From Methylocystis iwaonis (lineage in GTDB: Bacteria; Pseudomonadota; Alphaproteobacteria; Rhizobiales; Beijerinckiaceae), in NCBI RefSeq assembly GCF_027925385.1, contig NZ_AP027142.1, forward strand, positions 3,124,501-3,188,500: a stretch of 64,000 nucleotides of DNA. The letters are read 5' to 3'. Position 1 is the stretch's first letter; every line of letters begins with the position of its first letter. The notes under the pieces were generated by a model, which was not told where the DNA came from, made no database searches, and was given only the letters and a program-made list of their open reading frames with translations. Below, piece after piece: positions 1 to 64,000 of the stretch. A program made the position numbers and the translations under genes.

Positions 1-583
1 CGCTCTCATTTTCCATCATGTCGCGCGGCATGAGATGGCGCCGGTTCGAGGTGGCGTAGAAGAGGACATTGCCAGGGCGCCCTTCGACGCCGCCCTCCAG
101 CGCGCTTTTGAGCGCCTTGTAGCTCGTCTCCGGCCCGTCGAAGGAAAGATCGTCGCAAAAGACGACGAACTGGTAGGGCGCGCCGGCGAGGGCGCCGAGC
201 AGATCGGGCAGAGCCTCGATGTCCTCGCGATGGATTTCGACGAGCTTGAGCCGCCCCTCCCCGGCCAGCGCGCCATGCACGGCCTTGACCAGCGAGGATT
301 TGCCCATGCCGCGCGCGCCCCAGAGCAGCGCGTTATTGGCGGGCAGGCCCTGGGCGAAACGCGCGGTGTTGGAAAAGAGAATATCGCGCTGAAGGTTGAT
401 CCCCTCGAGCAGGCCGAGGCTCACGCGGTTGACCCGCTCGACCGGATGGAAGACCGAGCCCGCCGCCCGCCAGACAAAGGCTTCGGCGGCCGAGAAATCC
501 GGCGCCGGCGGCGCGGGCGGCGCGAGGCGCTCGAGCGCGTCGGCGATGCGGGAAAGATGGGCGGCGATATTCTTTTTCGACAT
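1..583 (-). CDS. DUF815-type AAA+ ATPase, 3' part beyond the left edge
   Basis: Reading the minus strand from an ATG at 583 gives about 194 codons that begin MSKKNIAAHLSRIADALERL and run off the window. A Walker A loop (GARGMGKSS, about residue 95) and a Walker B-like strand (FVVFCDDLSF) are visible. The phrases LLEGINLQRDILFSNTARFAQG and LFYATSNRRHLMPRDM are typical of the DUF815 ATPases. Family members are uncharacterised AAA+ proteins of about 280 to 300 residues, so roughly a third is missing here. ATP binding is well supported; the cellular role is unknown. The short frames on the plus strand across this stretch are shadows. Confidence 0.85.
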   Translation of the reverse strand, partial: MSKKNIAAHLSRIADALERLAPPAPPAPDFSAAEAFVWRAAGSVFHPVERVNRVSLGLLEGINLQRDILFSNTARFAQGLPANNALLWGARGMGKSSLVKAVHGALAGEGRLKLVEIHREDIEALPDLLGALAGAPYQFVVFCDDLSFDGPETSYKALKSALEGGVEGRPGNVLFYATSNRRHLMPRDMMENES

Positions 584-680
584 GGGGCGTCCTAAACAAA
601 AATCTCGAGCGCAACCTTATCGCAAATTGCGTGAGGTGCGCTGGCGCGTGTGACCACGTGCATCCGTCACATCACTGAAA

Positions 681-710
681 CGCCCCCTCCCTGTCCCTCC
701 CCCGCTCGCG
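681..710. repeat. Left arm of palindromic extragenic repeat, split by IS-A
   Basis: This C-rich arm (CCCCCTCCC...CCTCCCCCGCTCGCG) matches the left half of the CCCTCCCCCGCTTCGCGGGGGAGGG repeat seen elsewhere in the window. IS-A separates it from its right half at 2176. The last bases, 703-710, read CGCTCGCG, one T short of the target duplication on the far side. Confidence 0.6.
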
Positions 711-2175
711 GCTATCGAATGCACACATCGTGATTGCCTCGGTCGGGTCTGTTTGATTCCGTTGGTCGCGTTTTGATTCGCGGGGTGGGGCATGGCGATT
801 TCGTATGGACTGGGGCGGTTCGGCGACCGCCGCCTGGAAAAAGGGGGGTCTCGTTGCATCGGGGCCTCGTCGCGCGGCCGTGCGCGCGCATCCGTCGGAT
901 CGCCGGCGGGCAGCGGGCGCAGGAGGTGCGGCTCGCGCGCTTCCTGCGCAATCCTGCGGTGACCGCCGAGGAGATGGCGCGGCACGCCGCCGGGCTCACA
1001 GCGGCGCGGGCGGCGGGTCGCGACATAGTGGTGGCGCAGGACACCAGCGAGCTGGCGCTCGGCGGCAAGCGCGCGCAGGCGAACGGCTATGGGCCGGTCG
1101 GCAAGGGCGGCGGGACGCGCGGCCTTTTGCTGCACGCGGCCCTGGCGCTCGACGCCGGCACGGGCGCGCTGCTCGGCCTCGCTCATGCCGAGGTCTGGAA
1201 CCGCGACACGGGGGCCAAGGTCGCGGCGCGGCGCTCGCGCGCGCTCGCGGACAAGGAATCGCAGCGCTGGCTCGATGTGGCGACGCATGCGCGCGAGGAT
1301 TTCGCGGCGGCGAAGCGGATCACTGTCGTCTCGGATCGGGAGAGCGACATCTACGCGCATCTCGCGCAGCGTCCGGGCGGCGTGGAGCTGATTGTGCGCG
1401 CCTGCCAGAACCGGACGATCGCCGCAGACGGCGAGGATGCGATCGAGCTTTTGTTCCCCTTCGCCGACGGATTGGCCGAGGCGGGCCGCTTCGTCGCCGA
1501 GATCCCGGCGGCTCCGGGACGCAAGGCGCGCAAGGCGGCGCTCGCGGTCCGCGTCTCGCCGGTCACTTTGCGCAAGCCGCGCCACGGCGCGCGCGACTTG
1601 CCGGACGCGGTCGGCGTGACTTTGGTCGACGTGCGCGAGGTCGGGGCCGCCGAGGGCGTCGCGCCCATTCATTGGCGGCTTCTCACGACCCATGCGGCGA
1701 CGAGCCTGGCCGAGGCGCGCCGGGTGATCGACCTCTATCGAATGCGCTGGACCATCGAGGAATTCTTCCGCACGCTGAAGACGGCGGGCTTCGAGATCGA
1801 GCAGGCCGACATCTGCGATCCGAAAGTGATGATCAAGCTGGTGGCGGCGACGGCGGTCGCCGCTGTGACGGTCATGCAACTGGTCAAGGCGCGCGACGGC
1901 GCGACCGACCAGTTGCTGACGGACGCTTTCGAGCCCGAGGACGAAGCGCTGCTCGAGGCCGTCTCGGCGAAGCTCGAGGGCGCGACGGCCCGCCAGAAGA
2001 ACCCCCACCGCAAAGGCAGCCTCGCCTTCGCCGCCTGGGTCGTCGCCAGGCTCGGCGGCTGGACCGCCTATTACGGAAAGCCCGGCCCCAAAGTAATGCG
2101 CCAGGGCCTCGACGACTTTCGACGAATAAAGTTCGGAGCCGCGCTGACCTTCTACGATGTGTGAATCCGATAGCC
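711..2175 (+). mobile_element. IS-A: IS4-superfamily (Tn5/IS50-like) insertion sequence
   Basis: The element is about 1465 bp. Its ends are imperfect inverted repeats of about 21 bp, at 711-731 and 2154-2175, sharing the core CACACATCGT and an outer GCTATCG, with two mismatches. The right flank 2176-2184 is CGCTTCGCG and the left flank 703-710 is CGCTCGCG. This fits a 9-bp target duplication that has lost one T on the left. The stop codon of the transposase lies inside the right inverted repeat. The element sits in a palindromic extragenic repeat, 76 bp from IS-B. Confidence 0.8.
792..2164 (+). CDS. Tn5/IS4-family transposase with apparent -1 frameshift near codon 18
   Basis: The main frame carries a DDE transposase: QDTSELAL and VSDRESDIYAH supply acidic residues, and YRMRWTIEEFFRTLKTAGFE matches the Y-(2)-R-(3)-E-(6)-K signature of IS4-type enzymes. 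The expected DNA-binding N-terminus (MAISYGLGRFGDRRLEKGG) is encoded from the ATG at 792 in a different frame. It joins the main frame only if translation slips back one base at the A5G6 run 838-848. The main frame can also start at TTG 734, but that yields a non-homologous leader (RRPPPGKRG). So this is either a mutated copy, a programmed frameshift, or a homopolymer sequencing error. The rest of the protein looks intact. Confidence 0.75.
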
Positions 2176-2251
2176 CGCTTCGCGGGAGAGGGGACACTCA
2201 TGATCCACATTGTCTATGAAGGCCACAATCTGCTCCCTCTCCCGCGAAGCG
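2176..2251. repeat. Extragenic palindromic repeat fragment between the two insertion sequences
   Basis: This segment runs CGCTTCGCGGGAGAGGGG ... CTCCCTCTCCCGCGAAGCG, so its two ends are inverted copies of each other. It resembles the internal part of the same repeat at 17230-17310 (GGAGAGGGAGCAGAGTGTCGCC) and at 46000-46090. Positions 2176-2184 are the right target duplication of IS-A, and 2243-2251 (CGCGAAGCG) the left target duplication of IS-B. Confidence 0.65.
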
Positions 2252-3541
2252 CAGGGCTGTCCGGGGAAATCATAGGGCCGCGAGCTGGAGCTGCAGACTA
2301 GAGAAGTCTCGGCCGGGCTTGGGCCTGATTGGCGGCTTGTCGATAAGCGCGATCGGCCGGCGGTCGAAGAGGAAGCGGCCGACGAGCTCGGCGAAACGCA
2401 GTGCCGCCATGTCGATCTTGTGGACGCAGGCGGCGATGCGCAGCAGGGTGAAGGCGATCATCGCGGCGAAGAGCTGCAGGCGCACGGCGTTTTCGGCCTC
2501 GCCGATGAAGCTCTTGATGTTGAGATGCTGCTTGATCCAACGGAACAGCAGCTCGATTGCCCAGCGGCCCTTGTAGAGCGCGGCGATTTCCGCGGCCGGG
2601 CGGCGCATGTCGTTGACGATGAGGACGATGCGGCCTTTGGCCTCGTCTCTTTCCACGGTGATGCGCCGCAGCGGCATGGGCAGCTTGGAATCGCCTTTGC
2701 TGGCCAGCGCCACCTCCTCGTCGGCGATCACGGCGAAGCCGTCGCCCCGCGCGCTTTCGGGGTCGAGCGGGCGGGCGGCGATCGCCCGGAAGCGGGCGTT
2801 CGCCTTCGGCCGGGTGACGAAGAAAGCGCCTTGCGCGGCGATCTCGGTCCACCAGCGATAGTCGCAATAGCCTTTGTCGAAGACATAAGCGGCGCCCGGC
2901 TCGATATCGGTTTTCTTGCCGATCTCTATGTCGTTCACATTGGCGGGCGTGACTTCCGCGCGAAGGGGCCGATTGGCGCGCGGGTCATGGACCACGTGCA
3001 TTTTGAGGCCGTGAGTGCGGCCGTTGGAGCGGGCGTAATCGAGGAATTTGCTCAAAGGGATGGGCGTCGAATCGATGAGGCGGATCATGTCCGCGCCCTC
3101 CCGGCGCGTATGACGGTCGAGCGCGCCGGAGAGCATGGCGAAGAGATCGGCGAAGACGGCGACGGGCCGGCGGGCGTTGGCGTCGGAAAGGGTCGTGCGC
3201 GCGAGCCGCCGCGTCCCGAGGTGATAATGCGCGCGCGCGTCGGCGTTGAAGGCGGGAACGAGGGCGCGCAGGCTGGAGACCCCGGCAAGCTGGGCGTAGA
3301 TGAGCGCGACGAGGTGATCCCAGCTCTTGAAGGATTTGTCGTAGGCGTCGCCGCCATGCCGCTCGACGATCTGCTTGAAGGCGCGCCGATCGACCGGCTT
3401 GAGCAGTTGGGCGAATACAGTAGAGTGCACGGGCATGTCCGGTCCTTTTTTCCAGTCTCGACAACCGGAAAATACCCGACAACCGTCGGGAAAACCGGGC
3501 ATGCGCCCGCGACCTTTCGACTCATTCCCCGGACAGCCCTG
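2252..3541 (-). mobile_element. IS-B copy 1: IS4-family insertion sequence, complete
   Basis: The element is 1290 bp. It begins CAGGGCTGTCCGGGGAA and ends with the inverted form, TTCCCCGGACAGCCCTG, giving 17-bp terminal inverted repeats. A perfect 9-bp target duplication, CGCGAAGCG, flanks it at 2243-2251 and 3542-3550. A copy of the same length is present at 44710-45999, and the two translate to identical transposases, which indicates recent transposition. Confidence 0.93.
2270..3436 (-). CDS. IS4-family transposase (DUF4372 N-terminal domain), IS-B copy 1
   Basis: The protein has 388 residues. The N-terminus (MPVHSTVFAQLLKPVDRRAF) matches the DUF4372 domain found on many IS4-family transposases. 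DDE residues are visible in MIRLIDSTPIPL, in YVFDKGYCDYRWW, and in the glutamate of YKGRWAIELLFRWIKQHL, which is the YREK-type signature. The frame stays open upstream of 3436 and past the end of the element, but the ATG at 3436 is the only start that fits the family. The sequence is identical in translation to the copy at 44728-45894, so the enzyme is probably active. Confidence 0.93.
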   Translation of the reverse strand: MPVHSTVFAQLLKPVDRRAFKQIVERHGGDAYDKSFKSWDHLVALIYAQLAGVSSLRALVPAFNADARAHYHLGTRRLARTTLSDANARRPVAVFADLFAMLSGALDRHTRREGADMIRLIDSTPIPLSKFLDYARSNGRTHGLKMHVVHDPRANRPLRAEVTPANVNDIEIGKKTDIEPGAAYVFDKGYCDYRWWTEIAAQGAFFVTRPKANARFRAIAARPLDPESARGDGFAVIADEEVALASKGDSKLPMPLRRITVERDEAKGRIVLIVNDMRRPAAEIAALYKGRWAIELLFRWIKQHLNIKSFIGEAENAVRLQLFAAMIAFTLLRIAACVHKIDMAALRFAELVGRFLFDRRPIALIDKPPIRPKPGRDFSSLQLQLAAL

Positions 3542-3572
3542 CGCGAAGCGGGGGAGGGTTGGGGAGGGGGCA
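3542..3572. repeat. Right arm of the palindromic extragenic repeat after IS-B copy 1
   Basis: The segment CGCGAAGCGGGGGAGGGTTGGGGAGGGGG starts with the target duplication of IS-B and continues as the G-rich arm of the repeat. The same arm, without an insertion, occurs at 4159-4188. Confidence 0.65.
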
Positions 3573-4139
3573 ATGCAGCGCCACAAATCCCGCCGCCGAT
3601 TTCCGACGCGAGCGATCCAGGAAGCCGGGACGCCCCGGCCCCGTTCGGCCGGTAGCGTGAAAAATAAGCGCATCGGGGCCAGAGCGTCCCGGCTGCGGTC
3701 TTTATTCGCGCGCACCGTTCCGAGCCGAAGTAGCGCCATCCAAGCAGCGGTTCCTCCGTCCGGCACGACCGCCAGACGGCGGCCGCTTCTTTGCCAAAGG
3801 CTTTGCAGCCTTTGGGCGCGTCGCAAGGGCCTCGACATGCGCCGCCTCCGGCCCGCCGGCGCTTTCCCTTTCGGTACTCGGGCCGCGTGTCGCGGGCGCG
3901 AAAACTATGCCCAGCCTTTGCGCGGATTTCTCCACGCAATCTCCCCACGAAGGAGAGACCCGGCGGGCGGCGCCGGAGTCCCGCACGGAACGAGGGTCGC
4001 GTCCCGCGCTTAACCGACCCCGCCGGCGCCGCCGACCCTGACGGCGCCCCTGCAAGTTGGCGAGGCGGGGGAAGGATAATGCGGTTTTTGGGGGTGGGGA
4101 TAAATTAGGGAGCGAATTTTCTCTATGACGGCCACGCTC
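3573..4139. other. Stretch without a recognisable gene
   Basis: About 570 bases between IS-B and the next repeat contain only frames with arginine-rich, compositionally random translations. A perfect 9-bp stem with a TTGC loop (CCAAAGGCT / AGCCTTTGG) lies at 3794-3815. No tRNA, known RNA or gene remnant was recognised. The stretch may be decayed DNA associated with the insertion sequences. Confidence 0.5.
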
Positions 4140-4190
4140 TGCCCCTCCCCCGCTGCGCGACGCGAAGCGGGGGAGGGTTGGGGAGGGGGT
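4140..4190. repeat. Palindromic extragenic repeat with an unoccupied IS target
   Basis: The two arms CCCCTCCCCCGCT and AGCGGGGGAGGG flank GCGCGACGCGA. The repeat contains the 9-mer CGCGAAGCG that IS-B duplicated elsewhere, and here it carries no insertion. Confidence 0.6.
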
Positions 4191-4273
4191 AACCCCGCCT
4201 GCGTCCCTGTTTACCGTTGACTTCGCCTTCCGAAACATCGGAGGTAGGCGCGGTTGCCAAGCAGGGAGACGCC

Positions 4274-5008
4274 ATGACGCTCGTTCAGAGCCGACGCAGG
4301 GAGGCGGTCAGGACCGAGGCTCCCGGTCCCGTCCTTGTCGTCACCGGCATGAAGCGCGAAGCCGCCTGCGCGATGGGGGAGGGCGTCGTCGTCCTGTGCA
4401 GCGGCGCCAGCGTCACGCGCCTGCGTGTGGAGCTCGACCGGCTGCATGGGCGGCGTTTTTCGGCCATTGTGAGCTTCGGCCTCGCCGGCGGCCTCGATTA
4501 CGCGCTGCGCCCGGGCGATATCGTCGTCGCGGACGCCGTCATTTCCAATGGCGCGCGCCACGAGACGCATGAGCATCTCTCCGGCGCATTGGCGGAAGCC
4601 ATCGCCGCCAAGGGCCGCAAGGCCGTTCCGGGCGCGATCGTGGGCGTCGACGAACCCGCCATGGATACGATGAGCAAGGCGTGGCTGCGCGAATCGTCGC
4701 GCGCCCATGCGGTCGACATGGAATCCCATCTCGCCGCCGAATACGCCCGTGACTGGAAAATCCCCTTCGTCGCGCTGCGCGCCATCAGCGATCCGGCCTC
4801 GCGCGCCCTGCCCCCGCTCGCCGCCAAGGCGCTGACGCCCGAGGGCGACGTGGACGGAAAAATTGTGGCGCGCGAACTGCTCCGCGCGCCACGTCAAATC
4901 GGCGAATTGATTCTCGCAGGCCTCGATTCCCGCGCGGCCTTCGGCTCCTTAGGCCGCTGTGGACCGCTTCTCGGACCGCTCGCGCGCCTCATGCTCGCGG
5001 ATCTCTGA
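4274..5008 (+). CDS. hpnG: Hopanoid-associated nucleosidase/phosphorylase HpnG
   Basis: HpnG releases adenine from adenosylhopane to give ribosylhopane during C35 bacteriohopanepolyol synthesis. The 244-residue protein has the PNP/MTA-nucleosidase fold: an N-terminal VLVVTGMKREAACA, a central SFGLAGGLDYALRPGDIVVAD, and the VDMESHLAAEYA segment that places a glutamate at the ribose. ATG 4274 is chosen over an in-frame codon at 4217 because the family starts close to the VLVVTG strand and GGGAGA precedes it. The gene converges on hpnH and overlaps its 3' end by 60 bases. The pairing with hpnH makes the assignment firm, although the family resembles other nucleoside phosphorylases. Confidence 0.9.
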   Translation: MTLVQSRRREAVRTEAPGPVLVVTGMKREAACAMGEGVVVLCSGASVTRLRVELDRLHGRRFSAIVSFGLAGGLDYALRPGDIVVADAVISNGARHETHEHLSGALAEAIAAKGRKAVPGAIVGVDEPAMDTMSKAWLRESSRAHAVDMESHLAAEYARDWKIPFVALRAISDPASRALPPLAAKALTPEGDVDGKIVARELLRAPRQIGELILAGLDSRAAFGSLGRCGPLLGPLARLMLADL

Positions 5009-6100
5009 GAGCCGGGCGATGTTCTCGTCATAGACATATTCGGCCGGGCGCTGGTTCTCGAGCGAGATGTCCGCCGCCATCGGGCCCTCGGTGCGCACGC
5101 CGAAGAGCGCCACGGCCGCCGCCTTCCACGGGCGCTTCACCGTATCGGCCACGGCGCTCGGCTCGAAGCCGCAATGGACCATGCAGTCGGCGCATTTCTC
5201 ATAGTTGCCGACGCCATAGGCGTCCCAATTGGTCTCTTCCATCAACTGCTTGAAGGTCGGCACATAGCCTTCGCCGAGAAGATAGCAGGGGCGCTGCCAG
5301 CCGAAGACGGTGCGCAGCGGATTGCCCCAGGGCGTGCAGGCGTAGCTCTCGTTGCCCGCAAGGAAGTTCATGAACAGGCCGGATTGCTGAAACGCCCAGG
5401 CGCGCCCGCCGCGACCGCGGCGCAGGATGTCGCGGAACAGCTCCTTGGTCTTCTGGCGGTTCAGGAAGTGGGTCTGGTCCGGCGCGCGCTCATAGGCGTA
5501 GCCGGGCGACACCGTCATCCCGTCGATGCCAAGCGCCGTGGCGTCGTCGAGGAATTTGGCGACCTTCGCCGGGTCGGCGTCGGCGAAGAAGGTGCTGTTC
5601 GTCGTGACGCGGAAGCCCTTGGATTTGGCGAGTTTGATCGCCTCGACGGCGCGCTCGTAGACGCCCTCCTGGCTCACGGCGCGGTCGTGCATCTCCTTGT
5701 CGCCGTCAAGATGAATCGACCAGGTGAAATAGGGCGAGGGCTTGTACTGGTCGATTTTCTTGGCGAGCAGCAGCGCATTGGTGCAGACGATCGCGAATTT
5801 GCCGCGCTTCGCAATACCCTCGACGATCTGCGGCAAATCCTTGTGCAGCAGCGGCTCGCCGCCCGCGATGACGACGACCGGCGCGCCGCATTCGTCGACC
5901 GAGGCGAGGCATTCGTCGACCGAGAGCCGCTTGTTCAGGATGTGGTCGGGATAGTCGATCTTGCCGCAGCCGGAACAGGCCAGGTTGCAACGAAACAGCG
6001 GCTCCAGCATCAAAACGAGCGGATAGCGTTTCCTGCCCATAAGATGCTGCTTGACGAGATAAGAGCCGATCTTTGCAACGTAACGGAAAGGTATGGACAC
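4949..6100 (-). CDS. hpnH: Adenosyl-hopene transferase HpnH (radical SAM)
   Basis: HpnH adds a 5'-deoxyadenosyl radical to diploptene and so starts the C35 hopanoid side chain. The 383-residue protein carries the radical-SAM cysteines in CNLACSGCGK (CxxxCxxC), the GGEPLL motif, and a C-terminal cysteine cluster (CADCMVHCGF). The N-terminus MSIPFRYVAKIGSYLVKQ is characteristic of HpnH. It converges on hpnG, so the two are partners in pathway but not in an operon. No squalene-hopene cyclase gene lies in the window. Confidence 0.95.
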   Translation of the reverse strand: MSIPFRYVAKIGSYLVKQHLMGRKRYPLVLMLEPLFRCNLACSGCGKIDYPDHILNKRLSVDECLASVDECGAPVVVIAGGEPLLHKDLPQIVEGIAKRGKFAIVCTNALLLAKKIDQYKPSPYFTWSIHLDGDKEMHDRAVSQEGVYERAVEAIKLAKSKGFRVTTNSTFFADADPAKVAKFLDDATALGIDGMTVSPGYAYERAPDQTHFLNRQKTKELFRDILRRGRGGRAWAFQQSGLFMNFLAGNESYACTPWGNPLRTVFGWQRPCYLLGEGYVPTFKQLMEETNWDAYGVGNYEKCADCMVHCGFEPSAVADTVKRPWKAAAVALFGVRTEGPMAADISLENQRPAEYVYDENIARLSEIREHEARERSEKRSTAA

Positions 6101-6249
6101 GGCTTGTTCCTGCTATGGTGCGCGAACCGTCAAGGGGCCGCGAGACAAGAGGCGCCGGCGCGCGTCCTGCTGCGACCATCGCGCCGGTTCGGCCGTCTAA
6201 CACGAAACTGCGGGGGAGGAAAACCCGCCCAGCCAAGGGCCTGCAAGCT

Positions 6250-6312
6250 ACTTGGACCGCGAGCCTTCAGGCTCGCTTTTTTGGCGGCGCGCCCGAAGGC
6301 GCGCGGTCCAAA
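6250..6312. repeat. Extragenic hairpin repeat with T-run (GCGAGCC / GGCTCGC)
   Basis: A 7-bp stem, 6259-6265 and 6270-6276, is followed by six T residues. A second inverted pair (GCGCGCC / GGCGCGC) lies just beyond, and the outer bases GGACCGC / GCGGTCC pair over the whole unit. Parts recur at 22457-22517 and 22677-22705. It looks like a terminator, but no gene transcribed rightwards ends here, so it is listed as a repeat. Confidence 0.55.
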
Positions 6313-6390
6313 GAGCAGACAGCTTGCGAAGCGGCAAAAATAGGTCTCATTTCCATCGCATCAACCGCGACGGTTAGCGAGCTGGCGGCC

Positions 6391-6421
6391 GCCGACCTCC
6401 CCGTAAAGGGGAGGAATGGGG
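6391..6421. repeat. Short extragenic repeat CTCCCCGTAAAGGGGAGG
   Basis: The palindrome CTCCCCGTAAAGGGGAGG is one unit of a family that also appears at 32503-32634 and 41713-41937. Here it lies about 60 bases before the next start codon and stands alone. Confidence 0.5.
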
Positions 6422-6480
6422 ACAGGCTAGCCAGATTGCCGAGGCCCATGATGCGGGGCTGATTGGAGGAGCGCTATTCA

Positions 6481-8682
6481 ATGACTGCCGCGAGCCCGCC
6501 CGCCCGTCCCGCCGTGAGTCCGGCCCCGCGCCGCCTTGCCGCGCTTTTCGCGCCGCTCAAGCGCTTCTGGGCGGGGGACATCGACCTCGGCCGCATCGGC
6601 ATGGCCGTGACCCTGCCCGTCCTCGCCTGGGTTTTCTACACGACCTCCTCCGGCATGATCGACATCATGCAGAAGGAGCAGGGCGACGTGGTCGGGATCG
6701 CCGGCACTTTCGTCGCCACCACGGCGGTGCTCGTCATGCTCGCCTCGACCTCCTGGTCGCTCGGCGCCGACCTCGCGGCGCTGATCGCACGCCGCCGCAT
6801 GGCCCGCGAGCGCATGGTGGTGAAGACGGCCGTGACGGCGGCGGTGTTTCTATTCGTCTTCTCGATCTCGGCCTTTTTCTCTTTCACTTATTATTACAAC
6901 AACATCTTCAAGCTCTCCTCGCGCAAGATCGTCGCCGAGCTGCAGCCCATGGAGCTGGCCGCCGACGTCGTCCTGCCGGCAACGAAAGAGATCAACGCCG
7001 CCTATGAGGCCGCCTCCGCCAAGATCGTCGCCGACCCCGCCTTCAAGGCCTATCTCGACTCGCTCGACGCGCTGATCGACACGGCGCGGACCGCCGGCCC
7101 CGCCTTACGCGAGACCATCCGCAAGAGCCAGGAAGCCCAGCAGGCCGTGCTGGCGAAGGCGGCGCAACAGGCGGCTGCGGAGCTCGAAAGCGCCAACGCC
7201 GCGCGCCGCCAATATGACGAAGGCCGCGCCGAGATCGCCGCTCTCGAGAAAAGCGTCGAGAACCTCGACGCCACCATCAAGGCCAAGCAGGACGAGATCG
7301 CCGCTCTTAGCCTCACCGCGCGGCAGGAGGAGCAGCTTGCGGTCGACGCCGAGCATGGTCTCGACAATCGCGGCGCGGCCTGCGGGATAAACTGCCGGAC
7401 CCATCGGCTCAAGGCGGAGGAAGTCAATCGCCGCATCGCCGCCATCCGCCAGACCCTCGCCGGGCCGACCGCCGAGCGGGCCGCCGCCCTGAAGAAACGC
7501 GACGCGCTGGCCGCCCAGTCCATCTCGCTCAAGCAGAAGGCCGAGCTTGCCGGCGACGCCGCCAAGCGGCCGATGCCCAAGGCCGAAGCCAGCCTCGATC
7601 TCGACGCCACGCTGCGCGATCTGACAGCGCTGCGCGACCAGCTTCGCGTCGAGCCGACATGGGCGCGCGTCCATGAAGCCAAGCCGCTCTGCGAGCCGAT
7701 CCTCGCCGCGGCGCGCCAGTCCAATGCGCTGCCCCAGGCGGTCGGCGGCGACTTCGCCTGCGAGCCGCAGGGCGCGGCGCGCGATCTCCTCTCGGCGCGC
7801 GAGGAGGCCCTCGCCGCCCGCGCCGCCTTCGACAAGAAATGCGGACTGGAGACGGGGCTGCGCGACGAGCTGACAGCCGTTGTCGCCAAGATCCGCGCCG
7901 CCCCTGCCGCCGACAGGACCGCCGCCGCCAATGGCTTCAACGAGGCGAAGGGCCTTGTCGACGCCTGCGTCATGGCCGGCAAGGCGGTGGGCCTCTCCGA
8001 AGACGACGTGCGGGAACTGTTGAAGAAAAGCGACGCCTATCTGCGGGCGCATTCCACCGAGCGCAACAAATTCGAACTCGCCCGCGAGGCCTTTTGGAGC
8101 TTCACGCCCGATTCGACCATGGCGATTTGCGTCGCGATGGCGCAGGACGCCTTTCTCTTCATCATGAAGTTCCTGTCGGAAATCTTCAAACGCGGCTTCG
8201 AGCCGCGCGAGCGGCGTCAGTTCATGACGCCCATGGATTTGACCGATGACGAGGAGGAACCCGTCGAAATCCGCGCCATGAAGGCAATCTTGCGCGTCGC
8301 CCGGCCCAAGCGCGGCGATATGAGCACGATCGACCCCAAGGATCCCGCGCTGCAGCTCCTTGCGCAAAATGTGCAGGACAATCTCGTCGCCATCCTCAAC
8401 CGGCTGGTGCGCGACGAGATCGCCCATGTCGATCGCAAGGGCGCCTATGTCGTCGACAACATCACGATTTCCCAGGTCGAGTCGCGCCTCTTCGCCGCGA
8501 GTAAGCCCAGAACCCGCGGGCGTTACGGTTTTGACGGCTTTGCAGCGAACAGCGGTCCCCGCGCCTATTACAGCGATCCTATCCTCGCGCAGGCCCGCCG
8601 ACGCCGGCCCGCGGCGCTGGAGCGCTATCTGGCGCGGGAAGACGCGGAGTCGGCCGGTCAGCCGGGCGCCCCGCCGGCCTAA
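6481..8682 (+). CDS. Large membrane protein with long coiled coil, function unknown
   Basis: The 733-residue protein is not recognised with certainty. Three hydrophobic segments lie near residues 42-62, 75-97 and 120-142. An Ala/Glu/Lys-rich coiled coil occupies about 200-520, and a weaker hydrophobic segment (MAICVAMAQDAFLFIMKFL) lies near 555-575. A soluble C-terminal tail follows. The layout is like that of DUF4407-type proteins, but that comparison is tentative. A cysteine-containing loop (RGAACGINCRTH) interrupts the coiled coil. GGAGGA at 6465-6470 supports the ATG at 6481 rather than the TTG at 6463. The gene stands alone. Confidence 0.8.
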   Translation: MTAASPPARPAVSPAPRRLAALFAPLKRFWAGDIDLGRIGMAVTLPVLAWVFYTTSSGMIDIMQKEQGDVVGIAGTFVATTAVLVMLASTSWSLGADLAALIARRRMARERMVVKTAVTAAVFLFVFSISAFFSFTYYYNNIFKLSSRKIVAELQPMELAADVVLPATKEINAAYEAASAKIVADPAFKAYLDSLDALIDTARTAGPALRETIRKSQEAQQAVLAKAAQQAAAELESANAARRQYDEGRAEIAALEKSVENLDATIKAKQDEIAALSLTARQEEQLAVDAEHGLDNRGAACGINCRTHRLKAEEVNRRIAAIRQTLAGPTAERAAALKKRDALAAQSISLKQKAELAGDAAKRPMPKAEASLDLDATLRDLTALRDQLRVEPTWARVHEAKPLCEPILAAARQSNALPQAVGGDFACEPQGAARDLLSAREEALAARAAFDKKCGLETGLRDELTAVVAKIRAAPAADRTAAANGFNEAKGLVDACVMAGKAVGLSEDDVRELLKKSDAYLRAHSTERNKFELAREAFWSFTPDSTMAICVAMAQDAFLFIMKFLSEIFKRGFEPRERRQFMTPMDLTDDEEEPVEIRAMKAILRVARPKRGDMSTIDPKDPALQLLAQNVQDNLVAILNRLVRDEIAHVDRKGAYVVDNITISQVESRLFAASKPRTRGRYGFDGFAANSGPRAYYSDPILAQARRRRPAALERYLAREDAESAGQPGAPPA

Positions 8683-8783
8683 TTCGTCCTGTCGTATTGG
8701 ACGGCAGCGCTCAGCGATGCATATTATATGGGCGGTCGAGCGATTGGCCGCCTTTCGCCCGCCCAGGCGCCCGGAGTTCTCCT

Positions 8784-9200
8784 ATGCGCTACTGGCCCTT
8801 GCTCCTTGCGCTGCCCATGGCGCTCGCCATTGGCGGGACGGCGCAGGCCGTCGTGCGCGTGCATATCGATCTGTCGGCCCAGCGGATGTATGTCGTCTCG
8901 TCCTCGGGCAGTTACGTCTGGCCGGTGTCGACCGCGCGCCGGGGCTATCGGACGCCGCGCGGAAGTTTTGCTGCGAAATCGCTGCAGCGCCTCCATTACT
9001 CCAGCAAATATGACAACGCCCCCATGCCGCATTCGATCTTCTTTTCGGGCGGCTACGCCATCCATGGCACTTATGCGACCCGCTCGCTGGGCCGGCCCGT
9101 CTCGCACGGCTGCGTGCGCCTTTCCCCAGGGCACGCGGCGATGCTTTACGACATGGTGCGGCGAGAGGGCGCGCGGATTTCGATCAGCGGGGGACGCTAG
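8784..9200 (+). CDS. L,D-transpeptidase (YkuD domain), short exported form
   Basis: The enzyme class makes 3-3 cross-links in peptidoglycan or attaches proteins to it. The 138-residue protein starts with a signal peptide (MRYWPLLLALPMALAIGG...AQA). The YkuD core follows: IDLSAQRMYVV, the histidine in YAIHGTYATRS, and the catalytic motif SHGCVRLSPGHAAMLYD, whose cysteine is the nucleophile. The ATG at 8784 is chosen because it begins the signal peptide; an earlier in-frame codon at 8697 would bury it. A second, lipoprotein-type member is encoded at 28780-29388. Confidence 0.92.
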   Translation: MRYWPLLLALPMALAIGGTAQAVVRVHIDLSAQRMYVVSSSGSYVWPVSTARRGYRTPRGSFAAKSLQRLHYSSKYDNAPMPHSIFFSGGYAIHGTYATRSLGRPVSHGCVRLSPGHAAMLYDMVRREGARISISGGR

Positions 9201-9293
9201 CCTCCCAGTCTTCCCGACGCAGCGCCCTTGCTTGCCTTGCTGACAGAACGGCTTTCAAATGCGCCGACAAAAAGAAAGAAGAGGGAGGAGATC

Positions 9294-9683
9294 ATGAACA
9301 AATGGCTCTTTGCCGCGGTCGCGGCCATGCTGGCGATCAGCGGCCCCGCATCGGCGGCCGGGACGACATGGCTCGTCACCGAGGAGAATATCGCCGGCGT
9401 TCGGGGCGCTCAGGGCTCCTGGACCGTCAAGAAGGACGGAGACAGGCTGAGCGGCGACGCCTCGATGCAGACGGACAATGGCAAGTCGCTGACCTACAAG
9501 GTCGACGGCTCGTTCGAGGGCGGCGTCTACACCATCAAGCTGAGCGACCGTAGCGACGGCAAGAAGGACTGCGTCTGGACCGGACACGCCCCGGCCGCCG
9601 GCGGCGCACAGAGCACCGGTCTGCTCGGCTACGCGGAATGTGAAGGGACAAAGCTCATCATCCGCGCCAGCATCGTGCAGTAA
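9294..9683 (+). CDS. Small exported protein of unknown function
   Basis: The 129-residue protein has a clear signal peptide (MNKWLFAAVAAMLAISGPASAA). The mature part is beta-rich (GSWTVKKDGDRLSGDASMQ, GSFEGGVYTIKLSDRSDGKKDCVW) and has two cysteines that could form a disulfide. The pattern suggests a small periplasmic beta-barrel or lipocalin-like fold, which is inference only. GGGAGGAG at 9283-9290 sets the start. The gene is close behind the L,D-transpeptidase, 93 bases away, and may share its transcript. Confidence 0.8.
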   Translation: MNKWLFAAVAAMLAISGPASAAGTTWLVTEENIAGVRGAQGSWTVKKDGDRLSGDASMQTDNGKSLTYKVDGSFEGGVYTIKLSDRSDGKKDCVWTGHAPAAGGAQSTGLLGYAECEGTKLIIRASIVQ

Positions 9684-9695
9684 AGACGAGCAGCT

Positions 9696-10211
9696 TCAGA
9701 GCGAGAGCTTCTTCACCATATAGCAGGCGCTTGGCCCGTAGCTCTGCAGCTTTTCGGCGAGCCTGTCGCTGGAAGCAGCCGCGAACCCCATCGCGCGCCA
9801 GAAGCGGCCCGTTCCATAGACAGACGCCAACGCAATAAAACCGACGCCCTCCCGGCTGGCGAGGAGGCAGAGCCGGTCCATCAATTGCGCAGCCGCCCCG
9901 CACCCGCGCGCGGCCGGGATCACCGCGACGTCGTGCAGATAGAGACAGTCGGGCGAGGGCGGCAATCTTTCGAGAATAGCGTCGAGCGGCGGAATCTCGA
10001 AAAGCGTCCAGGGATGGGAAATGGCGTAGCCGACGAGCGATCCGCCCTGCTCCAGAGCAAAGCAACCGGCGGGGAACAACCGGAATTTTTCTTCGAAAAC
10101 CTCCTGCCGCTCGGGCAGTCCGGGATGGACGCCAACGGCGATCCGGCAGACCTCTTCGAGATCGCCTGGTCTCATCGCCCGCCACAAGGGCTTCTCGGCG
10201 TCTGATTCCAT
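9696..10211 (-). CDS. GNAT-family N-acetyltransferase
   Basis: The fold is visible from LWRAMRPGDLEEVCRIAV through LYLHDVAVIPAARGCGAAAQLMDRL, where the RGCGAA segment matches the acetyl-CoA pyrophosphate loop (usually R/QGxGxA), to GFWRAMGF-like text near the C-terminus (RFWRAMGFAAA). With the ATG at 10211 the protein has 171 residues; ATG 10232 would add seven. Neither has a strong ribosome-binding site. The substrate cannot be told. It converges on the preceding small exported gene, with 12 bases between the stops. Confidence 0.85.
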   Translation of the reverse strand: MESDAEKPLWRAMRPGDLEEVCRIAVGVHPGLPERQEVFEEKFRLFPAGCFALEQGGSLVGYAISHPWTLFEIPPLDAILERLPPSPDCLYLHDVAVIPAARGCGAAAQLMDRLCLLASREGVGFIALASVYGTGRFWRAMGFAAASSDRLAEKLQSYGPSACYMVKKLSL

Positions 10212-10255
10212 TTCCGTTTGATTGGCTCGCATGGGGAATCTTATTCTTGGCGATC

Positions 10256-10380
10256 GGGAATCGAAAACCACAAAAGCGCTGGTTTTGCCCAGAGCCCGTC
10301 ATTGCGAGCGACGCGAAGCAATCCAGGGCCGCATCGCTGCCCTGGATTGCTTCGTCGGCTCCGCCTCCTCGCAATGACGG
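10256..10380. repeat. Extragenic repeat: ATTGCGAGCG ... CGCAATGAC inverted pair
   Basis: An inverted pair, 10299-10324 and 10340-10379, reads ATTGCGAGCGACGCGAAGCA and its complement around a GGATTGCTTCGTCGG arm. Upstream, ACAAAAGCGCTGGTTTTGCC is a piece of a second repeat family. The same units recur at 17866, 19869, 27918, 37841, 39293, 41786, 46190 and 58135. Confidence 0.8.
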
Positions 10381-10426
10381 CGATGAGTCCCTGTGTGTCC
10401 AAACTGAGAGAGCGTCTCGTCTGAAC

Positions 10427-11101
10427 TCACACGACCAGCCCCTCCAACACGCGCATCGGCGCCCGCGAGCCCTTCACCCCCGTCACCAAAATCCGCACCG
10501 CCGGCGCGCCGGGGCGGGAATAGACCGGCCGTACAGTGACACCGCCGAGCCGCCCCGCAACTGAAGCGAGGCACTCATATAAAGCGTCGGCGCGGTGGAC
10601 CATGGCGAAGACGCCGCCCGGCGCAAGCAAGGCAAGGCAGCCGCGCACCCATTCGGCCAGCGGCACGGCGGCGACATGGGCGCGGGCCTTGTCCGGGTCG
10701 GGCGTCACCCGCACGCGGTCGGCTTCGTAAAAGGGCGGGTTGGTGAGCACGAGCGCCGCCTTTTCCTCCGCAAGCCCCGCCGCGCGGCGGGATTTCGCCG
10801 ACGTCGCGTCGCAGCAGTAAACCGACACGCGCCCCGAAAGCGCATTCAGCGCGACATTCTCCTGCGCCAGCCCGCAGCTCTCCGGGTCGATCTCCACGAG
10901 GCCGACCGTCGCGGCGGGCGCGAGCGTGGCCGCCATCAACCCGACGGCCCCCGCCCCCGCGCCAATGTCGAGAATGAGCCCTGTCTGATTCGCGTCCGTG
11001 AGGGAGGCCAGCAGCACGGCGTCATGGCCGGCGCGATGGCCGCGCCCCTGCTTCAGGCGCAGCCTGCCGTCGAGAAAACCATCGGCCGCTTCGATGCTCA
11101 T
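10427..11101 (-). CDS. TrmN6/YfiC-like class I SAM-dependent methyltransferase
   Basis: The E. coli relative TrmN6 methylates N6 of adenosine 37 in tRNA1(Val). This 224-residue protein has motif I (ILDIGAGAGAVGLMAA), an acidic end to strand beta-2 (VGLVEIDPESCGLAQ), and the N6-methyltransferase motif LTNPPFYEADRVR. The N-terminal FLDGRLRLKQGRGHRAGHDAVLLA is the RNA-enzyme type seen in YfiC. The ATG at 11101 fits the family start; an in-frame ATG at 11152 would add 17 residues. It could act on another RNA, so the exact target is inferred. Confidence 0.85.
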   Translation of the reverse strand: MSIEAADGFLDGRLRLKQGRGHRAGHDAVLLASLTDANQTGLILDIGAGAGAVGLMAATLAPAATVGLVEIDPESCGLAQENVALNALSGRVSVYCCDATSAKSRRAAGLAEEKAALVLTNPPFYEADRVRVTPDPDKARAHVAAVPLAEWVRGCLALLAPGGVFAMVHRADALYECLASVAGRLGGVTVRPVYSRPGAPAVRILVTGVKGSRAPMRVLEGLVV

Positions 11102-11342
11102 TGCCCGGACAGTTCCACGCGCGTCCGCTGTCCACAAGCGTGACGTCGACAATATGAAGTATTTTTAACTTTCCCCCGACCGGGCGGGCATCCCGCTGAA
11201 ATCCATTGGCTTATGTCTTTGGCGCGGCCGCGCCTTCACGCGCTCGGTAAAATTTTAGCCATTCGATTAAGCTTACGCTCGCGCGCCCCGTGGCAAGACG
11301 ACGCATGTTCTGCCGCTAATCTCGCCAAAACCGGTCTTTGCC

Positions 11343-11585
11343 ATGACGATCCGCCTCTACGGCAATGTTAAGAATCAGGGTCCCGTCCCGCAAGCGGAGC
11401 TCGGCGCCCGGCTGAGCCAATTAGCCATATGCTGCCGTGGCTTGGAATGGGCGATCCAGGATTTATGCGCTGGCGCCGAGACCGACTCGGGCCGTCGCCT
11501 CTCCGAACTCGCCTCGCGCCTTGCCGAGCAAAGCGAGCGGCTGGCCCAGACGCTGGCCGCCGAGATCGAGGAGCCGCTCGACTAA
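11343..11585 (+). CDS. Hypothetical 80-residue protein
   Basis: The frame MTIRLYGNVKNQGPVPQAEL continues into two amphipathic helices (LSELASRLAEQSERLAQTLAAEIEE). It has coding-like composition and no overlapping gene. It lies in the region just upstream of the polyprenyl diphosphate synthase. No domain is recognised. A stem (CCGGCAAG / CTTGCCGG) follows its stop. Confidence 0.55.
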   Translation: MTIRLYGNVKNQGPVPQAELGARLSQLAICCRGLEWAIQDLCAGAETDSGRRLSELASRLAEQSERLAQTLAAEIEEPLD

Positions 11586-11608
11586 CCGCTTGCGGCGCCC
11601 CAAAAAAG

Positions 11609-11643
11609 CCGGCAAGCAGGCAGGGGAGCCGTCGACTTGCCGG
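11609..11643 (+). terminator. Inverted repeat after the 80-residue ORF
   Basis: CCGGCAAG at 11609-11616 pairs with CTTGCCGG at 11636-11643, with a 19-base loop. There is no T-run, so it may be an attenuating or processing hairpin rather than a true terminator. It lies 57 bases before the next start codon. Confidence 0.35.
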
Positions 11644-11700
11644 TAAGGACGCAAGGACGTAAATTCCCAAAGCTAGGTTGTTTTGTCCGCAGGGGGGTCC

Positions 11701-12711
11701 GTGGGTATCGTTATTCCGCTCGAAGAGAAGAAAAGCGCGGGCCTCGAGAGCCTTCTCGAACTCATCCGCCCGGACCTCGAGCGCACCAATCAGCTCATCA
11801 TCCAGCGCATGGGTTCCGACGTCACGACGATCCCGGAGGTCGCCAACCATTTGATTTCGGCTGGCGGCAAGCGCCTGCGGCCGATGCTGGTGCTCGCGAC
11901 GGCCAATATGTGCGGCTACAAGGGCGACGGGCACCTGAAATTCGCCGCCGGCATCGAGTTCATGCACACGGCGACGCTGCTGCACGACGACGTGGTCGAC
12001 GAATCGGACATGCGCCGTGGCAAGATCGCCGCGCGCATGCTCTGGGGCAACCAGACCTGCGTGCTCGTCGGCGACTTCCTGCTCGGCCACGCCTTCAAGA
12101 TGATGGTCGAGCCCGGCATGATCCCGCCGCTCAGCATCGTCTCCCAGGCCGCCGCCGTCATCGCCGAGGGCGAAATCCTGCAGCTCAACGCCGCCAAGGA
12201 CACGACGACGACCGAGGACGCCTATATGGGCGTCATCCGCCGCAAGACGGCGGAGCTCTTCGCCGCCGCGGCCGAGGTGGGCGTGATGCTCTCCGGCAAG
12301 CCCAAGGCGGATGAGGCCGCCGCGCGCAGCTACGGCATGAATCTCGGCATCGCCTTCCAGCTCATCGACGACGCGCTGGATTACGGCGGCTCCTCCGCCA
12401 AGCTCGGCAAGAATGTCGGCGACGATTTCCGCGAGGGCAAAATCACTTTGCCGGTCGTGCTCGCCTTCCGCCGCGGCAGCGAGAAGGAGCGCGAGTTCTG
12501 GCGGCGCACGCTGGAGAAGGGCGAAATCAACGACGGCGACGTCGAGACCGCCTGCGGCCTGATGAAGAAGCACAAGGCGCTCGACGACACGATCGAGCGG
12601 GCCGCGCATTACGGCGCGATCGCGCGCGACGCCATGGAGATCTTCCCGGCCTCGCCCTGGAAGGACGCGCTGCTCGAAGTAGTCGATTTCTGTATCGAGC
12701 GCGTCTACTGA
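11701..12711 (+). CDS. Long-chain trans-polyprenyl diphosphate synthase (octa-/decaprenyl)
   Basis: This enzyme builds the side chain of ubiquinone by adding isopentenyl diphosphate to an allylic primer. The 336-residue protein has SAGGKRLRPMLVLA, the first aspartate-rich motif in LLHDDVVDESDMRRG, and the second in FQLIDDALDYGG. The residues before the first motif (IEFMHTATLL) are small, which suits a long product; decaprenyl is the usual length in this group. The start is the GTG at 11701, preceded by AGGGGGG; TTG 11683 is also in frame. A strong terminator follows. Confidence 0.92.
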   Translation: MGIVIPLEEKKSAGLESLLELIRPDLERTNQLIIQRMGSDVTTIPEVANHLISAGGKRLRPMLVLATANMCGYKGDGHLKFAAGIEFMHTATLLHDDVVDESDMRRGKIAARMLWGNQTCVLVGDFLLGHAFKMMVEPGMIPPLSIVSQAAAVIAEGEILQLNAAKDTTTTEDAYMGVIRRKTAELFAAAAEVGVMLSGKPKADEAAARSYGMNLGIAFQLIDDALDYGGSSAKLGKNVGDDFREGKITLPVVLAFRRGSEKEREFWRRTLEKGEINDGDVETACGLMKKHKALDDTIERAAHYGAIARDAMEIFPASPWKDALLEVVDFCIERVY

Positions 12712-12738
12712 ACGACGCGCCAAGCAAGCATTCGAGAC

Positions 12739-12774
12739 GCCGGCCGCGAGCCCCTCGCGGCCGGCCTATTTTTT
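12739..12774 (+). terminator. Rho-independent terminator of the polyprenyl synthase gene
   Basis: A perfect 12-bp GC stem, 12739-12750 and 12754-12765, with a CCC loop is followed by CTATTTTTT. It ends the rightward transcript and touches the stop codon of the oppositely transcribed gene at 12773. Confidence 0.9.
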
Positions 12775-13063
12775 AGGCCTTGACGCATTCGGCCTTGAAC
12801 TGGCGCTTCGCCTTGCCCTTGAGGCCCTTGGCGACAGCCTGATCGGCGCAGCTCTTTTCCTTTTCGGCCTTCGACACGGGCGCAGCGGGCGCAGCCGCCG
12901 GAGCGGGCGCGGCAGGGGCGGCGGCGGTCGGAGCGGCGCCAGCGTCGCCAGCCTTCTGGGCGATCTCCGCCGGCGGCTTCCAAACGGTCTCGGCATGGGC
13001 CGAAACGACGAGCAGCGCGGCGCAGGCGCTGGCGGCGGAAAGAATCTTGATGCTCTTGTACAT
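12773..13063 (-). CDS. Small exported protein with a PsiF-type repeat
   Basis: The 96-residue protein has a signal peptide (MYKSIKILSAASACAALLVVSAHA), an Ala/Pro-rich linker, and a C-terminal CADQAVAKGLKGKAKRQF-x-AEC block. That block matches the PsiF repeat (C...A..KGLKG..R..F...C), found in phosphate-starvation proteins such as E. coli PsiF; the biochemical role is unknown. Only one repeat is present, while many relatives have two. The two cysteines of the repeat probably pair. The ATG at 13063 starts the signal peptide. Confidence 0.8.
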   Translation of the reverse strand: MYKSIKILSAASACAALLVVSAHAETVWKPPAEIAQKAGDAGAAPTAAAPAAPAPAAAPAAPVSKAEKEKSCADQAVAKGLKGKAKRQFKAECVKA

Positions 13064-13206
13064 GACGTCTCTTTTATTGTTATTGAAGCCCGCGCGGCTT
13101 CGTGACTCCCTCGACCACACGCTTACGCGAGCGTGGCCGGACCAAGATTATGACATTTTTGAGAAAATGTCTCGACAACGCCAGCAAGTTGGAAAACAAG
13201 GGAAAT

Positions 13207-15330
13207 ATGATCGAGATCAAGAAAAGAAGCTCGGCGCAATTCGATCTGACCGCGACGCCGCCGATCGCCGAACGCCGCCCCTTTCAGAAAATCACCCATG
13301 ATCGCGTTCTGGACGACGCCTATACTTGGCTCGCCGCGCAGAATTGGCGGGATGTGCTGCGCGATCCGAAGACTTTGCCAAAAGACATCGCCGCGCTGGT
13401 GAAAGCCGAGAACGCTTATTGCGCCAAAGTCGTTGCGCCGTTGAAAGAGCTGCGCAAGACGCTGGTGAAGGAAATGCGCGGCCGCATCAAGGAGGACGAC
13501 GCGGACGTCCCCGACAAGGACGGCCCCTACGCCTATTACGGCCGTTTCCGCGACGGCGCGGAGCATCCGCTCTATTGCCGCACGCCGCGCGACGGCGGGC
13601 CGGAGACCGTGCTGCTCGACGGCGAGGCGCTGGCGAAGGGCCACGATTTCTTCGACATCGGCGACACCGCCCAATCGCCCGACCATGCGCAGCTCGCCTG
13701 GAGCGTCGACGACAAGGGCTCCGAGCTTTACGCCATTCGCACGCGCGCGCTCTGCGACGGCAAGGATCGCGACGACGTCGTTGAAGACACCGACGGCTCC
13801 ATCGTCTGGAGCGCCGACTCGACGGCGTTTTATTATGTGCGCGTCGACGAGAACCATCGCACGGCGCAGGTCTTCCGCCATATCGTCGGCGCCGATCCGA
13901 AGAGCGACCGCCTCATACTCGAAGAGACGGACAGCGCGTGGTTCGTCGGACTGGACGAAAGCCGCTGCCGGCGCTTCGCCATCGTCACGATCCACGGCCA
14001 TGACGCTTCCGAATGCTGGCTCGTCGATCTGCGCGACGCCGAGGCGCGCCCGCGACTCGTCGCCAAGCGCGAGCCGAAGTTGCGCTACGGCGTCGAGCCG
14101 CACGGCGAGCTTCTCTATATCCACAACAACGCCGACGGCGCGGATGACTTCCGCATTTGCGTCGCGCCGCTCGACGCGCCGCAGCGCGCCAATTGGCGCG
14201 ATGTCGTCCCCCTGCGCGCCGGCGCCATGATCGTGACCTTCACGGTCTTCGAGCGCTATCTGGTGTGGATGTTGCGCGAGAATTCATTGCCGCGCATTGT
14301 CGTGCGCGATCTCGAAACCAATGACGAGCACGCCATCGCCTTCGAGGAAGAAGCCTATGCGCTGGAGCTCGACGCCGGGCTCGAGTTCGATACGACGCAA
14401 TTGCGTTTCGTCTACGCCTCGATGACCACGCCGGAAGAAACCTACGACTACGACATGGGCGCGCGCACGCGCGTTCTCCGCAAGCGGCAGGAAATTCCTT
14501 CAGGGCACGACCCGAAGAATTACGTGACGCGCCGCGTGTTCGCGCCGGCGCAGGATGGCGAAAGCATCCCGGTCACGCTCCTACATCGCGCGGATTTCAC
14601 GCCCGGCGGCGACGGCGCGCCGCTGCTGCTCTACGGCTATGGCGCCTACGGCCATTCACTCGCGGCGGACTTCGACGAGGATGCGCTCTCGCTCGTCGAT
14701 CGCGGCTTCGTCTATGCCCTCGCGCATACGCGCGGCGGAACCGATAAGGGCTGGGGCTGGTACGAAAACGGCAAGCTCGACAAGAAGACGAACACTTTCT
14801 CGGACTTCATCGCCTGCGCCCGTCATCTCATCGCTTGCGGCTATACGCGCGAAGGCGCGATCGTCGCGCAAGGCGCCTCGGCGGGCGGGATGCTGATGGG
14901 CGCCATCGTCAATGAGGCGCCGCAGCTTTTCGCGGGCGTTATCGCCGGCGTGCCCTTCGTGGACGTGCTCGCCACAATGCTGCGCGACGACCTTCCACTG
15001 ACGCCGCCCGAATGGCTCGAATGGGGCAATCCGATCGCCGACCCGCAGGTCTATGACCGGATCGCCTCTTACTCCCCCTACGACAATATTCGCGCGCAGA
15101 ACTATCCGCCGATCCTCTCCATCGCGGGACTGACCGATCCCCGCGTGACCTATTGGGAGCCCTTGAAGTGGGTCGCGAAGCTGCGCGCGACCATGACAGG
15201 CGGCGGGCCCGTGCTGCTCCATACGCATATGGGCGCGGGCCACGCCGGCGCGTCAGGCCGTTTCGAGGCGCTGGAGGATACGGCGCTCGAATACGCCTTC
15301 GCCATCGCCTGCGCGGCGCGCCTTACATAG
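13207..15330 (+). CDS. ptrB: S9A prolyl oligopeptidase-family peptidase (oligopeptidase B-like)
   Basis: The protein has 707 residues, usual for oligopeptidase B, which cuts small peptides after basic residues. An N-terminal beta-propeller leads to an alpha/beta-hydrolase domain. The nucleophile serine is in VAQGASAGGMLMG, the aspartate in LTDPRVTYWEPLKW, and the histidine in GAGHAGASGRFEAL. HTRGGTDKGWGWYENGKL is the family block before the catalytic domain. The start is ATG 13207 after AAGGGAAAT; ATG 13150 is in frame but gives a leader that does not fit. It overlaps the next convergent gene by 8 bases. Substrate preference is inferred from the family. Confidence 0.88.
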   Translation: MIEIKKRSSAQFDLTATPPIAERRPFQKITHDRVLDDAYTWLAAQNWRDVLRDPKTLPKDIAALVKAENAYCAKVVAPLKELRKTLVKEMRGRIKEDDADVPDKDGPYAYYGRFRDGAEHPLYCRTPRDGGPETVLLDGEALAKGHDFFDIGDTAQSPDHAQLAWSVDDKGSELYAIRTRALCDGKDRDDVVEDTDGSIVWSADSTAFYYVRVDENHRTAQVFRHIVGADPKSDRLILEETDSAWFVGLDESRCRRFAIVTIHGHDASECWLVDLRDAEARPRLVAKREPKLRYGVEPHGELLYIHNNADGADDFRICVAPLDAPQRANWRDVVPLRAGAMIVTFTVFERYLVWMLRENSLPRIVVRDLETNDEHAIAFEEEAYALELDAGLEFDTTQLRFVYASMTTPEETYDYDMGARTRVLRKRQEIPSGHDPKNYVTRRVFAPAQDGESIPVTLLHRADFTPGGDGAPLLLYGYGAYGHSLAADFDEDALSLVDRGFVYALAHTRGGTDKGWGWYENGKLDKKTNTFSDFIACARHLIACGYTREGAIVAQGASAGGMLMGAIVNEAPQLFAGVIAGVPFVDVLATMLRDDLPLTPPEWLEWGNPIADPQVYDRIASYSPYDNIRAQNYPPILSIAGLTDPRVTYWEPLKWVAKLRATMTGGGPVLLHTHMGAGHAGASGRFEALEDTALEYAFAIACAARLT

Positions 15331-15757
15331 AGGGGCGCTTGCGCTGGATTTCCTCCGGCGGCAGCCATTCCCGTCCGCCCTGCGTGCCGCGCTTGGCTTC
15401 GATGCCGGGCGACCCCGCCGCCGTTCCGCTCGGGCCGGCGACGCCGGCAGGCGACGCGTGTTTCTGCGCCTCCGGATTATCCTTCTGCACCACGGTCGGC
15501 GGCTGCACATTCGTGCCCGCGGCGGGGCCCGAGGTGTCGCCGGCTCCCTGCGACCCGGCGGCCGTTGCGGGGCCCGAAGCGTCGCCGGTTTCCTGCGAGA
15601 CGACGGCCGGCCCGGCGCCGCCCGTTTCCTCGTTCATCGCGGGTTTTTTCTGCGGCCCTGGGATGACGGGCGGATTGGGATCTCCCTGATCCTGCGCGAG
15701 CGCCGGCGCAAAAGCGCCCGCCGCGAGAAGGGCGGAGATCACGACAAACTTCTTCAT
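15323..15757 (-). CDS. Proline/glycine-rich exported protein of unknown function
   Basis: The 144-residue protein has a signal peptide (MKKFVVISALLAAGAFAPALA). The mature part is low-complexity, rich in Pro, Gly, Ala and Thr (GDASGPATAAGSQGAGDTSGP), and ends in a basic segment (REWLPPEEIQRKRPSM). It is probably disordered in the periplasm. No family is recognised. Its 3' end overlaps that of the peptidase gene by 8 bases. Confidence 0.75.
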   Translation of the reverse strand: MKKFVVISALLAAGAFAPALAQDQGDPNPPVIPGPQKKPAMNEETGGAGPAVVSQETGDASGPATAAGSQGAGDTSGPAAGTNVQPPTVVQKDNPEAQKHASPAGVAGPSGTAAGSPGIEAKRGTQGGREWLPPEEIQRKRPSM

Positions 15758-15898
15758 GGCGTCCACTCCTGCCGCCGCCCCCCGAGGCGGACCGGGCAAG
15801 CCCCAAGAGCCTAGATGGGAGAGCCGCCAAAGCCGGCAAGAAAAGATCGCCTTGCGCCGCGTTTTTCGTTTAATTGAGCTTTGCAGGAGGAAATTGCC

Positions 15899-17197
15899 AT
15901 GGCCATCGAATCAAAACATCCTGAAACCCTTGCGCTTCATGCAGGCTGGCGCGCGGATAAGTCTACCGGCGCCGTCGCCGTTCCGATTTATCAAACAACG
16001 TCCTATCAATTCCGCGACGCCGAGCACGCCGCCAATCTTTTTGCGTTGAAGGAGCTCGGGCCGATCTACACCCGCATCGGCAATCCCACGACCGACGTTC
16101 TGGAAGCGCGCCTCGCCGCGCTCGAAGGCGGCGTCGCCGCGCTGGCGCTTTCCTCCGGCCAGGCGGCCTCGGCCTTCGCGATCCAGAACATCGCGCGCGT
16201 CGGCGACAATATCGTCTCCTCCACCGGTCTTTACGGCGGCACCTGGAATCTCTTCGCCAATACGCTGAAGGACCAGGGGATCGACGTGCGCTTCGTCGAT
16301 CCGGCCGACCCCGAGAATTTCCGCCGCGCGACGGACGAGCGCACCCGCGCCTATTACGCCGAGACGCTGCCCAACCCGAAGCTCGAAGTCTTCCCGATTG
16401 CGGAAGTGGCGGCGATCGGCCGCGAATATGGCGTTCCGCTCATCATGGACAATACGGCGGCGCCGCTTCTTGCGCGCCCCTTCGATCACGGCGCGGCGAT
16501 CGTCGTTTATTCCACGACGAAATATCTCGGCGGCCATGGCACGTCGATCGGCGGCGCCATCATCGACGGCGGCAATTTCGACTGGGAGAAGTTCCCGGCG
16601 CGCCAGCCGGCGCTCAACACGCCTGATCCGAGCTATCACGGCGCTGTGTGGGTCGAGGCGGTCAAGGCGCTCGGTCCCGTCGCCTATATCATCAAAGCGC
16701 GCACGACGCTGCTGCGCGATCTCGGCTCCGCGCCCTCGCCCTTCAACGCGTTTCTGACCTTGCAGGGAATCGAAACACTCACGCTGCGCATGGAGCGCCA
16801 TGTGAGCAACGCGCAAAAGGTCGCAGATTTCCTCGGCCAGCGTAGCGAGATCACGAAAGTCATCTACCCCTCGCATCAAAGCGGCGAAACACGCGCGCGC
16901 GCCGACAAATATCTCAAGGGTGGCTATGGCGCGCTCATCGGCTTCGAGCTCAAGGGCGGCGCCGACGCCGGCCGGCGTTTCATCGACGCGCTGGAGATGT
17001 TCTATCACGTCGCCAATATCGGCGACGCGCGCAGCCTCGCGATCCATCCCGCGACAACGACGCATTCGCAGCTCGGCGAGGAAGCGCAGCTCGCGAGCGG
17101 CGTGACGCCCGGCTATGTGCGGCTTTCGATCGGCCTCGAGCATATCGACGATATTCTCGCGGATTTGGAGAAAGGGCTAACAGCGGCAGGCGTTTGA
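15899..17197 (+). CDS. O-acetylhomoserine aminocarboxypropyltransferase-type PLP enzyme
   Basis: This enzyme makes homocysteine from O-acetylhomoserine and sulfide (direct sulfhydrylation, MetY type). The 432-residue protein belongs to the Cys/Met metabolism PLP family: SSGQAASAFAIQNIA and SSTGLYGGTWNLF at the phosphate site, and the PLP lysine in VVYSTTKYLGGHGTSIGG. The length and the segment NPKLEVFPIAEV fit MetY better than cystathionine synthases (about 380-400 residues). GCAGGAGG at 15883-15890 fixes ATG 15899. Cystathionine lyase activity cannot be ruled out by eye. No SAM riboswitch was seen upstream. Confidence 0.88.
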   Translation: MAIESKHPETLALHAGWRADKSTGAVAVPIYQTTSYQFRDAEHAANLFALKELGPIYTRIGNPTTDVLEARLAALEGGVAALALSSGQAASAFAIQNIARVGDNIVSSTGLYGGTWNLFANTLKDQGIDVRFVDPADPENFRRATDERTRAYYAETLPNPKLEVFPIAEVAAIGREYGVPLIMDNTAAPLLARPFDHGAAIVVYSTTKYLGGHGTSIGGAIIDGGNFDWEKFPARQPALNTPDPSYHGAVWVEAVKALGPVAYIIKARTTLLRDLGSAPSPFNAFLTLQGIETLTLRMERHVSNAQKVADFLGQRSEITKVIYPSHQSGETRARADKYLKGGYGALIGFELKGGADAGRRFIDALEMFYHVANIGDARSLAIHPATTTHSQLGEEAQLASGVTPGYVRLSIGLEHIDDILADLEKGLTAAGV

Positions 17198-17209
17198 CCC
17201 CCTCGACTT

Positions 17210-17332
17210 AGCGCCCCCTCCCCAGCCCTCCCCCACTTCGTGGGAGAGGGAGCAGAGTGTCGCCTTCATCGAGAATGCGGATCGCGAGCGTCCCCTCTCC
17301 CGCTTTAGCGGGGGAGGGACAGGGAGGGGGCT
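17210..17332. repeat. Complete palindromic extragenic repeat (C-rich/G-rich arms)
   Basis: The unit starts CCCCCTCCCCAGCCCTCCC, has an inner GAGAGGGAGCAGAGTGTCGC, and ends CGGGGGAGGGACAGGGAGG. It is the fullest uninterrupted copy of the repeat that hosts all three insertion sequences. The target position here is degenerate (ACTTCGTGG and GCTTTAGCG), and there is no insertion. Confidence 0.7.
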
Positions 17333-17333
17333 C

Positions 17334-17852
17334 TCACGACTTCACCTTCATCGGATACCCAGCCACAACCAGCGCCACATCCTTAGCGATCCGCGCGACC
17401 TCCTGATGCAGCAGGCCGGCCGCGTCGCGGAAGGCGCGGGCGAGCGCGTTTTCGGGCACGATCGACAGTCCCACCTCCGGCGACACCACAACCGTCGGCG
17501 CCTCGCGCGCTGATAAAGCGGCGACCAGGGCGGCGCGATCCGCAATAAGATCGGCTTCGACAAACATTCTGTTGGAGAGCCAGATGGCGAGGCAATCGAT
17601 CAGCAGCGGCAAATCCGCGGGCGCGGCGCTAATCGCCTCGGGCAAATGCTGCGGCGCCTCGACGGTGCGCCACTCGCCGCCACGACGCGCCTGATGCGTC
17701 GCGATGCGCGCGCGCATCTCATCGTCGAAGGCTTGCGCCGTCGCGATATAAGTCCACGGCCCGGGATGCGCCATCACGAGGCTTTCGGCATAGGCGCTCT
17801 TGCCCGAGCGCGCCCCGCCGAGGACGAAAGTGAGACGCGGATTCTCAATCAT
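17334..17852 (-). CDS. cobP: Adenosylcobinamide kinase / guanylyltransferase
   Basis: The bifunctional enzyme phosphorylates adenosylcobinamide and then adds GMP, two steps of the nucleotide-loop assembly of vitamin B12. The 172-residue protein has the P-loop GGARSGKSAYAE at residues 12-23, RRGGEWRTVEAP with the histidine-containing block just before it (ATHQARRGGEW), and VVSPEVGLSIVPENALARAFRD, all typical of CobP/CobU. It is the last of three B12 genes in this part, separated from cbiD by about 240 bases of repeats. Confidence 0.93.
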   Translation of the reverse strand: MIENPRLTFVLGGARSGKSAYAESLVMAHPGPWTYIATAQAFDDEMRARIATHQARRGGEWRTVEAPQHLPEAISAAPADLPLLIDCLAIWLSNRMFVEADLIADRAALVAALSAREAPTVVVSPEVGLSIVPENALARAFRDAAGLLHQEVARIAKDVALVVAGYPMKVKS

Positions 17853-17865
17853 CGCGCACTTCCAG

Positions 17866-18072
17866 TACGAGCGAAGCGAAGCAATCCAGCAGCCGCCGCG
17901 CGGAGGCTCTGGATTGCTTCGTCGCCTCCAGCTCCTCGCAATGACGGGCCCTTGCGGTCATGCCACCCGTCATTCCCGGCGGGCTGAAAGCCCGACCGGG
18001 AATCCAGAGCCACAAAAGCGCTGGTTCGGCCCTGGATTCCCGATCGCTCGCTTTGCGAGCGTCGGGAATGAC
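17866..18072. repeat. Two extragenic repeat units in tandem
   Basis: 17866-17946 is a somewhat decayed ATTGCGAGCG-type inverted pair. 17969-18072 is a second family: CATTCCCGGCGGGCTGAAAG ... CGAGCGTCGGGAATGAC, with inner AGCCACAAAAGCGCTGGTT. Both are found combined in the same order at several other intergenic sites. Confidence 0.8.
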
Positions 18073-18089
18073 ACCGAGAGAAATCCGTA

Positions 18090-19202
18090 TTAAACATGCT
18101 CGGCTCTTTTGAATCCGGTGCGCGCCAAAAGGCCGCCCTCGCGATCGAAGACGATCACTTCGACCTCTGTTTCGCTGGCGCCCAGCGTCTGCGCCGCGGT
18201 CGCATAGGCAAGCCTGGCGATTTCACTCGCGAGATCGACATGCGCGCGCTGCGCGATCTGCAACGCCTCCAACGCGCTGTTCGCTTCTTCGATTCTACGC
18301 GCAATCTCATCACTTGCGCCGGCCGCCCGCGCGCTCTGCGCGAGCCGCGCGAAATCCACGCTCGACCTGCCCGAATGCAAATCCAGCCGGCCCTGCGCGA
18401 GCTTGGTCATCTTCGCAAATCCACCGCCGATCGTTACGCGCGCCACCGGATGCGTGCGCAGATATTTCAAGAAACCGCCGACGAAATCGCCCATTTCGAT
18501 CAGCGCCGCCTCGGGAAGATCATAGAGCTTCTTCACAGCGGCTTCCGACGTCGAGCCTGTCGTTCCCGCAATATGCGTGAGCCCGCTCGCCCGCGCGACA
18601 TCGACGCCGCGATGGATGCTGTCGATCCAGGCCGCGCAGGAGAAAGGCGTGACGATGCCCGTCGTGCCGAGAATGGAGAGGCCGCCGATAATGCCCAGTC
18701 GCCCATTGAGCGTATGTTTCGCCATCTCCTCGCCGCCGGGAATGGAAATCTCGATTTCGGCGTCTGCGCCAACGCCGAGCCGCGAAGCAGCCTCCGCGAT
18801 CGTCTGGCGCATCATCTGGCGCGGCACGGGATTGATGGCGGGTTCGCCCGGCGGCAGCGGCAGGCCGGGACGCGTGATCACGCCCACGCCCTCCCCCGCC
18901 TTGAAAGACACTCCCGCGCCCGGCGCCGCGCGGCGGACAGTGGCGCGGATCAACGCGCCGTGGGTGACGTCCGGATCGTCGCCGGCGTCCTTCACCACCC
19001 CGGCGCGGGCGAAATCATCGCCGCGCGTAAACTCCGCCAGCGCGAAGGCGACGCGCTTGCCGGAGGGTAGAGCGATTTCCACAGGGTCCGGCGGCGGCGC
19101 GCCCGTGACAAGCGCTTGATAAGCCGCGCGCGCCGCCGCCGTGGCGCAGGCGCCGGTGGTCCAGCCCCGGCGCAGCGGGCGATCTTTTGGCGCGTCTGTC
19201 AT
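18090..19202 (-). CDS. cbiD: Cobalt-precorrin-5B C1-methyltransferase CbiD
   Basis: CbiD methylates C1 of the corrin ring in the B12 pathway. The 370-residue length is typical. The N-terminal LRRGWTTGACATAAARAAYQ is the family hallmark. Further blocks are PGLPLPPGEPAINPVPRQMM, NGRLGIIGGLSILGTTGIV and THIAGTTGSTSE. CbiD belongs to the anaerobic-type route, though many alphaproteobacteria combine it with other routes. The ATG at 19202 is well placed; the neighbouring PEBP gene is divergent, 92 bases away. Confidence 0.95.
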   Translation of the reverse strand: MTDAPKDRPLRRGWTTGACATAAARAAYQALVTGAPPPDPVEIALPSGKRVAFALAEFTRGDDFARAGVVKDAGDDPDVTHGALIRATVRRAAPGAGVSFKAGEGVGVITRPGLPLPPGEPAINPVPRQMMRQTIAEAASRLGVGADAEIEISIPGGEEMAKHTLNGRLGIIGGLSILGTTGIVTPFSCAAWIDSIHRGVDVARASGLTHIAGTTGSTSEAAVKKLYDLPEAALIEMGDFVGGFLKYLRTHPVARVTIGGGFAKMTKLAQGRLDLHSGRSSVDFARLAQSARAAGASDEIARRIEEANSALEALQIAQRAHVDLASEIARLAYATAAQTLGASETEVEVIVFDREGGLLARTGFKRAEHV

Positions 19203-19294
19203 GCGTCTTCTTTAGCAAGTCGCCGCGCAACGCGACACCGGCCGAACGATCCGCTAAAAGGAGCGCCGGTTTCATTCGACAGGGAGCTTGGCCC

Positions 19295-19852
19295 ATGAGA
19301 CGCAGCCTTTCGTCCTTCTTCGCCTTTGCGGCGCTTGCGGCGGCGGACGCCGGCGGCGCGCAGGCCTTCGAGCTGAAAAGCCCGGACATCGCCGAGGGCA
19401 AGACCATCGACATGACGCATGTCTACAACTCCTTCGGCTGCACGGGCGGCAATCTCTCGCCGGCGCTCAGCTGGAGCGATCCGCCGGCCGGCACGAAGAG
19501 CTTCGCCGTGCTCGTCCACGATCCCGACGCGCCGACGGGCGGCGCCGGTTTCTGGCACTGGCTCGTTGTCGATATTCCCCCGGATGTGCGCAGCCTCGAG
19601 CAGGGCGCCGGCGACGCCTCCGGCAAGAAGCTGCCGCCCGGCGCGCATCAGCTCGAAACCGACTTCGGCGAAAAGGCCTATGGCGGCCCCTGCCCGCCGC
19701 CCGGCAAGCCGCATCGCTACATTTTCACGGTCTATGCGCTGAAGATCGACAAGCTCGGCGACGCGGCGCACGGCCGCACGGCGGTCGCCGGCTTCACCAT
19801 CAACGGCAATGCGCTGGCCAAGGCGTCCATCACTGGGCTGTTCGGGCGGTAA
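19295..19852 (+). CDS. YbhB/YbcL-type PEBP protein, exported
   Basis: The 185-residue protein has a signal peptide (MRRSLSSFFAFAALAAADAGGAQA) and the PEBP ligand-site blocks SWSDPPAGTKSFAVLVHDPD, GGAGFWHWLVVDIP and GPCPPPGKPHRYIFTVYAL. Relatives such as YbhB are called Raf kinase inhibitor-like, but their bacterial ligand is unknown. It lies between B12 genes with no evident link to the pathway. ATG 19295 is preceded by AGGGAG and starts the signal peptide, so the in-frame codon at 19187 is rejected. Confidence 0.9.
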   Translation: MRRSLSSFFAFAALAAADAGGAQAFELKSPDIAEGKTIDMTHVYNSFGCTGGNLSPALSWSDPPAGTKSFAVLVHDPDAPTGGAGFWHWLVVDIPPDVRSLEQGAGDASGKKLPPGAHQLETDFGEKAYGGPCPPPGKPHRYIFTVYALKIDKLGDAAHGRTAVAGFTINGNALAKASITGLFGR

Positions 19853-19868
19853 AGGGCGTGGCGCATCC

Positions 19869-20058
19869 GTCATTGCGCGCGAAGCGAAGCAATCCAGAGC
19901 GCCATCTCGGCTCCTGGATTGCTTCGTCGCTTCCGCTCCTCGCAATGACGGGGTTGTCATTCCTGGCGGGCCGAAGGCCTGACCGGGAATCCAGGGCGAC
20001 CGCGCGCGCCTTCGGCTCTCGATTCCCGATCGCCCGCCTCGCGCGCGTCGGGAATGAC
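19869..20058. repeat. Two extragenic repeat units in tandem
   Basis: 19869-19951 is an ATTGCG...CGCAATGACG inverted pair. 19956-20058 is a CATTCCTGGCGGGCC ... GCGTCGGGAATGAC unit. This is the same order as at 17866-18072. The end of the second unit lies 34 bases from the cobD start. Confidence 0.8.
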
Positions 20059-20092
20059 AGGGTCGTCGTCATGCGCCGTTGCTGACGACTGC

Positions 20093-21052
20093 ATGACCAA
20101 CCCCGCCACCGCGCTGCTCGCGCTCGCCATCGAAGCTCTCTGCGGCTATCCGGACCCGCTCTTCCGCCGCGTCGGCCACCCTGTCACATGGGCGGGCGCG
20201 CTCATCCTAGCGCTCGACAAGCGCCTCAATCTCGAAAGCGACCCTTTCGCCCTGCGCCGCGCCAAGGGCGCCGTCGCGCTCGTCGCGCTCGCCGCGACCG
20301 CGCTCGTCGCCGGTTCGATTATCGAAAACCTCGCCCTCTCGCTCCCTTACGGCTGGATCGCGCTTGCCGTCCTCGCTTCGAGCCTCCTCGCGCAAAGGAG
20401 CCTTTACGCCCATGTGGCGGATGTCGCGCGCGGGCTTTCCCGCTCGCTCGACGATGGCCGCCGCGAGGTCGGTAAAATTGTGGGCCGCGACGTTACCCTG
20501 CTCGACGAAGCCGGCGTCGCCCGCGCGGCGATCGAAAGTCTCGCCGAAAATTTCTCCGATGGCGTCGTGGCGCCGGCGCTGTTTCTCGCGCTCTTCGGCC
20601 TGCCCGGCGCGCTGCTCTACAAGGCCGTCAACACCGCCGACAGCATGATCGGCCACAAATCCGCGCGCTATTTCGCTTTCGGTTGGGCGGCGGCCCGCTG
20701 CGACGATCTTTTCAACCTGATGCCCGCCCGCATGGCGGCGGGGCTAATCGTCGCAGCCGCATGGGCGACCGGCGCGCCGGCGCGGGACGCCTATGAGACC
20801 GCCTTGCGCGACGCCTCCAAGCACGCCTCGCCCAATGCCGGCTGGCCGGAGGCGGCGATGGCCGGCGCCTTGGGACTTTCGCTCGGCGGTCCGCGCCGCT
20901 ATCACGACCTCGAAATCGCCGGCGCCACGCTGGGAAGCGGACGGCGCGACGCGACGGCTGGCGATATTTTTCGCGCACTGAGGATTTACAAGGCTGCGCT
21001 GGCCATGCTTTGGCTTATTATGGTCGTCGGCGCCCTCGCGGGCGCTAGATAG
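20093..21052 (+). CDS. cobD: Adenosylcobinamide-phosphate synthase (CobD/CbiB)
   Basis: This inner-membrane enzyme attaches aminopropanol (or its phosphate) to adenosylcobyric acid. The 319-residue protein has several hydrophobic segments (AKGAVALVALAATALVAGS, YGWIALAVLASSLLA, ALFLALFGLPGALLY) and the conserved SLAENFSDGVVAPALF and YKAVNTADSMIGHKS blocks. ATG 20093 begins MTNPATALLALAIEALCGYPD, which matches the family start. The gene faces away from cbiD and cobP, so the three are not one operon. Confidence 0.93.
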   Translation: MTNPATALLALAIEALCGYPDPLFRRVGHPVTWAGALILALDKRLNLESDPFALRRAKGAVALVALAATALVAGSIIENLALSLPYGWIALAVLASSLLAQRSLYAHVADVARGLSRSLDDGRREVGKIVGRDVTLLDEAGVARAAIESLAENFSDGVVAPALFLALFGLPGALLYKAVNTADSMIGHKSARYFAFGWAAARCDDLFNLMPARMAAGLIVAAAWATGAPARDAYETALRDASKHASPNAGWPEAAMAGALGLSLGGPRRYHDLEIAGATLGSGRRDATAGDIFRALRIYKAALAMLWLIMVVGALAGAR

Positions 21053-21199
21053 TCTGTTTTTCAAGGATAAACGCGAGATCCTTTCCCCCGGACAACCGGA
21101 TGGAGCTCGCCCTTTCATTTTCCCGGAATTCGAATATGTTAAGGGGTATTGTGCAGCGCAACATAACGGAGGCGTAGAAGCGCCGGGAGACGCGTAATT

Positions 21200-22456
21200 A
21201 TGGACCGTATGTCGTACCAGGTTTATGAGATGCTGCATCTGGCCTTCGCGCCTGCGCGCGCGGCGACCGACGCCCTGCTCCATACGATCAAGAGCCCTTT
21301 AAACCCATTTTCGCATACGTCCTTCGGGCGCAGCATCGCCGCCTCCGCCGAGCTCTTCGAGCGCATGACGCGCCGCTACGGCAAGCCCCTCTTCGGACTC
21401 GATACGACGACCATCGACGGCGTCGAGGTCTCGATCGTCGAGGAGCATGTCTGGATGAAGCCCTTCTGCGGCCTGCTGCATTTCAAGCGGGCCTTCGAGG
21501 GCGAGGAGCCGAAGCAATCGAAGCTGCTGATCGTCGCGCCCATGTCCGGCCATTACGCCACGCTGCTGCGCGGCACGGTCGAAGCCTTTCTGCCGACCCA
21601 CGACGTCTACATCACCGACTGGGCCGACGCGCGCACCGTGCCGCTGATCGACGGCGGGTTCGATCTCGACGATTACATCGATTATCTCGAGGACATGCTG
21701 CGCCATCTGGCGCAGGACGGCCAGCCGGTGCATACGCTCGGCGTCTGCCAGGCCTCTGTCCCGCTGATCTGCGCCATCGCCGCGTTGGAAGCGGCGAATG
21801 ACCCCGCCGCGCCGGACTCGATGGTGCTGATGGGCGGCCCGATCGACCCGCGCGTCAATCCGACGGCCGTGAACCAGCTCGCCGAGAAGCGCGGCATCGA
21901 CTGGTTCCGTCGGCACTGCATCCACACCGTGCCCTTCCCGCATGCCGGCATGGGCCGCGAGGTCTATCCGGGCTTCCTGCAGCTTTCGGGCTTCATGGCG
22001 ATGAACATCGAGCGCCATGTCTCGGCGCATCTCGAAATGTTCAACCATCTCGTCGAAGGCGACGGCGACTCGGCCGAAAAGCACCGCGATTTCTATGATG
22101 AATATCTCGCGGTGATGGACCTCACCGCCGAATTCTATTTGCAGACGGTCGAGCACGTCTTCATCCGGCACGAGGTGCCGCTCGGCCTGTTGCGCCATCG
22201 CGGCGAGCTTATCGACCTCGCGGCGATCCGCCGCACGGCGCTGCTGACCGTCGAGGGCGAGAAAGACGATATTTCAGGCGTCGGCCAGACTTTTGCGGCG
22301 CAGGCGCTCTGCCCCGGCATCCCCGATGCGCGTAAGGCGCATCATCTGCAACTGGGCGTCGGCCATTACGGCGTCTTCAACGGCTCGCGCTTCCGCCGCG
22401 ACATCGCGCCGCGCATCTGCGCCTTCACGAGCGAAATCGAGAAAGTCGAAGCCTGA
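21200..22456 (+). CDS. phaZ: Intracellular polyhydroxyalkanoate depolymerase PhaZ
   Basis: The enzyme mobilises stored polyhydroxybutyrate granules. The 418-residue protein has the alpha/beta-hydrolase fold. The nucleophile lies in the lipase-box-like GVCQAS, where cysteine replaces serine as in PhaZ1-type enzymes. Family blocks are the N-terminal YQVYEMLHLAFAPARAATD, APMSGHYATLLRGTVEAFL and YITDWADARTVP. A C-terminal histidine is in LGVGHYGVFNGSRFR. GGAGGCG precedes the start. The 147 bases upstream carry a short AT-richer stretch that may hold a promoter. Confidence 0.93.
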   Translation: MDRMSYQVYEMLHLAFAPARAATDALLHTIKSPLNPFSHTSFGRSIAASAELFERMTRRYGKPLFGLDTTTIDGVEVSIVEEHVWMKPFCGLLHFKRAFEGEEPKQSKLLIVAPMSGHYATLLRGTVEAFLPTHDVYITDWADARTVPLIDGGFDLDDYIDYLEDMLRHLAQDGQPVHTLGVCQASVPLICAIAALEAANDPAAPDSMVLMGGPIDPRVNPTAVNQLAEKRGIDWFRRHCIHTVPFPHAGMGREVYPGFLQLSGFMAMNIERHVSAHLEMFNHLVEGDGDSAEKHRDFYDEYLAVMDLTAEFYLQTVEHVFIRHEVPLGLLRHRGELIDLAAIRRTALLTVEGEKDDISGVGQTFAAQALCPGIPDARKAHHLQLGVGHYGVFNGSRFRRDIAPRICAFTSEIEKVEA

Positions 22457-22705
22457 AGGGGACCGCGCGCCTTCAGGCGCGCTAAAGAAAGGGCAGCGAG
22501 CCTGAAGGCTCGCCAGCTTTTCGATAAACCTCCGAGGCGGCCTCGTCCTTCGAGACGCGAGCGTCGCTCGCTCCTCACGATGAGGCCTAAGTGTTTGGCG
22601 CAGATGCAGAAGCCCCTCATGCTGAGGGGCCTGCGCAGCAGGCGTCTCGAAGCACGAAGGGCGTCAACGGCCCCAGTCTCCGGCGAGCCTGAAGGCTCGT
22701 GGTCC
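22457..22705. repeat. Composite of two extragenic repeat families
   Basis: 22457-22517 and 22677-22705 hold GCGAGCC...GGCTCGC hairpins like the one at 6250. Between them, 22535-22662 is a unit starting GCGGCCTCGTCCTTCGAGAC and ending GTCTCGAAGCACGAAGGG, with inner CCTAAGTGTTTGGCGCAG. That unit recurs at 28642-28768. One family therefore seems inserted inside the other. Confidence 0.7.
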
Positions 22706-22717
22706 CCGCTGCGCCGC

Positions 22718-23773
22718 TTACAACGTCGGCGTCAGCCCTGCTTTGAGGTTTTCGCGGGCGAGACCAAGGAGCAGATTTTTCGTCTGCTCATCCGCAATCC
22801 ACGCATCGACGCGCGCATTGGAGAGCCGCTCTGGGCCCGCCTTTTCATAGGTCTTGAACGACGCCGTGAGATATTGCGGCAGGTTGAGAAAATCGCCGAC
22901 CGAATTGGCGAGATGGTGGTTCTGCAGCTTGAACAGATAGCCGCCCTGCGCGCCGAACACTTTGGCGATTCCCGGATAGACCGGGAAGATTTCAGCGCGC
23001 GCGAGGTCGTGGATTTCGTAATAGCTGAAATCCGTCGACGGCGGCTTCAGGCCGACTTTCTCCCACATCCGCCGCGCAATATCGAAGAGCACGAAGCTCT
23101 TGGGATGCAAGATGCTGTACATGAAGACGCCGCGGCGCGCCCATTTCATGAGGTCTTCCGAGAGATCGACGCCGAAACGCGCTTTCGACGTCTCGAGCAG
23201 CTCTCGCGCAGCGTCGTTCCAGACATCGAAATAGCCCAGGGCCTGAAAGACATTCTCATTGAACAGCGCCCGCGCTTCGTCGACCGAAAGCCCCGCGCGG
23301 TAGGCGAAAAGGGCGAGCGCCGAATGATAGGGCCCGACCGGCCCGAAGATGAAGCCGTGCAGCGGCTGCGATTTGTCCTCGATATAGATGAGGTCGGGAT
23401 GAAACGCCGCGAAACTGATCGCGGGCGTCAGCGTCGTCTTCGGCAGGCGGCTGCGCAGCTCCTCCGAATCTCCACCGCCGCGCAAATGGCCGGCGAGAAA
23501 ATCATGCGTGAAGATGTAATCATACGTATCCAGCGTCTTGACCAGAAGGTCCATCGAGGCCTTGGCGTGGCCGATCGCCGAGAAGTGATCGACCACGGCG
23601 CTCGGATTCATGACCTTCATCGCATAGGCGATCCCGAATGCCTGACAATTGCCGATAACGGCGATTCGCGGCCCCGTGGCGCGGATAACGCGGCCCGTCA
23701 GCTTGGCGATGTGCGGCTCGACCGCATATTGGCGCCAGGTGCGGAAAATCTGCTTGTCGATTTGAGATAACAT
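22718..23773 (-). CDS. WcbI-family polysaccharide biosynthesis protein
   Basis: WcbI was named from a capsule locus of Burkholderia, where it is needed for capsule production; its exact reaction is uncertain. This 351-residue protein carries the family's IAVIGNCQAFGIAYAMKV near the N-terminus, with the GNCQ motif, then HDFLAGHLRGG and PAISFAAFHPDLIY. The C-terminal half is less conserved. ATG 23773 is chosen; GTG 23785 and TTG 23833 are in-frame alternatives. It is divergent from the GSCFA gene, 177 bases away, and the two families often occur together near polysaccharide genes. Confidence 0.8.
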   Translation of the reverse strand: MLSQIDKQIFRTWRQYAVEPHIAKLTGRVIRATGPRIAVIGNCQAFGIAYAMKVMNPSAVVDHFSAIGHAKASMDLLVKTLDTYDYIFTHDFLAGHLRGGGDSEELRSRLPKTTLTPAISFAAFHPDLIYIEDKSQPLHGFIFGPVGPYHSALALFAYRAGLSVDEARALFNENVFQALGYFDVWNDAARELLETSKARFGVDLSEDLMKWARRGVFMYSILHPKSFVLFDIARRMWEKVGLKPPSTDFSYYEIHDLARAEIFPVYPGIAKVFGAQGGYLFKLQNHHLANSVGDFLNLPQYLTASFKTYEKAGPERLSNARVDAWIADEQTKNLLLGLARENLKAGLTPTL

Positions 23774-23950
23774 ACGGTCATTCACCAGTTTCGCCGGGGC
23801 GCGTCCCGTCTTCCGGCCCTGGGCTGGTGACAAGAGGCGGCGCCGCGTCTATGGTCCGCTCACACGCAACGGCGCGCCATATGCGCAACGAAGACGAGCG
23901 CTACGAGGTCCGTTTGCGAAGATCGATTCGAATCGACGAGGAGTTTGCCC

Positions 23951-25015
23951 TTGGCAGACAACCCCTATAGCTCCCTACCCGACCATCGCTTCTGGCGCAA
24001 GGCTGTGACCGGACTGCCGCCCTTCGCCATCGACCCGGTGATTTCCATGCCCTTCAAGATCGCCCGCGAAGATCGCGTGGCGACAGCGGGAAGCTGCTTT
24101 GCGCAGGAAATCGCCCATCGCCTGCAGACGAGCGGCTACACCTATTATCTCGCCGAAAAACCGCCGCAGGGGATGTCGGCCGAGGAAGCGCTGCGGCGCA
24201 ACTACTCGATGTATTCCTGCCGCTACGGCAATCTCTACACGACCGCGCAATTGCGGCAGTTGATCGAGCGCGTCTATGGGCGTTTCACGCCGTCGCTCGA
24301 TTACTGGAATCGCCCGGAGGACGGCCGCTTTGTCGACCCCTTCCGCCCGCGCATCGAGCCGGACGCCTATGAGACGGTCGAGGCGATGCGCGCCGATCGC
24401 GAAAGCCATTTCGCCGCCGTGCGTCACATGCTGGAGACGATGGACGTTTTCGTCTTCACCTTCGGCCATACCGAGACCTGGCGCCACAAGGCGGATGGCG
24501 CGATCTTGCAGCTCGCGCCCGGCGTCGCCGGCGGGACATGGGACGAAAACGTCTACGAGTTCTACAATATGACGGTGAGCGAAGTCGTGCGCGACTTCCT
24601 CGCCGCCGTGGATCGCATTCGCGAGGTCAATCCGAAAGTCCGCATCATCCTGAGCGTGTCGCCGGTCGGGATCATCGCGACCTACGAAGACCGGCACGTC
24701 GCCGTCTCCAATGTGGCCGTCAAATCTATTTTGCGGGCGGCGGCGGACGAGGTCGTGCGGGCGCGCCCGAACATCGCCTATTTCCCCTCCTTTGATCTCG
24801 TGAACATCTCCCCCAATACGGGACGCTTCTATCGCGACGATACGCGGCGCATCAATGCGCATGGCATCGACCGCACAATGAAGATGTTCTTCGATCACTT
24901 CACCGACAAGGCGCGCGAGGAGGAAGCGATTCGTTCGCTGAAATTCGACGTCGCGGCGGAAGCCGAAGCCAGCGCCCGCGTCGTCTGCGACGAGGAGGCG
25001 ATCGAGTCTGCGTGA
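23951..25015 (+). CDS. GSCFA-domain protein, putative polysaccharide-modifying esterase-like
   Basis: The 354-residue protein contains the family-naming motif in RVATAGSCFAQEIAHRL, with a serine in GDSx-like position. FVFTFGHTETWRHK and RIILSVSPVG are later blocks of the SGNH-like fold. Family members are linked to surface polysaccharide genes; the substrate is unknown. The start is taken as TTG 23951 because GAGGAG at 23938-23943 is 7 bases before it; TTG 23945 is too close. The C-terminus is alanine/glutamate-rich. It is divergent from the wcbI-like gene. Confidence 0.82.
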   Translation: MADNPYSSLPDHRFWRKAVTGLPPFAIDPVISMPFKIAREDRVATAGSCFAQEIAHRLQTSGYTYYLAEKPPQGMSAEEALRRNYSMYSCRYGNLYTTAQLRQLIERVYGRFTPSLDYWNRPEDGRFVDPFRPRIEPDAYETVEAMRADRESHFAAVRHMLETMDVFVFTFGHTETWRHKADGAILQLAPGVAGGTWDENVYEFYNMTVSEVVRDFLAAVDRIREVNPKVRIILSVSPVGIIATYEDRHVAVSNVAVKSILRAAADEVVRARPNIAYFPSFDLVNISPNTGRFYRDDTRRINAHGIDRTMKMFFDHFTDKAREEEAIRSLKFDVAAEAEASARVVCDEEAIESA

Positions 25016-25102
25016 GACGGCGATCGGCGGATCGGCGCCAGCGCCGATCCGCTGAATTCTTCATGACCACCGAGCCGACAGCCGATTTCCAAAGGATCGA
25101 AC

Positions 25103-25531
25103 ATGATCGTAGCTTCGCTTGCGCTCGCCGCTGCGGGGGCTTTTACCGGCGCCTCTCTTTACGTGAATTACGTCGAGCAGCCGGCGCGTCTCGCTTTGAG
25201 CGACGATGCGCTCATCAAGGAATGGGAGCCCTCCGATCATCGCGGCTTCATTGTGCTCGCGGGATTGGCGGCGATTGCCGCATTGTTCGGCTTCATCGCC
25301 TTTCGCGAGCTCGACGACATTCGCTGGCTGTTCGGCGCCCTGGTTATTCTGGCGTCATGGCCCTACACCTATTGGGCGATCGTGCCGCTCAACAACCGCA
25401 TCCTCGGCCTCATCGCCGCCGACGCTGCGCATGAGGCGCGCAAAGTGATCGATCTTTGGGGCAAGCTGGAGATCGGCCAGACGGCGATCGGCGTCCTTGC
25501 CCTCGCGATCTTCCTTTGGGCGGCCGGCTAA
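25103..25531 (+). CDS. DUF1772 (anthrone oxygenase-like) membrane protein
   Basis: The 142-residue protein has four hydrophobic segments: LALAAAGAFTGASLYVNYV, FIVLAGLAAIAALFGFIAF, LFGALVILASWPYTYWAIV and AIGVLALAIFLWAAG. The pattern YVNYVEQPAR near the start and VPLNNRI in the third segment are typical of DUF1772. The family name comes from fungal anthrone oxygenases, but no activity can be inferred here. The gene sits 78 bases before lpdA and points the same way. Confidence 0.85.
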   Translation: MIVASLALAAAGAFTGASLYVNYVEQPARLALSDDALIKEWEPSDHRGFIVLAGLAAIAALFGFIAFRELDDIRWLFGALVILASWPYTYWAIVPLNNRILGLIAADAAHEARKVIDLWGKLEIGQTAIGVLALAIFLWAAG

Positions 25532-25609
25532 CGCGTCTTCCGCCAGCGCACCCCACGCAAGCAGACTGCGCCTCAGGGCCTTCGGCGCCAATCTTGAAGA
25601 GCGGCATTC

Positions 25610-27022
25610 ATGATTTATGATCTTGTCGTGATCGGTTCGGGTCCGGGCGGCTATGTCTGCGCGATCCGGGCCGCGCAATTGGGCCTGAAAACCGCCGTCG
25701 TCGAGAAAGACCCGACCTATGGCGGAACCTGCCTCAACGTCGGCTGCATTCCCTCGAAAGCGCTGCTGCATGCTTCCCATATGTTCGAGGAGGCCGGCCA
25801 CGGCCTTGCGCCGCTCGGCGTGATCGTCGATCCGCCGAAGCTCGATCTCGCGGCGATGATGAAGCACAAGAACGAAACAGTTGGCGCGAATGTAAACGGC
25901 GTTGCCTTTTTGTTCAAAAAGAACAAGGTCGACGCCTATCGCGGCGTCGGCCGCCTTGCTGGCGCGGGCAAAGTTGAAGTGACCGGCGCCGATGGCGCGT
26001 CGCAGACCCTCGAAACCAGGAATATCGTGATCGCCACCGGTTCGGCGGTCGCGCCTTTGCGTGATGCTTCCGGCGCGGAAATCCAGATCGACGAAAAGCT
26101 CGTCGTCTCCTCCACCGGCGCATTGTCGCTGGAGAAGGTTCCGCAACGGCTCGTCGTCATCGGCGCGGGGGTCATCGGCCTGGAGCTCGGCTCGGTCTGG
26201 CGGCGGCTCGGCGCGCAAGTGACGGCGATCGAATATCTCGACCGCGTGCTGCCCGGCTTCGATCTCGAAGTGGCGACACGCTTTCAGAAGCTCCTCGAGA
26301 AGCAGGGCTTCGCCTTCAAGCTTTCCTCCAAGGTCACGGGCGTCAAGCACGAGGGCGAGGGCGTCGTGGTCTCCTATTCCTCCGTCGACGGCGCAACCTC
26401 GGATACAGTCGCGGCGGACGTCGTTTTGGTGGCCACCGGCCGCATCCCCTATACGCAGGCCCTCAGGCTCGAAGAGGCGGGCGTCGCGCTGGAGCGCGGG
26501 CGCGTCGTCATCGACGACCATTTCGCCACCAATGTCCCGGGCGTCTACGCCATCGGCGACGTGGTGCGCGGGCCGATGCTTGCCCATAAGGCCGAGGATG
26601 AGGGCGTCGCCGTCGCCGAAATCCTCACGGGCCAGGCCGGCCATGTGAATTACAACGTCATTCCGAGCGTCGTTTACACGAGCCCTGAAGTCGCCTCGGT
26701 GGGCGTCACCGAGGAAGACGCCAAGGCCAAGGGCCTCGACGTCGCCATCGGCAAATTCCCCTTCTCCGCCAATGGCCGCGCTCGCTCGATGCGCGAGACC
26801 GACGGCTTCGTGAAATTCATCGCCGACGCCGCCACCGACCGGGTGCTGGGCGTCCATATCCTCGGCGCCGGCGCCGGCGAGCTGATCGCGGAAGCGGCTG
26901 TGCTCATGGAATTCTCGGGCTCGTCCGAGGATCTCGCGCGCACCTGCCACGCCCATCCCACCATGTCGGAGGCAATGAAGGAGGCGGCGCTCGCCGTGGC
27001 CAAGCGGGCGATCCACATCTGA
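25610..27022 (+). CDS. lpdA: Dihydrolipoyl dehydrogenase (E3)
   Basis: E3 reoxidises dihydrolipoamide of 2-oxoacid dehydrogenases and passes electrons to NAD+. The 470-residue flavoprotein has the FAD-binding VIGSGPGGYVCAIRAAQLG, the redox-active cysteines in GGTCLNVGCIPSKALL, the NAD-binding VIGAGVIGLELGSVWRRLG, VYAIGDVVRGPMLAHKA, and the C-terminal HAHPTMSEA with the active-site histidine. No E1 or E2 gene is nearby, so it probably serves several complexes. A repeat follows. Confidence 0.96.
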   Translation: MIYDLVVIGSGPGGYVCAIRAAQLGLKTAVVEKDPTYGGTCLNVGCIPSKALLHASHMFEEAGHGLAPLGVIVDPPKLDLAAMMKHKNETVGANVNGVAFLFKKNKVDAYRGVGRLAGAGKVEVTGADGASQTLETRNIVIATGSAVAPLRDASGAEIQIDEKLVVSSTGALSLEKVPQRLVVIGAGVIGLELGSVWRRLGAQVTAIEYLDRVLPGFDLEVATRFQKLLEKQGFAFKLSSKVTGVKHEGEGVVVSYSSVDGATSDTVAADVVLVATGRIPYTQALRLEEAGVALERGRVVIDDHFATNVPGVYAIGDVVRGPMLAHKAEDEGVAVAEILTGQAGHVNYNVIPSVVYTSPEVASVGVTEEDAKAKGLDVAIGKFPFSANGRARSMRETDGFVKFIADAATDRVLGVHILGAGAGELIAEAAVLMEFSGSSEDLARTCHAHPTMSEAMKEAALAVAKRAIHI

Positions 27023-27057
27023 CGCCATTTCCGTTTGAGCAGCTCGCATTCGGCCTT

Positions 27058-27148
27058 GTCATTCCCGGCGGGCTGAAAGCCCGACCGGGAATCCAGAGCC
27101 ACAAAAGCGCGGGTTTCCCGATCGCTCGCTGCGCGAGTCTCCGGAATG
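27058..27148. repeat. Extragenic repeat CATTCCCGGCGGGCTGAAAG type
   Basis: A single unit of the family that also occurs at 17969 and 19956, with the inner AGAGCCACAAAAGCGCGGG and a degenerate right arm (GCGAGTCTCCGGAATGG). Confidence 0.75.
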
Positions 27149-27216
27149 GGCGCCGACCAAATTGGCGTTCACGATCGGACGCTTACATTCTTGCCGGACT
27201 GCTGCTGGAGCGCCCG

Positions 27217-27804
27217 ATGGAACAAGTGAACGCATTTCTCGGCTGGTTGAAGCCGCGGCTGGCGCGGGCCTTCTGGTTCACGCTGGCGCTTCTCTTCCTG
27301 ATCGAGAGCTGGCTCTGGGACCATCTCAAGGACGGGCTGCACGCGCTCGAGCGCTGGCTCGGCGTGGAAAGGTTAGAGCCCTGGCTGAAAGCGCTTGTCG
27401 CGCGGCTCTCGCCGCCCATGGCGCTCGCCCTTTTCGTGGGGCCGATCGCCGGCATATTGCCGCTTAAAATAGCCGCCTTGGCGCTGCTGGCGCATGGCCA
27501 TATTCTGGCGGGCGTCGGCGTCATTCTGCTGGCGAAAATGCTGGCGCTGGGCGTCGAGGCCTTCCTGTTCGACATCTGCCGCGACAAGCTTTTGCAGATG
27601 CAATGGTTCGCACGCTTCTATTCGACCGTCCTCGACATACGCGCCTGGGCGTCGCGGCTCGTGAAGCCTTACAAAGAGCGCTTGGTCGAAGGACTCGGCC
27701 GGCTGCGCGCCACTCTCGCGTCCTACCTGGGCGGGGACGGGGAACTATTGAGAAAACAGATCGCCCGCCTGCGCGCCCTGGTAAAATCGCGGGGCGCGGC
27801 GTGA
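27217..27804 (+). CDS. Membrane protein of unknown function
   Basis: The 195-residue protein begins MEQVNAFLGWLKPRLARAFW. Hydrophobic segments lie near residues 18-32 (AFWFTLALLFLIESWLW), 68-84 (MALALFVGPIAGILPLK) and 86-112 (AALALLAHGHILAGVGVILLAKMLAL). A basic C-terminal tail rich in Arg and Lys (KQIARLRALVKSRGAA) should lie in the cytoplasm. The glycine/proline-rich second segment is typical of small alphaproteobacterial membrane proteins of unknown role. No specific family is claimed. Confidence 0.8.
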   Translation: MEQVNAFLGWLKPRLARAFWFTLALLFLIESWLWDHLKDGLHALERWLGVERLEPWLKALVARLSPPMALALFVGPIAGILPLKIAALALLAHGHILAGVGVILLAKMLALGVEAFLFDICRDKLLQMQWFARFYSTVLDIRAWASRLVKPYKERLVEGLGRLRATLASYLGGDGELLRKQIARLRALVKSRGAA

Positions 27805-27845
27805 GCGCTCATACCATAACCGTTTGAATCGCCCGCCTGGGGACG

Positions 27846-28038
27846 TCTCATTTCCGGCGGGCCGAAAGCCCGACCGGGAATCCAGAGCCATAAGTGCGCT
27901 GGTTTTGCTCGGAGCCCGTCATTGCGAGCGAAGCGAAGCTATCCAGGGCAGCGATGCGGCGTTGGATTGCTTCGTCGGCTCCGCCTCCTCGCAATGACGG
28001 CGGTAATCCCGATCGCTCGTTTGCGAACGTCGGGATCA
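27846..28038. repeat. Nested extragenic repeats: one family inside another
   Basis: The outer unit runs from TTTCCGGCGGGCCGAAAGCC to TTGCGAACGTCGGGATC. An ATTGCGAGCG ... CGCAATGACGG inverted pair, 27918-28000, lies within it. The outer unit's right arm is thereby separated from its left arm, as expected if the inner repeat was inserted later. Confidence 0.75.
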
Positions 28039-28066
28039 ACACCGAACCGATCGAGCGGATCTCGTA

Positions 28067-28198
28067 TCACTCACAGATGGCGTAGCCGAAGCAGAAATCC
28101 GCTGCCGCCTCGGACGGGGGTTTGAACAAGGCCCCCGCGCTCGCGAAGCTTGCCGCGACCATCAGGAATAGAAGACCGAAAATAAGTGATTTTCTCAT
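28067..28198 (-). CDS. Small exported protein ending DFCFGYAIC-x, paralogue 1
   Basis: The 43-residue protein has a signal peptide (MRKSLIFGLLFLMVAASFASAGA) and a short mature part, LFKPPSEAAADFCFGYAICE. GAGGGG lies 3 bases before the ATG at 28198. It shares its last ten residues almost exactly with the 47-residue protein encoded just upstream on the same strand (28341-28484). The two cysteines near the end could form a disulfide. The family is not recognised. Confidence 0.7.
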   Translation of the reverse strand: MRKSLIFGLLFLMVAASFASAGALFKPPSEAAADFCFGYAICE

Positions 28199-28340
28199 AA
28201 GCCCCTCCCCCGAAATGTCTTGCGCCGCAATATCGGGGGCGGCCCCGCCTCTCAACCTGCGCGCCTGCTCCCCCTTGGCCGACTAACGCCGATCCTACGG
28301 CTCCGGTTCCGAGAAACCATCCGGGCGCCCTCTAACGTGT

Positions 28341-28484
28341 TTAACGACAAAGCGCATAGCCGAAGCAAAAATCGCTCGGATCCGCATGAGCGCTCGTTAC
28401 GACGTAAGCGCCAGCGCCGGCCAGCTCCAGCGCGAGAACCAGAAAGACCACGAGCAAAGCGCCCAATCCCGCTGTCTGTCGCAT
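28341..28484 (-). CDS. Small exported or membrane-anchored protein ending DFCFGYALC-x, paralogue 2
   Basis: The 47-residue frame reads MRQTAGLGALLVVFLVLALE, then a short segment, and ends ADPSDFCFGYALCR. GGAGG at 28489-28493 is a strong ribosome-binding site, 4 bases from the ATG. The hydrophobic part may be a signal peptide or a membrane anchor. The C-terminal DFCFGYA-(I/L)-C motif matches paralogue 1, 142 bases downstream. The small size means automatic gene finding would miss it easily. Function is unknown. Confidence 0.72.
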   Translation of the reverse strand: MRQTAGLGALLVVFLVLALELAGAGAYVVTSAHADPSDFCFGYALCR

Positions 28485-28590
28485 GGAAGCCTCCTTCTAT
28501 CTCCGTCGCCCTTCGGCGAATAAGCGTAGATTAGGGAGGCCGGGACGCGAGAGCTGTGCGAAGGCGCACTGGCCAGACGCGGCTCGCAAT

Positions 28591-28620
28591 GAAAAAGCCT
28601 CCCCGCGGCGGAGGAGGCTC
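28591..28620 (-). terminator. Rho-independent terminator, leftward
   Basis: AGCCTCC at 28596-28602 pairs with GGAGGCT at 28613-28619. On the minus strand the stem is followed by TTTTT. It lies after the L,D-transpeptidase gene (beyond a repeat) and before the small-protein pair, so it should separate those transcripts. Confidence 0.75.
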
Positions 28621-28641
28621 GGTTTGTCGCCAAACTTTGAC

Positions 28642-28768
28642 GGCGGCCTCGTCCTTCGAGACGCGAGCTTTGCTCGCTCCTCAGGAGGAGGCCTAAGTGT
28701 TTGGCGCAGAAGCAGAAGCCCCTCATGCTGAGGAGCCTGCGCAGCAGGCGTCTCGAAGCGCGAGGGGC
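28642..28768. repeat. Extragenic repeat GCGGCCTCGTCCTTCGAGAC type, second copy
   Basis: It matches 22535-22662: the same inner AAGTGTTTGGCGCAGAAGCA and the same terminal GTCTCGAAGCGCGAGGGG. It lies between the L,D-transpeptidase gene and its likely terminator, so it is probably transcribed. Confidence 0.75.
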
Positions 28769-28779
28769 GGTAAACGAGA

Positions 28780-29388
28780 TTAGATCACGACGACCTTGGT
28801 GCCGACCTTGACGCGGTTGTAGAGATCGATCGCGTCGATGTCGCGCATGCGGATGCAGCCCGAGGAAACGCCCTGGCCGATCTTCTCCGGCTCATTGGTG
28901 CCGTGGATGCGGTAGAGCGTGTCCTTGCCCTCCTGATAGAGATAGAGGGCGCGCGAGCCGAGCGGATTGTCGGGGCCGCCCGGCAGGCCGCCGGCGTCGG
29001 CGGTCGGCTGCAGATGCGGCCAGCGCTGGAGCATGTCCTTTGGCGGAATCCAGCGCGGCCATTCCTGCATCGCGCCGACATAGGCGCGGCCGCTCCAACC
29101 CATCGCGTCCTGCCCCGTCGCCACGCCATAACGAACGGCCTTGCCGCCGGGCATGACGTAGTAAAGGAAATGCGACCTCGAATCGACGATGATCGAGCCA
29201 ACCGGCTCATTCGTCTTGTAATCCACGAGATAGCGATCGAACTCGGAGCTGATTTCGGCTTTCGGCGCAAGCGCCAGAAATTCGGCGTCGCGACCCGACA
29301 GCTTCGGCTCGGGCAAACGCGTCCCGCTATAACAGCCGGCGAGCGCGAGCGCGGATAGCGCCGTTGCAACCAAAAGCCTCGAATTCAT
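28780..29388 (-). CDS. L,D-transpeptidase lipoprotein (YkuD domain)
   Basis: The 202-residue protein has a lipoprotein signal (SALALAGCYSG, lipobox LAGC with the modified cysteine at residue 19). The YkuD domain follows: GSIIVDSRSHFLYYV, ALYLYQEGKDTLYRIHGTNEP with the histidine, and VSSGCIRMRDIDAIDLYNRV with the catalytic cysteine. Relatives (ErfK/YbiS type) attach outer-membrane proteins to peptidoglycan or make 3-3 cross-links. The lipid anchor puts it at the membrane facing the periplasm. Compare the shorter soluble enzyme at 8784. Confidence 0.93.
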   Translation of the reverse strand: MNSRLLVATALSALALAGCYSGTRLPEPKLSGRDAEFLALAPKAEISSEFDRYLVDYKTNEPVGSIIVDSRSHFLYYVMPGGKAVRYGVATGQDAMGWSGRAYVGAMQEWPRWIPPKDMLQRWPHLQPTADAGGLPGGPDNPLGSRALYLYQEGKDTLYRIHGTNEPEKIGQGVSSGCIRMRDIDAIDLYNRVKVGTKVVVI

Positions 29389-29635
29389 GCCAACGCTCCT
29401 TTCCGCCGCAGGATAGTCACTAAAAAAGCCTTATCACGAACTTGCCCGGGACAATCCGCCTCACCGCCATATCGGAGCCAATATTCCCCCGGTGTTGCGA
29501 GGGCGCCACGTTGCAGCGCGAAGAAATTGCCCCTTGCGGCGCAAGATGGGGACTTGACGTCTTTCATTTTTCACAGACATGGGCGAAAAACACAGGAACC
29601 GGACGCGAATCGTCCGCCCCCTTAGCGGCGATCTT

Positions 29636-30565
29636 GTGAAAACGCTTCTCGTCACGCATGCGAGCGGTCTCGATCACGAAATGGGTCCGGGGCATCCCGA
29701 GCGCCCAGAACGGCTGCGCGCGATTGAGCAGGAGCTGGAGGCCGAGCGCTTCCAATCCCTTACGCGCGTAAATGCGCCGCGCGCGCCCCTCGAAGCGGTG
29801 CTGCGCGTGCATCCGCAAAGCTATCTCGCGGCGCTCGAACAGGCCGAACCGCGCGAAGGTTATGCGGCGCTCGACAGCGACACGCTGATGTGCGCCAAGA
29901 CGCTCGAGGCGGTATGGCGCTCTGCGGGCGGAGCCGTCGCCGCGGTCGACGCGGTGATGAGCGACTCGGCCGACACCGCTTTCGTCGCCACGCGCCCGCC
30001 CGGCCATCACGCGAGCGTGCAGACGCCGATGGGCTTCTGCTTCGTGAACAATATCGCGATCGCCGCGCGCCACGCCCAGGCGGCCTATGGCGTGGAGCGC
30101 GTCGCCATCGTCGATTTCGACGTGCATCACGGCAATGGCACGCAGGATATTTTCTGGGCAGACGGCAGCGTTCTTTATTGTTCCCTCCATCAGGCGCCGT
30201 TTTACCCCGGCACCGGCGGGCGCAACGAAACCGGCGAGCACGACACCATCGTCAATGCGCCCTTGCTCGCCGGCTCCTCGGGTTACGCCTTCCAGGAGGC
30301 GTTCGTCGACCGCGTCCTGCCGCGGCTGCGTGATTTTGGCCCCGACATCCTCCTCATCTCGGCCGGCTTCGACGCCCATGAACGGGACCCGCTCGGCGGG
30401 CTTCTCCTCACCGAGCGGGATTTCAGCGAGACGACCAAGCGCCTGATGGACGTCGCCGACAAGAAATGCGGCGGGCGCGTCGTGTCTCTTCTCGAAGGCG
30501 GCTACGATCTCGAAGGCTTGAGCCGCAGCGTCGCGGCCCATGTTCAGGCCTTGATGGGCGCCTGA
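29636..30565 (+). CDS. Histone deacetylase-family hydrolase (acetoin utilisation/acetylpolyamine type)
   Basis: The zinc-dependent family removes acetyl groups from amines. The 309-residue protein has the histidine pair in RPPGHHASVQTPMGFCFVNN, the zinc ligands in VDFDVHHGNGTQDIF and SAGFDAHERDPLGG, and the transition-state region LLEGGYDLEGL. All catalytic residues expected for the class are present. The start is taken as GTG 29636 (VKTLLVTHASGLDH); ATG 29579 is in frame but adds an unconserved basic leader. Bacterial relatives act on acetylpolyamines or acetylated enzymes; the substrate here is unknown. Confidence 0.9.
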   Translation: MKTLLVTHASGLDHEMGPGHPERPERLRAIEQELEAERFQSLTRVNAPRAPLEAVLRVHPQSYLAALEQAEPREGYAALDSDTLMCAKTLEAVWRSAGGAVAAVDAVMSDSADTAFVATRPPGHHASVQTPMGFCFVNNIAIAARHAQAAYGVERVAIVDFDVHHGNGTQDIFWADGSVLYCSLHQAPFYPGTGGRNETGEHDTIVNAPLLAGSSGYAFQEAFVDRVLPRLRDFGPDILLISAGFDAHERDPLGGLLLTERDFSETTKRLMDVADKKCGGRVVSLLEGGYDLEGLSRSVAAHVQALMGA

Positions 30566-32031
30566 GCGGCGGCCAGGGCCTCCGCCTCGAGATGGGCCCT
30601 TTCCGCGCGGGCCAGAATGTCGGCAAGGATCAGATCGTCGCGCGACGGCTCTTCCTCGCGGGATTGCAGCAGCCGCTGCTGCCGCGCCGCCTCCAGGGCG
30701 CCCGCCGTCACCTTGCCGGAAGCGCGCTCCCTTTCGAGCTGCTCCACCAGGTCGCGGTTGGCCTGTTCGAGATGCGCCTTCTGATCGGCGAAGCGGCTGC
30801 GTTCCGCGTTCAGCCGGTCGCCGGCGAGCGAGGCTTTCTGCTCGGATTTTTCCAGCCGGGCGGAGAGGTCGCGCATCGCCCGGATCAGCGAGCGGGCGCG
30901 CCGGCTGAGCCGCGCATGGGCGCGCTCGCGGGCGTCCAGCTTTTCCTTGAGCTGCAGCATGTCGGCGGCTGTGGCTTCGGAATGTTCCGAAAGACGCAGG
31001 AGCTTCTGCTCCAGGTCTTGAACCAGGCGCTCGCCGACGCGGCACTGGTCGCTCTTCTCCTGCAGCTCGGACCGCGCCTCGACAAGAAGGCGCTCGGCGG
31101 CCTGCGCGCGCGAGATCTGCTCGTCGAGCTTGGCTTCGAGCTCAGCGATCTGACGGCGATGCTCCTCGAGCTCCAGGCGTGAGGCGGCCTGCGCCCTTTG
31201 ATGCTCCATATGGGTCGAGGCGATCAGCTCCTCGAGCTTGCCGATCTGGCGCCGCTCGGTTTCGAGGGCGATCTCCAATTCGCGGATGCGCTCGACGAGG
31301 CCCCCAGCATAGACCTTCCCCTCCGCCAGCTCGTTCTGCAGCGCGCCCGCATGCGTCTGAACTTCGACGAGATTTGCTTGCAGGACATCGGCGTGCTGGC
31401 GCGCGAAGGCGGCTTCGTCCCGCGCCGCCGAAAGATCGAGCTGAAGCTGCGTGATGAGCCTGTCATTCTTGGCTACGGCGTCCTGCAATTCGTCGAGGTC
31501 GCCCTTGAGATGATAGACTTCGGCGCGCTCGGCTTCATAAGCCTCCTGATATTGCGCGCCGACGCCCTGCGCCTGGCGCAGATCCGCCTCCAGCGTCTCG
31601 ATCCGCGCTTCATGGACCTGCGTCGCCTCGCGCAGCCGCGCAGTCTCCAAGGTCAGCAGGCTGTTCTCGGTCCGCGCCTCGTCCCGCTCCTCATAGAGCG
31701 TGCGGTTTTCTTCCTTCATGTCGGCAAGCGCGCCCTCGGTGAGCGCGATCATCATGCCGCGCTCGACCAGCGCGGCGTTGGTCTCCTCGCGCGCCGCGAG
31801 GATATGGCCGATCCAGTTCGAAATCTCGACGAAATGCGCCTTGACCGCGCAAAGCTCCTCGACCTTCTGGACAAGGTCGATGCAGCGGTTCTTGATCTCC
31901 TCGTCCTCCGCGCCAATCTGATCCAGCGTCCACTCGGGAAAGGACGACGGGTTTTGGGCGCCCGCATCCACATGGGCGACGCCCGCGTCCGGGACGGCGT
32001 ATTGCGCAGGGAGATGAAGAAGATCGTTCAT
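30544..32031 (-). CDS. Long coiled-coil protein of unknown function
   Basis: The 495-residue protein has a 40-residue N-terminal part (MNDLLHLPAQYAVPDAGVAH) with no coil, then almost unbroken heptad-like sequence from about residue 45 to 480, rich in Glu, Leu, Ala and Arg. A short segment near residue 70 (FVEISNWIGHILAAREETNA) is distinct and may be an interaction site. Two cysteines flank it. No transmembrane segment is seen. Filament-forming or scaffold proteins have this form, but no specific family is claimed. The 3' end overlaps the deacetylase gene by 22 bases. Confidence 0.82.
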   Translation of the reverse strand: MNDLLHLPAQYAVPDAGVAHVDAGAQNPSSFPEWTLDQIGAEDEEIKNRCIDLVQKVEELCAVKAHFVEISNWIGHILAAREETNAALVERGMMIALTEGALADMKEENRTLYEERDEARTENSLLTLETARLREATQVHEARIETLEADLRQAQGVGAQYQEAYEAERAEVYHLKGDLDELQDAVAKNDRLITQLQLDLSAARDEAAFARQHADVLQANLVEVQTHAGALQNELAEGKVYAGGLVERIRELEIALETERRQIGKLEELIASTHMEHQRAQAASRLELEEHRRQIAELEAKLDEQISRAQAAERLLVEARSELQEKSDQCRVGERLVQDLEQKLLRLSEHSEATAADMLQLKEKLDARERAHARLSRRARSLIRAMRDLSARLEKSEQKASLAGDRLNAERSRFADQKAHLEQANRDLVEQLERERASGKVTAGALEAARQQRLLQSREEEPSRDDLILADILARAERAHLEAEALAAAQAPIKA

Positions 32032-32193
32032 ATCGAGCCTTCCTGTTGTGCCTTATGCGTCGCCACGAGGGACGCGGTCGGCAGACCTCTAGGATTTGTC
32101 TCGAGCTGAAGATATTCAGGAAAGCATAGCCGACGAAATTCGGCCTTTCGGTCACGACCGATACTGGAGAACTACTTAGGCCTTTTGGAATAA

Positions 32194-32229
32194 GCAAAAG
32201 CCGCGAGCCTGTCGGCGTCGCGGCTTTTG
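32194..32229 (-). terminator. Rho-independent terminator of rpmJ
   Basis: AAAAGCCGCGA at 32195-32205 pairs with TCGCGGCTTTT at 32218-32228, with a 12-base loop. On the minus strand the stem ends in a T-run (TTTTGCTTATT), 33 bases after the rpmJ stop. The symmetric ends also allow use from the other side. Confidence 0.85.
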
Positions 32230-32261
32230 AAAAGCTTTATTGCGGGGAGAGCCCCGGACGC

Positions 32262-32387
32262 TCAGCCCTGGCGGGCCTTGTAGCGCTTCTGAACCTTGTT
32301 GATGACGTAAACGCGGCCCTTGCGGCGCACGATCTGGTTGGCGCGATGGCGCGAACGCAGGGACTTCAGAGAGTTGCGGACTTTCAT
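32262..32387 (-). CDS. rpmJ: 50S ribosomal protein L36 (bL36)
   Basis: The 41-residue protein reads [20 protein letters not shown] then [21 protein letters not shown]. It is the C-minus, longer form of L36, which lacks the zinc-binding cysteines and is common in alphaproteobacteria. It is a single gene with its own terminator, apart from the main ribosomal operon, as usual for this form. It is too short for many gene-length cut-offs. Confidence 0.97.
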
Positions 32388-32502
32388 GGTCTATCCTCGG
32401 CAATAGAACACTGGCCGGGATAACGCCCAGCGCCTCGTTACGGCCGGATATGCCAAATTTTACGCCGCCGATCAAGTCGAAACTGGCGTCGTTGGCCCCG
32501 AT

Positions 32503-32634
32503 ACCTCCCCTTTACGGGGAGGTCGGCAGCCAAAGGCCGCCGGGTGGGCCCGTGCAGCAATGACAGCGGTTGGGTTTTACCCCACCCGACCTCGCTGACG
32601 CGGGGCCACCCTCCCCGTAAAGGTGGAGGGATGG
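32503..32634. repeat. Extragenic repeat TCCCCTTTACGGGGA ... CTCCCCGTAAAGG
   Basis: Two inverted arms, 32510-32522 and 32611-32633, enclose GCAGCCAAAGGCCGCCGGG and CCCACCCGACCTCGCTGACG. The same family is at 41713-41937, where another repeat lies inside, and a single arm is at 6391. Confidence 0.75.
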
Positions 32635-32666
32635 GCTCACGCCCGGCGTTCGCCCGAATTGTCCTC

Positions 32667-33392
32667 TCACAGCGTCGCGGCGAATTTCTCCCAGCCCGCT
32701 GCGCGCAGCTTGCAGGAGGGGCACTCGCCGCAACCATAGCCCCATTCGAAGCGCTTGCCGCGCTCGCCGAGATAGCAGGTGTGCGATTCCTCCACGATGA
32801 GGTCGACGAGCCCCTCGCCGCCGAGGTCGTGCGCCATGCGCCAGGTCGCCGCCTTGTCGATCCACATCAACGGCGTATGAATTTCGACATCGGTCGCCAT
32901 GCCGAGGGTCAACGCCCGGTTCACGGCGCGAATCGTATCGTAGCGGCAGTCCGGATAGCCGGAGTAATCGGTCTCGCACATGCCGCCGACGAGGTCGGCG
33001 ATGGAGCGCCGATAGGCGAGCGCGGCCGCGAAAGTGAGGAAGATGATATTGCGGCCGGGAACGAAGGTGTTCGGCAGGCCGCCCTCCCCGAGCGCGATTT
33101 CGGCCTCCCGCGTCAGCGCGGTTTCCGAGATGGCGCCGAGCGCCTCGAGCGAGATCGTATGGTCCTCGTCGAGCCGCGAACGCCACAGCGGCGAGAGCGC
33201 AGCAAGGCCGTCTCTCAGAGCCGCGCGTTGCGCCAGCTCGATTCGGTGCCGCTGGCCGTAATCGAAGCCCACAGTCTCGACGCGGGAGAAATGCGCCAGC
33301 GCCCAGGCGAGGCAGGTGGTCGAGTCCTGTCCGCCGGAGAAAAGCACGAGCGCCGCGGAGTCCCCGGCGGGATTTGCGTCATGGGTCGTCAT
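32667..33392 (-). CDS. queC: 7-cyano-7-deazaguanine synthase QueC
   Basis: QueC makes preQ0 from 7-carboxy-7-deazaguanine with ATP and ammonia, a step of queuosine synthesis. The 241-residue protein has the PP-loop [38 protein letters not shown], and the zinc cysteines in [20 protein letters not shown] followed by ECPSCKLR. The gene is apart from queF (38787) by 5.4 kb. No queD or queE lies in the window. Confidence 0.96.
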
Positions 33393-33477
33393 GAGACGAA
33401 GCTAGCGCGCTTTCCGCTCGCATGGAATTGGCGAACCCGCCGAAAGCCCCGATCGGCAACGCCCCCGGTCCGCGAAC

Positions 33478-35019
<1,542 letters not shown>

Positions 35020-35151
35020 TTTACACACGCAAGACGTTACTGCGTCGGAAGCCGACGAATGCGATAATTCCCGGTAAATATTAACAGCACCCTCACAACC
35101 AGCCACGCTTTCGACTAAATTCTGAATTGCAAGTAAAGAGAAAGGTCCAAA

Positions 35152-35763
35152 ATGCTTCTTTACGATACGGCGCTCGCCCCCAACGCCAAGAGGGTTCGGA
35201 TTTTCCTCGCGGAGAAGGGGATCTCCATCCCCACGCGCAGCGTCGATCTGCTCGCGCTCGAACAAAAAGGCGAGGATTTCAGGCGTATCAACCCGATGGG
35301 CGCCGTCCCGGCCCTGGTTCTCGACGACGGAGAAGTCCTCACCGAATCCGTCGCCATCTGCCGCTATATCGAATGGCTCCATCCTGAACCGCCGCTCTTC
35401 GGGCGCGACGCGCGCGAGCAGGCTTTCGTGGAGATGTGGCAAAGGCGCATGGAGTTTTCCCTCTTTCTGGCGGTGGCCATGATTTTCCGTCATACCCATC
35501 CGAAGCTCGCGGCGATGCAGCAGCCCCAGCTCCCGGACTACGCCGAGTCGCTGCGCCCACGCGCGATCTGGGCCATGCGCTTCCTCGACGGCGAGCTTTC
35601 GAAGCGCCCCTATGTCGCCGGAGACGCGTTCACCATCGCGGACATCACCGCCTTCGTCGCGATGGAGCTGACGACGCCTGCGGGACTCGCGGTCCCCGAC
35701 GACCTGCCCCACCTCGCCCGCTGGCGGCGGGAAATCTCGGCGCGTCCGAGCGCGGCGGCCTGA
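35152..35763 (+). CDS. Glutathione S-transferase family protein
   Basis: The 203-residue protein has the thioredoxin-like N-terminal domain (LLYDTALAPNAKRVRIFLAEKG, GAVPALVLDDGEVLTESVAICRYIE, with the cis-proline and the ES pair that bind glutathione) and a helical C-terminal domain with AGDAFTIADITAFVAMEL. AGAGAAAG precedes the start. The stop overlaps the start of the next gene (TGATG), so the two are translationally coupled. The substrate is unknown. Confidence 0.92.
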   Translation: MLLYDTALAPNAKRVRIFLAEKGISIPTRSVDLLALEQKGEDFRRINPMGAVPALVLDDGEVLTESVAICRYIEWLHPEPPLFGRDAREQAFVEMWQRRMEFSLFLAVAMIFRHTHPKLAAMQQPQLPDYAESLRPRAIWAMRFLDGELSKRPYVAGDAFTIADITAFVAMELTTPAGLAVPDDLPHLARWRREISARPSAAA

Positions 35764-36413
35764 TGGCCTCAGGCGCGCGACAGCGGCTGGAGGCGCTTGC
35801 GACACGGATTCGCGCCTGCCGCCATTGCGCCGAGGCGCCGTCGCCGCTGCCGCACGCGCCGCGCCCGGTCCTGCGGGTTTCGCCCACGGCGCGCCTTCTC
35901 GTCGCAAGTCAGGCGCCCGGCAATCTGGTCAATCAGACCGGCATTCCCTTCAACGATCCGTCTGGCGAGCGGCTGCGCGATTGGATGGGGATCGACCGCG
36001 ACACATTCTACGATGTGTCGCGCGTCGCCATCGTCCCCATGGGCTTCTGCTTTCCCGGCAATGACGCGACGGGCGGCGATCTGCCGCCGCGCCCGGAGTG
36101 CCGCAAGCTCTGGCACGATGCGCTGTTCGAGGCCATGCCGCAGATCGAAACCGTGCTCGCCATCGGCCGCTACGCGCAGACGTACCACTTCGCCCGTCTC
36201 GGCCATGCGCTGCCCAAATCAGCGGGCGTCTCTGAGACCGTCGCCGGCTGGCGCGCATTTCAGGGTGGAAAGCCGCTGATCTTCCCCTTGCCCCACCCCT
36301 CCTGGCGCAACACCGGCTGGCTCAAAAAGAATCCCTGGTTCGAGGCGGAGGTCCTGCCGGCGCTGCGCGCCGAGGTCGCGCGGCTCGTCGGCAAGCCGGG
36401 AAAAGCGCCATGA
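35763..36413 (+). CDS. Uracil-DNA glycosylase-family protein
   Basis: The 216-residue protein matches the UDG superfamily: LVASQAPGNLVNQTGIPFND, which holds the water-activating region, ERLRDWMGIDRDTFYDV, and the second motif FPLPHPSWRNTGWL. Cysteines near the N-terminus (RIRACRHCAEA) and further on could bind an iron-sulfur cluster or zinc, as in family 4 and 5 enzymes, but the set is incomplete by eye. It starts at ATG 35763 in TGATG and overlaps kdsA by 4 bases at its end. Confidence 0.85.
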   Translation: MASGARQRLEALATRIRACRHCAEAPSPLPHAPRPVLRVSPTARLLVASQAPGNLVNQTGIPFNDPSGERLRDWMGIDRDTFYDVSRVAIVPMGFCFPGNDATGGDLPPRPECRKLWHDALFEAMPQIETVLAIGRYAQTYHFARLGHALPKSAGVSETVAGWRAFQGGKPLIFPLPHPSWRNTGWLKKNPWFEAEVLPALRAEVARLVGKPGKAP

Positions 36414-37255
36414 GCACTGTCGCTGTGGGAGAGGGCGCGCGCCGCGTCTCATTCGACAACAACCGGCCCTTGGCGCTGATCGCCGGACCCTGCGCACTGG
36501 AGAGCCGGGAGATGGCGCTCGAAGTCGCGAGCGAATTGGCGCTTCTGTCGGACCGGCTCGGGATCGGCGTCGTCTTCAAGGGCTCCTTCGACAAGGCCAA
36601 TCGCACCAGCGGCGGCGCGCCGCGTGGTCCGGGTCTCGACGCCGCGCTGCCCATCCTCGCGGAAGTAAAGGAAAAATTCGGCCTTCCGGTCACCACCGAC
36701 GTGCATGAAAGCTGGCAATGCGCCCGCGTCGCCGCGGTCGTCGATCTCCTGCAAATCCCCGCCTTCCTGTGCCGGCAGACCGATCTTATCGCCGCGGCGG
36801 CGCGGACCGGGCGACCGGTGAATATCAAGAAGGGCCAGTTTATTGCGCCCTGGGATATGGAATATCCCGCGCAAAAAGCCCGCGCCGCGGGCGCCGCCGG
36901 CGTTCTCCTCACCGAGCGCGGGACGAGCTTCGGCTATAATGCGCTCGTCGCCGACATGCGCGGCCTCCCCATCATGCAGGAGACCGGCGCGCCGGTGATT
37001 TTCGACGCCACGCATTCGGTCCAGCAGCCGGGCGGGCGCGGCGGCGCCTCGGGGGGAGAGCGGCGCTTCGTGGCCGCGCTGGCGCGGGCGGCGGTCGCCG
37101 TGGGCGTCGCGGGGCTATTCTTGGAAACCCATCCTGATCCAGACGCCGCCCTCTCCGACAGCGCCACGCAGCTCCCGCTGCGCGAGCTCGCGGCCTTGGT
37201 CGAGACGCTCATGGCGTTCGACCGCCTGGCCAAATCGTTCACGGGAAGTTCATGA
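36410..37255 (+). CDS. kdsA: 3-deoxy-8-phosphooctulonate synthase KdsA
   Basis: KdsA joins phosphoenolpyruvate and arabinose 5-phosphate to make KDO 8-phosphate for the lipid A core. The 281-residue protein has LIAGPCALESREMALEVA, VVFKGSFDKANRTS, VTTDVHESWQ, VNIKKGQFIAPWDM and VIFDATHSVQQPGG. The cysteine of the GPCALE block is the metal ligand found in metal-dependent KdsA enzymes. It overlaps the UDG-family gene by ATGA. The gene order GST-UDG-kdsA is probably one transcript. Confidence 0.95.
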   Translation: MSTVAVGEGARRVSFDNNRPLALIAGPCALESREMALEVASELALLSDRLGIGVVFKGSFDKANRTSGGAPRGPGLDAALPILAEVKEKFGLPVTTDVHESWQCARVAAVVDLLQIPAFLCRQTDLIAAAARTGRPVNIKKGQFIAPWDMEYPAQKARAAGAAGVLLTERGTSFGYNALVADMRGLPIMQETGAPVIFDATHSVQQPGGRGGASGGERRFVAALARAAVAVGVAGLFLETHPDPDAALSDSATQLPLRELAALVETLMAFDRLAKSFTGSS

Positions 37256-37342
37256 GCCAGAGGCGAACATCGCCGCCGGCTCCAAAAATCCGCCTCGGGG
37301 AAGAACGTCTCCCCGGCGCGCCCGCCCGAAAGGAAATGCAGC

Positions 37343-37750
37343 ATGGACAAGAAGACAGCCGGCCTTGTCGGCGCCATATCGGCGCTGACCCCCTTGGCGG
37401 CGAGCGCCGCCCCGGCGGTCAAGACGCTGGCGGAAGTGATGGCTCCGACCTCATACGCCGAACTTCTGCAGCCGATTCCCAATGCCGCCGAACTGCTGAA
37501 GCAAGCCGCAACCGCGGCGCCCGAGCCGGAGGCCAAGGTCGAGCAGGCTCAGTATTACTATCCGAACTACAACTATTACTATCAGCCGCGCCGGCGCTAT
37601 TATCACCATCACCACCATCATCATAGCAATTATTGGGGCGGCTACGGCGGCTACGGCGGCTACGGCGGCGGCTATGGCGGTTGGGGGCGGCCCTATTACC
37701 ATCACCATCACCATCACCACCACCATCATCATCACTGGGGCGAAGACTGA
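37343..37750 (+). CDS. His/Gly/Tyr-rich exported protein
   Basis: The 135-residue protein has a signal peptide (MDKKTAGLVGAISALTPLAASA), a helical part to about residue 68, then a tyrosine-rich stretch (YYYPNYNYYYQPRRRYY). Two histidine runs of 7 and 12 are separated by repeated GGYGGYGG units. The protein could bind nickel, zinc or copper in the periplasm; that is inference from composition. GGAAATGC lies shortly upstream of ATG 37343. It follows kdsA by 87 bases. No family is recognised. Confidence 0.8.
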   Translation: MDKKTAGLVGAISALTPLAASAAPAVKTLAEVMAPTSYAELLQPIPNAAELLKQAATAAPEPEAKVEQAQYYYPNYNYYYQPRRRYYHHHHHHHSNYWGGYGGYGGYGGGYGGWGRPYYHHHHHHHHHHHHWGED

Positions 37751-37769
37751 AGAACTCGCATCGGGCGCC

Positions 37770-37924
37770 TGTCACTCCCGGCGGGCTGAAAGCCCGACGG
37801 GAATCCAGAGCCACAAGAGCGCTGGTTTTGCTCTGAGCCCGTCATTGCGAGCGACGCGAAGCAATCCAGGGGCGGCGATGCGGCCCTGGATTGCTTCGTC
37901 GGCTCCGCCTCCTCGCAATGACGG
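37770..37924. repeat. Two extragenic repeat families adjoining
   Basis: The left arm of the CCCGGCGGGCTGAAAGCCCG family (37770-37835) leads directly into an ATTGCGAGCG...CGCAATGACGG inverted pair (37841-37924). The right arm of the first family is missing. Confidence 0.75.
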
Positions 37925-38000
37925 CGGTGATTTCCTCTGTGTCCAAACTGCGCGAGCGGATGGCGCCGAACCAATCGAGCGGCGCCACGACGAGCGCGCC

Positions 38001-38720
38001 TTACCCTTCAGACAATTTCCGCGCCGCGCCATGCATGCGGCGATAGGTGCCGTCGAACACGGTGTCGGTCGTCGAAAGCCATTGCGAATCGGCGCCGAGC
38101 GTCTCGCGGCTTGCGTAGATGCGCCGCGACTGCAGCTCCCGCTCCGCCGCCTCATCCTCGCTCATCGCAACCAGCTCGACCTCGCACTCGGCCGGGACCA
38201 TGGTGAATTGCGCCATGGGCGCGCCCGGCCGGAAAATATGCGTCTGCCCCTCCGGCGGCGCTTTGAAGACGATGAAATAGAGCATCGGCCACCATTCGCG
38301 GATCAGCGCCGGCACGGCGATCGGCGCCGTTCCGGTGGTGTCCGTATAGAAGCTCGGATGCGTTTCGACCTTGATCGCATGGCCCGGCTCGGGCTTGAGA
38401 TCGAGCAGGATCTGATAGGTGTAAAAAGACTCGCCGAAGTTCCGGAACGGCGGCCAGCTCCGGCCGAGCGAGGGCGGCGGGCCGAAGTCGCCCGCCATCG
38501 CCAGCTTGCCGCCCCGAGTCGTGACGTGAAGCGCGTTGTCATAGGGGTAGAAGACCTCCACCCCATATTTCGCGGCCTCGGTGAAGGGCACGCAGTGCCA
38601 GGCGTATTCATGCGAGCCGTCGGTCCGGCGCTCCGGCTCGCCCGCCCAGCCCGGAATTTCGAGCCTGGTGCGGCGCGGGCGCAAATCCTCGCCGCTCATC
38701 CGATATTTGATCTTTTGCAT
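38001..38720 (-). CDS. Conserved hypothetical protein, possibly DUF6065-like
   Basis: The 239-residue protein starts MQKIKYRMSGEDLRPRRTRL. Recognisable text is EYAWHCVPFTEAAKYGVEVF, then FGESFYTYQILLDLKPEPGH, and HIFRPGAPMAQFTMVPAECE near the end. The combination of WHCVPFT and YGVEVFYP resembles DUF6065 proteins, but this is from memory and unverified. There is no signal peptide or membrane segment. The gene stands alone, 66 bases before queF on the same strand order, and may be cotranscribed with it. Confidence 0.75.
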   Translation of the reverse strand: MQKIKYRMSGEDLRPRRTRLEIPGWAGEPERRTDGSHEYAWHCVPFTEAAKYGVEVFYPYDNALHVTTRGGKLAMAGDFGPPPSLGRSWPPFRNFGESFYTYQILLDLKPEPGHAIKVETHPSFYTDTTGTAPIAVPALIREWWPMLYFIVFKAPPEGQTHIFRPGAPMAQFTMVPAECEVELVAMSEDEAAERELQSRRIYASRETLGADSQWLSTTDTVFDGTYRRMHGAARKLSEG

Positions 38721-38786
38721 CTCGCGCCTCCGAGCGGTCGAACGCGTTCAAGCGCTCTCAAAAAGCGGCAAATTCCGGGAAGTGCG

Positions 38787-39248
38787 CTAACCCCGCCCGC
38801 GATAGGGCGGCACGCCCTGATCCGGCAGCCAGAGCCCCTCCGGCGGCGCGCCGGTCTGCCAGAAGACGTCGATGGGAATGCCCCCGCGCGGATACCAATA
38901 GCCGCCGATCCGCAGCCATTTCGGCGTCATCGCCGCAACGAGATCGCGCGCGATGCGCAGCGTGCAATCCTCATGAAAGGCGCCGTGATTGCGGAAGCTT
39001 CCCAGATAGAGCTTTAAGGATTTCGACTCGACCAGCCACTCGCCCGGAACATAGTCGATCACGACATGGGCGAAGTCCGGCTGGCCGGTCACCGGGCAGA
39101 GCGAGGTGAACTCCGGCGCCGTGAAGCGCACGAGATAGGCCGCATCCTTGTGCGGATTGGGCACGAGGTCGAGCTCGGCCTCGTCCGGCGAAGCGGGCAG
39201 CGGCGCTTTCTCGCCGAGGAGAAGCGCGCCTTCATGAGTCTTGGTCAT
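38787..39248 (-). CDS. queF: preQ0 reductase QueF (NADPH-dependent nitrile reductase)
   Basis: QueF reduces the nitrile of preQ0 to preQ1, the next step after QueC toward queuosine. The 153-residue protein is the short, unimodular type. The catalytic cysteine is in [20 protein letters not shown], and the substrate-binding [20 protein letters not shown] block holds the glutamate. ATG 39248 gives the usual length; the frame stays open further up without a homologous start. It is 5.4 kb from queC on the same strand. Confidence 0.96.
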
Positions 39249-39292
39249 GGGGGTTAAAGATAACGGCCCGGCGCGTCCGTCAAGCGCGCCAT

Positions 39293-39374
39293 CCGTCTTG
39301 CAGCGAAGCGACGCACTCCAGAGCCGCGACCACGCCCCTGGGTTGCTTCGTCGCTTCGCGCCTCGCAATGACGG
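39293..39374. repeat. Degenerate extragenic repeat ATTGCGAGCG type
   Basis: The right arm (TGGGTTGCTTCGTCGCTTCG then CCTCGCAATGACGG) is intact, while the left arm (CCGTCTTGCAGCGAAGCGACG) is mutated. It lies upstream of queF. Confidence 0.65.
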
Positions 39375-39382
39375 ACCCGCGA

Positions 39383-40138
39383 TCAGGGATCGCGATCGTC
39401 GGCGCATTCCCCCGTGCGCAGCGTGATCGGATGCGCCGTCATCCAGCCCGAAAGAAAGCGATTGCCGTCGCCCTTGAGCGCCGCCTGCATCTCGGCGCGA
39501 ATGATCTCCAGCCATTTCTGGCGCCGGTCCGGCGTGTTCATCTCGGCGGGCACGCCGAGATCGATGGCCTTGATGGCGAATTGGAACGGCATGGTGTGCC
39601 AGAAGGCGACCGCGCCGCCGCCCTGCATGGCGTCCACAGCCGACTCGGGCGTCTTTGCGAGCTTCTCCTGCTCGGCAAGCGGCACGGGGTCACTTTTGCC
39701 ATTGGCGGGCGCGGCGATGACGACGCCATTGCGGTAAAACATATTCGTCACGGCGCCCTTGCGCTGGGCGGCGAGATTGCCGCCGACGACGAAAGTGGCG
39801 TTCGATTTCTCCACCGCGCATTTCGCCATGCGGTCGAAACAAGCCGCCACGCCGGACATATGGGCGGCGCAGCCGGTCTCGATCCATTTCGCCATTTTCT
39901 CGGGGCTGACGTCGAGGATATAGGCGACGTTGCCGCCATAGTCGCAGCGCTGCACCAGCGCCGCCGGCCAGCCCTGGAAATCCTCCGAGACAGGGGCGCA
40001 AGTTCCCGCGCGAACGGGAGATTTCTCGAAAATGGCCTTGACGGCGGCGACATGCTCCGCCGTCTGCGCCGCCGCGCCTTGCGCGCTAAAGAGCGCTACA
40101 GCCGCCGCGAAGGCGATTTTTCCTTTATCGAAAGCCAT
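39383..40138 (-). CDS. Exported protein of unknown function
   Basis: The 251-residue protein has a signal peptide ([24 protein letters not shown]). The mature part has six cysteines ([36 protein letters not shown]), which suggest disulfides in the periplasm. No domain is recognised. GGAGGA lies 7 bases before the ATG at 40138. The TTG at 40144 is in frame but too close to the ribosome-binding site. It stands alone. Confidence 0.78.
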
Positions 40139-40333
40139 TCCCAATTCCTCCCAGCCTATTCTTTGCTTTTCAGGCGTTTCGAGGACGCCCTATATTTGCT
40201 AAAACGCACGGTAACGGCGGCCCCGCGCCAGTCAACCGGCTCGGGAGCCCAGCGCAAAAACCCCGAATACGTCACCTGCCGCGTGACAGCGGGGCGCTTA
40301 ATGTACGCTTGCCGCGTTAATCCGCCCAGCTAG

Positions 40334-41689
<1,356 letters not shown>

Positions 41690-41712
41690 TCGCGAGCCGC
41701 GATCTCGGGGCT

Positions 41713-41937
41713 CCCCTCCCTCCCCTTTACGGGGAGGGTGGCGAGCGCAGCGAGCCGGATGGGGCCCGGCCTTGCTGTCCGCATCGTCATTGCGAGCGAA
41801 GCGAAGCAATCCAGAGCCCGCGTGACGCCGCTGGATTGCTTCGGAGCTTCGCTCCTCGCAATGACGGAGGGCCCACGCTTACCCCACCCGACCCGGCTTC
41901 GCCGGGCCACCCTCCCCGTAAAGGGGAGGGATTTTTG
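41713..41937. repeat. Nested extragenic repeats between eno and valS
   Basis: The outer unit has TCCCCTTTACGGGGAGGGTG on the left (41721-41740) and CCACCCTCCCCGTAAAGGGG on the right (41908-41927). Inside, at 41786-41867, is a full ATTGCGAGCG ... CGCAATGACGG inverted pair. The intact inner copy and split outer copy suggest that the inner unit arrived later. Confidence 0.8.
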
Positions 41938-41959
41938 TAACAAACGCCCGGCTTACCCG

Positions 41960-44677
41960 ATGACCATGGAAAAAACCTTCGATCCCCGCTCCATAGAGAG
42001 CCGCATCCGCGCCACCTGGGAAGACGCGCAGGCGTTCCGCGCCGGACGCCCGGAACGCGCGGACGCCGCCCCCTATTCCATCGTCATTCCGCCGCCCAAC
42101 GTCACCGGCAGCCTGCATATGGGCCATGCGCTCAACAATACGCTGCAGGACATTCTCGTGCGCTATCACCGCATGAAGGGCCTCGACGTCCTGTGGCAGC
42201 CGGGCACGGATCACGCGGGCATCGCCACGCAAATGGTGGTCGAGCGCCAGCTCATGGAGCGCCAGGAGCCCGGGCGCCGCGAGATGGGCCGCGATAAATT
42301 CCTCGAACGCGTCTGGGAATGGAAGGCGGAATCGGGCGGCAAGATCGTCGAGCAGTTGAAGCGCATCGGCGCCTCCTGCGACTGGTCGCGCGAGCGCTTC
42401 ACGCTGGATGAGGGCCTCTCGCGCGCCGTCGCGAAGGTCTTCGTGCAGCTCTATCGCGATGGGCTGCTTTACAAGGACAAGCGCCTCGTCAATTGGGACC
42501 CGGTCCTGCACACGGCGATCTCTGACCTCGAAGTGCTGCAGCAGGAAGTGAAGGGCCATCTCTGGCGCTTCAAATATCCGGTCGTCGACGACGCCGGCAA
42601 AGAGACCGGCGACTATATCGTCGTCGCGACGACGCGTCCTGAGACCATGCTCGGCGACACGGCGGTGGCCGTGCATCCGGAAGACGAACGCTACAAGGCG
42701 CTCGTCGGCAAGAGGCTGCGCCTTCCGCTCGTCGGCCGATTCATTCCCGTCGTCGCGGATGAATATTCGGACCCCGAAAAGGGCACGGGCGCGGTGAAGA
42801 TCACCCCGGCGCATGACTTCAACGACTTCGAGGTCGGCAAGCGGCATGGGCTGCGGCTCATCAATGTGCTCGACGCGCAGGCGCGCATGACGCTCGCCGC
42901 CAATGCCGAATTCCACGAAGGCGTCGACTCCTCCGAAGAGCTTGTCGCGACGGTCGCAGCGCTCGACGGCCATGATCGTTTCGACGCGCGCAAGCGTGTC
43001 GTCGAGATGATGGAGGAGCGCGGCCTTCTCGACGGCATCGACGACCACAAGCATATGGTCCCGCATGGCGACCGCTCCAACGCCGTGCTGGAGCCGCGCC
43101 TCACCGACCAATGGTATGTCGACGCGAAGACGCTCGCGCAGCCGGCGCTCGCCGCCGTGCGCGACGGCCGCACGAGTTTCGTGCCGAAGAACTGGGAAAA
43201 GACCTATTTTGATTGGCTCGAAAACATCCAGCCCTGGTGCGTGTCGCGCCAGCTCTGGTGGGGCCATCGCATTCCCGCCTGGTATGACGCCGACGGCAAT
43301 GTCTATGTCGAGGAGAGCGAGGAAGCCGCCCATGCCGCCGCCCGCGCACGCACCGGCGAGAATGTGACGCTGACGCGCGACGAGGACGTACTCGACACCT
43401 GGTTCTCCTCCGCGCTCTGGCCCTTCTCGACGCTCGGCTGGCCAGACGAGACGCCGGAGCTTGCCCGCTTCTATCCGACGAATGTGCTGGTCACGGGCTT
43501 CGACATCATCTTCTTCTGGGTCGCCCGCATGATGATGATGGGCCTGCACTTCAAAAAGGAGATTCCCTTCCACGACGTCTACATCCACGCCCTCGTTCGT
43601 GACGAGAAGGGCGCGAAGATGTCGAAGTCGAAGGGCAATGTCATCGATCCGCTGCAGCTCATCGACGAATATGGCGCCGACGCTTTGCGCTTCACGCTCG
43701 CCGCCATGGCGGCGCAGGGCCGCGACATCAAGCTCTCGACGCAGCGCGTCGAAGGCTATCGCAATTTTGCGACGAAGCTCTGGAACGCCTCGCGCTTCGC
43801 CGAGATGAACGGCTGCGCGCGCGTTGCGGCCTATGATCCGCGCGCCAATAAGGTGACGCTCAACCGCTGGATCGTCACTGAAGCGGCGCGCACGGTTCGC
43901 GACGTTTCCGCCGCGATTGACGCCTATCGCTTCAACGACGCGGCGGGCGCGGCCTATCGCTTCGTCTGGAACGTCTTCTGCGACTGGTATGTGGAGCTGA
44001 CGAAGCCGCTCCTCACCGGCCCCGACGGCGCCGAAAAGGACGAAACGCGAGCGACCACCGCCTTCGTGCTCGACCAGATTTACGCGCTGTTGCATCCCTT
44101 CATGCCCTTCATCACCGAGGAGCTATGGGCGATCAAGGGCGCGGATGGCCCGGCGCGAGACAGCCTGCTCGTTCTCGCGCATTGGCCGTCGCTCGAAGGC
44201 CTGGATGACGCCGAGGCCGAGAGCGAGATTGGCTGGGTGGTCGACCTCATCTCGGAAATCCGCTCGCTGCGCGCCGAGATGAATTTGAACGTCGAAACCG
44301 AGCTTCTGCTGATCGGCGCCGACGCCGGCCTTCAGACGCGCGCGACGCGCTGGGAGGAGACAATCCGCAAGCTCGCGCGCCAGTCGAAGATCGGCTTCGC
44401 CGAGGCCGCGCCGAAATCGTCGGCGCAGATCATCGTGCGCGGGGGCGTCGTCGCCATCCCGCTCGAAGGCGTGATCGACCTCGGCGCCGAGAAGGCGCGT
44501 CTCGCCAAGGAAATCGGCAAGCTCGAAGGCGAGGTGAAGAAGGTCGACGCCAAGCTCGCCAATCCGGGCTTCCTCGCCAAGGCGGACGAAGATGTCATCG
44601 AGGAGCACAAGGAGCGCCGCGACGAGGCGCAGGCGCGCATCGAGAAGCTGACGGCGGCGATGGGGCGGCTGGGTTAA
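41960..44677 (+). CDS. valS: Valyl-tRNA synthetase
   Basis: The 905-residue class I synthetase has the HIGH-type motif in [16 protein letters not shown], the KMSKS motif in [16 protein letters not shown], and the editing domain with [19 protein letters not shown]. The C-terminal tail ([20 protein letters not shown]) is the coiled-coil arm typical of ValRS. ATG 41960 and ATG 41966 are both possible; the first is used. An IS-B copy lies 32 bases after its stop, close enough to remove any terminator. Confidence 0.97.
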
Positions 44678-44679
44678 GG

Positions 44680-44709
44680 ACCCCCTCCCCAACCCTCCCC
44701 CGCTTCGCG
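44680..44709. repeat. Left arm of palindromic extragenic repeat before IS-B copy 2
   Basis: The C-rich arm CCCCCTCCCCAACCCTCCCCCGCTTCGCG ends with the 9-base target duplication of IS-B (44701-44709, CGCTTCGCG). It begins just after the valS stop codon. Confidence 0.7.
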
Positions 44710-45999
44710 CAGGGCTGTCCGGGGAAATCATAGGGCCGCGAGCTGGAGCTGCAGACTAGAGAAGTCTCGGCCGGGCTTGGGCCTGATTGGCGGCTTGTCG
44801 ATAAGCGCGATCGGCCGGCGGTCGAAGAGGAAGCGGCCGACGAGCTCGGCGAAACGCAGTGCCGCCATGTCGATCTTGTGGACGCAGGCGGCGATGCGCA
44901 GCAGGGTGAAGGCGATCATCGCGGCGAAGAGCTGCAGGCGCACGGCGTTTTCGGCCTCGCCGATGAAGCTCTTGATGTTGAGATGCTGCTTGATCCAACG
45001 GAACAGCAGCTCGATTGCCCAGCGGCCCTTGTAGAGCGCGGCGATTTCCGCGGCCGGGCGGCGCATGTCGTTGACGATGAGGACGATGCGGCCTTTGGCC
45101 TCGTCTCTTTCCACGGTGATGCGCCGCAGCGGCATGGGCAGCTTGGAATCGCCTTTGCTGGCCAGCGCCACCTCCTCGTCGGCGATCACGGCGAAGCCGT
45201 CGCCCCGCGCGCTTTCGGGGTCGAGCGGGCGGGCGGCGATCGCCCGGAAGCGGGCGTTCGCCTTCGGCCGGGTGACGAAGAAAGCGCCTTGCGCGGCGAT
45301 CTCGGTCCACCAGCGATAGTCGCAATAGCCTTTGTCGAAGACATAAGCGGCGCCCGGCTCGATATCGGTTTTCTTGCCGATCTCTATGTCGTTCACATTG
45401 GCGGGCGTGACTTCCGCGCGAAGGGGCCGATTGGCGCGCGGGTCATGGACCACGTGCATTTTGAGGCCGTGAGTGCGGCCGTTGGAGCGGGCGTAATCGA
45501 GGAATTTGCTCAAAGGGATGGGCGTCGAATCGATGAGGCGGATCATGTCCGCGCCCTCCCGGCGCGTATGACGGTCGAGCGCGCCGGAGAGCATGGCGAA
45601 GAGATCGGCGAAGACGGCGACGGGCCGGCGGGCGTTGGCGTCGGAAAGGGTCGTGCGCGCGAGCCGCCGCGTCCCGAGGTGATAATGCGCGCGCGCGTCG
45701 GCGTTGAAGGCGGGAACGAGGGCGCGCAGGCTGGAGACCCCGGCAAGCTGGGCGTAGATGAGCGCGACGAGGTGATCCCAGCTCTTGAAGGATTTGTCGT
45801 AGGCGTCGCCGCCATGCCGCTCGACGATCTGCTTGAAGGCGCGCCGATCGACCGGCTTGAGCAGTTGGGCGAATACAGTAGAGTGCACGGGCATGTCCGG
45901 TCCTTTTTTCCAGTCTCGACAACCGGAAAATACCCGACAACCGTCGGGAAAACCGGGCATGCGCCCGCGACCTTTCGACTCATTCCCCGGACAGCCCTG
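44710..45999 (-). mobile_element. IS-B copy 2: IS4-family insertion sequence, complete
   Basis: The element has the same 1290 bp and 17-bp inverted ends as copy 1, and the same internal translations. The target duplication is CGCTTCGCG, 44701-44709 and 46000-46008, which is the reverse complement of the duplication at copy 1. Both copies lie in the same orientation relative to the window, but in opposite orientation relative to their target repeat. Confidence 0.93.
44728..45894 (-). CDS. IS4-family transposase (DUF4372 N-terminal domain), IS-B copy 2
   Basis: The 388-residue protein is identical in translation to the one at 2270-3436. All three acidic residues and the YKGRWAIELLFRWIKQHL signature are present. 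As at copy 1, the frame is open beyond the element to about 46104, but that part is host repeat sequence. Confidence 0.93.
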   Translation of the reverse strand: MPVHSTVFAQLLKPVDRRAFKQIVERHGGDAYDKSFKSWDHLVALIYAQLAGVSSLRALVPAFNADARAHYHLGTRRLARTTLSDANARRPVAVFADLFAMLSGALDRHTRREGADMIRLIDSTPIPLSKFLDYARSNGRTHGLKMHVVHDPRANRPLRAEVTPANVNDIEIGKKTDIEPGAAYVFDKGYCDYRWWTEIAAQGAFFVTRPKANARFRAIAARPLDPESARGDGFAVIADEEVALASKGDSKLPMPLRRITVERDEAKGRIVLIVNDMRRPAAEIAALYKGRWAIELLFRWIKQHLNIKSFIGEAENAVRLQLFAAMIAFTLLRIAACVHKIDMAALRFAELVGRFLFDRRPIALIDKPPIRPKPGRDFSSLQLQLAAL

Positions 46000-46232
46000 C
46001 GCTTCGCGGGAGAGGGAGTAGATTGTCGCCTTCATCGACCGCGCCGATCGTGAGCCACGTCTCCCTCCCCCTTGCGGGGAGGGGTTAGGGGTGGGGGTCG
46101 ACAATCTTCGTCGCCATCTCGGCTACCCCCACCCTGCCCTCCCCGCAAGGGGGAGGGATGGATCGTCGCCTTCATCAAACGCCACAACCGTCCTTGCGAG
46201 CGCGGCGAAGCAATCGAGGCCCGCAATGACGG
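46000..46232. repeat. Extragenic repeat cluster upstream of polA
   Basis: 46000-46090 is the right arm and inner part of the palindromic repeat (GCGGGAGAGGGAGTAGATTG). A CCTCCCCCTTGCGGGGAGGG palindrome and its inverted partner at 46138-46158 follow, each next to a GTCGCCTTCATC tag. At 46190-46232 a half copy of the ATTGCGAGCG family ends the cluster, 35 bases from the polA start. Confidence 0.7.
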
Positions 46233-46267
46233 AAGACGCCGAGGAAAGTCGGCGCTAAAATGCGCCC

Positions 46268-49200
46268 ATGACACTCACGCACAAGCCCGTCGGCCCCGGC
46301 TCTCACGTCTTCCTCGTCGACGGCTCCTCCTTCGTCTTTCGCGCTTATTTCCAGTCGATCCGGCAGGACGCGAAATACAACTATCGCTCCGACCGGCTGC
46401 CGACCGGCGCCGTGCGGCTCTTCTGCACCAAGCTCCTGCAATTCGTGCGCGAAGGCGCGGCGGGCGCGACGCCCACCCATCTCGCCATCATTTTCGACAA
46501 GAGCGAGAACAGCTTCCGCAAGGAAATCTATCCCGAATACAAGGCGCATCGCAGCGAGCCGCCGGAAGACCTCGTCCCGCAATTTCCCCTGATGCGGGCG
46601 GCTGTGCGCGCCTTCGGCCTCACGCCGATCGAGCAGGACATCTACGAGGCCGACGACCTCATCGCCACTTACGCCGCACAGGCCCGTGAGAAGGGCGCGG
46701 ATGTGCTCATCGTCTCCGCCGACAAAGACCTCATGCAGCTCATCGGGCCGGGCGTGACCATGTACGACCCGGCCTCGGGAACGGCCGGCGCCAAAGGCTC
46801 GCGCGAAGAACGGCTCATCAATGAGGCGGAGGTCGTCGACTATTTCGGCGTCACGCCGGACAAAGTTGTCGACGTGCAGGCGCTCGCCGGCGATTCGACG
46901 GATAATGTGCCGGGCGCCAAAGGCATCGGCATCAAGACCGCCGCCCAGCTCATAAATGAATATGGCGATCTCGACTCGCTGCTGGAAAAGGCGCCCGGCA
47001 TCAAGCAGCCCAAGCGCCGCGAGGCGCTGACGGACCCGCAAGCGGTCGCGCTCATTCGCCTCTCCAAAAAGCTCGTCGAGCTCGTGCGCGACGCGCCGGT
47101 GGAAACCAAGCTCGACGATCTCGGCCTGCATCAACCCGATCCGAATAAGCTCGTCGCCTTCCTGCAGGCGATGGAGTTCACGACGATCACACGGCGCGTC
47201 GGCGATCTCTATGGCGTCGATATTCACGACATCGAACCCGATCCGCATTATGTCGGCGCGGCAGGCTGGCGCGCCCGCAATGGCGAGGTCGATCACGCCG
47301 CGGCGCCGGCGGGGCCAAAGCCGAAGGAGCCGCGTGCGCCTGCCGCCGACAAGGCGACGGAAGGCTTCTCGCCCGCGACGCTCGCCGGCGCCCGCAAAGC
47401 GGCGGCGCTCGCCGAGAAGATCGACCGCTCGACCTATGAGACCGTCATGTCCGTCGAGCGGCTCGAAGAATGGGTCGCCGACGCTTTCGAGGCGGGGATC
47501 GTCGCGCTCGACACGGAGACCACATCGCTCGATCCGCTGAGCTGCGATCTTGTCGGTGTGTCGCTCGCGCTCGGGCCGGGCCGCGCCTGCTATATTCCGC
47601 TTCAGCATCGCGAAGGCGGAAATGGCGATCTCTTTGGCGGCGCCGATCTCGTCGCCGGTCAGATACCGCTCGAAACCGCGATCGAAAAACTCAAGCCGCT
47701 CTTTGAGGACGACGCCGTCCTCAAGGTCGCGCAGAACATGAAATATGATCTGCTCGTGCTCTCGCGCTACGGCATCGAAGTCGCGCCGATGGACGACACG
47801 ATGCTGATCTCCTATGCGCTGGATACAGGCCGCAACAATCACGGGCTCGACGAGCTTGCGCAAAAACATCTCGGACACGAGAACATCACTTTCGCGCAAG
47901 TGGCGGGCTCGGGCCGTACTTTCATCGGCTTCGCGCGCGTTCCGCTCGATAAAGCGACGGAATATGCAGCCGAGGACGCCGACGTGTCGCTGCGCCTGTG
48001 GCGCGCGCTGAAACCGCGCCTCGCCGCCGAAGGAAAGACCGCCGTCTATGAGACGCTGGAGCGCCCCATGGTGACGACGCTGGCGCATATGGAGCGGCGT
48101 GGAATCACCATCGACCGACACATGCTCTCGCGCCTCTCGGGCGAGTTTGCGCAGGACATGGCGCGGCTGGAGGCGGATATTTTCGATCTCGCCGGCGCGA
48201 GCTTCAATCTCGGCTCGCCCAAGCAGTTGGGCGACATTCTCTTCGGCAAGATGGGCCTGCCCGGCGCCAAAAAGACTGCGACCGGCGCCTGGTCGACCTC
48301 CGCCAGCGTGCTCGAGGATCTCGCGGCGGAAGGCAATGAATTCTGCCGCCGCATTCTCGACTGGCGCCAGCTTTCGAAGCTCAAAAGCACTTACGCCGAC
48401 GCGCTGCCCGGCTTCGTGAACAAGGAAACCGGCCGCGTCCATACCTGCTATTCGCTCGCCGCGACGACGACGGGTCGGCTTTCGTCGTCCGAGCCCAATC
48501 TGCAGAACATTCCCGTGCGCAACGAGGCCGGCCGCAAGATCCGCAAGGCCTTCGTCGCTCCGCCGGGGCGTGTGCTGATCTCGGCGGATTACTCGCAGAT
48601 CGAGCTGAGGCTGCTCGCGCATATCGCCGATATTCCGCAATTGAAGAAGGCTTTCGCCGACGGCGTCGACATTCACGCCATGACGGCCTCGGAAATGTTT
48701 GGCGTGCCGGTGAAGGATATGCCGCCGGAAGTGCGCCGGCGCGCCAAGGCGATCAACTTCGGCATCATCTACGGCATTTCCGCCTTTGGCCTCGCCAATC
48801 AGCTCTCCATTCCGCGCGAGGAGGCGGGGGCCTATATCAAGCGCTATTTCGAGCGCTTTCCCGGCATCCGGGACTATATGGACGCGACCAAGAAAACCGT
48901 GCGCGAGAAGATGTGCGTGACGACGATTTTCGGCCGCGCGCTGCATTTCCCGCGCATCGCCTCGGCCAATGCGTCCGACCGCGCCTTTTACGAGCGCGCC
49001 GCGATCAACGCGCCGATACAGGGCGCTGCCGCCGACATCATCCGCCGCGCCATGGTGCGCATGGACGCCGCGTTGGTCGAAGCGGATTTGTCGGCGCAGA
49101 TGCTCTTGCAAGTGCACGACGAGCTCGTCTTCGAGGCGCCGGAAGCGGAAGCCGAGGCGACAATCGCCCTCGCCCGCCGCGTGATGGAAGACGCGCCCCT

Positions 49201-49273
49201 CCCCGCCGTGCAGCTCACAGTGCCGCTACAGGTCGACGCCCGCGCGGCCAAGAACTGGGACGAAGCGCATTAG
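46268..49273 (+). CDS. polA: DNA polymerase I
   Basis: The 1001-residue enzyme replaces primers and fills gaps. The 5'-3' exonuclease domain (residues 1-300) has FLVDGSSFVFRAYF, EADDLIATYAAQAR and ALAGDSTDNVPGAKGIGIKT. The 3'-5' exonuclease keeps its acidic residues (IVALDTETTSLDP, NMKYDLLVL, YAAEDADVSL), so proofreading should be active, unlike in some bacterial homologues. Polymerase motifs are ISADYSQIELRLLAHIAD, RRRAKAINFGIIYGISAFG and QVHDELVFEAPE. The length is longer than E. coli Pol I because of a linker rich in Ala, Pro and Lys near residue 345-370. Confidence 0.97.
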   Translation: MTLTHKPVGPGSHVFLVDGSSFVFRAYFQSIRQDAKYNYRSDRLPTGAVRLFCTKLLQFVREGAAGATPTHLAIIFDKSENSFRKEIYPEYKAHRSEPPEDLVPQFPLMRAAVRAFGLTPIEQDIYEADDLIATYAAQAREKGADVLIVSADKDLMQLIGPGVTMYDPASGTAGAKGSREERLINEAEVVDYFGVTPDKVVDVQALAGDSTDNVPGAKGIGIKTAAQLINEYGDLDSLLEKAPGIKQPKRREALTDPQAVALIRLSKKLVELVRDAPVETKLDDLGLHQPDPNKLVAFLQAMEFTTITRRVGDLYGVDIHDIEPDPHYVGAAGWRARNGEVDHAAAPAGPKPKEPRAPAADKATEGFSPATLAGARKAAALAEKIDRSTYETVMSVERLEEWVADAFEAGIVALDTETTSLDPLSCDLVGVSLALGPGRACYIPLQHREGGNGDLFGGADLVAGQIPLETAIEKLKPLFEDDAVLKVAQNMKYDLLVLSRYGIEVAPMDDTMLISYALDTGRNNHGLDELAQKHLGHENITFAQVAGSGRTFIGFARVPLDKATEYAAEDADVSLRLWRALKPRLAAEGKTAVYETLERPMVTTLAHMERRGITIDRHMLSRLSGEFAQDMARLEADIFDLAGASFNLGSPKQLGDILFGKMGLPGAKKTATGAWSTSASVLEDLAAEGNEFCRRILDWRQLSKLKSTYADALPGFVNKETGRVHTCYSLAATTTGRLSSSEPNLQNIPVRNEAGRKIRKAFVAPPGRVLISADYSQIELRLLAHIADIPQLKKAFADGVDIHAMTASEMFGVPVKDMPPEVRRRAKAINFGIIYGISAFGLANQLSIPREEAGAYIKRYFERFPGIRDYMDATKKTVREKMCVTTIFGRALHFPRIASANASDRAFYERAAINAPIQGAAADIIRRAMVRMDAALVEADLSAQMLLQVHDELVFEAPEAEAEATIALARRVMEDAPLPAVQLTVPLQVDARAAKNWDEAH

Positions 49274-49285
49274 TATATCCCAGGA

Positions 49286-49313
49286 AAAAAGCAATTTTTT
49301 GGCATGCTTTTTG
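49286..49313 (+). terminator. Weak terminator-like inverted repeat after polA
   Basis: AAAAAGCA at 49286-49293 pairs with TGCTTTTT at 49305-49312 in a stretch that is AT-rich by local standards. The stem is weak and A/T-dominated, so termination is plausible but not certain. The loop itself contains TTTTTT. Confidence 0.4.
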
Positions 49314-49477
49314 TTATTCTCAACGCTTCCGCCCGACCGGCAAGCGCGCGAGCGCGCCTGCTCTTGATTTAACCGCGCGATCATTTAAGGAGACCTTTGA
49401 GTCTAAGCGGGGTTTTCAGGAAAAGCCGCGCCGCGCTTTTCGAAATCCCGCTTAAAGATTGCAGGCAGAGGTGTTTA

Positions 49478-50530
49478 ATGCGCGTGTTTATCACCGGCGG
49501 GGCTGGCTTTATCGGTTCGGCGGTCGCGAGACGTTTCATTTCGGAAACTTCCGATCAGATTCTGATTTTCGACAAATTAACCTATGCTGGAAATCTAGAT
49601 TCCCTCGCGCCAATTGCGGACGATCCGAGATATTCGTTCCGCCACGCGGATATATGCAACCGCGCCGAAGTTGCACAGTCGTTGGCGGAATTTCAGCCGG
49701 ATGTCGTCATGCATCTCGCCGCCGAGAGCCATGTCGACCGCTCTATCGACGGTCCCGCTGCCTTCATCGAGACCAATGTCGTCGGCACCTTCACAATGCT
49801 CGCCGCGGCGCTGGATTATTGGCGCGGTCTCCCCAAGGAGAAATCAGCGGCTTTTCGCTTCATGCATATTTCAACCGATGAGGTGTTCGGCGCGCTGGGC
49901 AAGGAAGGCTTTTTTGGGGAGGACACGCCCTACGCGCCAAATTCGCCTTATTCGGCGTCGAAAGCAGGCTCCGATCATCTTGTTCGCGCCTGGCGCGAAA
50001 CTTATGGCCTGCCGACAATCGTCACCAACTGCTCCAATAATTATGGCCCCTATCATTTCCCTGAAAAACTCATCCCACTGACCATCCTCAACGCAATCGA
50101 GGGAAAGCCGCTTCCTGTCTATGGACGCGGCGAAAATATCCGCGACTGGCTCTTCGTCGAGGATCACGCCGCGGCGCTGATGCTGGTTGCGCGCAAAGGC
50201 GTCATCGGTGAGTCGTACAACGTCGGCGGACGCAACGAGAGAACCAACATCGAGGTGGTCAACGCCATCTGCGACATTCTCGATGAGCTGCGGCCGAGCG
50301 GCAATGGCTCCTACCGCAATCTCATCACATTCGTAACGGATCGTCCCGGACACGACCTTCGCTACGCCATCGACTGCTCCAAGATCGAGCGCGAGCTTGG
50401 GTGGAGTCCGACCGAGACTTTTGAGACCGGCCTACGCAAAACCGTGCAGTGGTATCTGGACAATCCAGCCTGGTGGCAGGCGATACGCTCCGGCAAATAT
50501 CGGGGCGAGCGGCTCGGCCTCACAGCTTAG
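49478..50530 (+). CDS. rfbB: dTDP-glucose 4,6-dehydratase
   Basis: RfbB makes dTDP-4-dehydro-6-deoxyglucose, the second step toward dTDP-rhamnose and other deoxysugars. The 350-residue SDR enzyme has the NAD loop [42 protein letters not shown], and the catalytic tyrosine/lysine in [23 protein letters not shown] 49478 matches the family start; an upstream in-frame ATG at 49397 adds 27 residues without homology. It leads an rfbB-rfbC-rfbA run; the codons look somewhat less GC-biased than in neighbouring genes. Confidence 0.95.
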
Positions 50531-50573
50531 CGGAACGCCCATTCTCCGGTCATTCAAACTCATCGAGAGCGTC

Positions 50574-51128
50574 ATGCAATTTCAGGCCACCGACATTCCC
50601 GCCGTGATAATCGTCACACCGAAGAAGCATGGCGACGCACGCGGCTTTTTCTCAGAGGTTTACAAGGAATCGGAGTGGCAAAAAGCCGGGCTGAACTACA
50701 GTTTCGTTCAGGACAATCACTCCTTCTCCGCCCCTGTTGGCACGCTGCGCGGCTTGCATTTCCAGACGCCGCCTTTCGCGCAAGACAAGCTGATCCGCGT
50801 CACGCGCGGCCGCATCCTCGATGTCGCGGTGGACATCCGCCGTTCATCCCCGACCTTCGGCAAGCATGTCGCCGTCGAGCTCTCCGCTGAAAATTGGCGA
50901 CAACTTCTCGTGCCCATCGGATTTGCCCATGGCTTTGTCACATTGGAGCCTGACACCGAGGTGCAATACAAGGTCACGGCGCTCTATTCGGCTGCGAATG
51001 ATCGCGGTCTTGCCTATGACGATCCGGATGTCGGCATCGACTGGCCATTGCCGCCCGGCGGCGCCATTCTTTCCGAAAAAGATAAGCGCTGGCCGCGCCT
51101 GCGCGATCTTGCGGACGCTTTCGACTGA
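50574..51128 (+). CDS. rfbC: dTDP-4-dehydrorhamnose 3,5-epimerase
   Basis: RfbC epimerises C3 and C5 of the 4-keto sugar. The 184-residue cupin protein has FFSEVYKESEW, the histidine in GTLRGLHFQTPPFAQDKLIR, and VPIGFAHGFVTLEPDTEVQY with the conserved region around the catalytic tyrosine. It starts 43 bases after rfbB and is followed by rfbA 64 bases on, so one operon is likely. Confidence 0.95.
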   Translation: MQFQATDIPAVIIVTPKKHGDARGFFSEVYKESEWQKAGLNYSFVQDNHSFSAPVGTLRGLHFQTPPFAQDKLIRVTRGRILDVAVDIRRSSPTFGKHVAVELSAENWRQLLVPIGFAHGFVTLEPDTEVQYKVTALYSAANDRGLAYDDPDVGIDWPLPPGGAILSEKDKRWPRLRDLADAFD

Positions 51129-51192
51129 AATGGCAGGCGGGTCGCCCTGGCGATCCCCGCTTCCATAGATTCGATTAACTTTGAGGGGCGTT

Positions 51193-52077
51193 ATGCGCGG
51201 CATTGTTCTCGCCGGAGGATCCGGCACCAGGCTCCATCCCATGACGCTGGCGGCGTCGAAGCAATTGCTGCCTGTCTATGACAAGCCGATGGTCTATTAT
51301 CCGCTATCGGTGCTTATGCTCGCGGGCGCGCGCGACATATTGGTGATCTCGACGCCGGAGGATCTTCCCGCGTTCAAGCGCCTCCTCGGCTCGGGCGCGC
51401 AATGGGGCGTCTCTTTGTCTTATGCCGAGCAGCCGCGTCCGGAGGGGCTCGCCCAAGCCTATACGATTGGGGCGCCCTTCGTGGAAGGACATAATTCCGC
51501 GCTCGTCCTCGGCGACAATATTTTTTATGGCCACGGGCTGACGAACACGCTCGCCGCCGCCGCCGCGCGTAAGGACGGCGCGACGGTCTTCGCCTATCAT
51601 GTGAAGGATCCCGAGCGCTATGGCGTGGTCGAATTCGGACCCGACAGAAAAGCCGTGTCGCTCGAAGAAAAGCCTGCGACGCCAAAATCCAACTGGGCGG
51701 TGACCGGGCTTTATTTTTACGACCGTCGCGCGCCGGAATATGCGGCCTCGCTGAGACCATCGGCGCGCGGAGAATTGGAGATCACAGATCTCAACCGCGT
51801 CTATCTCGAAGCCGGCGATTTGAACGTAGAGCGGCTGGGCCGCGGCTTCGCCTGGCTGGACACCGGCACGCCGGCGTCCTTGCTCGAAGCGGGGCAATAT
51901 GTGCAGGCGGTCGAACAACGACAGGGCCAACGGATCGCCTGCCTGGAGGAGATTGCATTCCAAAACGGCTGGATCGGCGCGCAGGAGATGCGCGAAGCCG
52001 CCGCGCGCCTCTTAAAGAGCGGCTACGGCGCCTATCTTCTCCAGGTTCTCAAGGAAGCGGAAGACCGGCAGGGTTAA
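51193..52077 (+). CDS. rfbA: Glucose-1-phosphate thymidylyltransferase
   Basis: RfbA forms dTDP-glucose from dTTP and glucose 1-phosphate. The 294-residue protein has the nucleotidyl motif [53 protein letters not shown] and [20 protein letters not shown], all typical of RmlA. GAGGGG lies before ATG 51193; a TTG at 51181 is in frame. No rfbD (dTDP-4-dehydrorhamnose reductase) follows, so dTDP-rhamnose would need a gene elsewhere. Confidence 0.95.
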
Positions 52078-52228
52078 GGCAGGAGAGGAGCAGGCTGCGT
52101 CGGGCGGGTCCGTGTCGGACAAAAGCCCCGCCATCGTAATGGCGTAAACGTCGGTTTTTTAGGGGCTACGCTGAAGGCGCCGCCTCGCCGGAGGCGAATC
52201 ATTCAACGATCCTAAAAAAGGTCTTCCA

Positions 52229-52516
52229 ATGCAAAACATCGTTCTCCGCCGCCCGGCCAAGAAGGCTTTCATCGTCGCCGCCGTCCTGATGAGCGCCCTG
52301 CCGCTCTATGGCTGCTATACGCCGGGCGAACGCGCGCTCGGCGGCGGCCTCATCGGCGGTCTGGGCGGCGCGGGCATTGGCGCGCTGGCCTCGGGCGGCA
52401 TGGCTGGTCCGACGCTCGCCGGCGCGGCCATCGGCGCGGCCGGCGGCGCGCTCGTCGGCGCCGCCACGGCGCCCCAGCCGCGGCGCTATTACCGCCGTCC
52501 GCGCTACTACTACTGA
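52229..52516 (+). CDS. Glycine-zipper lipoprotein, small
   Basis: The 95-residue protein has a signal with a lipobox (AALMSALPLYGC-like: VLMSALPLYGCYTPG). A glycine-zipper segment (GGGLIGGLGGAGIGALASGG, GAAIGAAGGALVGAA) can insert into or pack against a membrane. The C-terminus is Tyr/Arg-rich (RRYYRRPRYYY). Similar proteins sit in the outer membrane of alphaproteobacteria; function is unknown. It is a single gene between rfbA and prkA. Confidence 0.82.
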   Translation: MQNIVLRRPAKKAFIVAAVLMSALPLYGCYTPGERALGGGLIGGLGGAGIGALASGGMAGPTLAGAAIGAAGGALVGAATAPQPRRYYRRPRYYY

Positions 52517-52524
52517 GCCACTTC

Positions 52525-52550
52525 GCGGCCCGGCTCGAGCGCCGGGCCGC
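52525..52550 (+). terminator. Strong GC hairpin after the glycine-zipper gene
   Basis: GCGGCCCGG (52525-52533) pairs with CCGGGCCGC (52542-52550) around CTCGAGCG. It lies 8 bases after the stop codon. There is no T-run, so it may act as a stabilising or Rho-linked structure. The remaining 260 bases to prkA show no gene or recognisable site. Confidence 0.5.
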
Positions 52551-52812
52551 AACCAAACGATCTTACAGAGCTTTTGGGAGCCTTAAACCTAGGCGAAAGG
52601 CGCGCGCGGGCCACGGGCGGCGCTGCCCAAACAGTCACATAGCCTCATTCGACAACGATAGACCCATCCCGCCCAACCGCCGGGCGCTGCGCCAAGAGAC
52701 TGGCGCCCTCATGTCTTATCGCTCTGTCTCATATTGAAATCAGCGCCAGCTTGCTCAGGTACCTTCTGTTGGAACGCGCATCATCCCGCGTCCATGCTCA
52801 GGGGGCCCATCT

Positions 52813-54756
52813 ATGGCGAACACCGACGTCTTCGCAGATTTCGTTCACTTCTATAGAGAACGTCAGGCGGCAGAGATGTCGCTCGAGTCCTATCTCCAGC
52901 TTTGCCGGGGCAATCCAAAGACCTACGCGAGCGCCGCCGAGCGTATCCTGGCCGCCATCGGCGAGCCCGAGCTCGTCGATACGTCGAGAGACCCGCGTCT
53001 CGGCCGGATTTTCATGAACCGCACCATTCGCGTCTATCCGGCCTTCGCCGAATTCTACGGCATGGAAGAGACGATCGAACGCATCGTCAGCTTCTTCCGC
53101 CACGCGGCGCAGGGGCTGGAGGAGCGCAAGCAAATCCTCTATCTGCTCGGGCCCGTCGGCGGCGGCAAGTCGTCGCTCGCCGAGCGCCTCAAGGCGCTGA
53201 TGGAAGCCAACCCGATCTATGTGCTGAAGGCGGGCTCCGAGCTCAGCCCGGTCTTCGAGAGCCCGCTGTCGCTTTTCGATCCCGCCGAAGCCGGCCCCCT
53301 CCTCGAAGAGCGTTACGGCATCCCGCGGCGCCGCCTCGGCTCGATCATGAGCCCGTGGTGCCTGAAGCGGCTCGATGAATTCAATGGCGACATCACGCGC
53401 TTCACCGTCGCCAAGCTCGCGCCCTCGCGCCTGCGCCAGATCGCAATCGCCAAGACAGAGCCAGGCGACGAGAATAATCAGGACATCTCGTCGCTTGTCG
53501 GCAAGGTGGATATTCGCAAGCTCGAGGCGCATGCGCAGGCCGATCCGGACGCCTATAATTATTCCGGCGGCCTGAACCGCGCCAATCAGGGCCTTCTCGA
53601 ATTCGTCGAGATGTTCAAGGCGCCCATCAAGATGCTGCACCCCCTGCTCACGGCGACGCAGGAAGGCAATTACATCGGCACGGAGAATATCGGCGCGATC
53701 CCCTTCTCGGGCATCGTCCTCGCCCATTCGAACGAGGCCGAGTGGCAAAGCTTCAAATCCAACCGCAACAATGAAGCCTTCATCGACCGCATCTACGTCA
53801 TCAAAGTGCCCTATTGCCTGCGCGTGACGGAGGAGCAGCGCATCTATGAGAAGCTGCTGCGCGAGTCCGAGCTGGCGAACGCCGCCTGCGCGCCCAACAC
53901 GCTGGAGATGCTGGCGCGCTTCATCGTGCTGTCGCGCCTGAGCCCCCACGAGAACTCCAACCTCTTCTCGAAGATGCGCGTCTATGACGGCGAGAGCCTG
54001 CGTGAGGTGGACCCGCGCGCGCGCAGCATTCTGGAGTATCGGGAGGCGGCCGGCGTCGACGAAGGCATGACGGGGCTTTCGACGCGCTTCGCCTTCAAGG
54101 TGCTCGCGGCGACCTTCAACCACGATACTGTCGAGGTTGCGGCTGATCCCGTTCATCTCATGTATGTGCTGGAGCAGGCGCTGCGGCGCGAACAGCTTCC
54201 CGCCGAGACGGAGAAGCGGTATATTGAGTTCATTAAAGGCGAACTTGCACCGCGCTACGCGGAATTTATCGGCAAGGAAATTCAAAAAGCATATCTCGAA
54301 TCTTATCAGGACTATGGCCAGAATCTTTTCGACCGCTACATCGATTATGCAGACGCTTGGATTGAGGACCTGGATTTCAAGGATCCCGACACCGGACAGA
54401 TGCTCGACCGCGAGCTGTTGAATCAGGAACTAACAAAAATCGAAAAGCCGGCCGGCATCGCCAATCCCAAGGACTTCCGCAACGAGGTGGTCAAATTCGC
54501 GCTGCGCTGGCGCGCCTCGAACAAGGGGCGCAACCCGTCCTGGGCGAGTTACGAAAAGATCCGTGACGTGATCGAAAAGAGAATGTTCTCCCAAGTGGAA
54601 GACCTTTTGCCGGTCATCAGTTTCGGAACGAAGAAAGACAACGAAACAGAAAGCAAGCATACAGAGTTTGTTAGCCGCATGGTCGCTCGCGGCTACACCG
54701 AGCGGCAGGTGCGGCGCCTGGTGGAATGGTACATGCGCGTGAAGCAGGCAGGCTGA
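52813..54756 (+). CDS. prkA: PrkA-type serine protein kinase (AAA+)
   Basis: The 647-residue protein matches PrkA/YeaG: the P-loop LYLLGPVGGGKSSLAERL, PFSGIVLAHSNEAEWQSFKS, FIDRIYVIKVPYCLRVTEEQ and a long C-terminal region. PrkA proteins have an AAA-type ATPase domain and a PrkA C-terminal kinase region; in Bacillus it acts in sporulation, and in Gram-negative bacteria in nitrogen/stress adaptation. It heads prkA-yeaH-spoVR, a very widespread trio. The start is ATG 52813 (MANTDVFADFVHFYR). Confidence 0.95.
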   Translation: MANTDVFADFVHFYRERQAAEMSLESYLQLCRGNPKTYASAAERILAAIGEPELVDTSRDPRLGRIFMNRTIRVYPAFAEFYGMEETIERIVSFFRHAAQGLEERKQILYLLGPVGGGKSSLAERLKALMEANPIYVLKAGSELSPVFESPLSLFDPAEAGPLLEERYGIPRRRLGSIMSPWCLKRLDEFNGDITRFTVAKLAPSRLRQIAIAKTEPGDENNQDISSLVGKVDIRKLEAHAQADPDAYNYSGGLNRANQGLLEFVEMFKAPIKMLHPLLTATQEGNYIGTENIGAIPFSGIVLAHSNEAEWQSFKSNRNNEAFIDRIYVIKVPYCLRVTEEQRIYEKLLRESELANAACAPNTLEMLARFIVLSRLSPHENSNLFSKMRVYDGESLREVDPRARSILEYREAAGVDEGMTGLSTRFAFKVLAATFNHDTVEVAADPVHLMYVLEQALRREQLPAETEKRYIEFIKGELAPRYAEFIGKEIQKAYLESYQDYGQNLFDRYIDYADAWIEDLDFKDPDTGQMLDRELLNQELTKIEKPAGIANPKDFRNEVVKFALRWRASNKGRNPSWASYEKIRDVIEKRMFSQVEDLLPVISFGTKKDNETESKHTEFVSRMVARGYTERQVRRLVEWYMRVKQAG

Positions 54757-54801
54757 TAGGGTTTTGCCGGCGACGCGCTTGCAAGGATCGTGAAGGAAGA
54801 G

Positions 54802-56094
54802 ATGCGCATCGTCGATCGCCGGCTCAATCCAGGGGGCAAAAGCTTCTCGAACCGTCAGCGTTTTCTTCGCCGTGTCCGAGACACAGTCGAGCGCGCGGTT
54901 CGCGAAGCCAGCCGCGAACGCGCAATCGAAGATCTGGAAAACGCGCAGGAAGTGACCGTGCCGGCGGACGGCGCGCGCGAGCCGATGTTTCGGCATACGC
55001 GCGGCGAACGCCGCGACTATATCCTGCCGGGAAACCGCGAATATATCGAAGGCGACCTCATCGACCGGCCGACAGGCGAAGGCGGCGGCGGGGGCTCGGA
55101 GCCGGGGCGCGGCAACGGCCAGGAGGACGCCTTCAGATTCGTGCTCACGCGCGAGGAATTTCTCAGCATCTTTCTCGACGATCTGGAGCTGCCGGATTTC
55201 GCCAAGCGCGGTCTTGTCGACGCGCAGAAGCTCGGCTCGCGCCGCGCCGGCTATTCGACGAGCGGCACGCCGGCCAATCTCGCGCTTGGCCGCACCATGC
55301 GAATGTCACTCGCAAGGCGCATCGCCATGGGCCGGCCGCCGCGCGCGACGGTCGAACAGCTCGAAGAGGAGATTGCCGGGGCAAAGGAAAGCGACTCGCT
55401 CGACGTCATGGACGAAAGATTGCGCGCCGTGCGCGCGCGGCGGATGCGCATTCCCTTTCTGGACCCCGTCGATCTGCGCTACCGTCATTTCGAGCGCTTT
55501 CCCAAGCCCGTGGCGCAGGCGGTGATGTTCTGCCTCATGGACGTCTCCGGCTCGATGACGGAGCATATGAAGGATCTCGCCAAGCGCTTCTTCATGCTGC
55601 TGCATGTCTTTCTCACGCGACGCTACGAGCGCGTCGAGATCGTCTTCATCAGACATACCGACGAAGCCCAGGAGGTCGACGAGGAGACGTTTTTCCGCTC
55701 GACCGAGACCGGCGGCACGATCGTTTCGTCGGCGCTCGCGGAGATGGACCGCATCATTACCGACCGTTTCGATCCGGCCAATTGGAACATCTACGGCGCG
55801 CAGGCGTCGGACGGCGACAATATGATGAGCGACAATCAGCGCACGCGTGAGCTGCTGCAGGACAAGATTCTGCCGCTCTGCCAATATTTCGCCTATCTCG
55901 AAGTCGCGAATTCGCATGAGGGCTCTCCCCTCTCCTATGTGGGCGGCAGCTCGCTGTGGAACGCTTATGCGCCGCTCGCGACGAGCGAGCGCAATTTCCA
56001 GATGCGCCGCGTTTCCCGGCGCGAACATATCTACCCCGTGTTTCGCGAGCTGTTCCAACGCCGCGAAGGCGCGCGCGCGGAGCCCGCCACATGA
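54802..56094 (+). CDS. YeaH/YhbH-family protein (DUF444, VWA-like)
   Basis: The 430-residue protein begins MRIVDRRLNPGGKSFSNRQR, the family start. A Gly-rich linker (GEGGGGGSEPGRG) lies near residue 92. The C-terminal part is VWA-like: VMFCLMDVSGSMTEHMKDLA gives a MIDAS DxSxS site, and FRSTETGGTIVSSALAEM the later threonine. It follows prkA by 45 bases and overlaps spoVR by 4 bases. GTG 54790 is an alternative start. The role is unknown, but it works with PrkA in the same stress responses. Confidence 0.93.
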   Translation: MRIVDRRLNPGGKSFSNRQRFLRRVRDTVERAVREASRERAIEDLENAQEVTVPADGAREPMFRHTRGERRDYILPGNREYIEGDLIDRPTGEGGGGGSEPGRGNGQEDAFRFVLTREEFLSIFLDDLELPDFAKRGLVDAQKLGSRRAGYSTSGTPANLALGRTMRMSLARRIAMGRPPRATVEQLEEEIAGAKESDSLDVMDERLRAVRARRMRIPFLDPVDLRYRHFERFPKPVAQAVMFCLMDVSGSMTEHMKDLAKRFFMLLHVFLTRRYERVEIVFIRHTDEAQEVDEETFFRSTETGGTIVSSALAEMDRIITDRFDPANWNIYGAQASDGDNMMSDNQRTRELLQDKILPLCQYFAYLEVANSHEGSPLSYVGGSSLWNAYAPLATSERNFQMRRVSRREHIYPVFRELFQRREGARAEPAT

Positions 56095-57608
56095 GCGATG
56101 CGCTTCTTTTCACAGGAAAAGACTGGAGCTTCGAGACGCTCCAGCATATTCACGACGCGGTCGAGGTCGTCGGCAAGGGCGAGCTCGGCCTCGATACTTT
56201 CCCCAATCAGATCGAAGTGATCACGGCCGAGCAGATGCTCGACGCCTATTCATCGACCGGCATGCCGCTGCTCTACCGGCATTGGTCGTTCGGCAAGCGC
56301 TTCGCTCAATATGAAGGGGTCTATCGCGCCGGCCTGCAAGGGCTCGCCTATGAGATCGTCATCAACGCCAATCCTTGCATCAGTTATGTGATGGAGGAAA
56401 ACAGCGCCACCATGCAGGCGCTGGTGATCGCTCACGCCGCCTTCGGCCATAATCACTTCTTCAAGAACAACTACCAGTTCCGCCAATGGACGGACGCCTC
56501 CGGCATCCTCGATTATCTCGCCTACGCCAAGAACTATATTGCAGCCTGCGAAGAGCGCTATGGCGAGCTGGAAGTCGAGCGGCTCCTCGACTCCGCCCAT
56601 GCGCTTGCGCCGCAAGGCGTCGATCGCTATCCGCGCAAGCGGCCGATTAGTCTTTCCGACGAAGAAAGGCGCGACCGCGACCGCCGCGAGGAGCACGAGC
56701 GGCTGTACGACGATCTCTGGCGCACCGTGCCGCGCGGCGCCGAGAAGACAAAGAAGAGCATCGACCACCAACGCGCGCTCTTGCGTCTCCCGCAGGAGAA
56801 CGTCCTTTATTTCCTCGAAAAGACCGCTCCCAGGCTGCAACCCTGGCAGCGCGAGGTGTTGCGCATCGTGCGCCTCATCGCCCAATATTTCTATCCGCAG
56901 CAACAAACCAAGGTCATGAACGAAGGCTGCGCGACCTATTGCCATTACCGCATCATGAACCGGCTGCACGAGAAGGGCCAGATCAGCGACGGCAGCTTCC
57001 TCGAATTCATCCATTCCCACAGCAACGCCATTCGACAGCCGACCGCGCATGATCCCTCCTATAGTGGGGTCAATCCTTACGCGCTCGGCTTCGACATGAT
57101 GTGCGATATTGCGCGCATCGTGCGCGAGCCCACCGAAGAGGATCGGCTGTGGTTCCCCGAGATTGCCGGCCGCAAGGATGAGATGGCGGTGCTCAAGGAG
57201 GTCTGGGCCAATTACCGCGACGACAGCTTCATCGCGCAGTTCCTCAGCCCGCATTTGATGCGCAAATGGCGGCTGTTCCACATCGTCGACGAGGAAGACG
57301 CGCCGAAGCTCAAAGTGGAAAAGATTCACAATGAGCGCGGCTATCACGATCTGAGGCGCGGCCTCGCCGCCGAATATGAGGTCGGCCGGCACGCGCCGGA
57401 TATTCAGGTGGTCGACGTGGATCTCGCGGGCTCCCGCAAGCTCGTGCTGCATCACCGCGTGTTTTCCGGCAAGCTGCTCGACGTCGTCGACGCCGCGCTG
57501 GTCCTGCGCCATCTCACTTTGCTCTGGGGCTATGACGTTCTGCTCGAAGAGGTCGACGCGACGACGAATGAAGTGCTAAAGGCGCATCTGGCGTCGCCCG
57601 ACCAGTAA
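56091..57608 (+). CDS. SpoVR-family protein
   Basis: The 505-residue protein has the N-terminal DWSFETLQHIHDAVEVVGKG, the central NPCISYVMEENSATMQALVI, HAAFGHNHFFKNNYQF, and FYPQQQTKVMNEGCATYCHY blocks of SpoVR/YcgB. B. subtilis SpoVR takes part in spore cortex formation; the Gram-negative role is less clear. The histidine-rich motifs suggest metal binding. It starts in ATGA overlap with the yeaH-type gene, so it is translationally coupled to it. Confidence 0.95.
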   Translation: MSDALLFTGKDWSFETLQHIHDAVEVVGKGELGLDTFPNQIEVITAEQMLDAYSSTGMPLLYRHWSFGKRFAQYEGVYRAGLQGLAYEIVINANPCISYVMEENSATMQALVIAHAAFGHNHFFKNNYQFRQWTDASGILDYLAYAKNYIAACEERYGELEVERLLDSAHALAPQGVDRYPRKRPISLSDEERRDRDRREEHERLYDDLWRTVPRGAEKTKKSIDHQRALLRLPQENVLYFLEKTAPRLQPWQREVLRIVRLIAQYFYPQQQTKVMNEGCATYCHYRIMNRLHEKGQISDGSFLEFIHSHSNAIRQPTAHDPSYSGVNPYALGFDMMCDIARIVREPTEEDRLWFPEIAGRKDEMAVLKEVWANYRDDSFIAQFLSPHLMRKWRLFHIVDEEDAPKLKVEKIHNERGYHDLRRGLAAEYEVGRHAPDIQVVDVDLAGSRKLVLHHRVFSGKLLDVVDAALVLRHLTLLWGYDVLLEEVDATTNEVLKAHLASPDQ

Positions 57609-57631
57609 GGCGCGCGCCCTCACGAGGGAAA

Positions 57632-58114
57632 ATGTCGACCTTTCGCGCTGAACTTCCGCCCGGCCTCTGGGAGCGCTGGATTTCGCATTCGGCTGATTTG
57701 CTCAATTCCTATCACAAGGCCACGGGCCGCGATCTCATGCCACGCGGCGGCGGCGCCCACGCGGAGGCTGAGCGCCTGCTCGCCGCGCCATTCGTCGTCG
57801 TCTCGCATGGGACCGAGGCCGACCCTATCCTCAACTACGGCAATCGCGTCGCGCTGGCGCTGTGGGAGATGTCTCCCATGCAACTGATCGCGACGCCGTC
57901 GCGTCTGACCGCAGAAGCGCCGCTGAGGGAAGCGCGCGAGCAGTTTTTGGCGCAAGCCGCGCGCGACGGCTTTGTGCACGGCTATGAGGGCGTGCGCATC
58001 AGCGCGACCGGCCGCCGCTTCCATATCGCCAACGCCACGATTTGGAACGTGACGGACAACGCCGGCCATCCCGCCGGGCAGGCGGCGACTTTCGCGCGAT
58101 GGACTTTTCTGTGA
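57632..58114 (+). CDS. MEKHLA-domain protein
   Basis: The 160-residue protein resembles the MEKHLA domain, a PAS-like small-ligand or light/redox-sensing fold first seen at the C-terminus of plant HD-ZIP III factors. Conserved text is FVVVSHGTEADPILNYGNRV, ALALWEMSPMQLIATPSRLT and YEGVRISATGRRFHIANATI. It lies 23 bases after spoVR and is probably cotranscribed with it. No membrane segment is present. The ligand is unknown. Confidence 0.87.
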   Translation: MSTFRAELPPGLWERWISHSADLLNSYHKATGRDLMPRGGGAHAEAERLLAAPFVVVSHGTEADPILNYGNRVALALWEMSPMQLIATPSRLTAEAPLREAREQFLAQAARDGFVHGYEGVRISATGRRFHIANATIWNVTDNAGHPAGQAATFARWTFL

Positions 58115-58134
58115 GAGATTGACGCTCGGGAATC

Positions 58135-58210
58135 GTCATTGCGAGCGAAGCAATCCAGGGCCGCCGTGGCTGCCCTGGATTGCTTCGTCGCTTTGCTCCT
58201 CGCAATGACG
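58135..58210. repeat. Extragenic repeat ATTGCGAGCG type after the MEKHLA gene
   Basis: A clean inverted pair: GTCATTGCGAGCGAAGCAAT and its complement ATTGCTTCGTCGCTTTGCTC then CTCGCAATGAC. It lies between convergent genes and could act as a bidirectional transcription barrier. A further TCCCCGCGAAAGCGGG hairpin lies at 58234-58250. Confidence 0.8.
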
Positions 58211-58300
58211 AAAATAGCAGCTCGCCGACTGTCATCCCCGCGAAAGCGGGAAATCCAGAGCAGCAACGCAACGCGCGGGAGTTTCCTTCGCTCGGGCTCA

Positions 58301-61300
58301 TCACAGAGACCCCAGCAAGTCCTGCAGCGCGTCGAGCCCCGCGGGCTTGGTGAGCTGGCGGTCGAAGCCCGCTTCTCTGGCGCGGTCCCGTATCTGGTCC
58401 TGCCCCCATCCCGTCAGCGCGACAAGCGTGATGCGGGCGCTATTCGGCAGCGCGCGAATACGCCGCGCGGTCTCATATCCGTCCATGCCGGGCATGCCGA
58501 GATCGAGGAAGACCAGCTCGGGCTCGAACGCCTTCACAGCCTCGACGCCGTCTAGGCCGCTGTAGGCGACGCGCACGTCGGCGCCGAATGTCTCCAGAAA
58601 CATCACGAGGCTGTCTGCGACGTCGTGGTCGTCGTCGATGACAAGGATGCGCCTTGCGCCGCTCGCTTCAACTCCGGTCGTCGCCGGCATAGGGGCCTCC
58701 GAACTTTGATTTGTGCCGATGGGCAGACGCACGAGGAAGACGCTGCCGCGGCCCAGGCCGTCGCTATGCGCCTCCACGGTTCCCCCATGCAATCGCAGCA
58801 GGCTTTTCACCAGGGCGAGCCCGATCCCGAGACCGCCTTGCGCGCGGCCCAGAGAGCGATCGACCTGCGTGAAGAGATCGAAAACGCGCGGCAGCATTTC
58901 CGGCGGTATGCCGACGCCGCTGTCGCGCACGGCGATCGCCGCCTCCCTGCCGCGACGCTCGGCGACAAGCTCGATGATCCCGCCCTGCTCCGTGTATTTC
59001 GCCGCATTGTTGAGGAGGTTGGTGAAGACCTGCGCGAGGCGCACCGGATCGGCGTCGAGCTCCATAGGTTCGCTGGGCAGCTCGACCTTCAGCTCGTGGC
59101 CGCCGGCGTCGATCATCGGCTGCGCCGTCTCGATCGCATGCCGTAAGACCTCGCCAAGATCGATGCGGCGCTTCTTGAGTTCGATCTTGCCGCGCGTGAT
59201 GCGCGACACCTCGAGCAGATCGTCGACGAGGCGAATAAGGTGCTCGACCTGCCGGTCCACCATCGAGAGCAGGGTGAGATCGCGTTTTCCCTTCGTCGTC
59301 TCCCCCACGTCGTGGCGTAGAATATGGACGGCGTTGCGAATGGGCGCCAGCGGATTGCGCAGCTCATGCGCAAGAGTCGCGAGGAATTCGTCCTTCCGTC
59401 GATCTGCGGCTTTGAGGGCATCCTCTGCGCGCTTACGCGCCGTTATGTCACGGCTCACCGTCGCGAGGCCGATCCGCGCGCCGGCCTCATCTCTCAGAAC
59501 GAAGACGTTATAAAGCATCCATAAGGCTTCGCCGGTCTTGAAGTGGCGGAAGCGGATTTCGACATTGGCGTGGTCGTCGCGCATCAGGCACGCGTGAAAC
59601 TCGTTGAAAACGAAGGCGCGATCTTCGGGAAAGAAGTAATCCTGAATGGGCGTGTGCGGCGCCTTCTCTCTCTCCAAGCCAACCAGTCTCGCGCCGGCGG
59701 GGTTGATGTAGAGCGGCTCGAATTCGAGGCTGCAAATGCCGATGAATTCCATGCTCTGTTCGGCAAGCGACACGAACTTTTGACGCTCCGCCTCGGCGCG
59801 CTTTCGTTCCGTCACGTCCTGAGCGGTGCCGACCATGCGGATCGGTCGACCATTCTCGAAAAACACCGCGCCTGTCGTCGCGATCCAACGCTCCGCTTGG
59901 TCGGGTCTCGCCAGACGATATTCGAGAGAGAGACTCCCGCCGCTTTCGGGATCGAGCGAGCGCTCCACCGCGTGTTGCACGCGTTCTCGATCAGCGGCGT
60001 GAACGCCCTGCAGGAACAGGGCGTAGCTCACCGTAGCGCCGGCGGGCAAATTCCATTTCTTGCGCAGCCAATCGTCCCAGATCAGCTCGTCGCTTTCGAT
60101 GCGCCATTCGTAGATGCCGACGTTGCCCGAACTCAAAGCGAGCTGCAGGCGGAATTCACTTTCGCGCAACGCCTCCTGCGCGCGGGCGCGTTCGCAAGCG
60201 GCCCAGACACGCTCTCCGACTTCCTGAATCAAGGCGATCTCGAAAGGCGTCCATGCGCGCGGCGCGCCATGCTGTGCGCAGAGGGCGCCGACCCATTGCC
60301 CCTGCTTCGTGAGCACGGCGCAGAGCAATGCGGCGACGCCTGTCGATCGCAGGCGCTCCTTCTCTGAGGCGCTGAGACGTTCGTCCCTTGAAATATCCTC
60401 AGTGGCGAAAGCTTCTCCGCTCTGAAACGCCGCAAGCGCCGCCACGCCCAGTGACGCGATCGGCGTCCTGCCGGCGCAGGGCCCCGCACCCGCCGAACTG
60501 CGAATGACGAGCTCCTCGCCTTCTATATCCGCGTAGAAAACCCGCTCGACTCGCAGATACTCGGCGAGAAGCCTGCAACCCGTCTCCTGGATTTTTCGAG
60601 GGTCGGCGATCTGGCGCAACGCGTCCGCGCATTTCAGCAGGAAGGCCTGGCGCTCCTCGCCTTTGCGGAGCGCGCCTTCGACCTGTCTTTGAAGGCTGAT
60701 GTCCTGAACCACGGTCACGGCGCTCGGCTTCTCCTTGCCCGGCGTCCGTATCGAGGTCGCCGTGACCCGCGCCCAAAAATGCGTGCCGTCCTTGCGCAGG
60801 CAGCGCTTCTCGGCGTCATATGCGGCGGTTTCGCCGCGTTTCATCCGAGTGAGCCGTTCCCAATGCCCCGCGCGATCGTCAGGATAGGTGAAGTCGCCGA
60901 AGGGCCGTCCGACAAGCTCGGATATGTCATAACCGAGCATATTGGCCAAGGTTTCATTGACGCGCAGCAACCGGCCTGTTTCGAGATCGCCTTGCGCCAT
61001 CCCAACGCCGGCGCGCTCGAACATCGCGCGGAACTGCGCCTCGCTGTCGCGCACAGCGGCGTCGCAGGCCAGTGAAGCGGCGTGTCTGCTTCGTGTAAGG
61101 ATCGCCCCGCCCTCGGTCAGCGGCGAGTGTTTCGCTTCGACGACGAAAGCTTGCCCCTCCTCCCCCGAGCCGTCGAGATATTCGATCGTGATCTCGCCGG
61201 CGGCTCCGCCGGCGATGGCCTCCAATCCGTCGAGCAATCTGCGGCCGTCCGAGCCTTGTGGAGAAGCGCCGAAAGCCTCGAAGAGATTGCAGCCGATCTG

Positions 61301-61528
61301 CACCGGAGCGCCAAGGAGGGTGGGCGTCGCATTGCGGGCCCATTTTTCGTTTATCGCAACGATAACGCCCGATCGATCGACGGCCAGGCATTCCTGAGGC
61401 AGCAGGTCGAGAAAGGGGACGAGAACGGCTTCAATTGCCACGCCCTTATCGACAGCGTTTTTCTGGAATATCAAATCGAGAGCTCCGGCTTGCCGCATCC
61501 GTGCCTTCTTAAATTCATAGCGCTTCAA
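58301..61528 (-). CDS. Hybrid sensor kinase: PAS-PAS-GAF-PAS-PAS-HisKA-HATPase-REC
   Basis: The 1075-residue protein has no membrane segment. PAS-like domains are at about 40-150 (ECLAVDRSGVIVAINEKWAR) and 165-285 (FRAMFERAGVGMAQGDLETG). A GAF region lies at about 300-450 (RVERVFYADIEGEELVIRSS). Two more PAS regions span 460-580 and 590-705. The phosphorylated histidine is in FLATLAHELRNPLAPIRNAV near 715. The ATPase domain has LLNNAAKYTEQGG and GGLGIGLALVKSLL. The C-terminal receiver has VIDDDHDVADSLV and the aspartate in LVFLDLGMPGMDG. It is divergent from the fixL-like gene, 341 bases away. Confidence 0.92.
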   Translation of the reverse strand: MKRYEFKKARMRQAGALDLIFQKNAVDKGVAIEAVLVPFLDLLPQECLAVDRSGVIVAINEKWARNATPTLLGAPVQIGCNLFEAFGASPQGSDGRRLLDGLEAIAGGAAGEITIEYLDGSGEEGQAFVVEAKHSPLTEGGAILTRSRHAASLACDAAVRDSEAQFRAMFERAGVGMAQGDLETGRLLRVNETLANMLGYDISELVGRPFGDFTYPDDRAGHWERLTRMKRGETAAYDAEKRCLRKDGTHFWARVTATSIRTPGKEKPSAVTVVQDISLQRQVEGALRKGEERQAFLLKCADALRQIADPRKIQETGCRLLAEYLRVERVFYADIEGEELVIRSSAGAGPCAGRTPIASLGVAALAAFQSGEAFATEDISRDERLSASEKERLRSTGVAALLCAVLTKQGQWVGALCAQHGAPRAWTPFEIALIQEVGERVWAACERARAQEALRESEFRLQLALSSGNVGIYEWRIESDELIWDDWLRKKWNLPAGATVSYALFLQGVHAADRERVQHAVERSLDPESGGSLSLEYRLARPDQAERWIATTGAVFFENGRPIRMVGTAQDVTERKRAEAERQKFVSLAEQSMEFIGICSLEFEPLYINPAGARLVGLEREKAPHTPIQDYFFPEDRAFVFNEFHACLMRDDHANVEIRFRHFKTGEALWMLYNVFVLRDEAGARIGLATVSRDITARKRAEDALKAADRRKDEFLATLAHELRNPLAPIRNAVHILRHDVGETTKGKRDLTLLSMVDRQVEHLIRLVDDLLEVSRITRGKIELKKRRIDLGEVLRHAIETAQPMIDAGGHELKVELPSEPMELDADPVRLAQVFTNLLNNAAKYTEQGGIIELVAERRGREAAIAVRDSGVGIPPEMLPRVFDLFTQVDRSLGRAQGGLGIGLALVKSLLRLHGGTVEAHSDGLGRGSVFLVRLPIGTNQSSEAPMPATTGVEASGARRILVIDDDHDVADSLVMFLETFGADVRVAYSGLDGVEAVKAFEPELVFLDLGMPGMDGYETARRIRALPNSARITLVALTGWGQDQIRDRAREAGFDRQLTKPAGLDALQDLLGSL

Positions 61529-61869
61529 TTGCCTAACCGAGATTTAAAGAAAAGCGCCACCTAAACTTTCGGATATTGCAGGATCAATGCGCCCATCTAA
61601 GTGTTTTTCCTTAGTTTGGGGAACTAGCAGCGTAGTGTAAAACCGTCGGCGTTACGCAGAAATTTCGAGGTGGCGCCTGTCAGGACCGCATCCGACCGCC
61701 CCACCATGCAAGCCTCTTTTTGCGCGACAACACCCGGGATAGAGTGCCACCGTTCGTCGAAAATACCGGTTTCCAAGCAAAACCCTTGCGCTTATCGAGA
61801 GGTTTTCACCATGCGGTCGGGCACACTCTGCTGTTTGCAACGCGCAGCGCCGGCGCGCCTCTTTCTCCG
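61529..61869. other. Divergent promoter region between two sensor kinase genes
   Basis: The 341 bases separate the hybrid kinase and the fixL-like gene and must hold both promoters. Base composition is richer in A and T from 61529 to 61640. No FixK-type box (TTGAT-N4-ATCAA) or sigma-54 box was seen. An upstream in-frame extension of the fixL-like gene reaches 61720 but gives no homologous text. Confidence 0.45.
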
Positions 61870-63369
61870 ATGAGCACGCGCGGCCGTCACTTTTTTCAGT
61901 GGCTCACGAAAGACGGGCGAAGCGTCGCCTCGGCTTTTACCCAGCCCTTGCCGGTCCGGCTGCTGATCGCCACGCTCGCGGTGGCGATTGCGACAGCGCT
62001 GCGCTTCGCGATTCAGCCGATCCTCGGAGAGGCCGTTCCCTATGCAACCTATTACTTGGCAGTAGAAGCCTCGGCTTTGCTGGGCGGATGGATTGTCGGC
62101 CTTCTCGCAATGCTCGCGAGCGCATTCCTGGCCCATCTCTTGTTTGCGCCCATCGCTTCCGATCGCGCGCAAATGGGACTCGCGCTTTTCCTGGCGAGCT
62201 GCGCGTCCCTCTGCCTCCTCACCGGGGTTTTTCGTTGCATATTCAAAGATAAGGGGGTCGCGTTTGCCGCTGTTGCGCCGCTCGCGTGGCAGACGGAGCC
62301 GCGGCCGCGTGCGGGGGCGATCGACGCGGCGCAAGACGGCGTTCTGATAATGGATAGCGAAGGCCGTATCCTTTCGGCGAACCGCGCGGGCGCAGCGATG
62401 TTCGCCTATCCCGCCGATGAGATAATCGGCGCGACGGCGCAGACCCTCTTCGATTTGCCCGCTGGCCTCGAATCTCCTTTGATTGGACGCGCCCCTGGCC
62501 TTAGCATGACGGAGCGAACCGCAATCAAAGGCCGACGCAAGAACGGCGCGCGTTTTTCAGCCGAGCTCACGCTCGAAGAAATGGATTTCGACGGCAACAG
62601 GCTTTTTGTCGCCATTGTAACGGACGTGACGGATCGCAGAAACATGGAGCGAGAGGTCGACGCGCAGCACGCCAGCCGCCTGGACGCCATCGGCGCTCTC
62701 GCGGCGGCGCTCGCGCATGAGATCAACCAGCCGCTCGCTGCAAGCGCCACCTATATGCGCGTCGCGCGGCGTCTTCTGCAAAAATCGGAGCTAGATTGCA
62801 GCAATGTTCTAGCTGTTCTCGACAAGGCGACGGCGCAGACGCTGCGGGCCGGGCGTATCGTTTTGAATTTGAAAGACCTCGTGCGTCGCGAGGAACCGGA
62901 TAAGACATTGCTGAGCATGCACGCGCTTATCTCCGCGGCGCGTGAGGCGTTCCTGTCGGACGGCGCGCCAGCCGGATTCGTCATCGACCTCTCCTGCGCC
63001 GCCAAAAACGACCGGATTTTGGCCGATCGGGCGCAGCTCGGGCAGGTGTTCGCCAGCTTGATGCACAACGCCAATGAAGCGATGCAACTGAACGAAATTG
63101 CTCAACTCCTGATTGCGACGAGCAATCCAGATGATAAGACCATTCGTGTGGATGTCGCCGACAGAGGTTGCGGGCTGCCGGACTCCTCAGAAGAAGGCTG
63201 TTTCGATTTGTTTACGACGACCAAAGTGAGGGGAATGGGCGTGGGGCTGTCTATTTCGAAATCGATCATCGAGGCCCACGATGGGCGCATATGGGCAATG
63301 CCGAACGCCGGCGGCGGAGCCGTCTTCAGCTTCACATTGCCTTTGCAAGACTCGGGTCTCGATTCATGA
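61870..63369 (+). CDS. fixL: FixL-type membrane PAS sensor histidine kinase
   Basis: The 499-residue protein starts with a KdpD/DUF4118-like membrane region (LLIATLAVAIATALRFAIQP, ATYYLAVEASALLGGWIVGL, LASAFLAHLLFAPIASDR). A PAS domain follows at about 140-250 (AAQDGVLIMDSEGRILSANR). The histidine is in AALAHEINQPLAASATYM near 284, typical of the FixL/NtrB-like HisKA class. The ATPase part is GCGLPDSSEEGCFDLFTTTK and MGVGLSISKSIIEAHDG. Whether the PAS domain binds heme could not be read. It overlaps fixJ by ATGA and surely phosphorylates it. ATG 61870 is used. Confidence 0.88.
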   Translation: MSTRGRHFFQWLTKDGRSVASAFTQPLPVRLLIATLAVAIATALRFAIQPILGEAVPYATYYLAVEASALLGGWIVGLLAMLASAFLAHLLFAPIASDRAQMGLALFLASCASLCLLTGVFRCIFKDKGVAFAAVAPLAWQTEPRPRAGAIDAAQDGVLIMDSEGRILSANRAGAAMFAYPADEIIGATAQTLFDLPAGLESPLIGRAPGLSMTERTAIKGRRKNGARFSAELTLEEMDFDGNRLFVAIVTDVTDRRNMEREVDAQHASRLDAIGALAAALAHEINQPLAASATYMRVARRLLQKSELDCSNVLAVLDKATAQTLRAGRIVLNLKDLVRREEPDKTLLSMHALISAAREAFLSDGAPAGFVIDLSCAAKNDRILADRAQLGQVFASLMHNANEAMQLNEIAQLLIATSNPDDKTIRVDVADRGCGLPDSSEEGCFDLFTTTKVRGMGVGLSISKSIIEAHDGRIWAMPNAGGGAVFSFTLPLQDSGLDS

Positions 63370-63992
63370 ATAGTCACAAGGTCGTTCACGTCATCGACGA
63401 CGACGCCGCCGTGCGCGACGCCGTCGGGCTTCTGCTGAGCACGGAAGGCTATAAGGTCCACGCCTATCCTTCTGCGCCGGCCTTTCTCAAGACGGCCGCC
63501 GCCCAGGGCGAGGGCTGTGTGGTCACTGACGTTCGCATGCCGGAGATGAACGGCATCGAGCTTATCGCCAAGATGAAGGAAGAGAAGATTTCGATTCCGG
63601 TCATCGTGCTGACCGCACATGCGGACGTGCCCTTGGCGGTCGAGGCGATGAAGCTCGGAGCCGTCGATCTCCTCGAAAAGCCTTTCGAGGATGAAGCCCT
63701 GCTCGCCGCCGTCGACGCCGCGCTGGAACGCCGTAACGCCGAGGAATCGCGCTCGCGCGAGTCGATCGCCATCAAGAACCGGCTCGCGACCCTCACCCGG
63801 CGCGAAAACGAAATTCTGGCCGGTCTGCTGAAAGGGCTTTCGAACAAGGTGATCGCCCATGATCTCGGCATCAGCATCCGCACCGCCGAGGTCCATCGCG
63901 CCAATATCATGGCCAAGATGCGCGCCGGCAATCTAGCGGAGCTCGTCAAGATGGCGCTGGCGGCGGAGCCCCCTAAGTCCGACTCCGAATAA
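63366..63992 (+). CDS. fixJ: FixJ-type response regulator (REC + LuxR HTH)
   Basis: The 208-residue regulator has the acidic pocket VVHVIDDDAAVRDAVGLLLS, the phosphorylated aspartate in CVVTDVRMPEMNGIELI near 54, the lysine in DLLEKPFEDEALL, and a GerE/LuxR helix-turn-helix (LTRRENEILAGLLKGLSNKV, IRTAEVHRANIMAKMRA). In rhizobia FixJ activates fixK and nif genes under low oxygen; the target here is unknown. It is translationally coupled to the fixL-like gene and is complete at the right edge of the window. Confidence 0.93.
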   Translation: MNSHKVVHVIDDDAAVRDAVGLLLSTEGYKVHAYPSAPAFLKTAAAQGEGCVVTDVRMPEMNGIELIAKMKEEKISIPVIVLTAHADVPLAVEAMKLGAVDLLEKPFEDEALLAAVDAALERRNAEESRSRESIAIKNRLATLTRRENEILAGLLKGLSNKVIAHDLGISIRTAEVHRANIMAKMRAGNLAELVKMALAAEPPKSDSE

Positions 63993-64000
63993 GCAAGGCT

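Follow-up and report, generated by a model that had tools for sequence, protein, structure and literature searches.

Insertion sequences (IS) specific for REPs are already known, and they include an IS4-family element, ISRm22 (PMC1525189). According to the two papers that describe it (PMC1525189 and PMC2266710), ISRm22, a member of subgroup IS4Sa, lies in REPs of Sinorhizobium meliloti 1021 in 10/10 copies (Table 2), at the axis of palindromy, between conserved arms and with some hybrid duplications, as do the elements described here; its reported duplications are 6 bp long, in contrast to the 9 bp of our element IS-B. A similarly high REP selectivity is described in PMC1525189 for IS1397 and ISKpn1 (IS3) and for IS621, ISPpu9, ISPpu10, and ISPa11 (IS110), but their transposases belong to families other than those of our two elements, and IS110 elements use a guide RNA (PMC11208160 and PMC11187229). 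An IS50-like REP-specific branch, an arm rule such as that given below, or an overlap with intrastrand-triplex motifs was not found in the literature searched. The present data extend REP-specific transposition to the Tn5/IS50-like branch and show the IS4Sa case in further genera.

The window analysed, a stretch of 64,000 nucleotides from Methylocystis iwaonis, carries three insertions of two elements, IS-A and IS-B. IS-A, a Tn5/IS50-like element of the IS4 family with 14 copies in the genome, occupies positions 712..2173 (plus strand) and splits a REP into a left half at 683..711 (plus strand; CCCCCTCCC-TGT-CCCTCCCCC plus the tip) and a right half at 2174..2193 (plus strand), both read from the sequence. 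Its transposase ORF (734..2164, plus strand) would encode 476 amino acids from the first TTG, a putative start, and matches the Tn5 transposase in PDB (E 1.5e-30). A second, inverted REP is interrupted by IS-B copy 1 (2252..3541, minus strand), an IS4Sa-like element with the ends CAGGGCTGTCC...GGACAGCCCTG and 15 full and 1 partial copies in the genome; by its domain matches, its predicted transposase of 388 amino acids (2270..3436, minus strand) contains DUF4372 and DDE_Tnp_1. The left half of this REP lies at 2233..2251 and the right half, in which we scored a mirror third arm, GGGGAGGGGG, at 3542..3570 (both plus strand). IS-B copy 2 (44710..45999, minus strand; transposase at 44728-45894) is identical to copy 1 and separates a REP left half at 44681..44709 from a right half at 46000..46016 (both plus strand); at the orthologous place in a genome of the same genus (G017) the REP is uninterrupted.

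The flank repeats that the initial annotation had assigned to IS-B, at 2243-2251/3542-3550 and 44701-44709/46000-46008, were confirmed from the sequence: CGCGAAGCG stands on both sides of copy 1, in the middle of CCCTCTCCCGCGAAGCGGGGGAGGG, and CGCTTCGCG on both sides of copy 2, in the middle of CCCTCCCCCGCTTCGCGGGAGAGGG. Common to both window copies is a gcg...cgc context, which prompted the idea that the IS-B ends reach further by GCG and that 3 bp are duplicated; this was refuted by copies duplicating CGCTTGCGG or CCGCTTGCG and by 9-bp duplications outside REPs. For IS-A, the annotated positions held (CGCTTCGCG at 2176-2184 and CGCTCGCG at 703-710), but not the 9-base target duplication, since 10-11 bp is typical of this element and the two flanks of the window copy, CCCGCTCGCGG and CCCGCTTCGCG, do not match, leaving it without an intact duplication.

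The ends of IS-A are better set at CTATCG...CGATAG (712-2173), because with ends of this type 18 of the 26 other IS-A-clade sites give direct repeats, of 9 bp (3 sites), 10 bp (11), 11 bp (3), or 12 bp (1). GCTATCG...CGATAGC is the alternative, but the relatives' sequences appear to favour CTA...TAG. With the latter ends the direct repeats are 10-11 bp, a length found in 8/13 resolved IS-A copies of the window's genome, and only with GCTA...TAGC, unsupported by relatives, do they become 8-9 bp. IS-A resembles Tn5/IS50 in its transposase match, its YREK signature Y-(2)-R-(3)-E-(6)-K (YRMRWTIEEFFRTLK), and its 5'-CT ends, of which CTATCGAATGCACACATCG fits the subgroup IS50 pattern CW------Y---CA-A--W- except at the last listed base; its length of 1462 bp falls inside the subgroup range of 1350-1550 bp. 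It differs in its REP sites and, with the ends CTA...TAG, in its 10-11 bp repeats, subgroup IS50 being listed with 8-9 bp in PMC2266710. Judged by ends, repeat length, and element size, IS-B (CAGGGCTGT..., 9 bp, 1290 bp) fits subgroup IS4Sa (CA------T ends, 8-10 bp repeats, 1150-1750 bp); 10/15 of its copies in the window's genome have a 9-bp duplication, and its transposase carries the YREK signature YKGRWAIELLFRWIK.

The two transposases had been taken as unrelated. As judged from their sequences, IS-A (Tn5/IS50-like) and IS-B (IS4Sa-like) are both of the IS4 family and distantly related: each is of the single-ORF DDE type, with the YREK motif by which the family is defined (PMC2266710), and each is matched by the DDE_Tnp_1 and NCBIfam IS4 models, though a BLASTP alignment of the two covers little beyond the YREK motif. 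Another IS4-family trait shared by both is that the duplicated target spans roughly one helix turn (9 bp for IS-B and 10-11 bp for IS-A).

Throughout the window's genome, all complete IS-B (15/15) and all IS-A copies (14/14) were seen by eye to interrupt a CTCCC...GGGAG-type extragenic palindrome (REP) at its centre. The pattern CTCCC-N4..12-GGGAG has 271 sites in 4.48 Mb (the reversed control pattern has 53), so with 29/29 copies in such palindromes the preference is far above chance. The real preference of two elements for an extragenic palindrome, already proposed in the initial annotation, is thus near-absolute and stronger than could be seen from the window. Two other multi-copy IS of this genome served as controls and had 0/7 and 0/6 copies in REPs (7 copies were taken from the remaining PF01609 matches and 6 from 27 rve matches; the others were single-copy or had unresolved ends). 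The fixed arm rule (TCCC/GGGA) was obeyed by 14/15 IS-B and 13/13 resolved IS-A copies. A single shared 9-base target did not survive: CGCTTCGCG is what 4/15 IS-B copies duplicate, and among the resolved IS-A copies it is contained in the duplication of 2/13, while most copies carry another duplication, which tells against the 9-mer and not against the palindrome. The 9-mer occurs 27 times in a 400-kb sample (both strands), which extrapolates to about 300 per genome; too common to define the target by itself, it was ruled out as a candidate by this frequency and by duplications that vary between constant arms.

The two elements differed in the REP classes they used. CTCCCG-N4-CGGGAG type classes hold 5/15 IS-B and 0/14 IS-A copies (p=0.04), and the CTTTACG class 0/15 IS-B and 2/14 IS-A copies plus two hybrids. 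REPs with a mirror third arm were over-represented among the sites of both (10/15 IS-B and 10/14 IS-A versus 20/100 listed sites; p=0.0005 and 0.0002). These are Fisher tests with uncorrected p values, in which used sites were classed by eye and class availability was estimated on the first 100 sites in the list of 271 that have perfect 5+5 arms, so that imperfect REPs are maybe undercounted.

Most relatives examined in other bacteria insert in much the same way, apparently favouring a pyrimidine-rich and a purine-rich arm. Relatives included, TCCC/GGGA arms were present at 47/57 IS-B-clade and 33/39 IS-A-clade sites, versus 0.5% of random positions in a model built from one genome. The relatives are a sample and no census: they are best hits among the matches listed (G146 and other genomes), part of 80 loci with distant ones excluded, and plasmid records contributed 6 of 110 with an IS-B relative and 3 of 16 with an IS-A relative. 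The clade counts leave out L030, L071, and L272 (ends unresolved), L016 (partial), L033/L034 (short matches), L078, L080-L082, L213, L288, and 13 Bradyrhizobium loci that stop within the element and so give its left half alone. At the thresholds used, and with the element's own genome included, an IS-B relative occurs in 2/149 and 2/397 genomes and an IS-A relative in 3/149 and 8/397. With a profile of 42 IS-B sites from other genomes, only REPs (5/5) scored at or above the median of the sites used in the window's genome, and the profiles ranked the CTTTACG class low for IS-B and top for IS-A, in agreement with actual use. When the cut-off was set at the weakest site in use, the IS-B profile found 2111 sites, 17 of them in REPs, and the IS-A profile 24, 11 of them in REPs; at the IS-A median score 2/13 sites were non-REP, and neither was used by the 14 IS-A copies. 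Arms alone may therefore not suffice, since the profiles also find non-REP sites that the copies do not use.

The reading that we consider probable is that the IS-A and IS-B transposases pick their targets by reading double-stranded pyrimidine and purine arms around a spacer, with REPs as the main supply. Both elements would move by cut and paste, as IS4-family members; the transposase itself would read, on the duplex, a run of pyrimidines such as CTCCC and, beyond a spacer of 9 bp for IS-B or about 10-11 bp for IS-A, the matching purine run, and the element would insert across the spacer, which would thereby be duplicated. Since double arms of this kind are supplied in this genome mainly by CTCCC/GGGAG palindromes, insertions would fall at palindrome centres. 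'Palindrome' and 'hairpin' would be replaced by a testable code of pyrimidine arm, short spacer, and purine arm.

It is unlikely, by comparison, that an extruded REP structure (hairpin, cruciform, or intrastrand triplex) is recognised and not the duplex sequence, although the palindrome centre is hit in 29/29 copies, the over-represented third-arm REPs make up 10/15 IS-B and 9/13 IS-A sites here, and the G355 relatives insert into another palindrome. A 400-kb stretch holds 268 perfect inverted repeats with a stem of at least 8, 14 of them with CTCCC-type arms, and a second REP family of 49 copies has a similar tip without such arms; this family was used by 0 of 29 IS copies, which likewise left those inverted repeats unused. 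By clade, the third arm is present at 18/57 IS-B and 10/39 IS-A sites and missing at 39/57 and 29/39. Off REPs, the arms of IS-B-clade sites (n=8) averaged 12.1 of 16 (random, 8.0) with palindromy of 5.4 versus 5.1 (p=0.31), and IS-A-clade sites (n=5) had arms of 11.8 of 16 and palindromy of 5.8 (p=0.14); these small sets are partly REP-like by eye (L036, L061, and L278), and arms were poor (9-11 of 16) at L036, L258, L077, L069, and L211. Since off-REP sites keep their arms at chance palindromy and the armless REP family is unhit, duplex arms are probably read rather than a hairpin; the hairpin recognition considered earlier, and any hairpin as the target, are disfavoured by the second REP family, the inverted-repeat count, and off-REP palindromy.

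Recruitment of both transposases by a REP-binding host protein would account for one target type common to two distant enzymes in the same cell, but it is improbable given the differing REP classes (5/15 versus 0/14, p=0.04) and the arms kept off REPs and in other genera. REPs are extragenic by nature, and the two window sites are located between ORFs, as expected if insertions elsewhere were purged by selection and REPs were merely harmless; that the REP centre was always hit, and never other intergenic DNA, with control IS at 0/7 and 0/6, makes such an absence of targeting very hard to credit. We give equally little weight to REP halves that moved along with the elements through recombination or duplication of REP-IS-REP units. 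A matching duplication is missing in 10/28 resolved copies (5/15 IS-B and 5/13 IS-A), and L018/L019 have about 100 bp of left flank in common, but exact duplications of varied sequence in 10/15 IS-B and 8/13 IS-A contradict this for most copies, and no other pair shares a flank of at least 60 bp.

Under the reading of duplex arms, sparing of genes by insertion into REPs is plausible. More tentatively, a duplex code made of a pyrimidine arm and a purine arm 9 to 11 bp apart might be common to two distant IS4 branches and lead both to triplex-type REPs, which would serve IS4 elements as docking sites that spare genes. Because its target is strict, a Tn5-type transposase of this sort may help in understanding target choice by such enzymes. 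Triplex-type repeats would also be tied to a concrete source of rearrangement and, if this is true, such docking sites would offer a direct cause of the rearrangements that have been reported in genomes near triplex motifs. Class I REPs here and the S. meliloti pSymB site are built like TMECO, a G/C-rich intrastrand triplex motif: a pyrimidine arm and its mirror copy, 3 nt apart, are followed by the tip and then by the purine arm. No transposase remnants were found next to TMECO sites (PMC4666352), whereas two IS here have such repeats, candidate triplex formers by their sequence plan, as their principal sites. In S. meliloti a 60%-identical element, which may be ISRm22, is annotated as ISRm16 family in other strains.

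Re-reading of the window sequence confirmed the coordinates given by the initial annotation for the flanks of IS-A, a Tn5/IS50-like element (placed here at 712-2173), and of the two copies of IS-B, an IS4Sa-like element (2252-3541 and 44710-45999). Both IS-B copies are 1290 bp long and identical in sequence, and the exact 9-bp duplications around them are reverse complements of one another. The IS-A copy in the window is flanked by CGCTTCGCG on the right but by an unlike 8-base word on the left and thus lacks an intact duplication. The IS-B transposase (388 aa; DUF4372 and DDE_Tnp_1, NF033592) belongs to an element whose ends, length, and 9-bp duplication match the subgroup IS4Sa as tabulated in PMC2266710. 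The IS-A open reading frame (476 aa) matches the Tn5 transposase (PDB, E 1.5e-30) and NF033590, and its ends are of the IS50 type. The two transposases had been taken as unrelated; however, both carry the YREK signature and their best BLASTP alignment (16 residues, E 0.009) lies at that motif. They are distant relatives.

The window spans 3,124,501-3,188,500 on contig 1 of the 4.48-Mb Methylocystis iwaonis genome (G000), which contains 15 full copies and one partial copy of IS-B and 14 copies of IS-A; four further IS-A matches are two copies of IS-C, a third element 64% identical to IS-A, and two short stretches. When both flanks were read by eye, all 15 IS-B and all 14 IS-A copies were found to interrupt the centre of an extragenic palindrome (REP) with CTCCC/GGGAG-type arms, the palindrome being degenerate at two of the 29 sites (L006 and L015) and the right end of L030 being lost. 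The tips of the interrupted REPs are highly varied (CGCTTCGCG, CGTTTCACG, CGCTTGCGG, CCTTTACG, GCAAAGG, CGCGCAGC). Of the proposal of a shared 9-base target within a palindrome, the palindrome therefore stands for every copy, but CGCTTCGCG or its complement forms the duplication in only 4 of 15 IS-B copies, and CGCTTCGCG lies inside that of 2 of 13 IS-A copies. An arm rule (TCCC within the last 24 bases on the left and GGGA within the first 24 on the right) was satisfied by 14/15 IS-B and 13/13 resolved IS-A sites, and by 0.5% of random positions in a 400-kb sample of evenly spaced stretches of G000.

By eye, no such palindrome held any of the seven copies of an IS5-type element of G000 (two with the same flanks) or of the six copies of an rve-type element. 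The pattern CTCCC-N4..12-GGGAG occurs at 271 sites in G000 and the reversed control pattern at 53, and CTCCC-type arms were present in 14 of the 268 perfect inverted repeats with stems of at least 8 in the 400-kb sample. A second REP family, ATG[CG]CCGCG-N5-CGCGG[CG]CAT (49 copies in G000, often paired about 108 bp apart), received none of the 29 IS-A and IS-B insertions.

Base frequencies were determined on sites aligned on the duplication, with both halves folded together. IS-B sites had C at the first duplicated base in 95% and at the two bases outside in 93% and 89%, followed by pyrimidines in 91 to 97% at the next four bases; IS-A sites had pyrimidines in 88 to 100% at the five bases outside the duplication. 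What stays constant in the target is a run of pyrimidines on its left side and one of purines on its right. These arms are inseparable from palindromy in REP sites but separable from it in off-REP sites, i.e., those that pass neither the arm rule nor the palindromy cut. The eight off-REP sites of the IS-B clade averaged 12.1 of 16 in arm score versus 8.0 (SD 2.0) at random, a mean that none of 20,000 resamplings reached, and 5.4 of 12 in palindromy versus 5.1 (p=0.31); the five of the IS-A clade averaged 11.8 and 5.8 (p=0.14), both sets being small and the random model drawn from one genome. To the eye, three off-REP sites (L036, L061, and L278) resemble REPs, and the arms are poor at L036, L258, L077, L069, and L211.

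The arm rule extended to relatives, being satisfied at 47 of 57 sites of the IS-B clade, those of G000 included. In G146, from another genus (IS-B relative with 68-69% aa identity), 12 of the 12 listed copies were in palindromes by eye and 10 by the arm rule, and on the 3.7-Mb replicon of Sinorhizobium meliloti Ak57 the rule was satisfied by 20 of 23 copies (failing at L246, L258, and L261). Copies on S. meliloti 1021 pSymB and in Mesorhizobium plurifarium also conformed, as did the Mesorhizobium copy L079, which is not REP-like in appearance; single copies in NGR234, R. leguminosarum, Mesorhizobium L-2-11, and a Bradyrhizobium MAG did not. The IS-A-clade set (G000, eight other genomes, and three plasmid records with resolved ends, relatives of 38-57% aa identity, plus IS-C) conformed at 33 of 39 sites. 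All four copies in G355 lie in another palindrome, GTCCCTGCG-TT/AA-CGCAGGGAC, which still provides TCCC...GGGA, and L069 and L211 show neither a REP nor clear arms. IS-C copy L031 is at a REP centre and L032 beside a REP.

REP-specific insertion sequences are already established, including the IS4-family ISRm22, found at the axis of palindromy with hybrid duplications (passages of PMC1525189), and its conserved target arms are noted in part of PMC2266710. In listings of the open literature, together with passages of PMC5082802 and PMC3733652, neither targeting of REPs by IS50-like elements nor a pyrimidine/purine arm rule was found described.

Profiles were trained on sites from other genomes for IS-B (42 sites) and on 24 sites for IS-A. 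With the IS-B profile, the 15 IS-B sites of G000 scored 18.7 bits at the median and -3.4 at the lowest. Of the sample sites that reached the median score, 5/5 (IS-B profile) and 11/13 (IS-A profile) were REPs; when the cut was lowered to the weakest used site, REPs made up 17/2111 and 11/24, and since so many non-REP sites are admitted there, the profile describes the target incompletely. The CTTTACG class of REPs scores about 10 by the IS-B profile and tops the IS-A list. In agreement with this ranking, it was used by IS-B in 0/15 cases versus 28 of 100 listed sites (p=0.02, uncorrected) and by IS-A in 2/14, plus two hybrids. Classes of the CTCCCG-N4-CGGGAG type were used by IS-A in 0/14 and by IS-B in 5/15 cases (p=0.04, uncorrected). 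Such differing preferences among REP classes argue against one host recruiter common to both elements.

Class I REPs, laid out as CCCCCTCCC-TGT-CCCTCCCCC-tip-GGGAGAGGG with a mirror third arm, have the sequence plan of a G/C-rich intrastrand triplex motif (PMC4666352), which passages of that paper tie to rearrangement in E. coli, with no transposase remnants nearby. They are over-represented among used sites (IS-B, 10/15; IS-A, 10/14; versus 20 of 100 listed). The mirror arm was present at 10/15 IS-B and 9/13 IS-A sites of G000 and at 0.05% of random positions, at 5/23 sites in Ak57, at 2/12 (IS-B) and 0/5 (IS-A) in G146, and at 0/4 in each of G299, G355, and G367; it is not required for insertion.

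Duplications did not match in 5/15 IS-B and 5/13 IS-A copies of G000, both halves still being REP halves; the usual explanation of such hybrids, according to passages of PMC1525189, is recombination between copies. At L029, L248, L275, and L276 the tip is oriented oppositely in the two halves rather than repeated directly; L058 was also listed here, but its tip is self-complementary. The left flanks of the IS-A copies L018 and L019 (G000 contig 1, 3592304 and 3532022) agree over about 100 bp, the hybrid REP is the same in both, and their right sides diverge. In three inverted REP pairs (window 712-3541; contig 1, 380493-383323 and 291084-294088) both REPs are interrupted, at a distance of 75-78 bp, twice by IS-A and IS-B and once by two IS-A copies.

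The place orthologous to that of IS-B copy 2 (44710-45999) was found via the upstream gene. In the same-genus G017 (flank 86% identical) it is an uninterrupted REP, and in G150 (94%) the same REP tip contains some 40 bp of additional, hairpin-rich sequence; the remaining five loci read (L266 and L268-L271) had no comparable palindrome there. This extra stretch (GGGCGTC...GACGCCC) may be a small mobile element or a long variant of the REP; it is in the REP tip at L265 (G150) and L198:3115 (G000), and IS-C copy L032 is at the edge of a stretch of this type.
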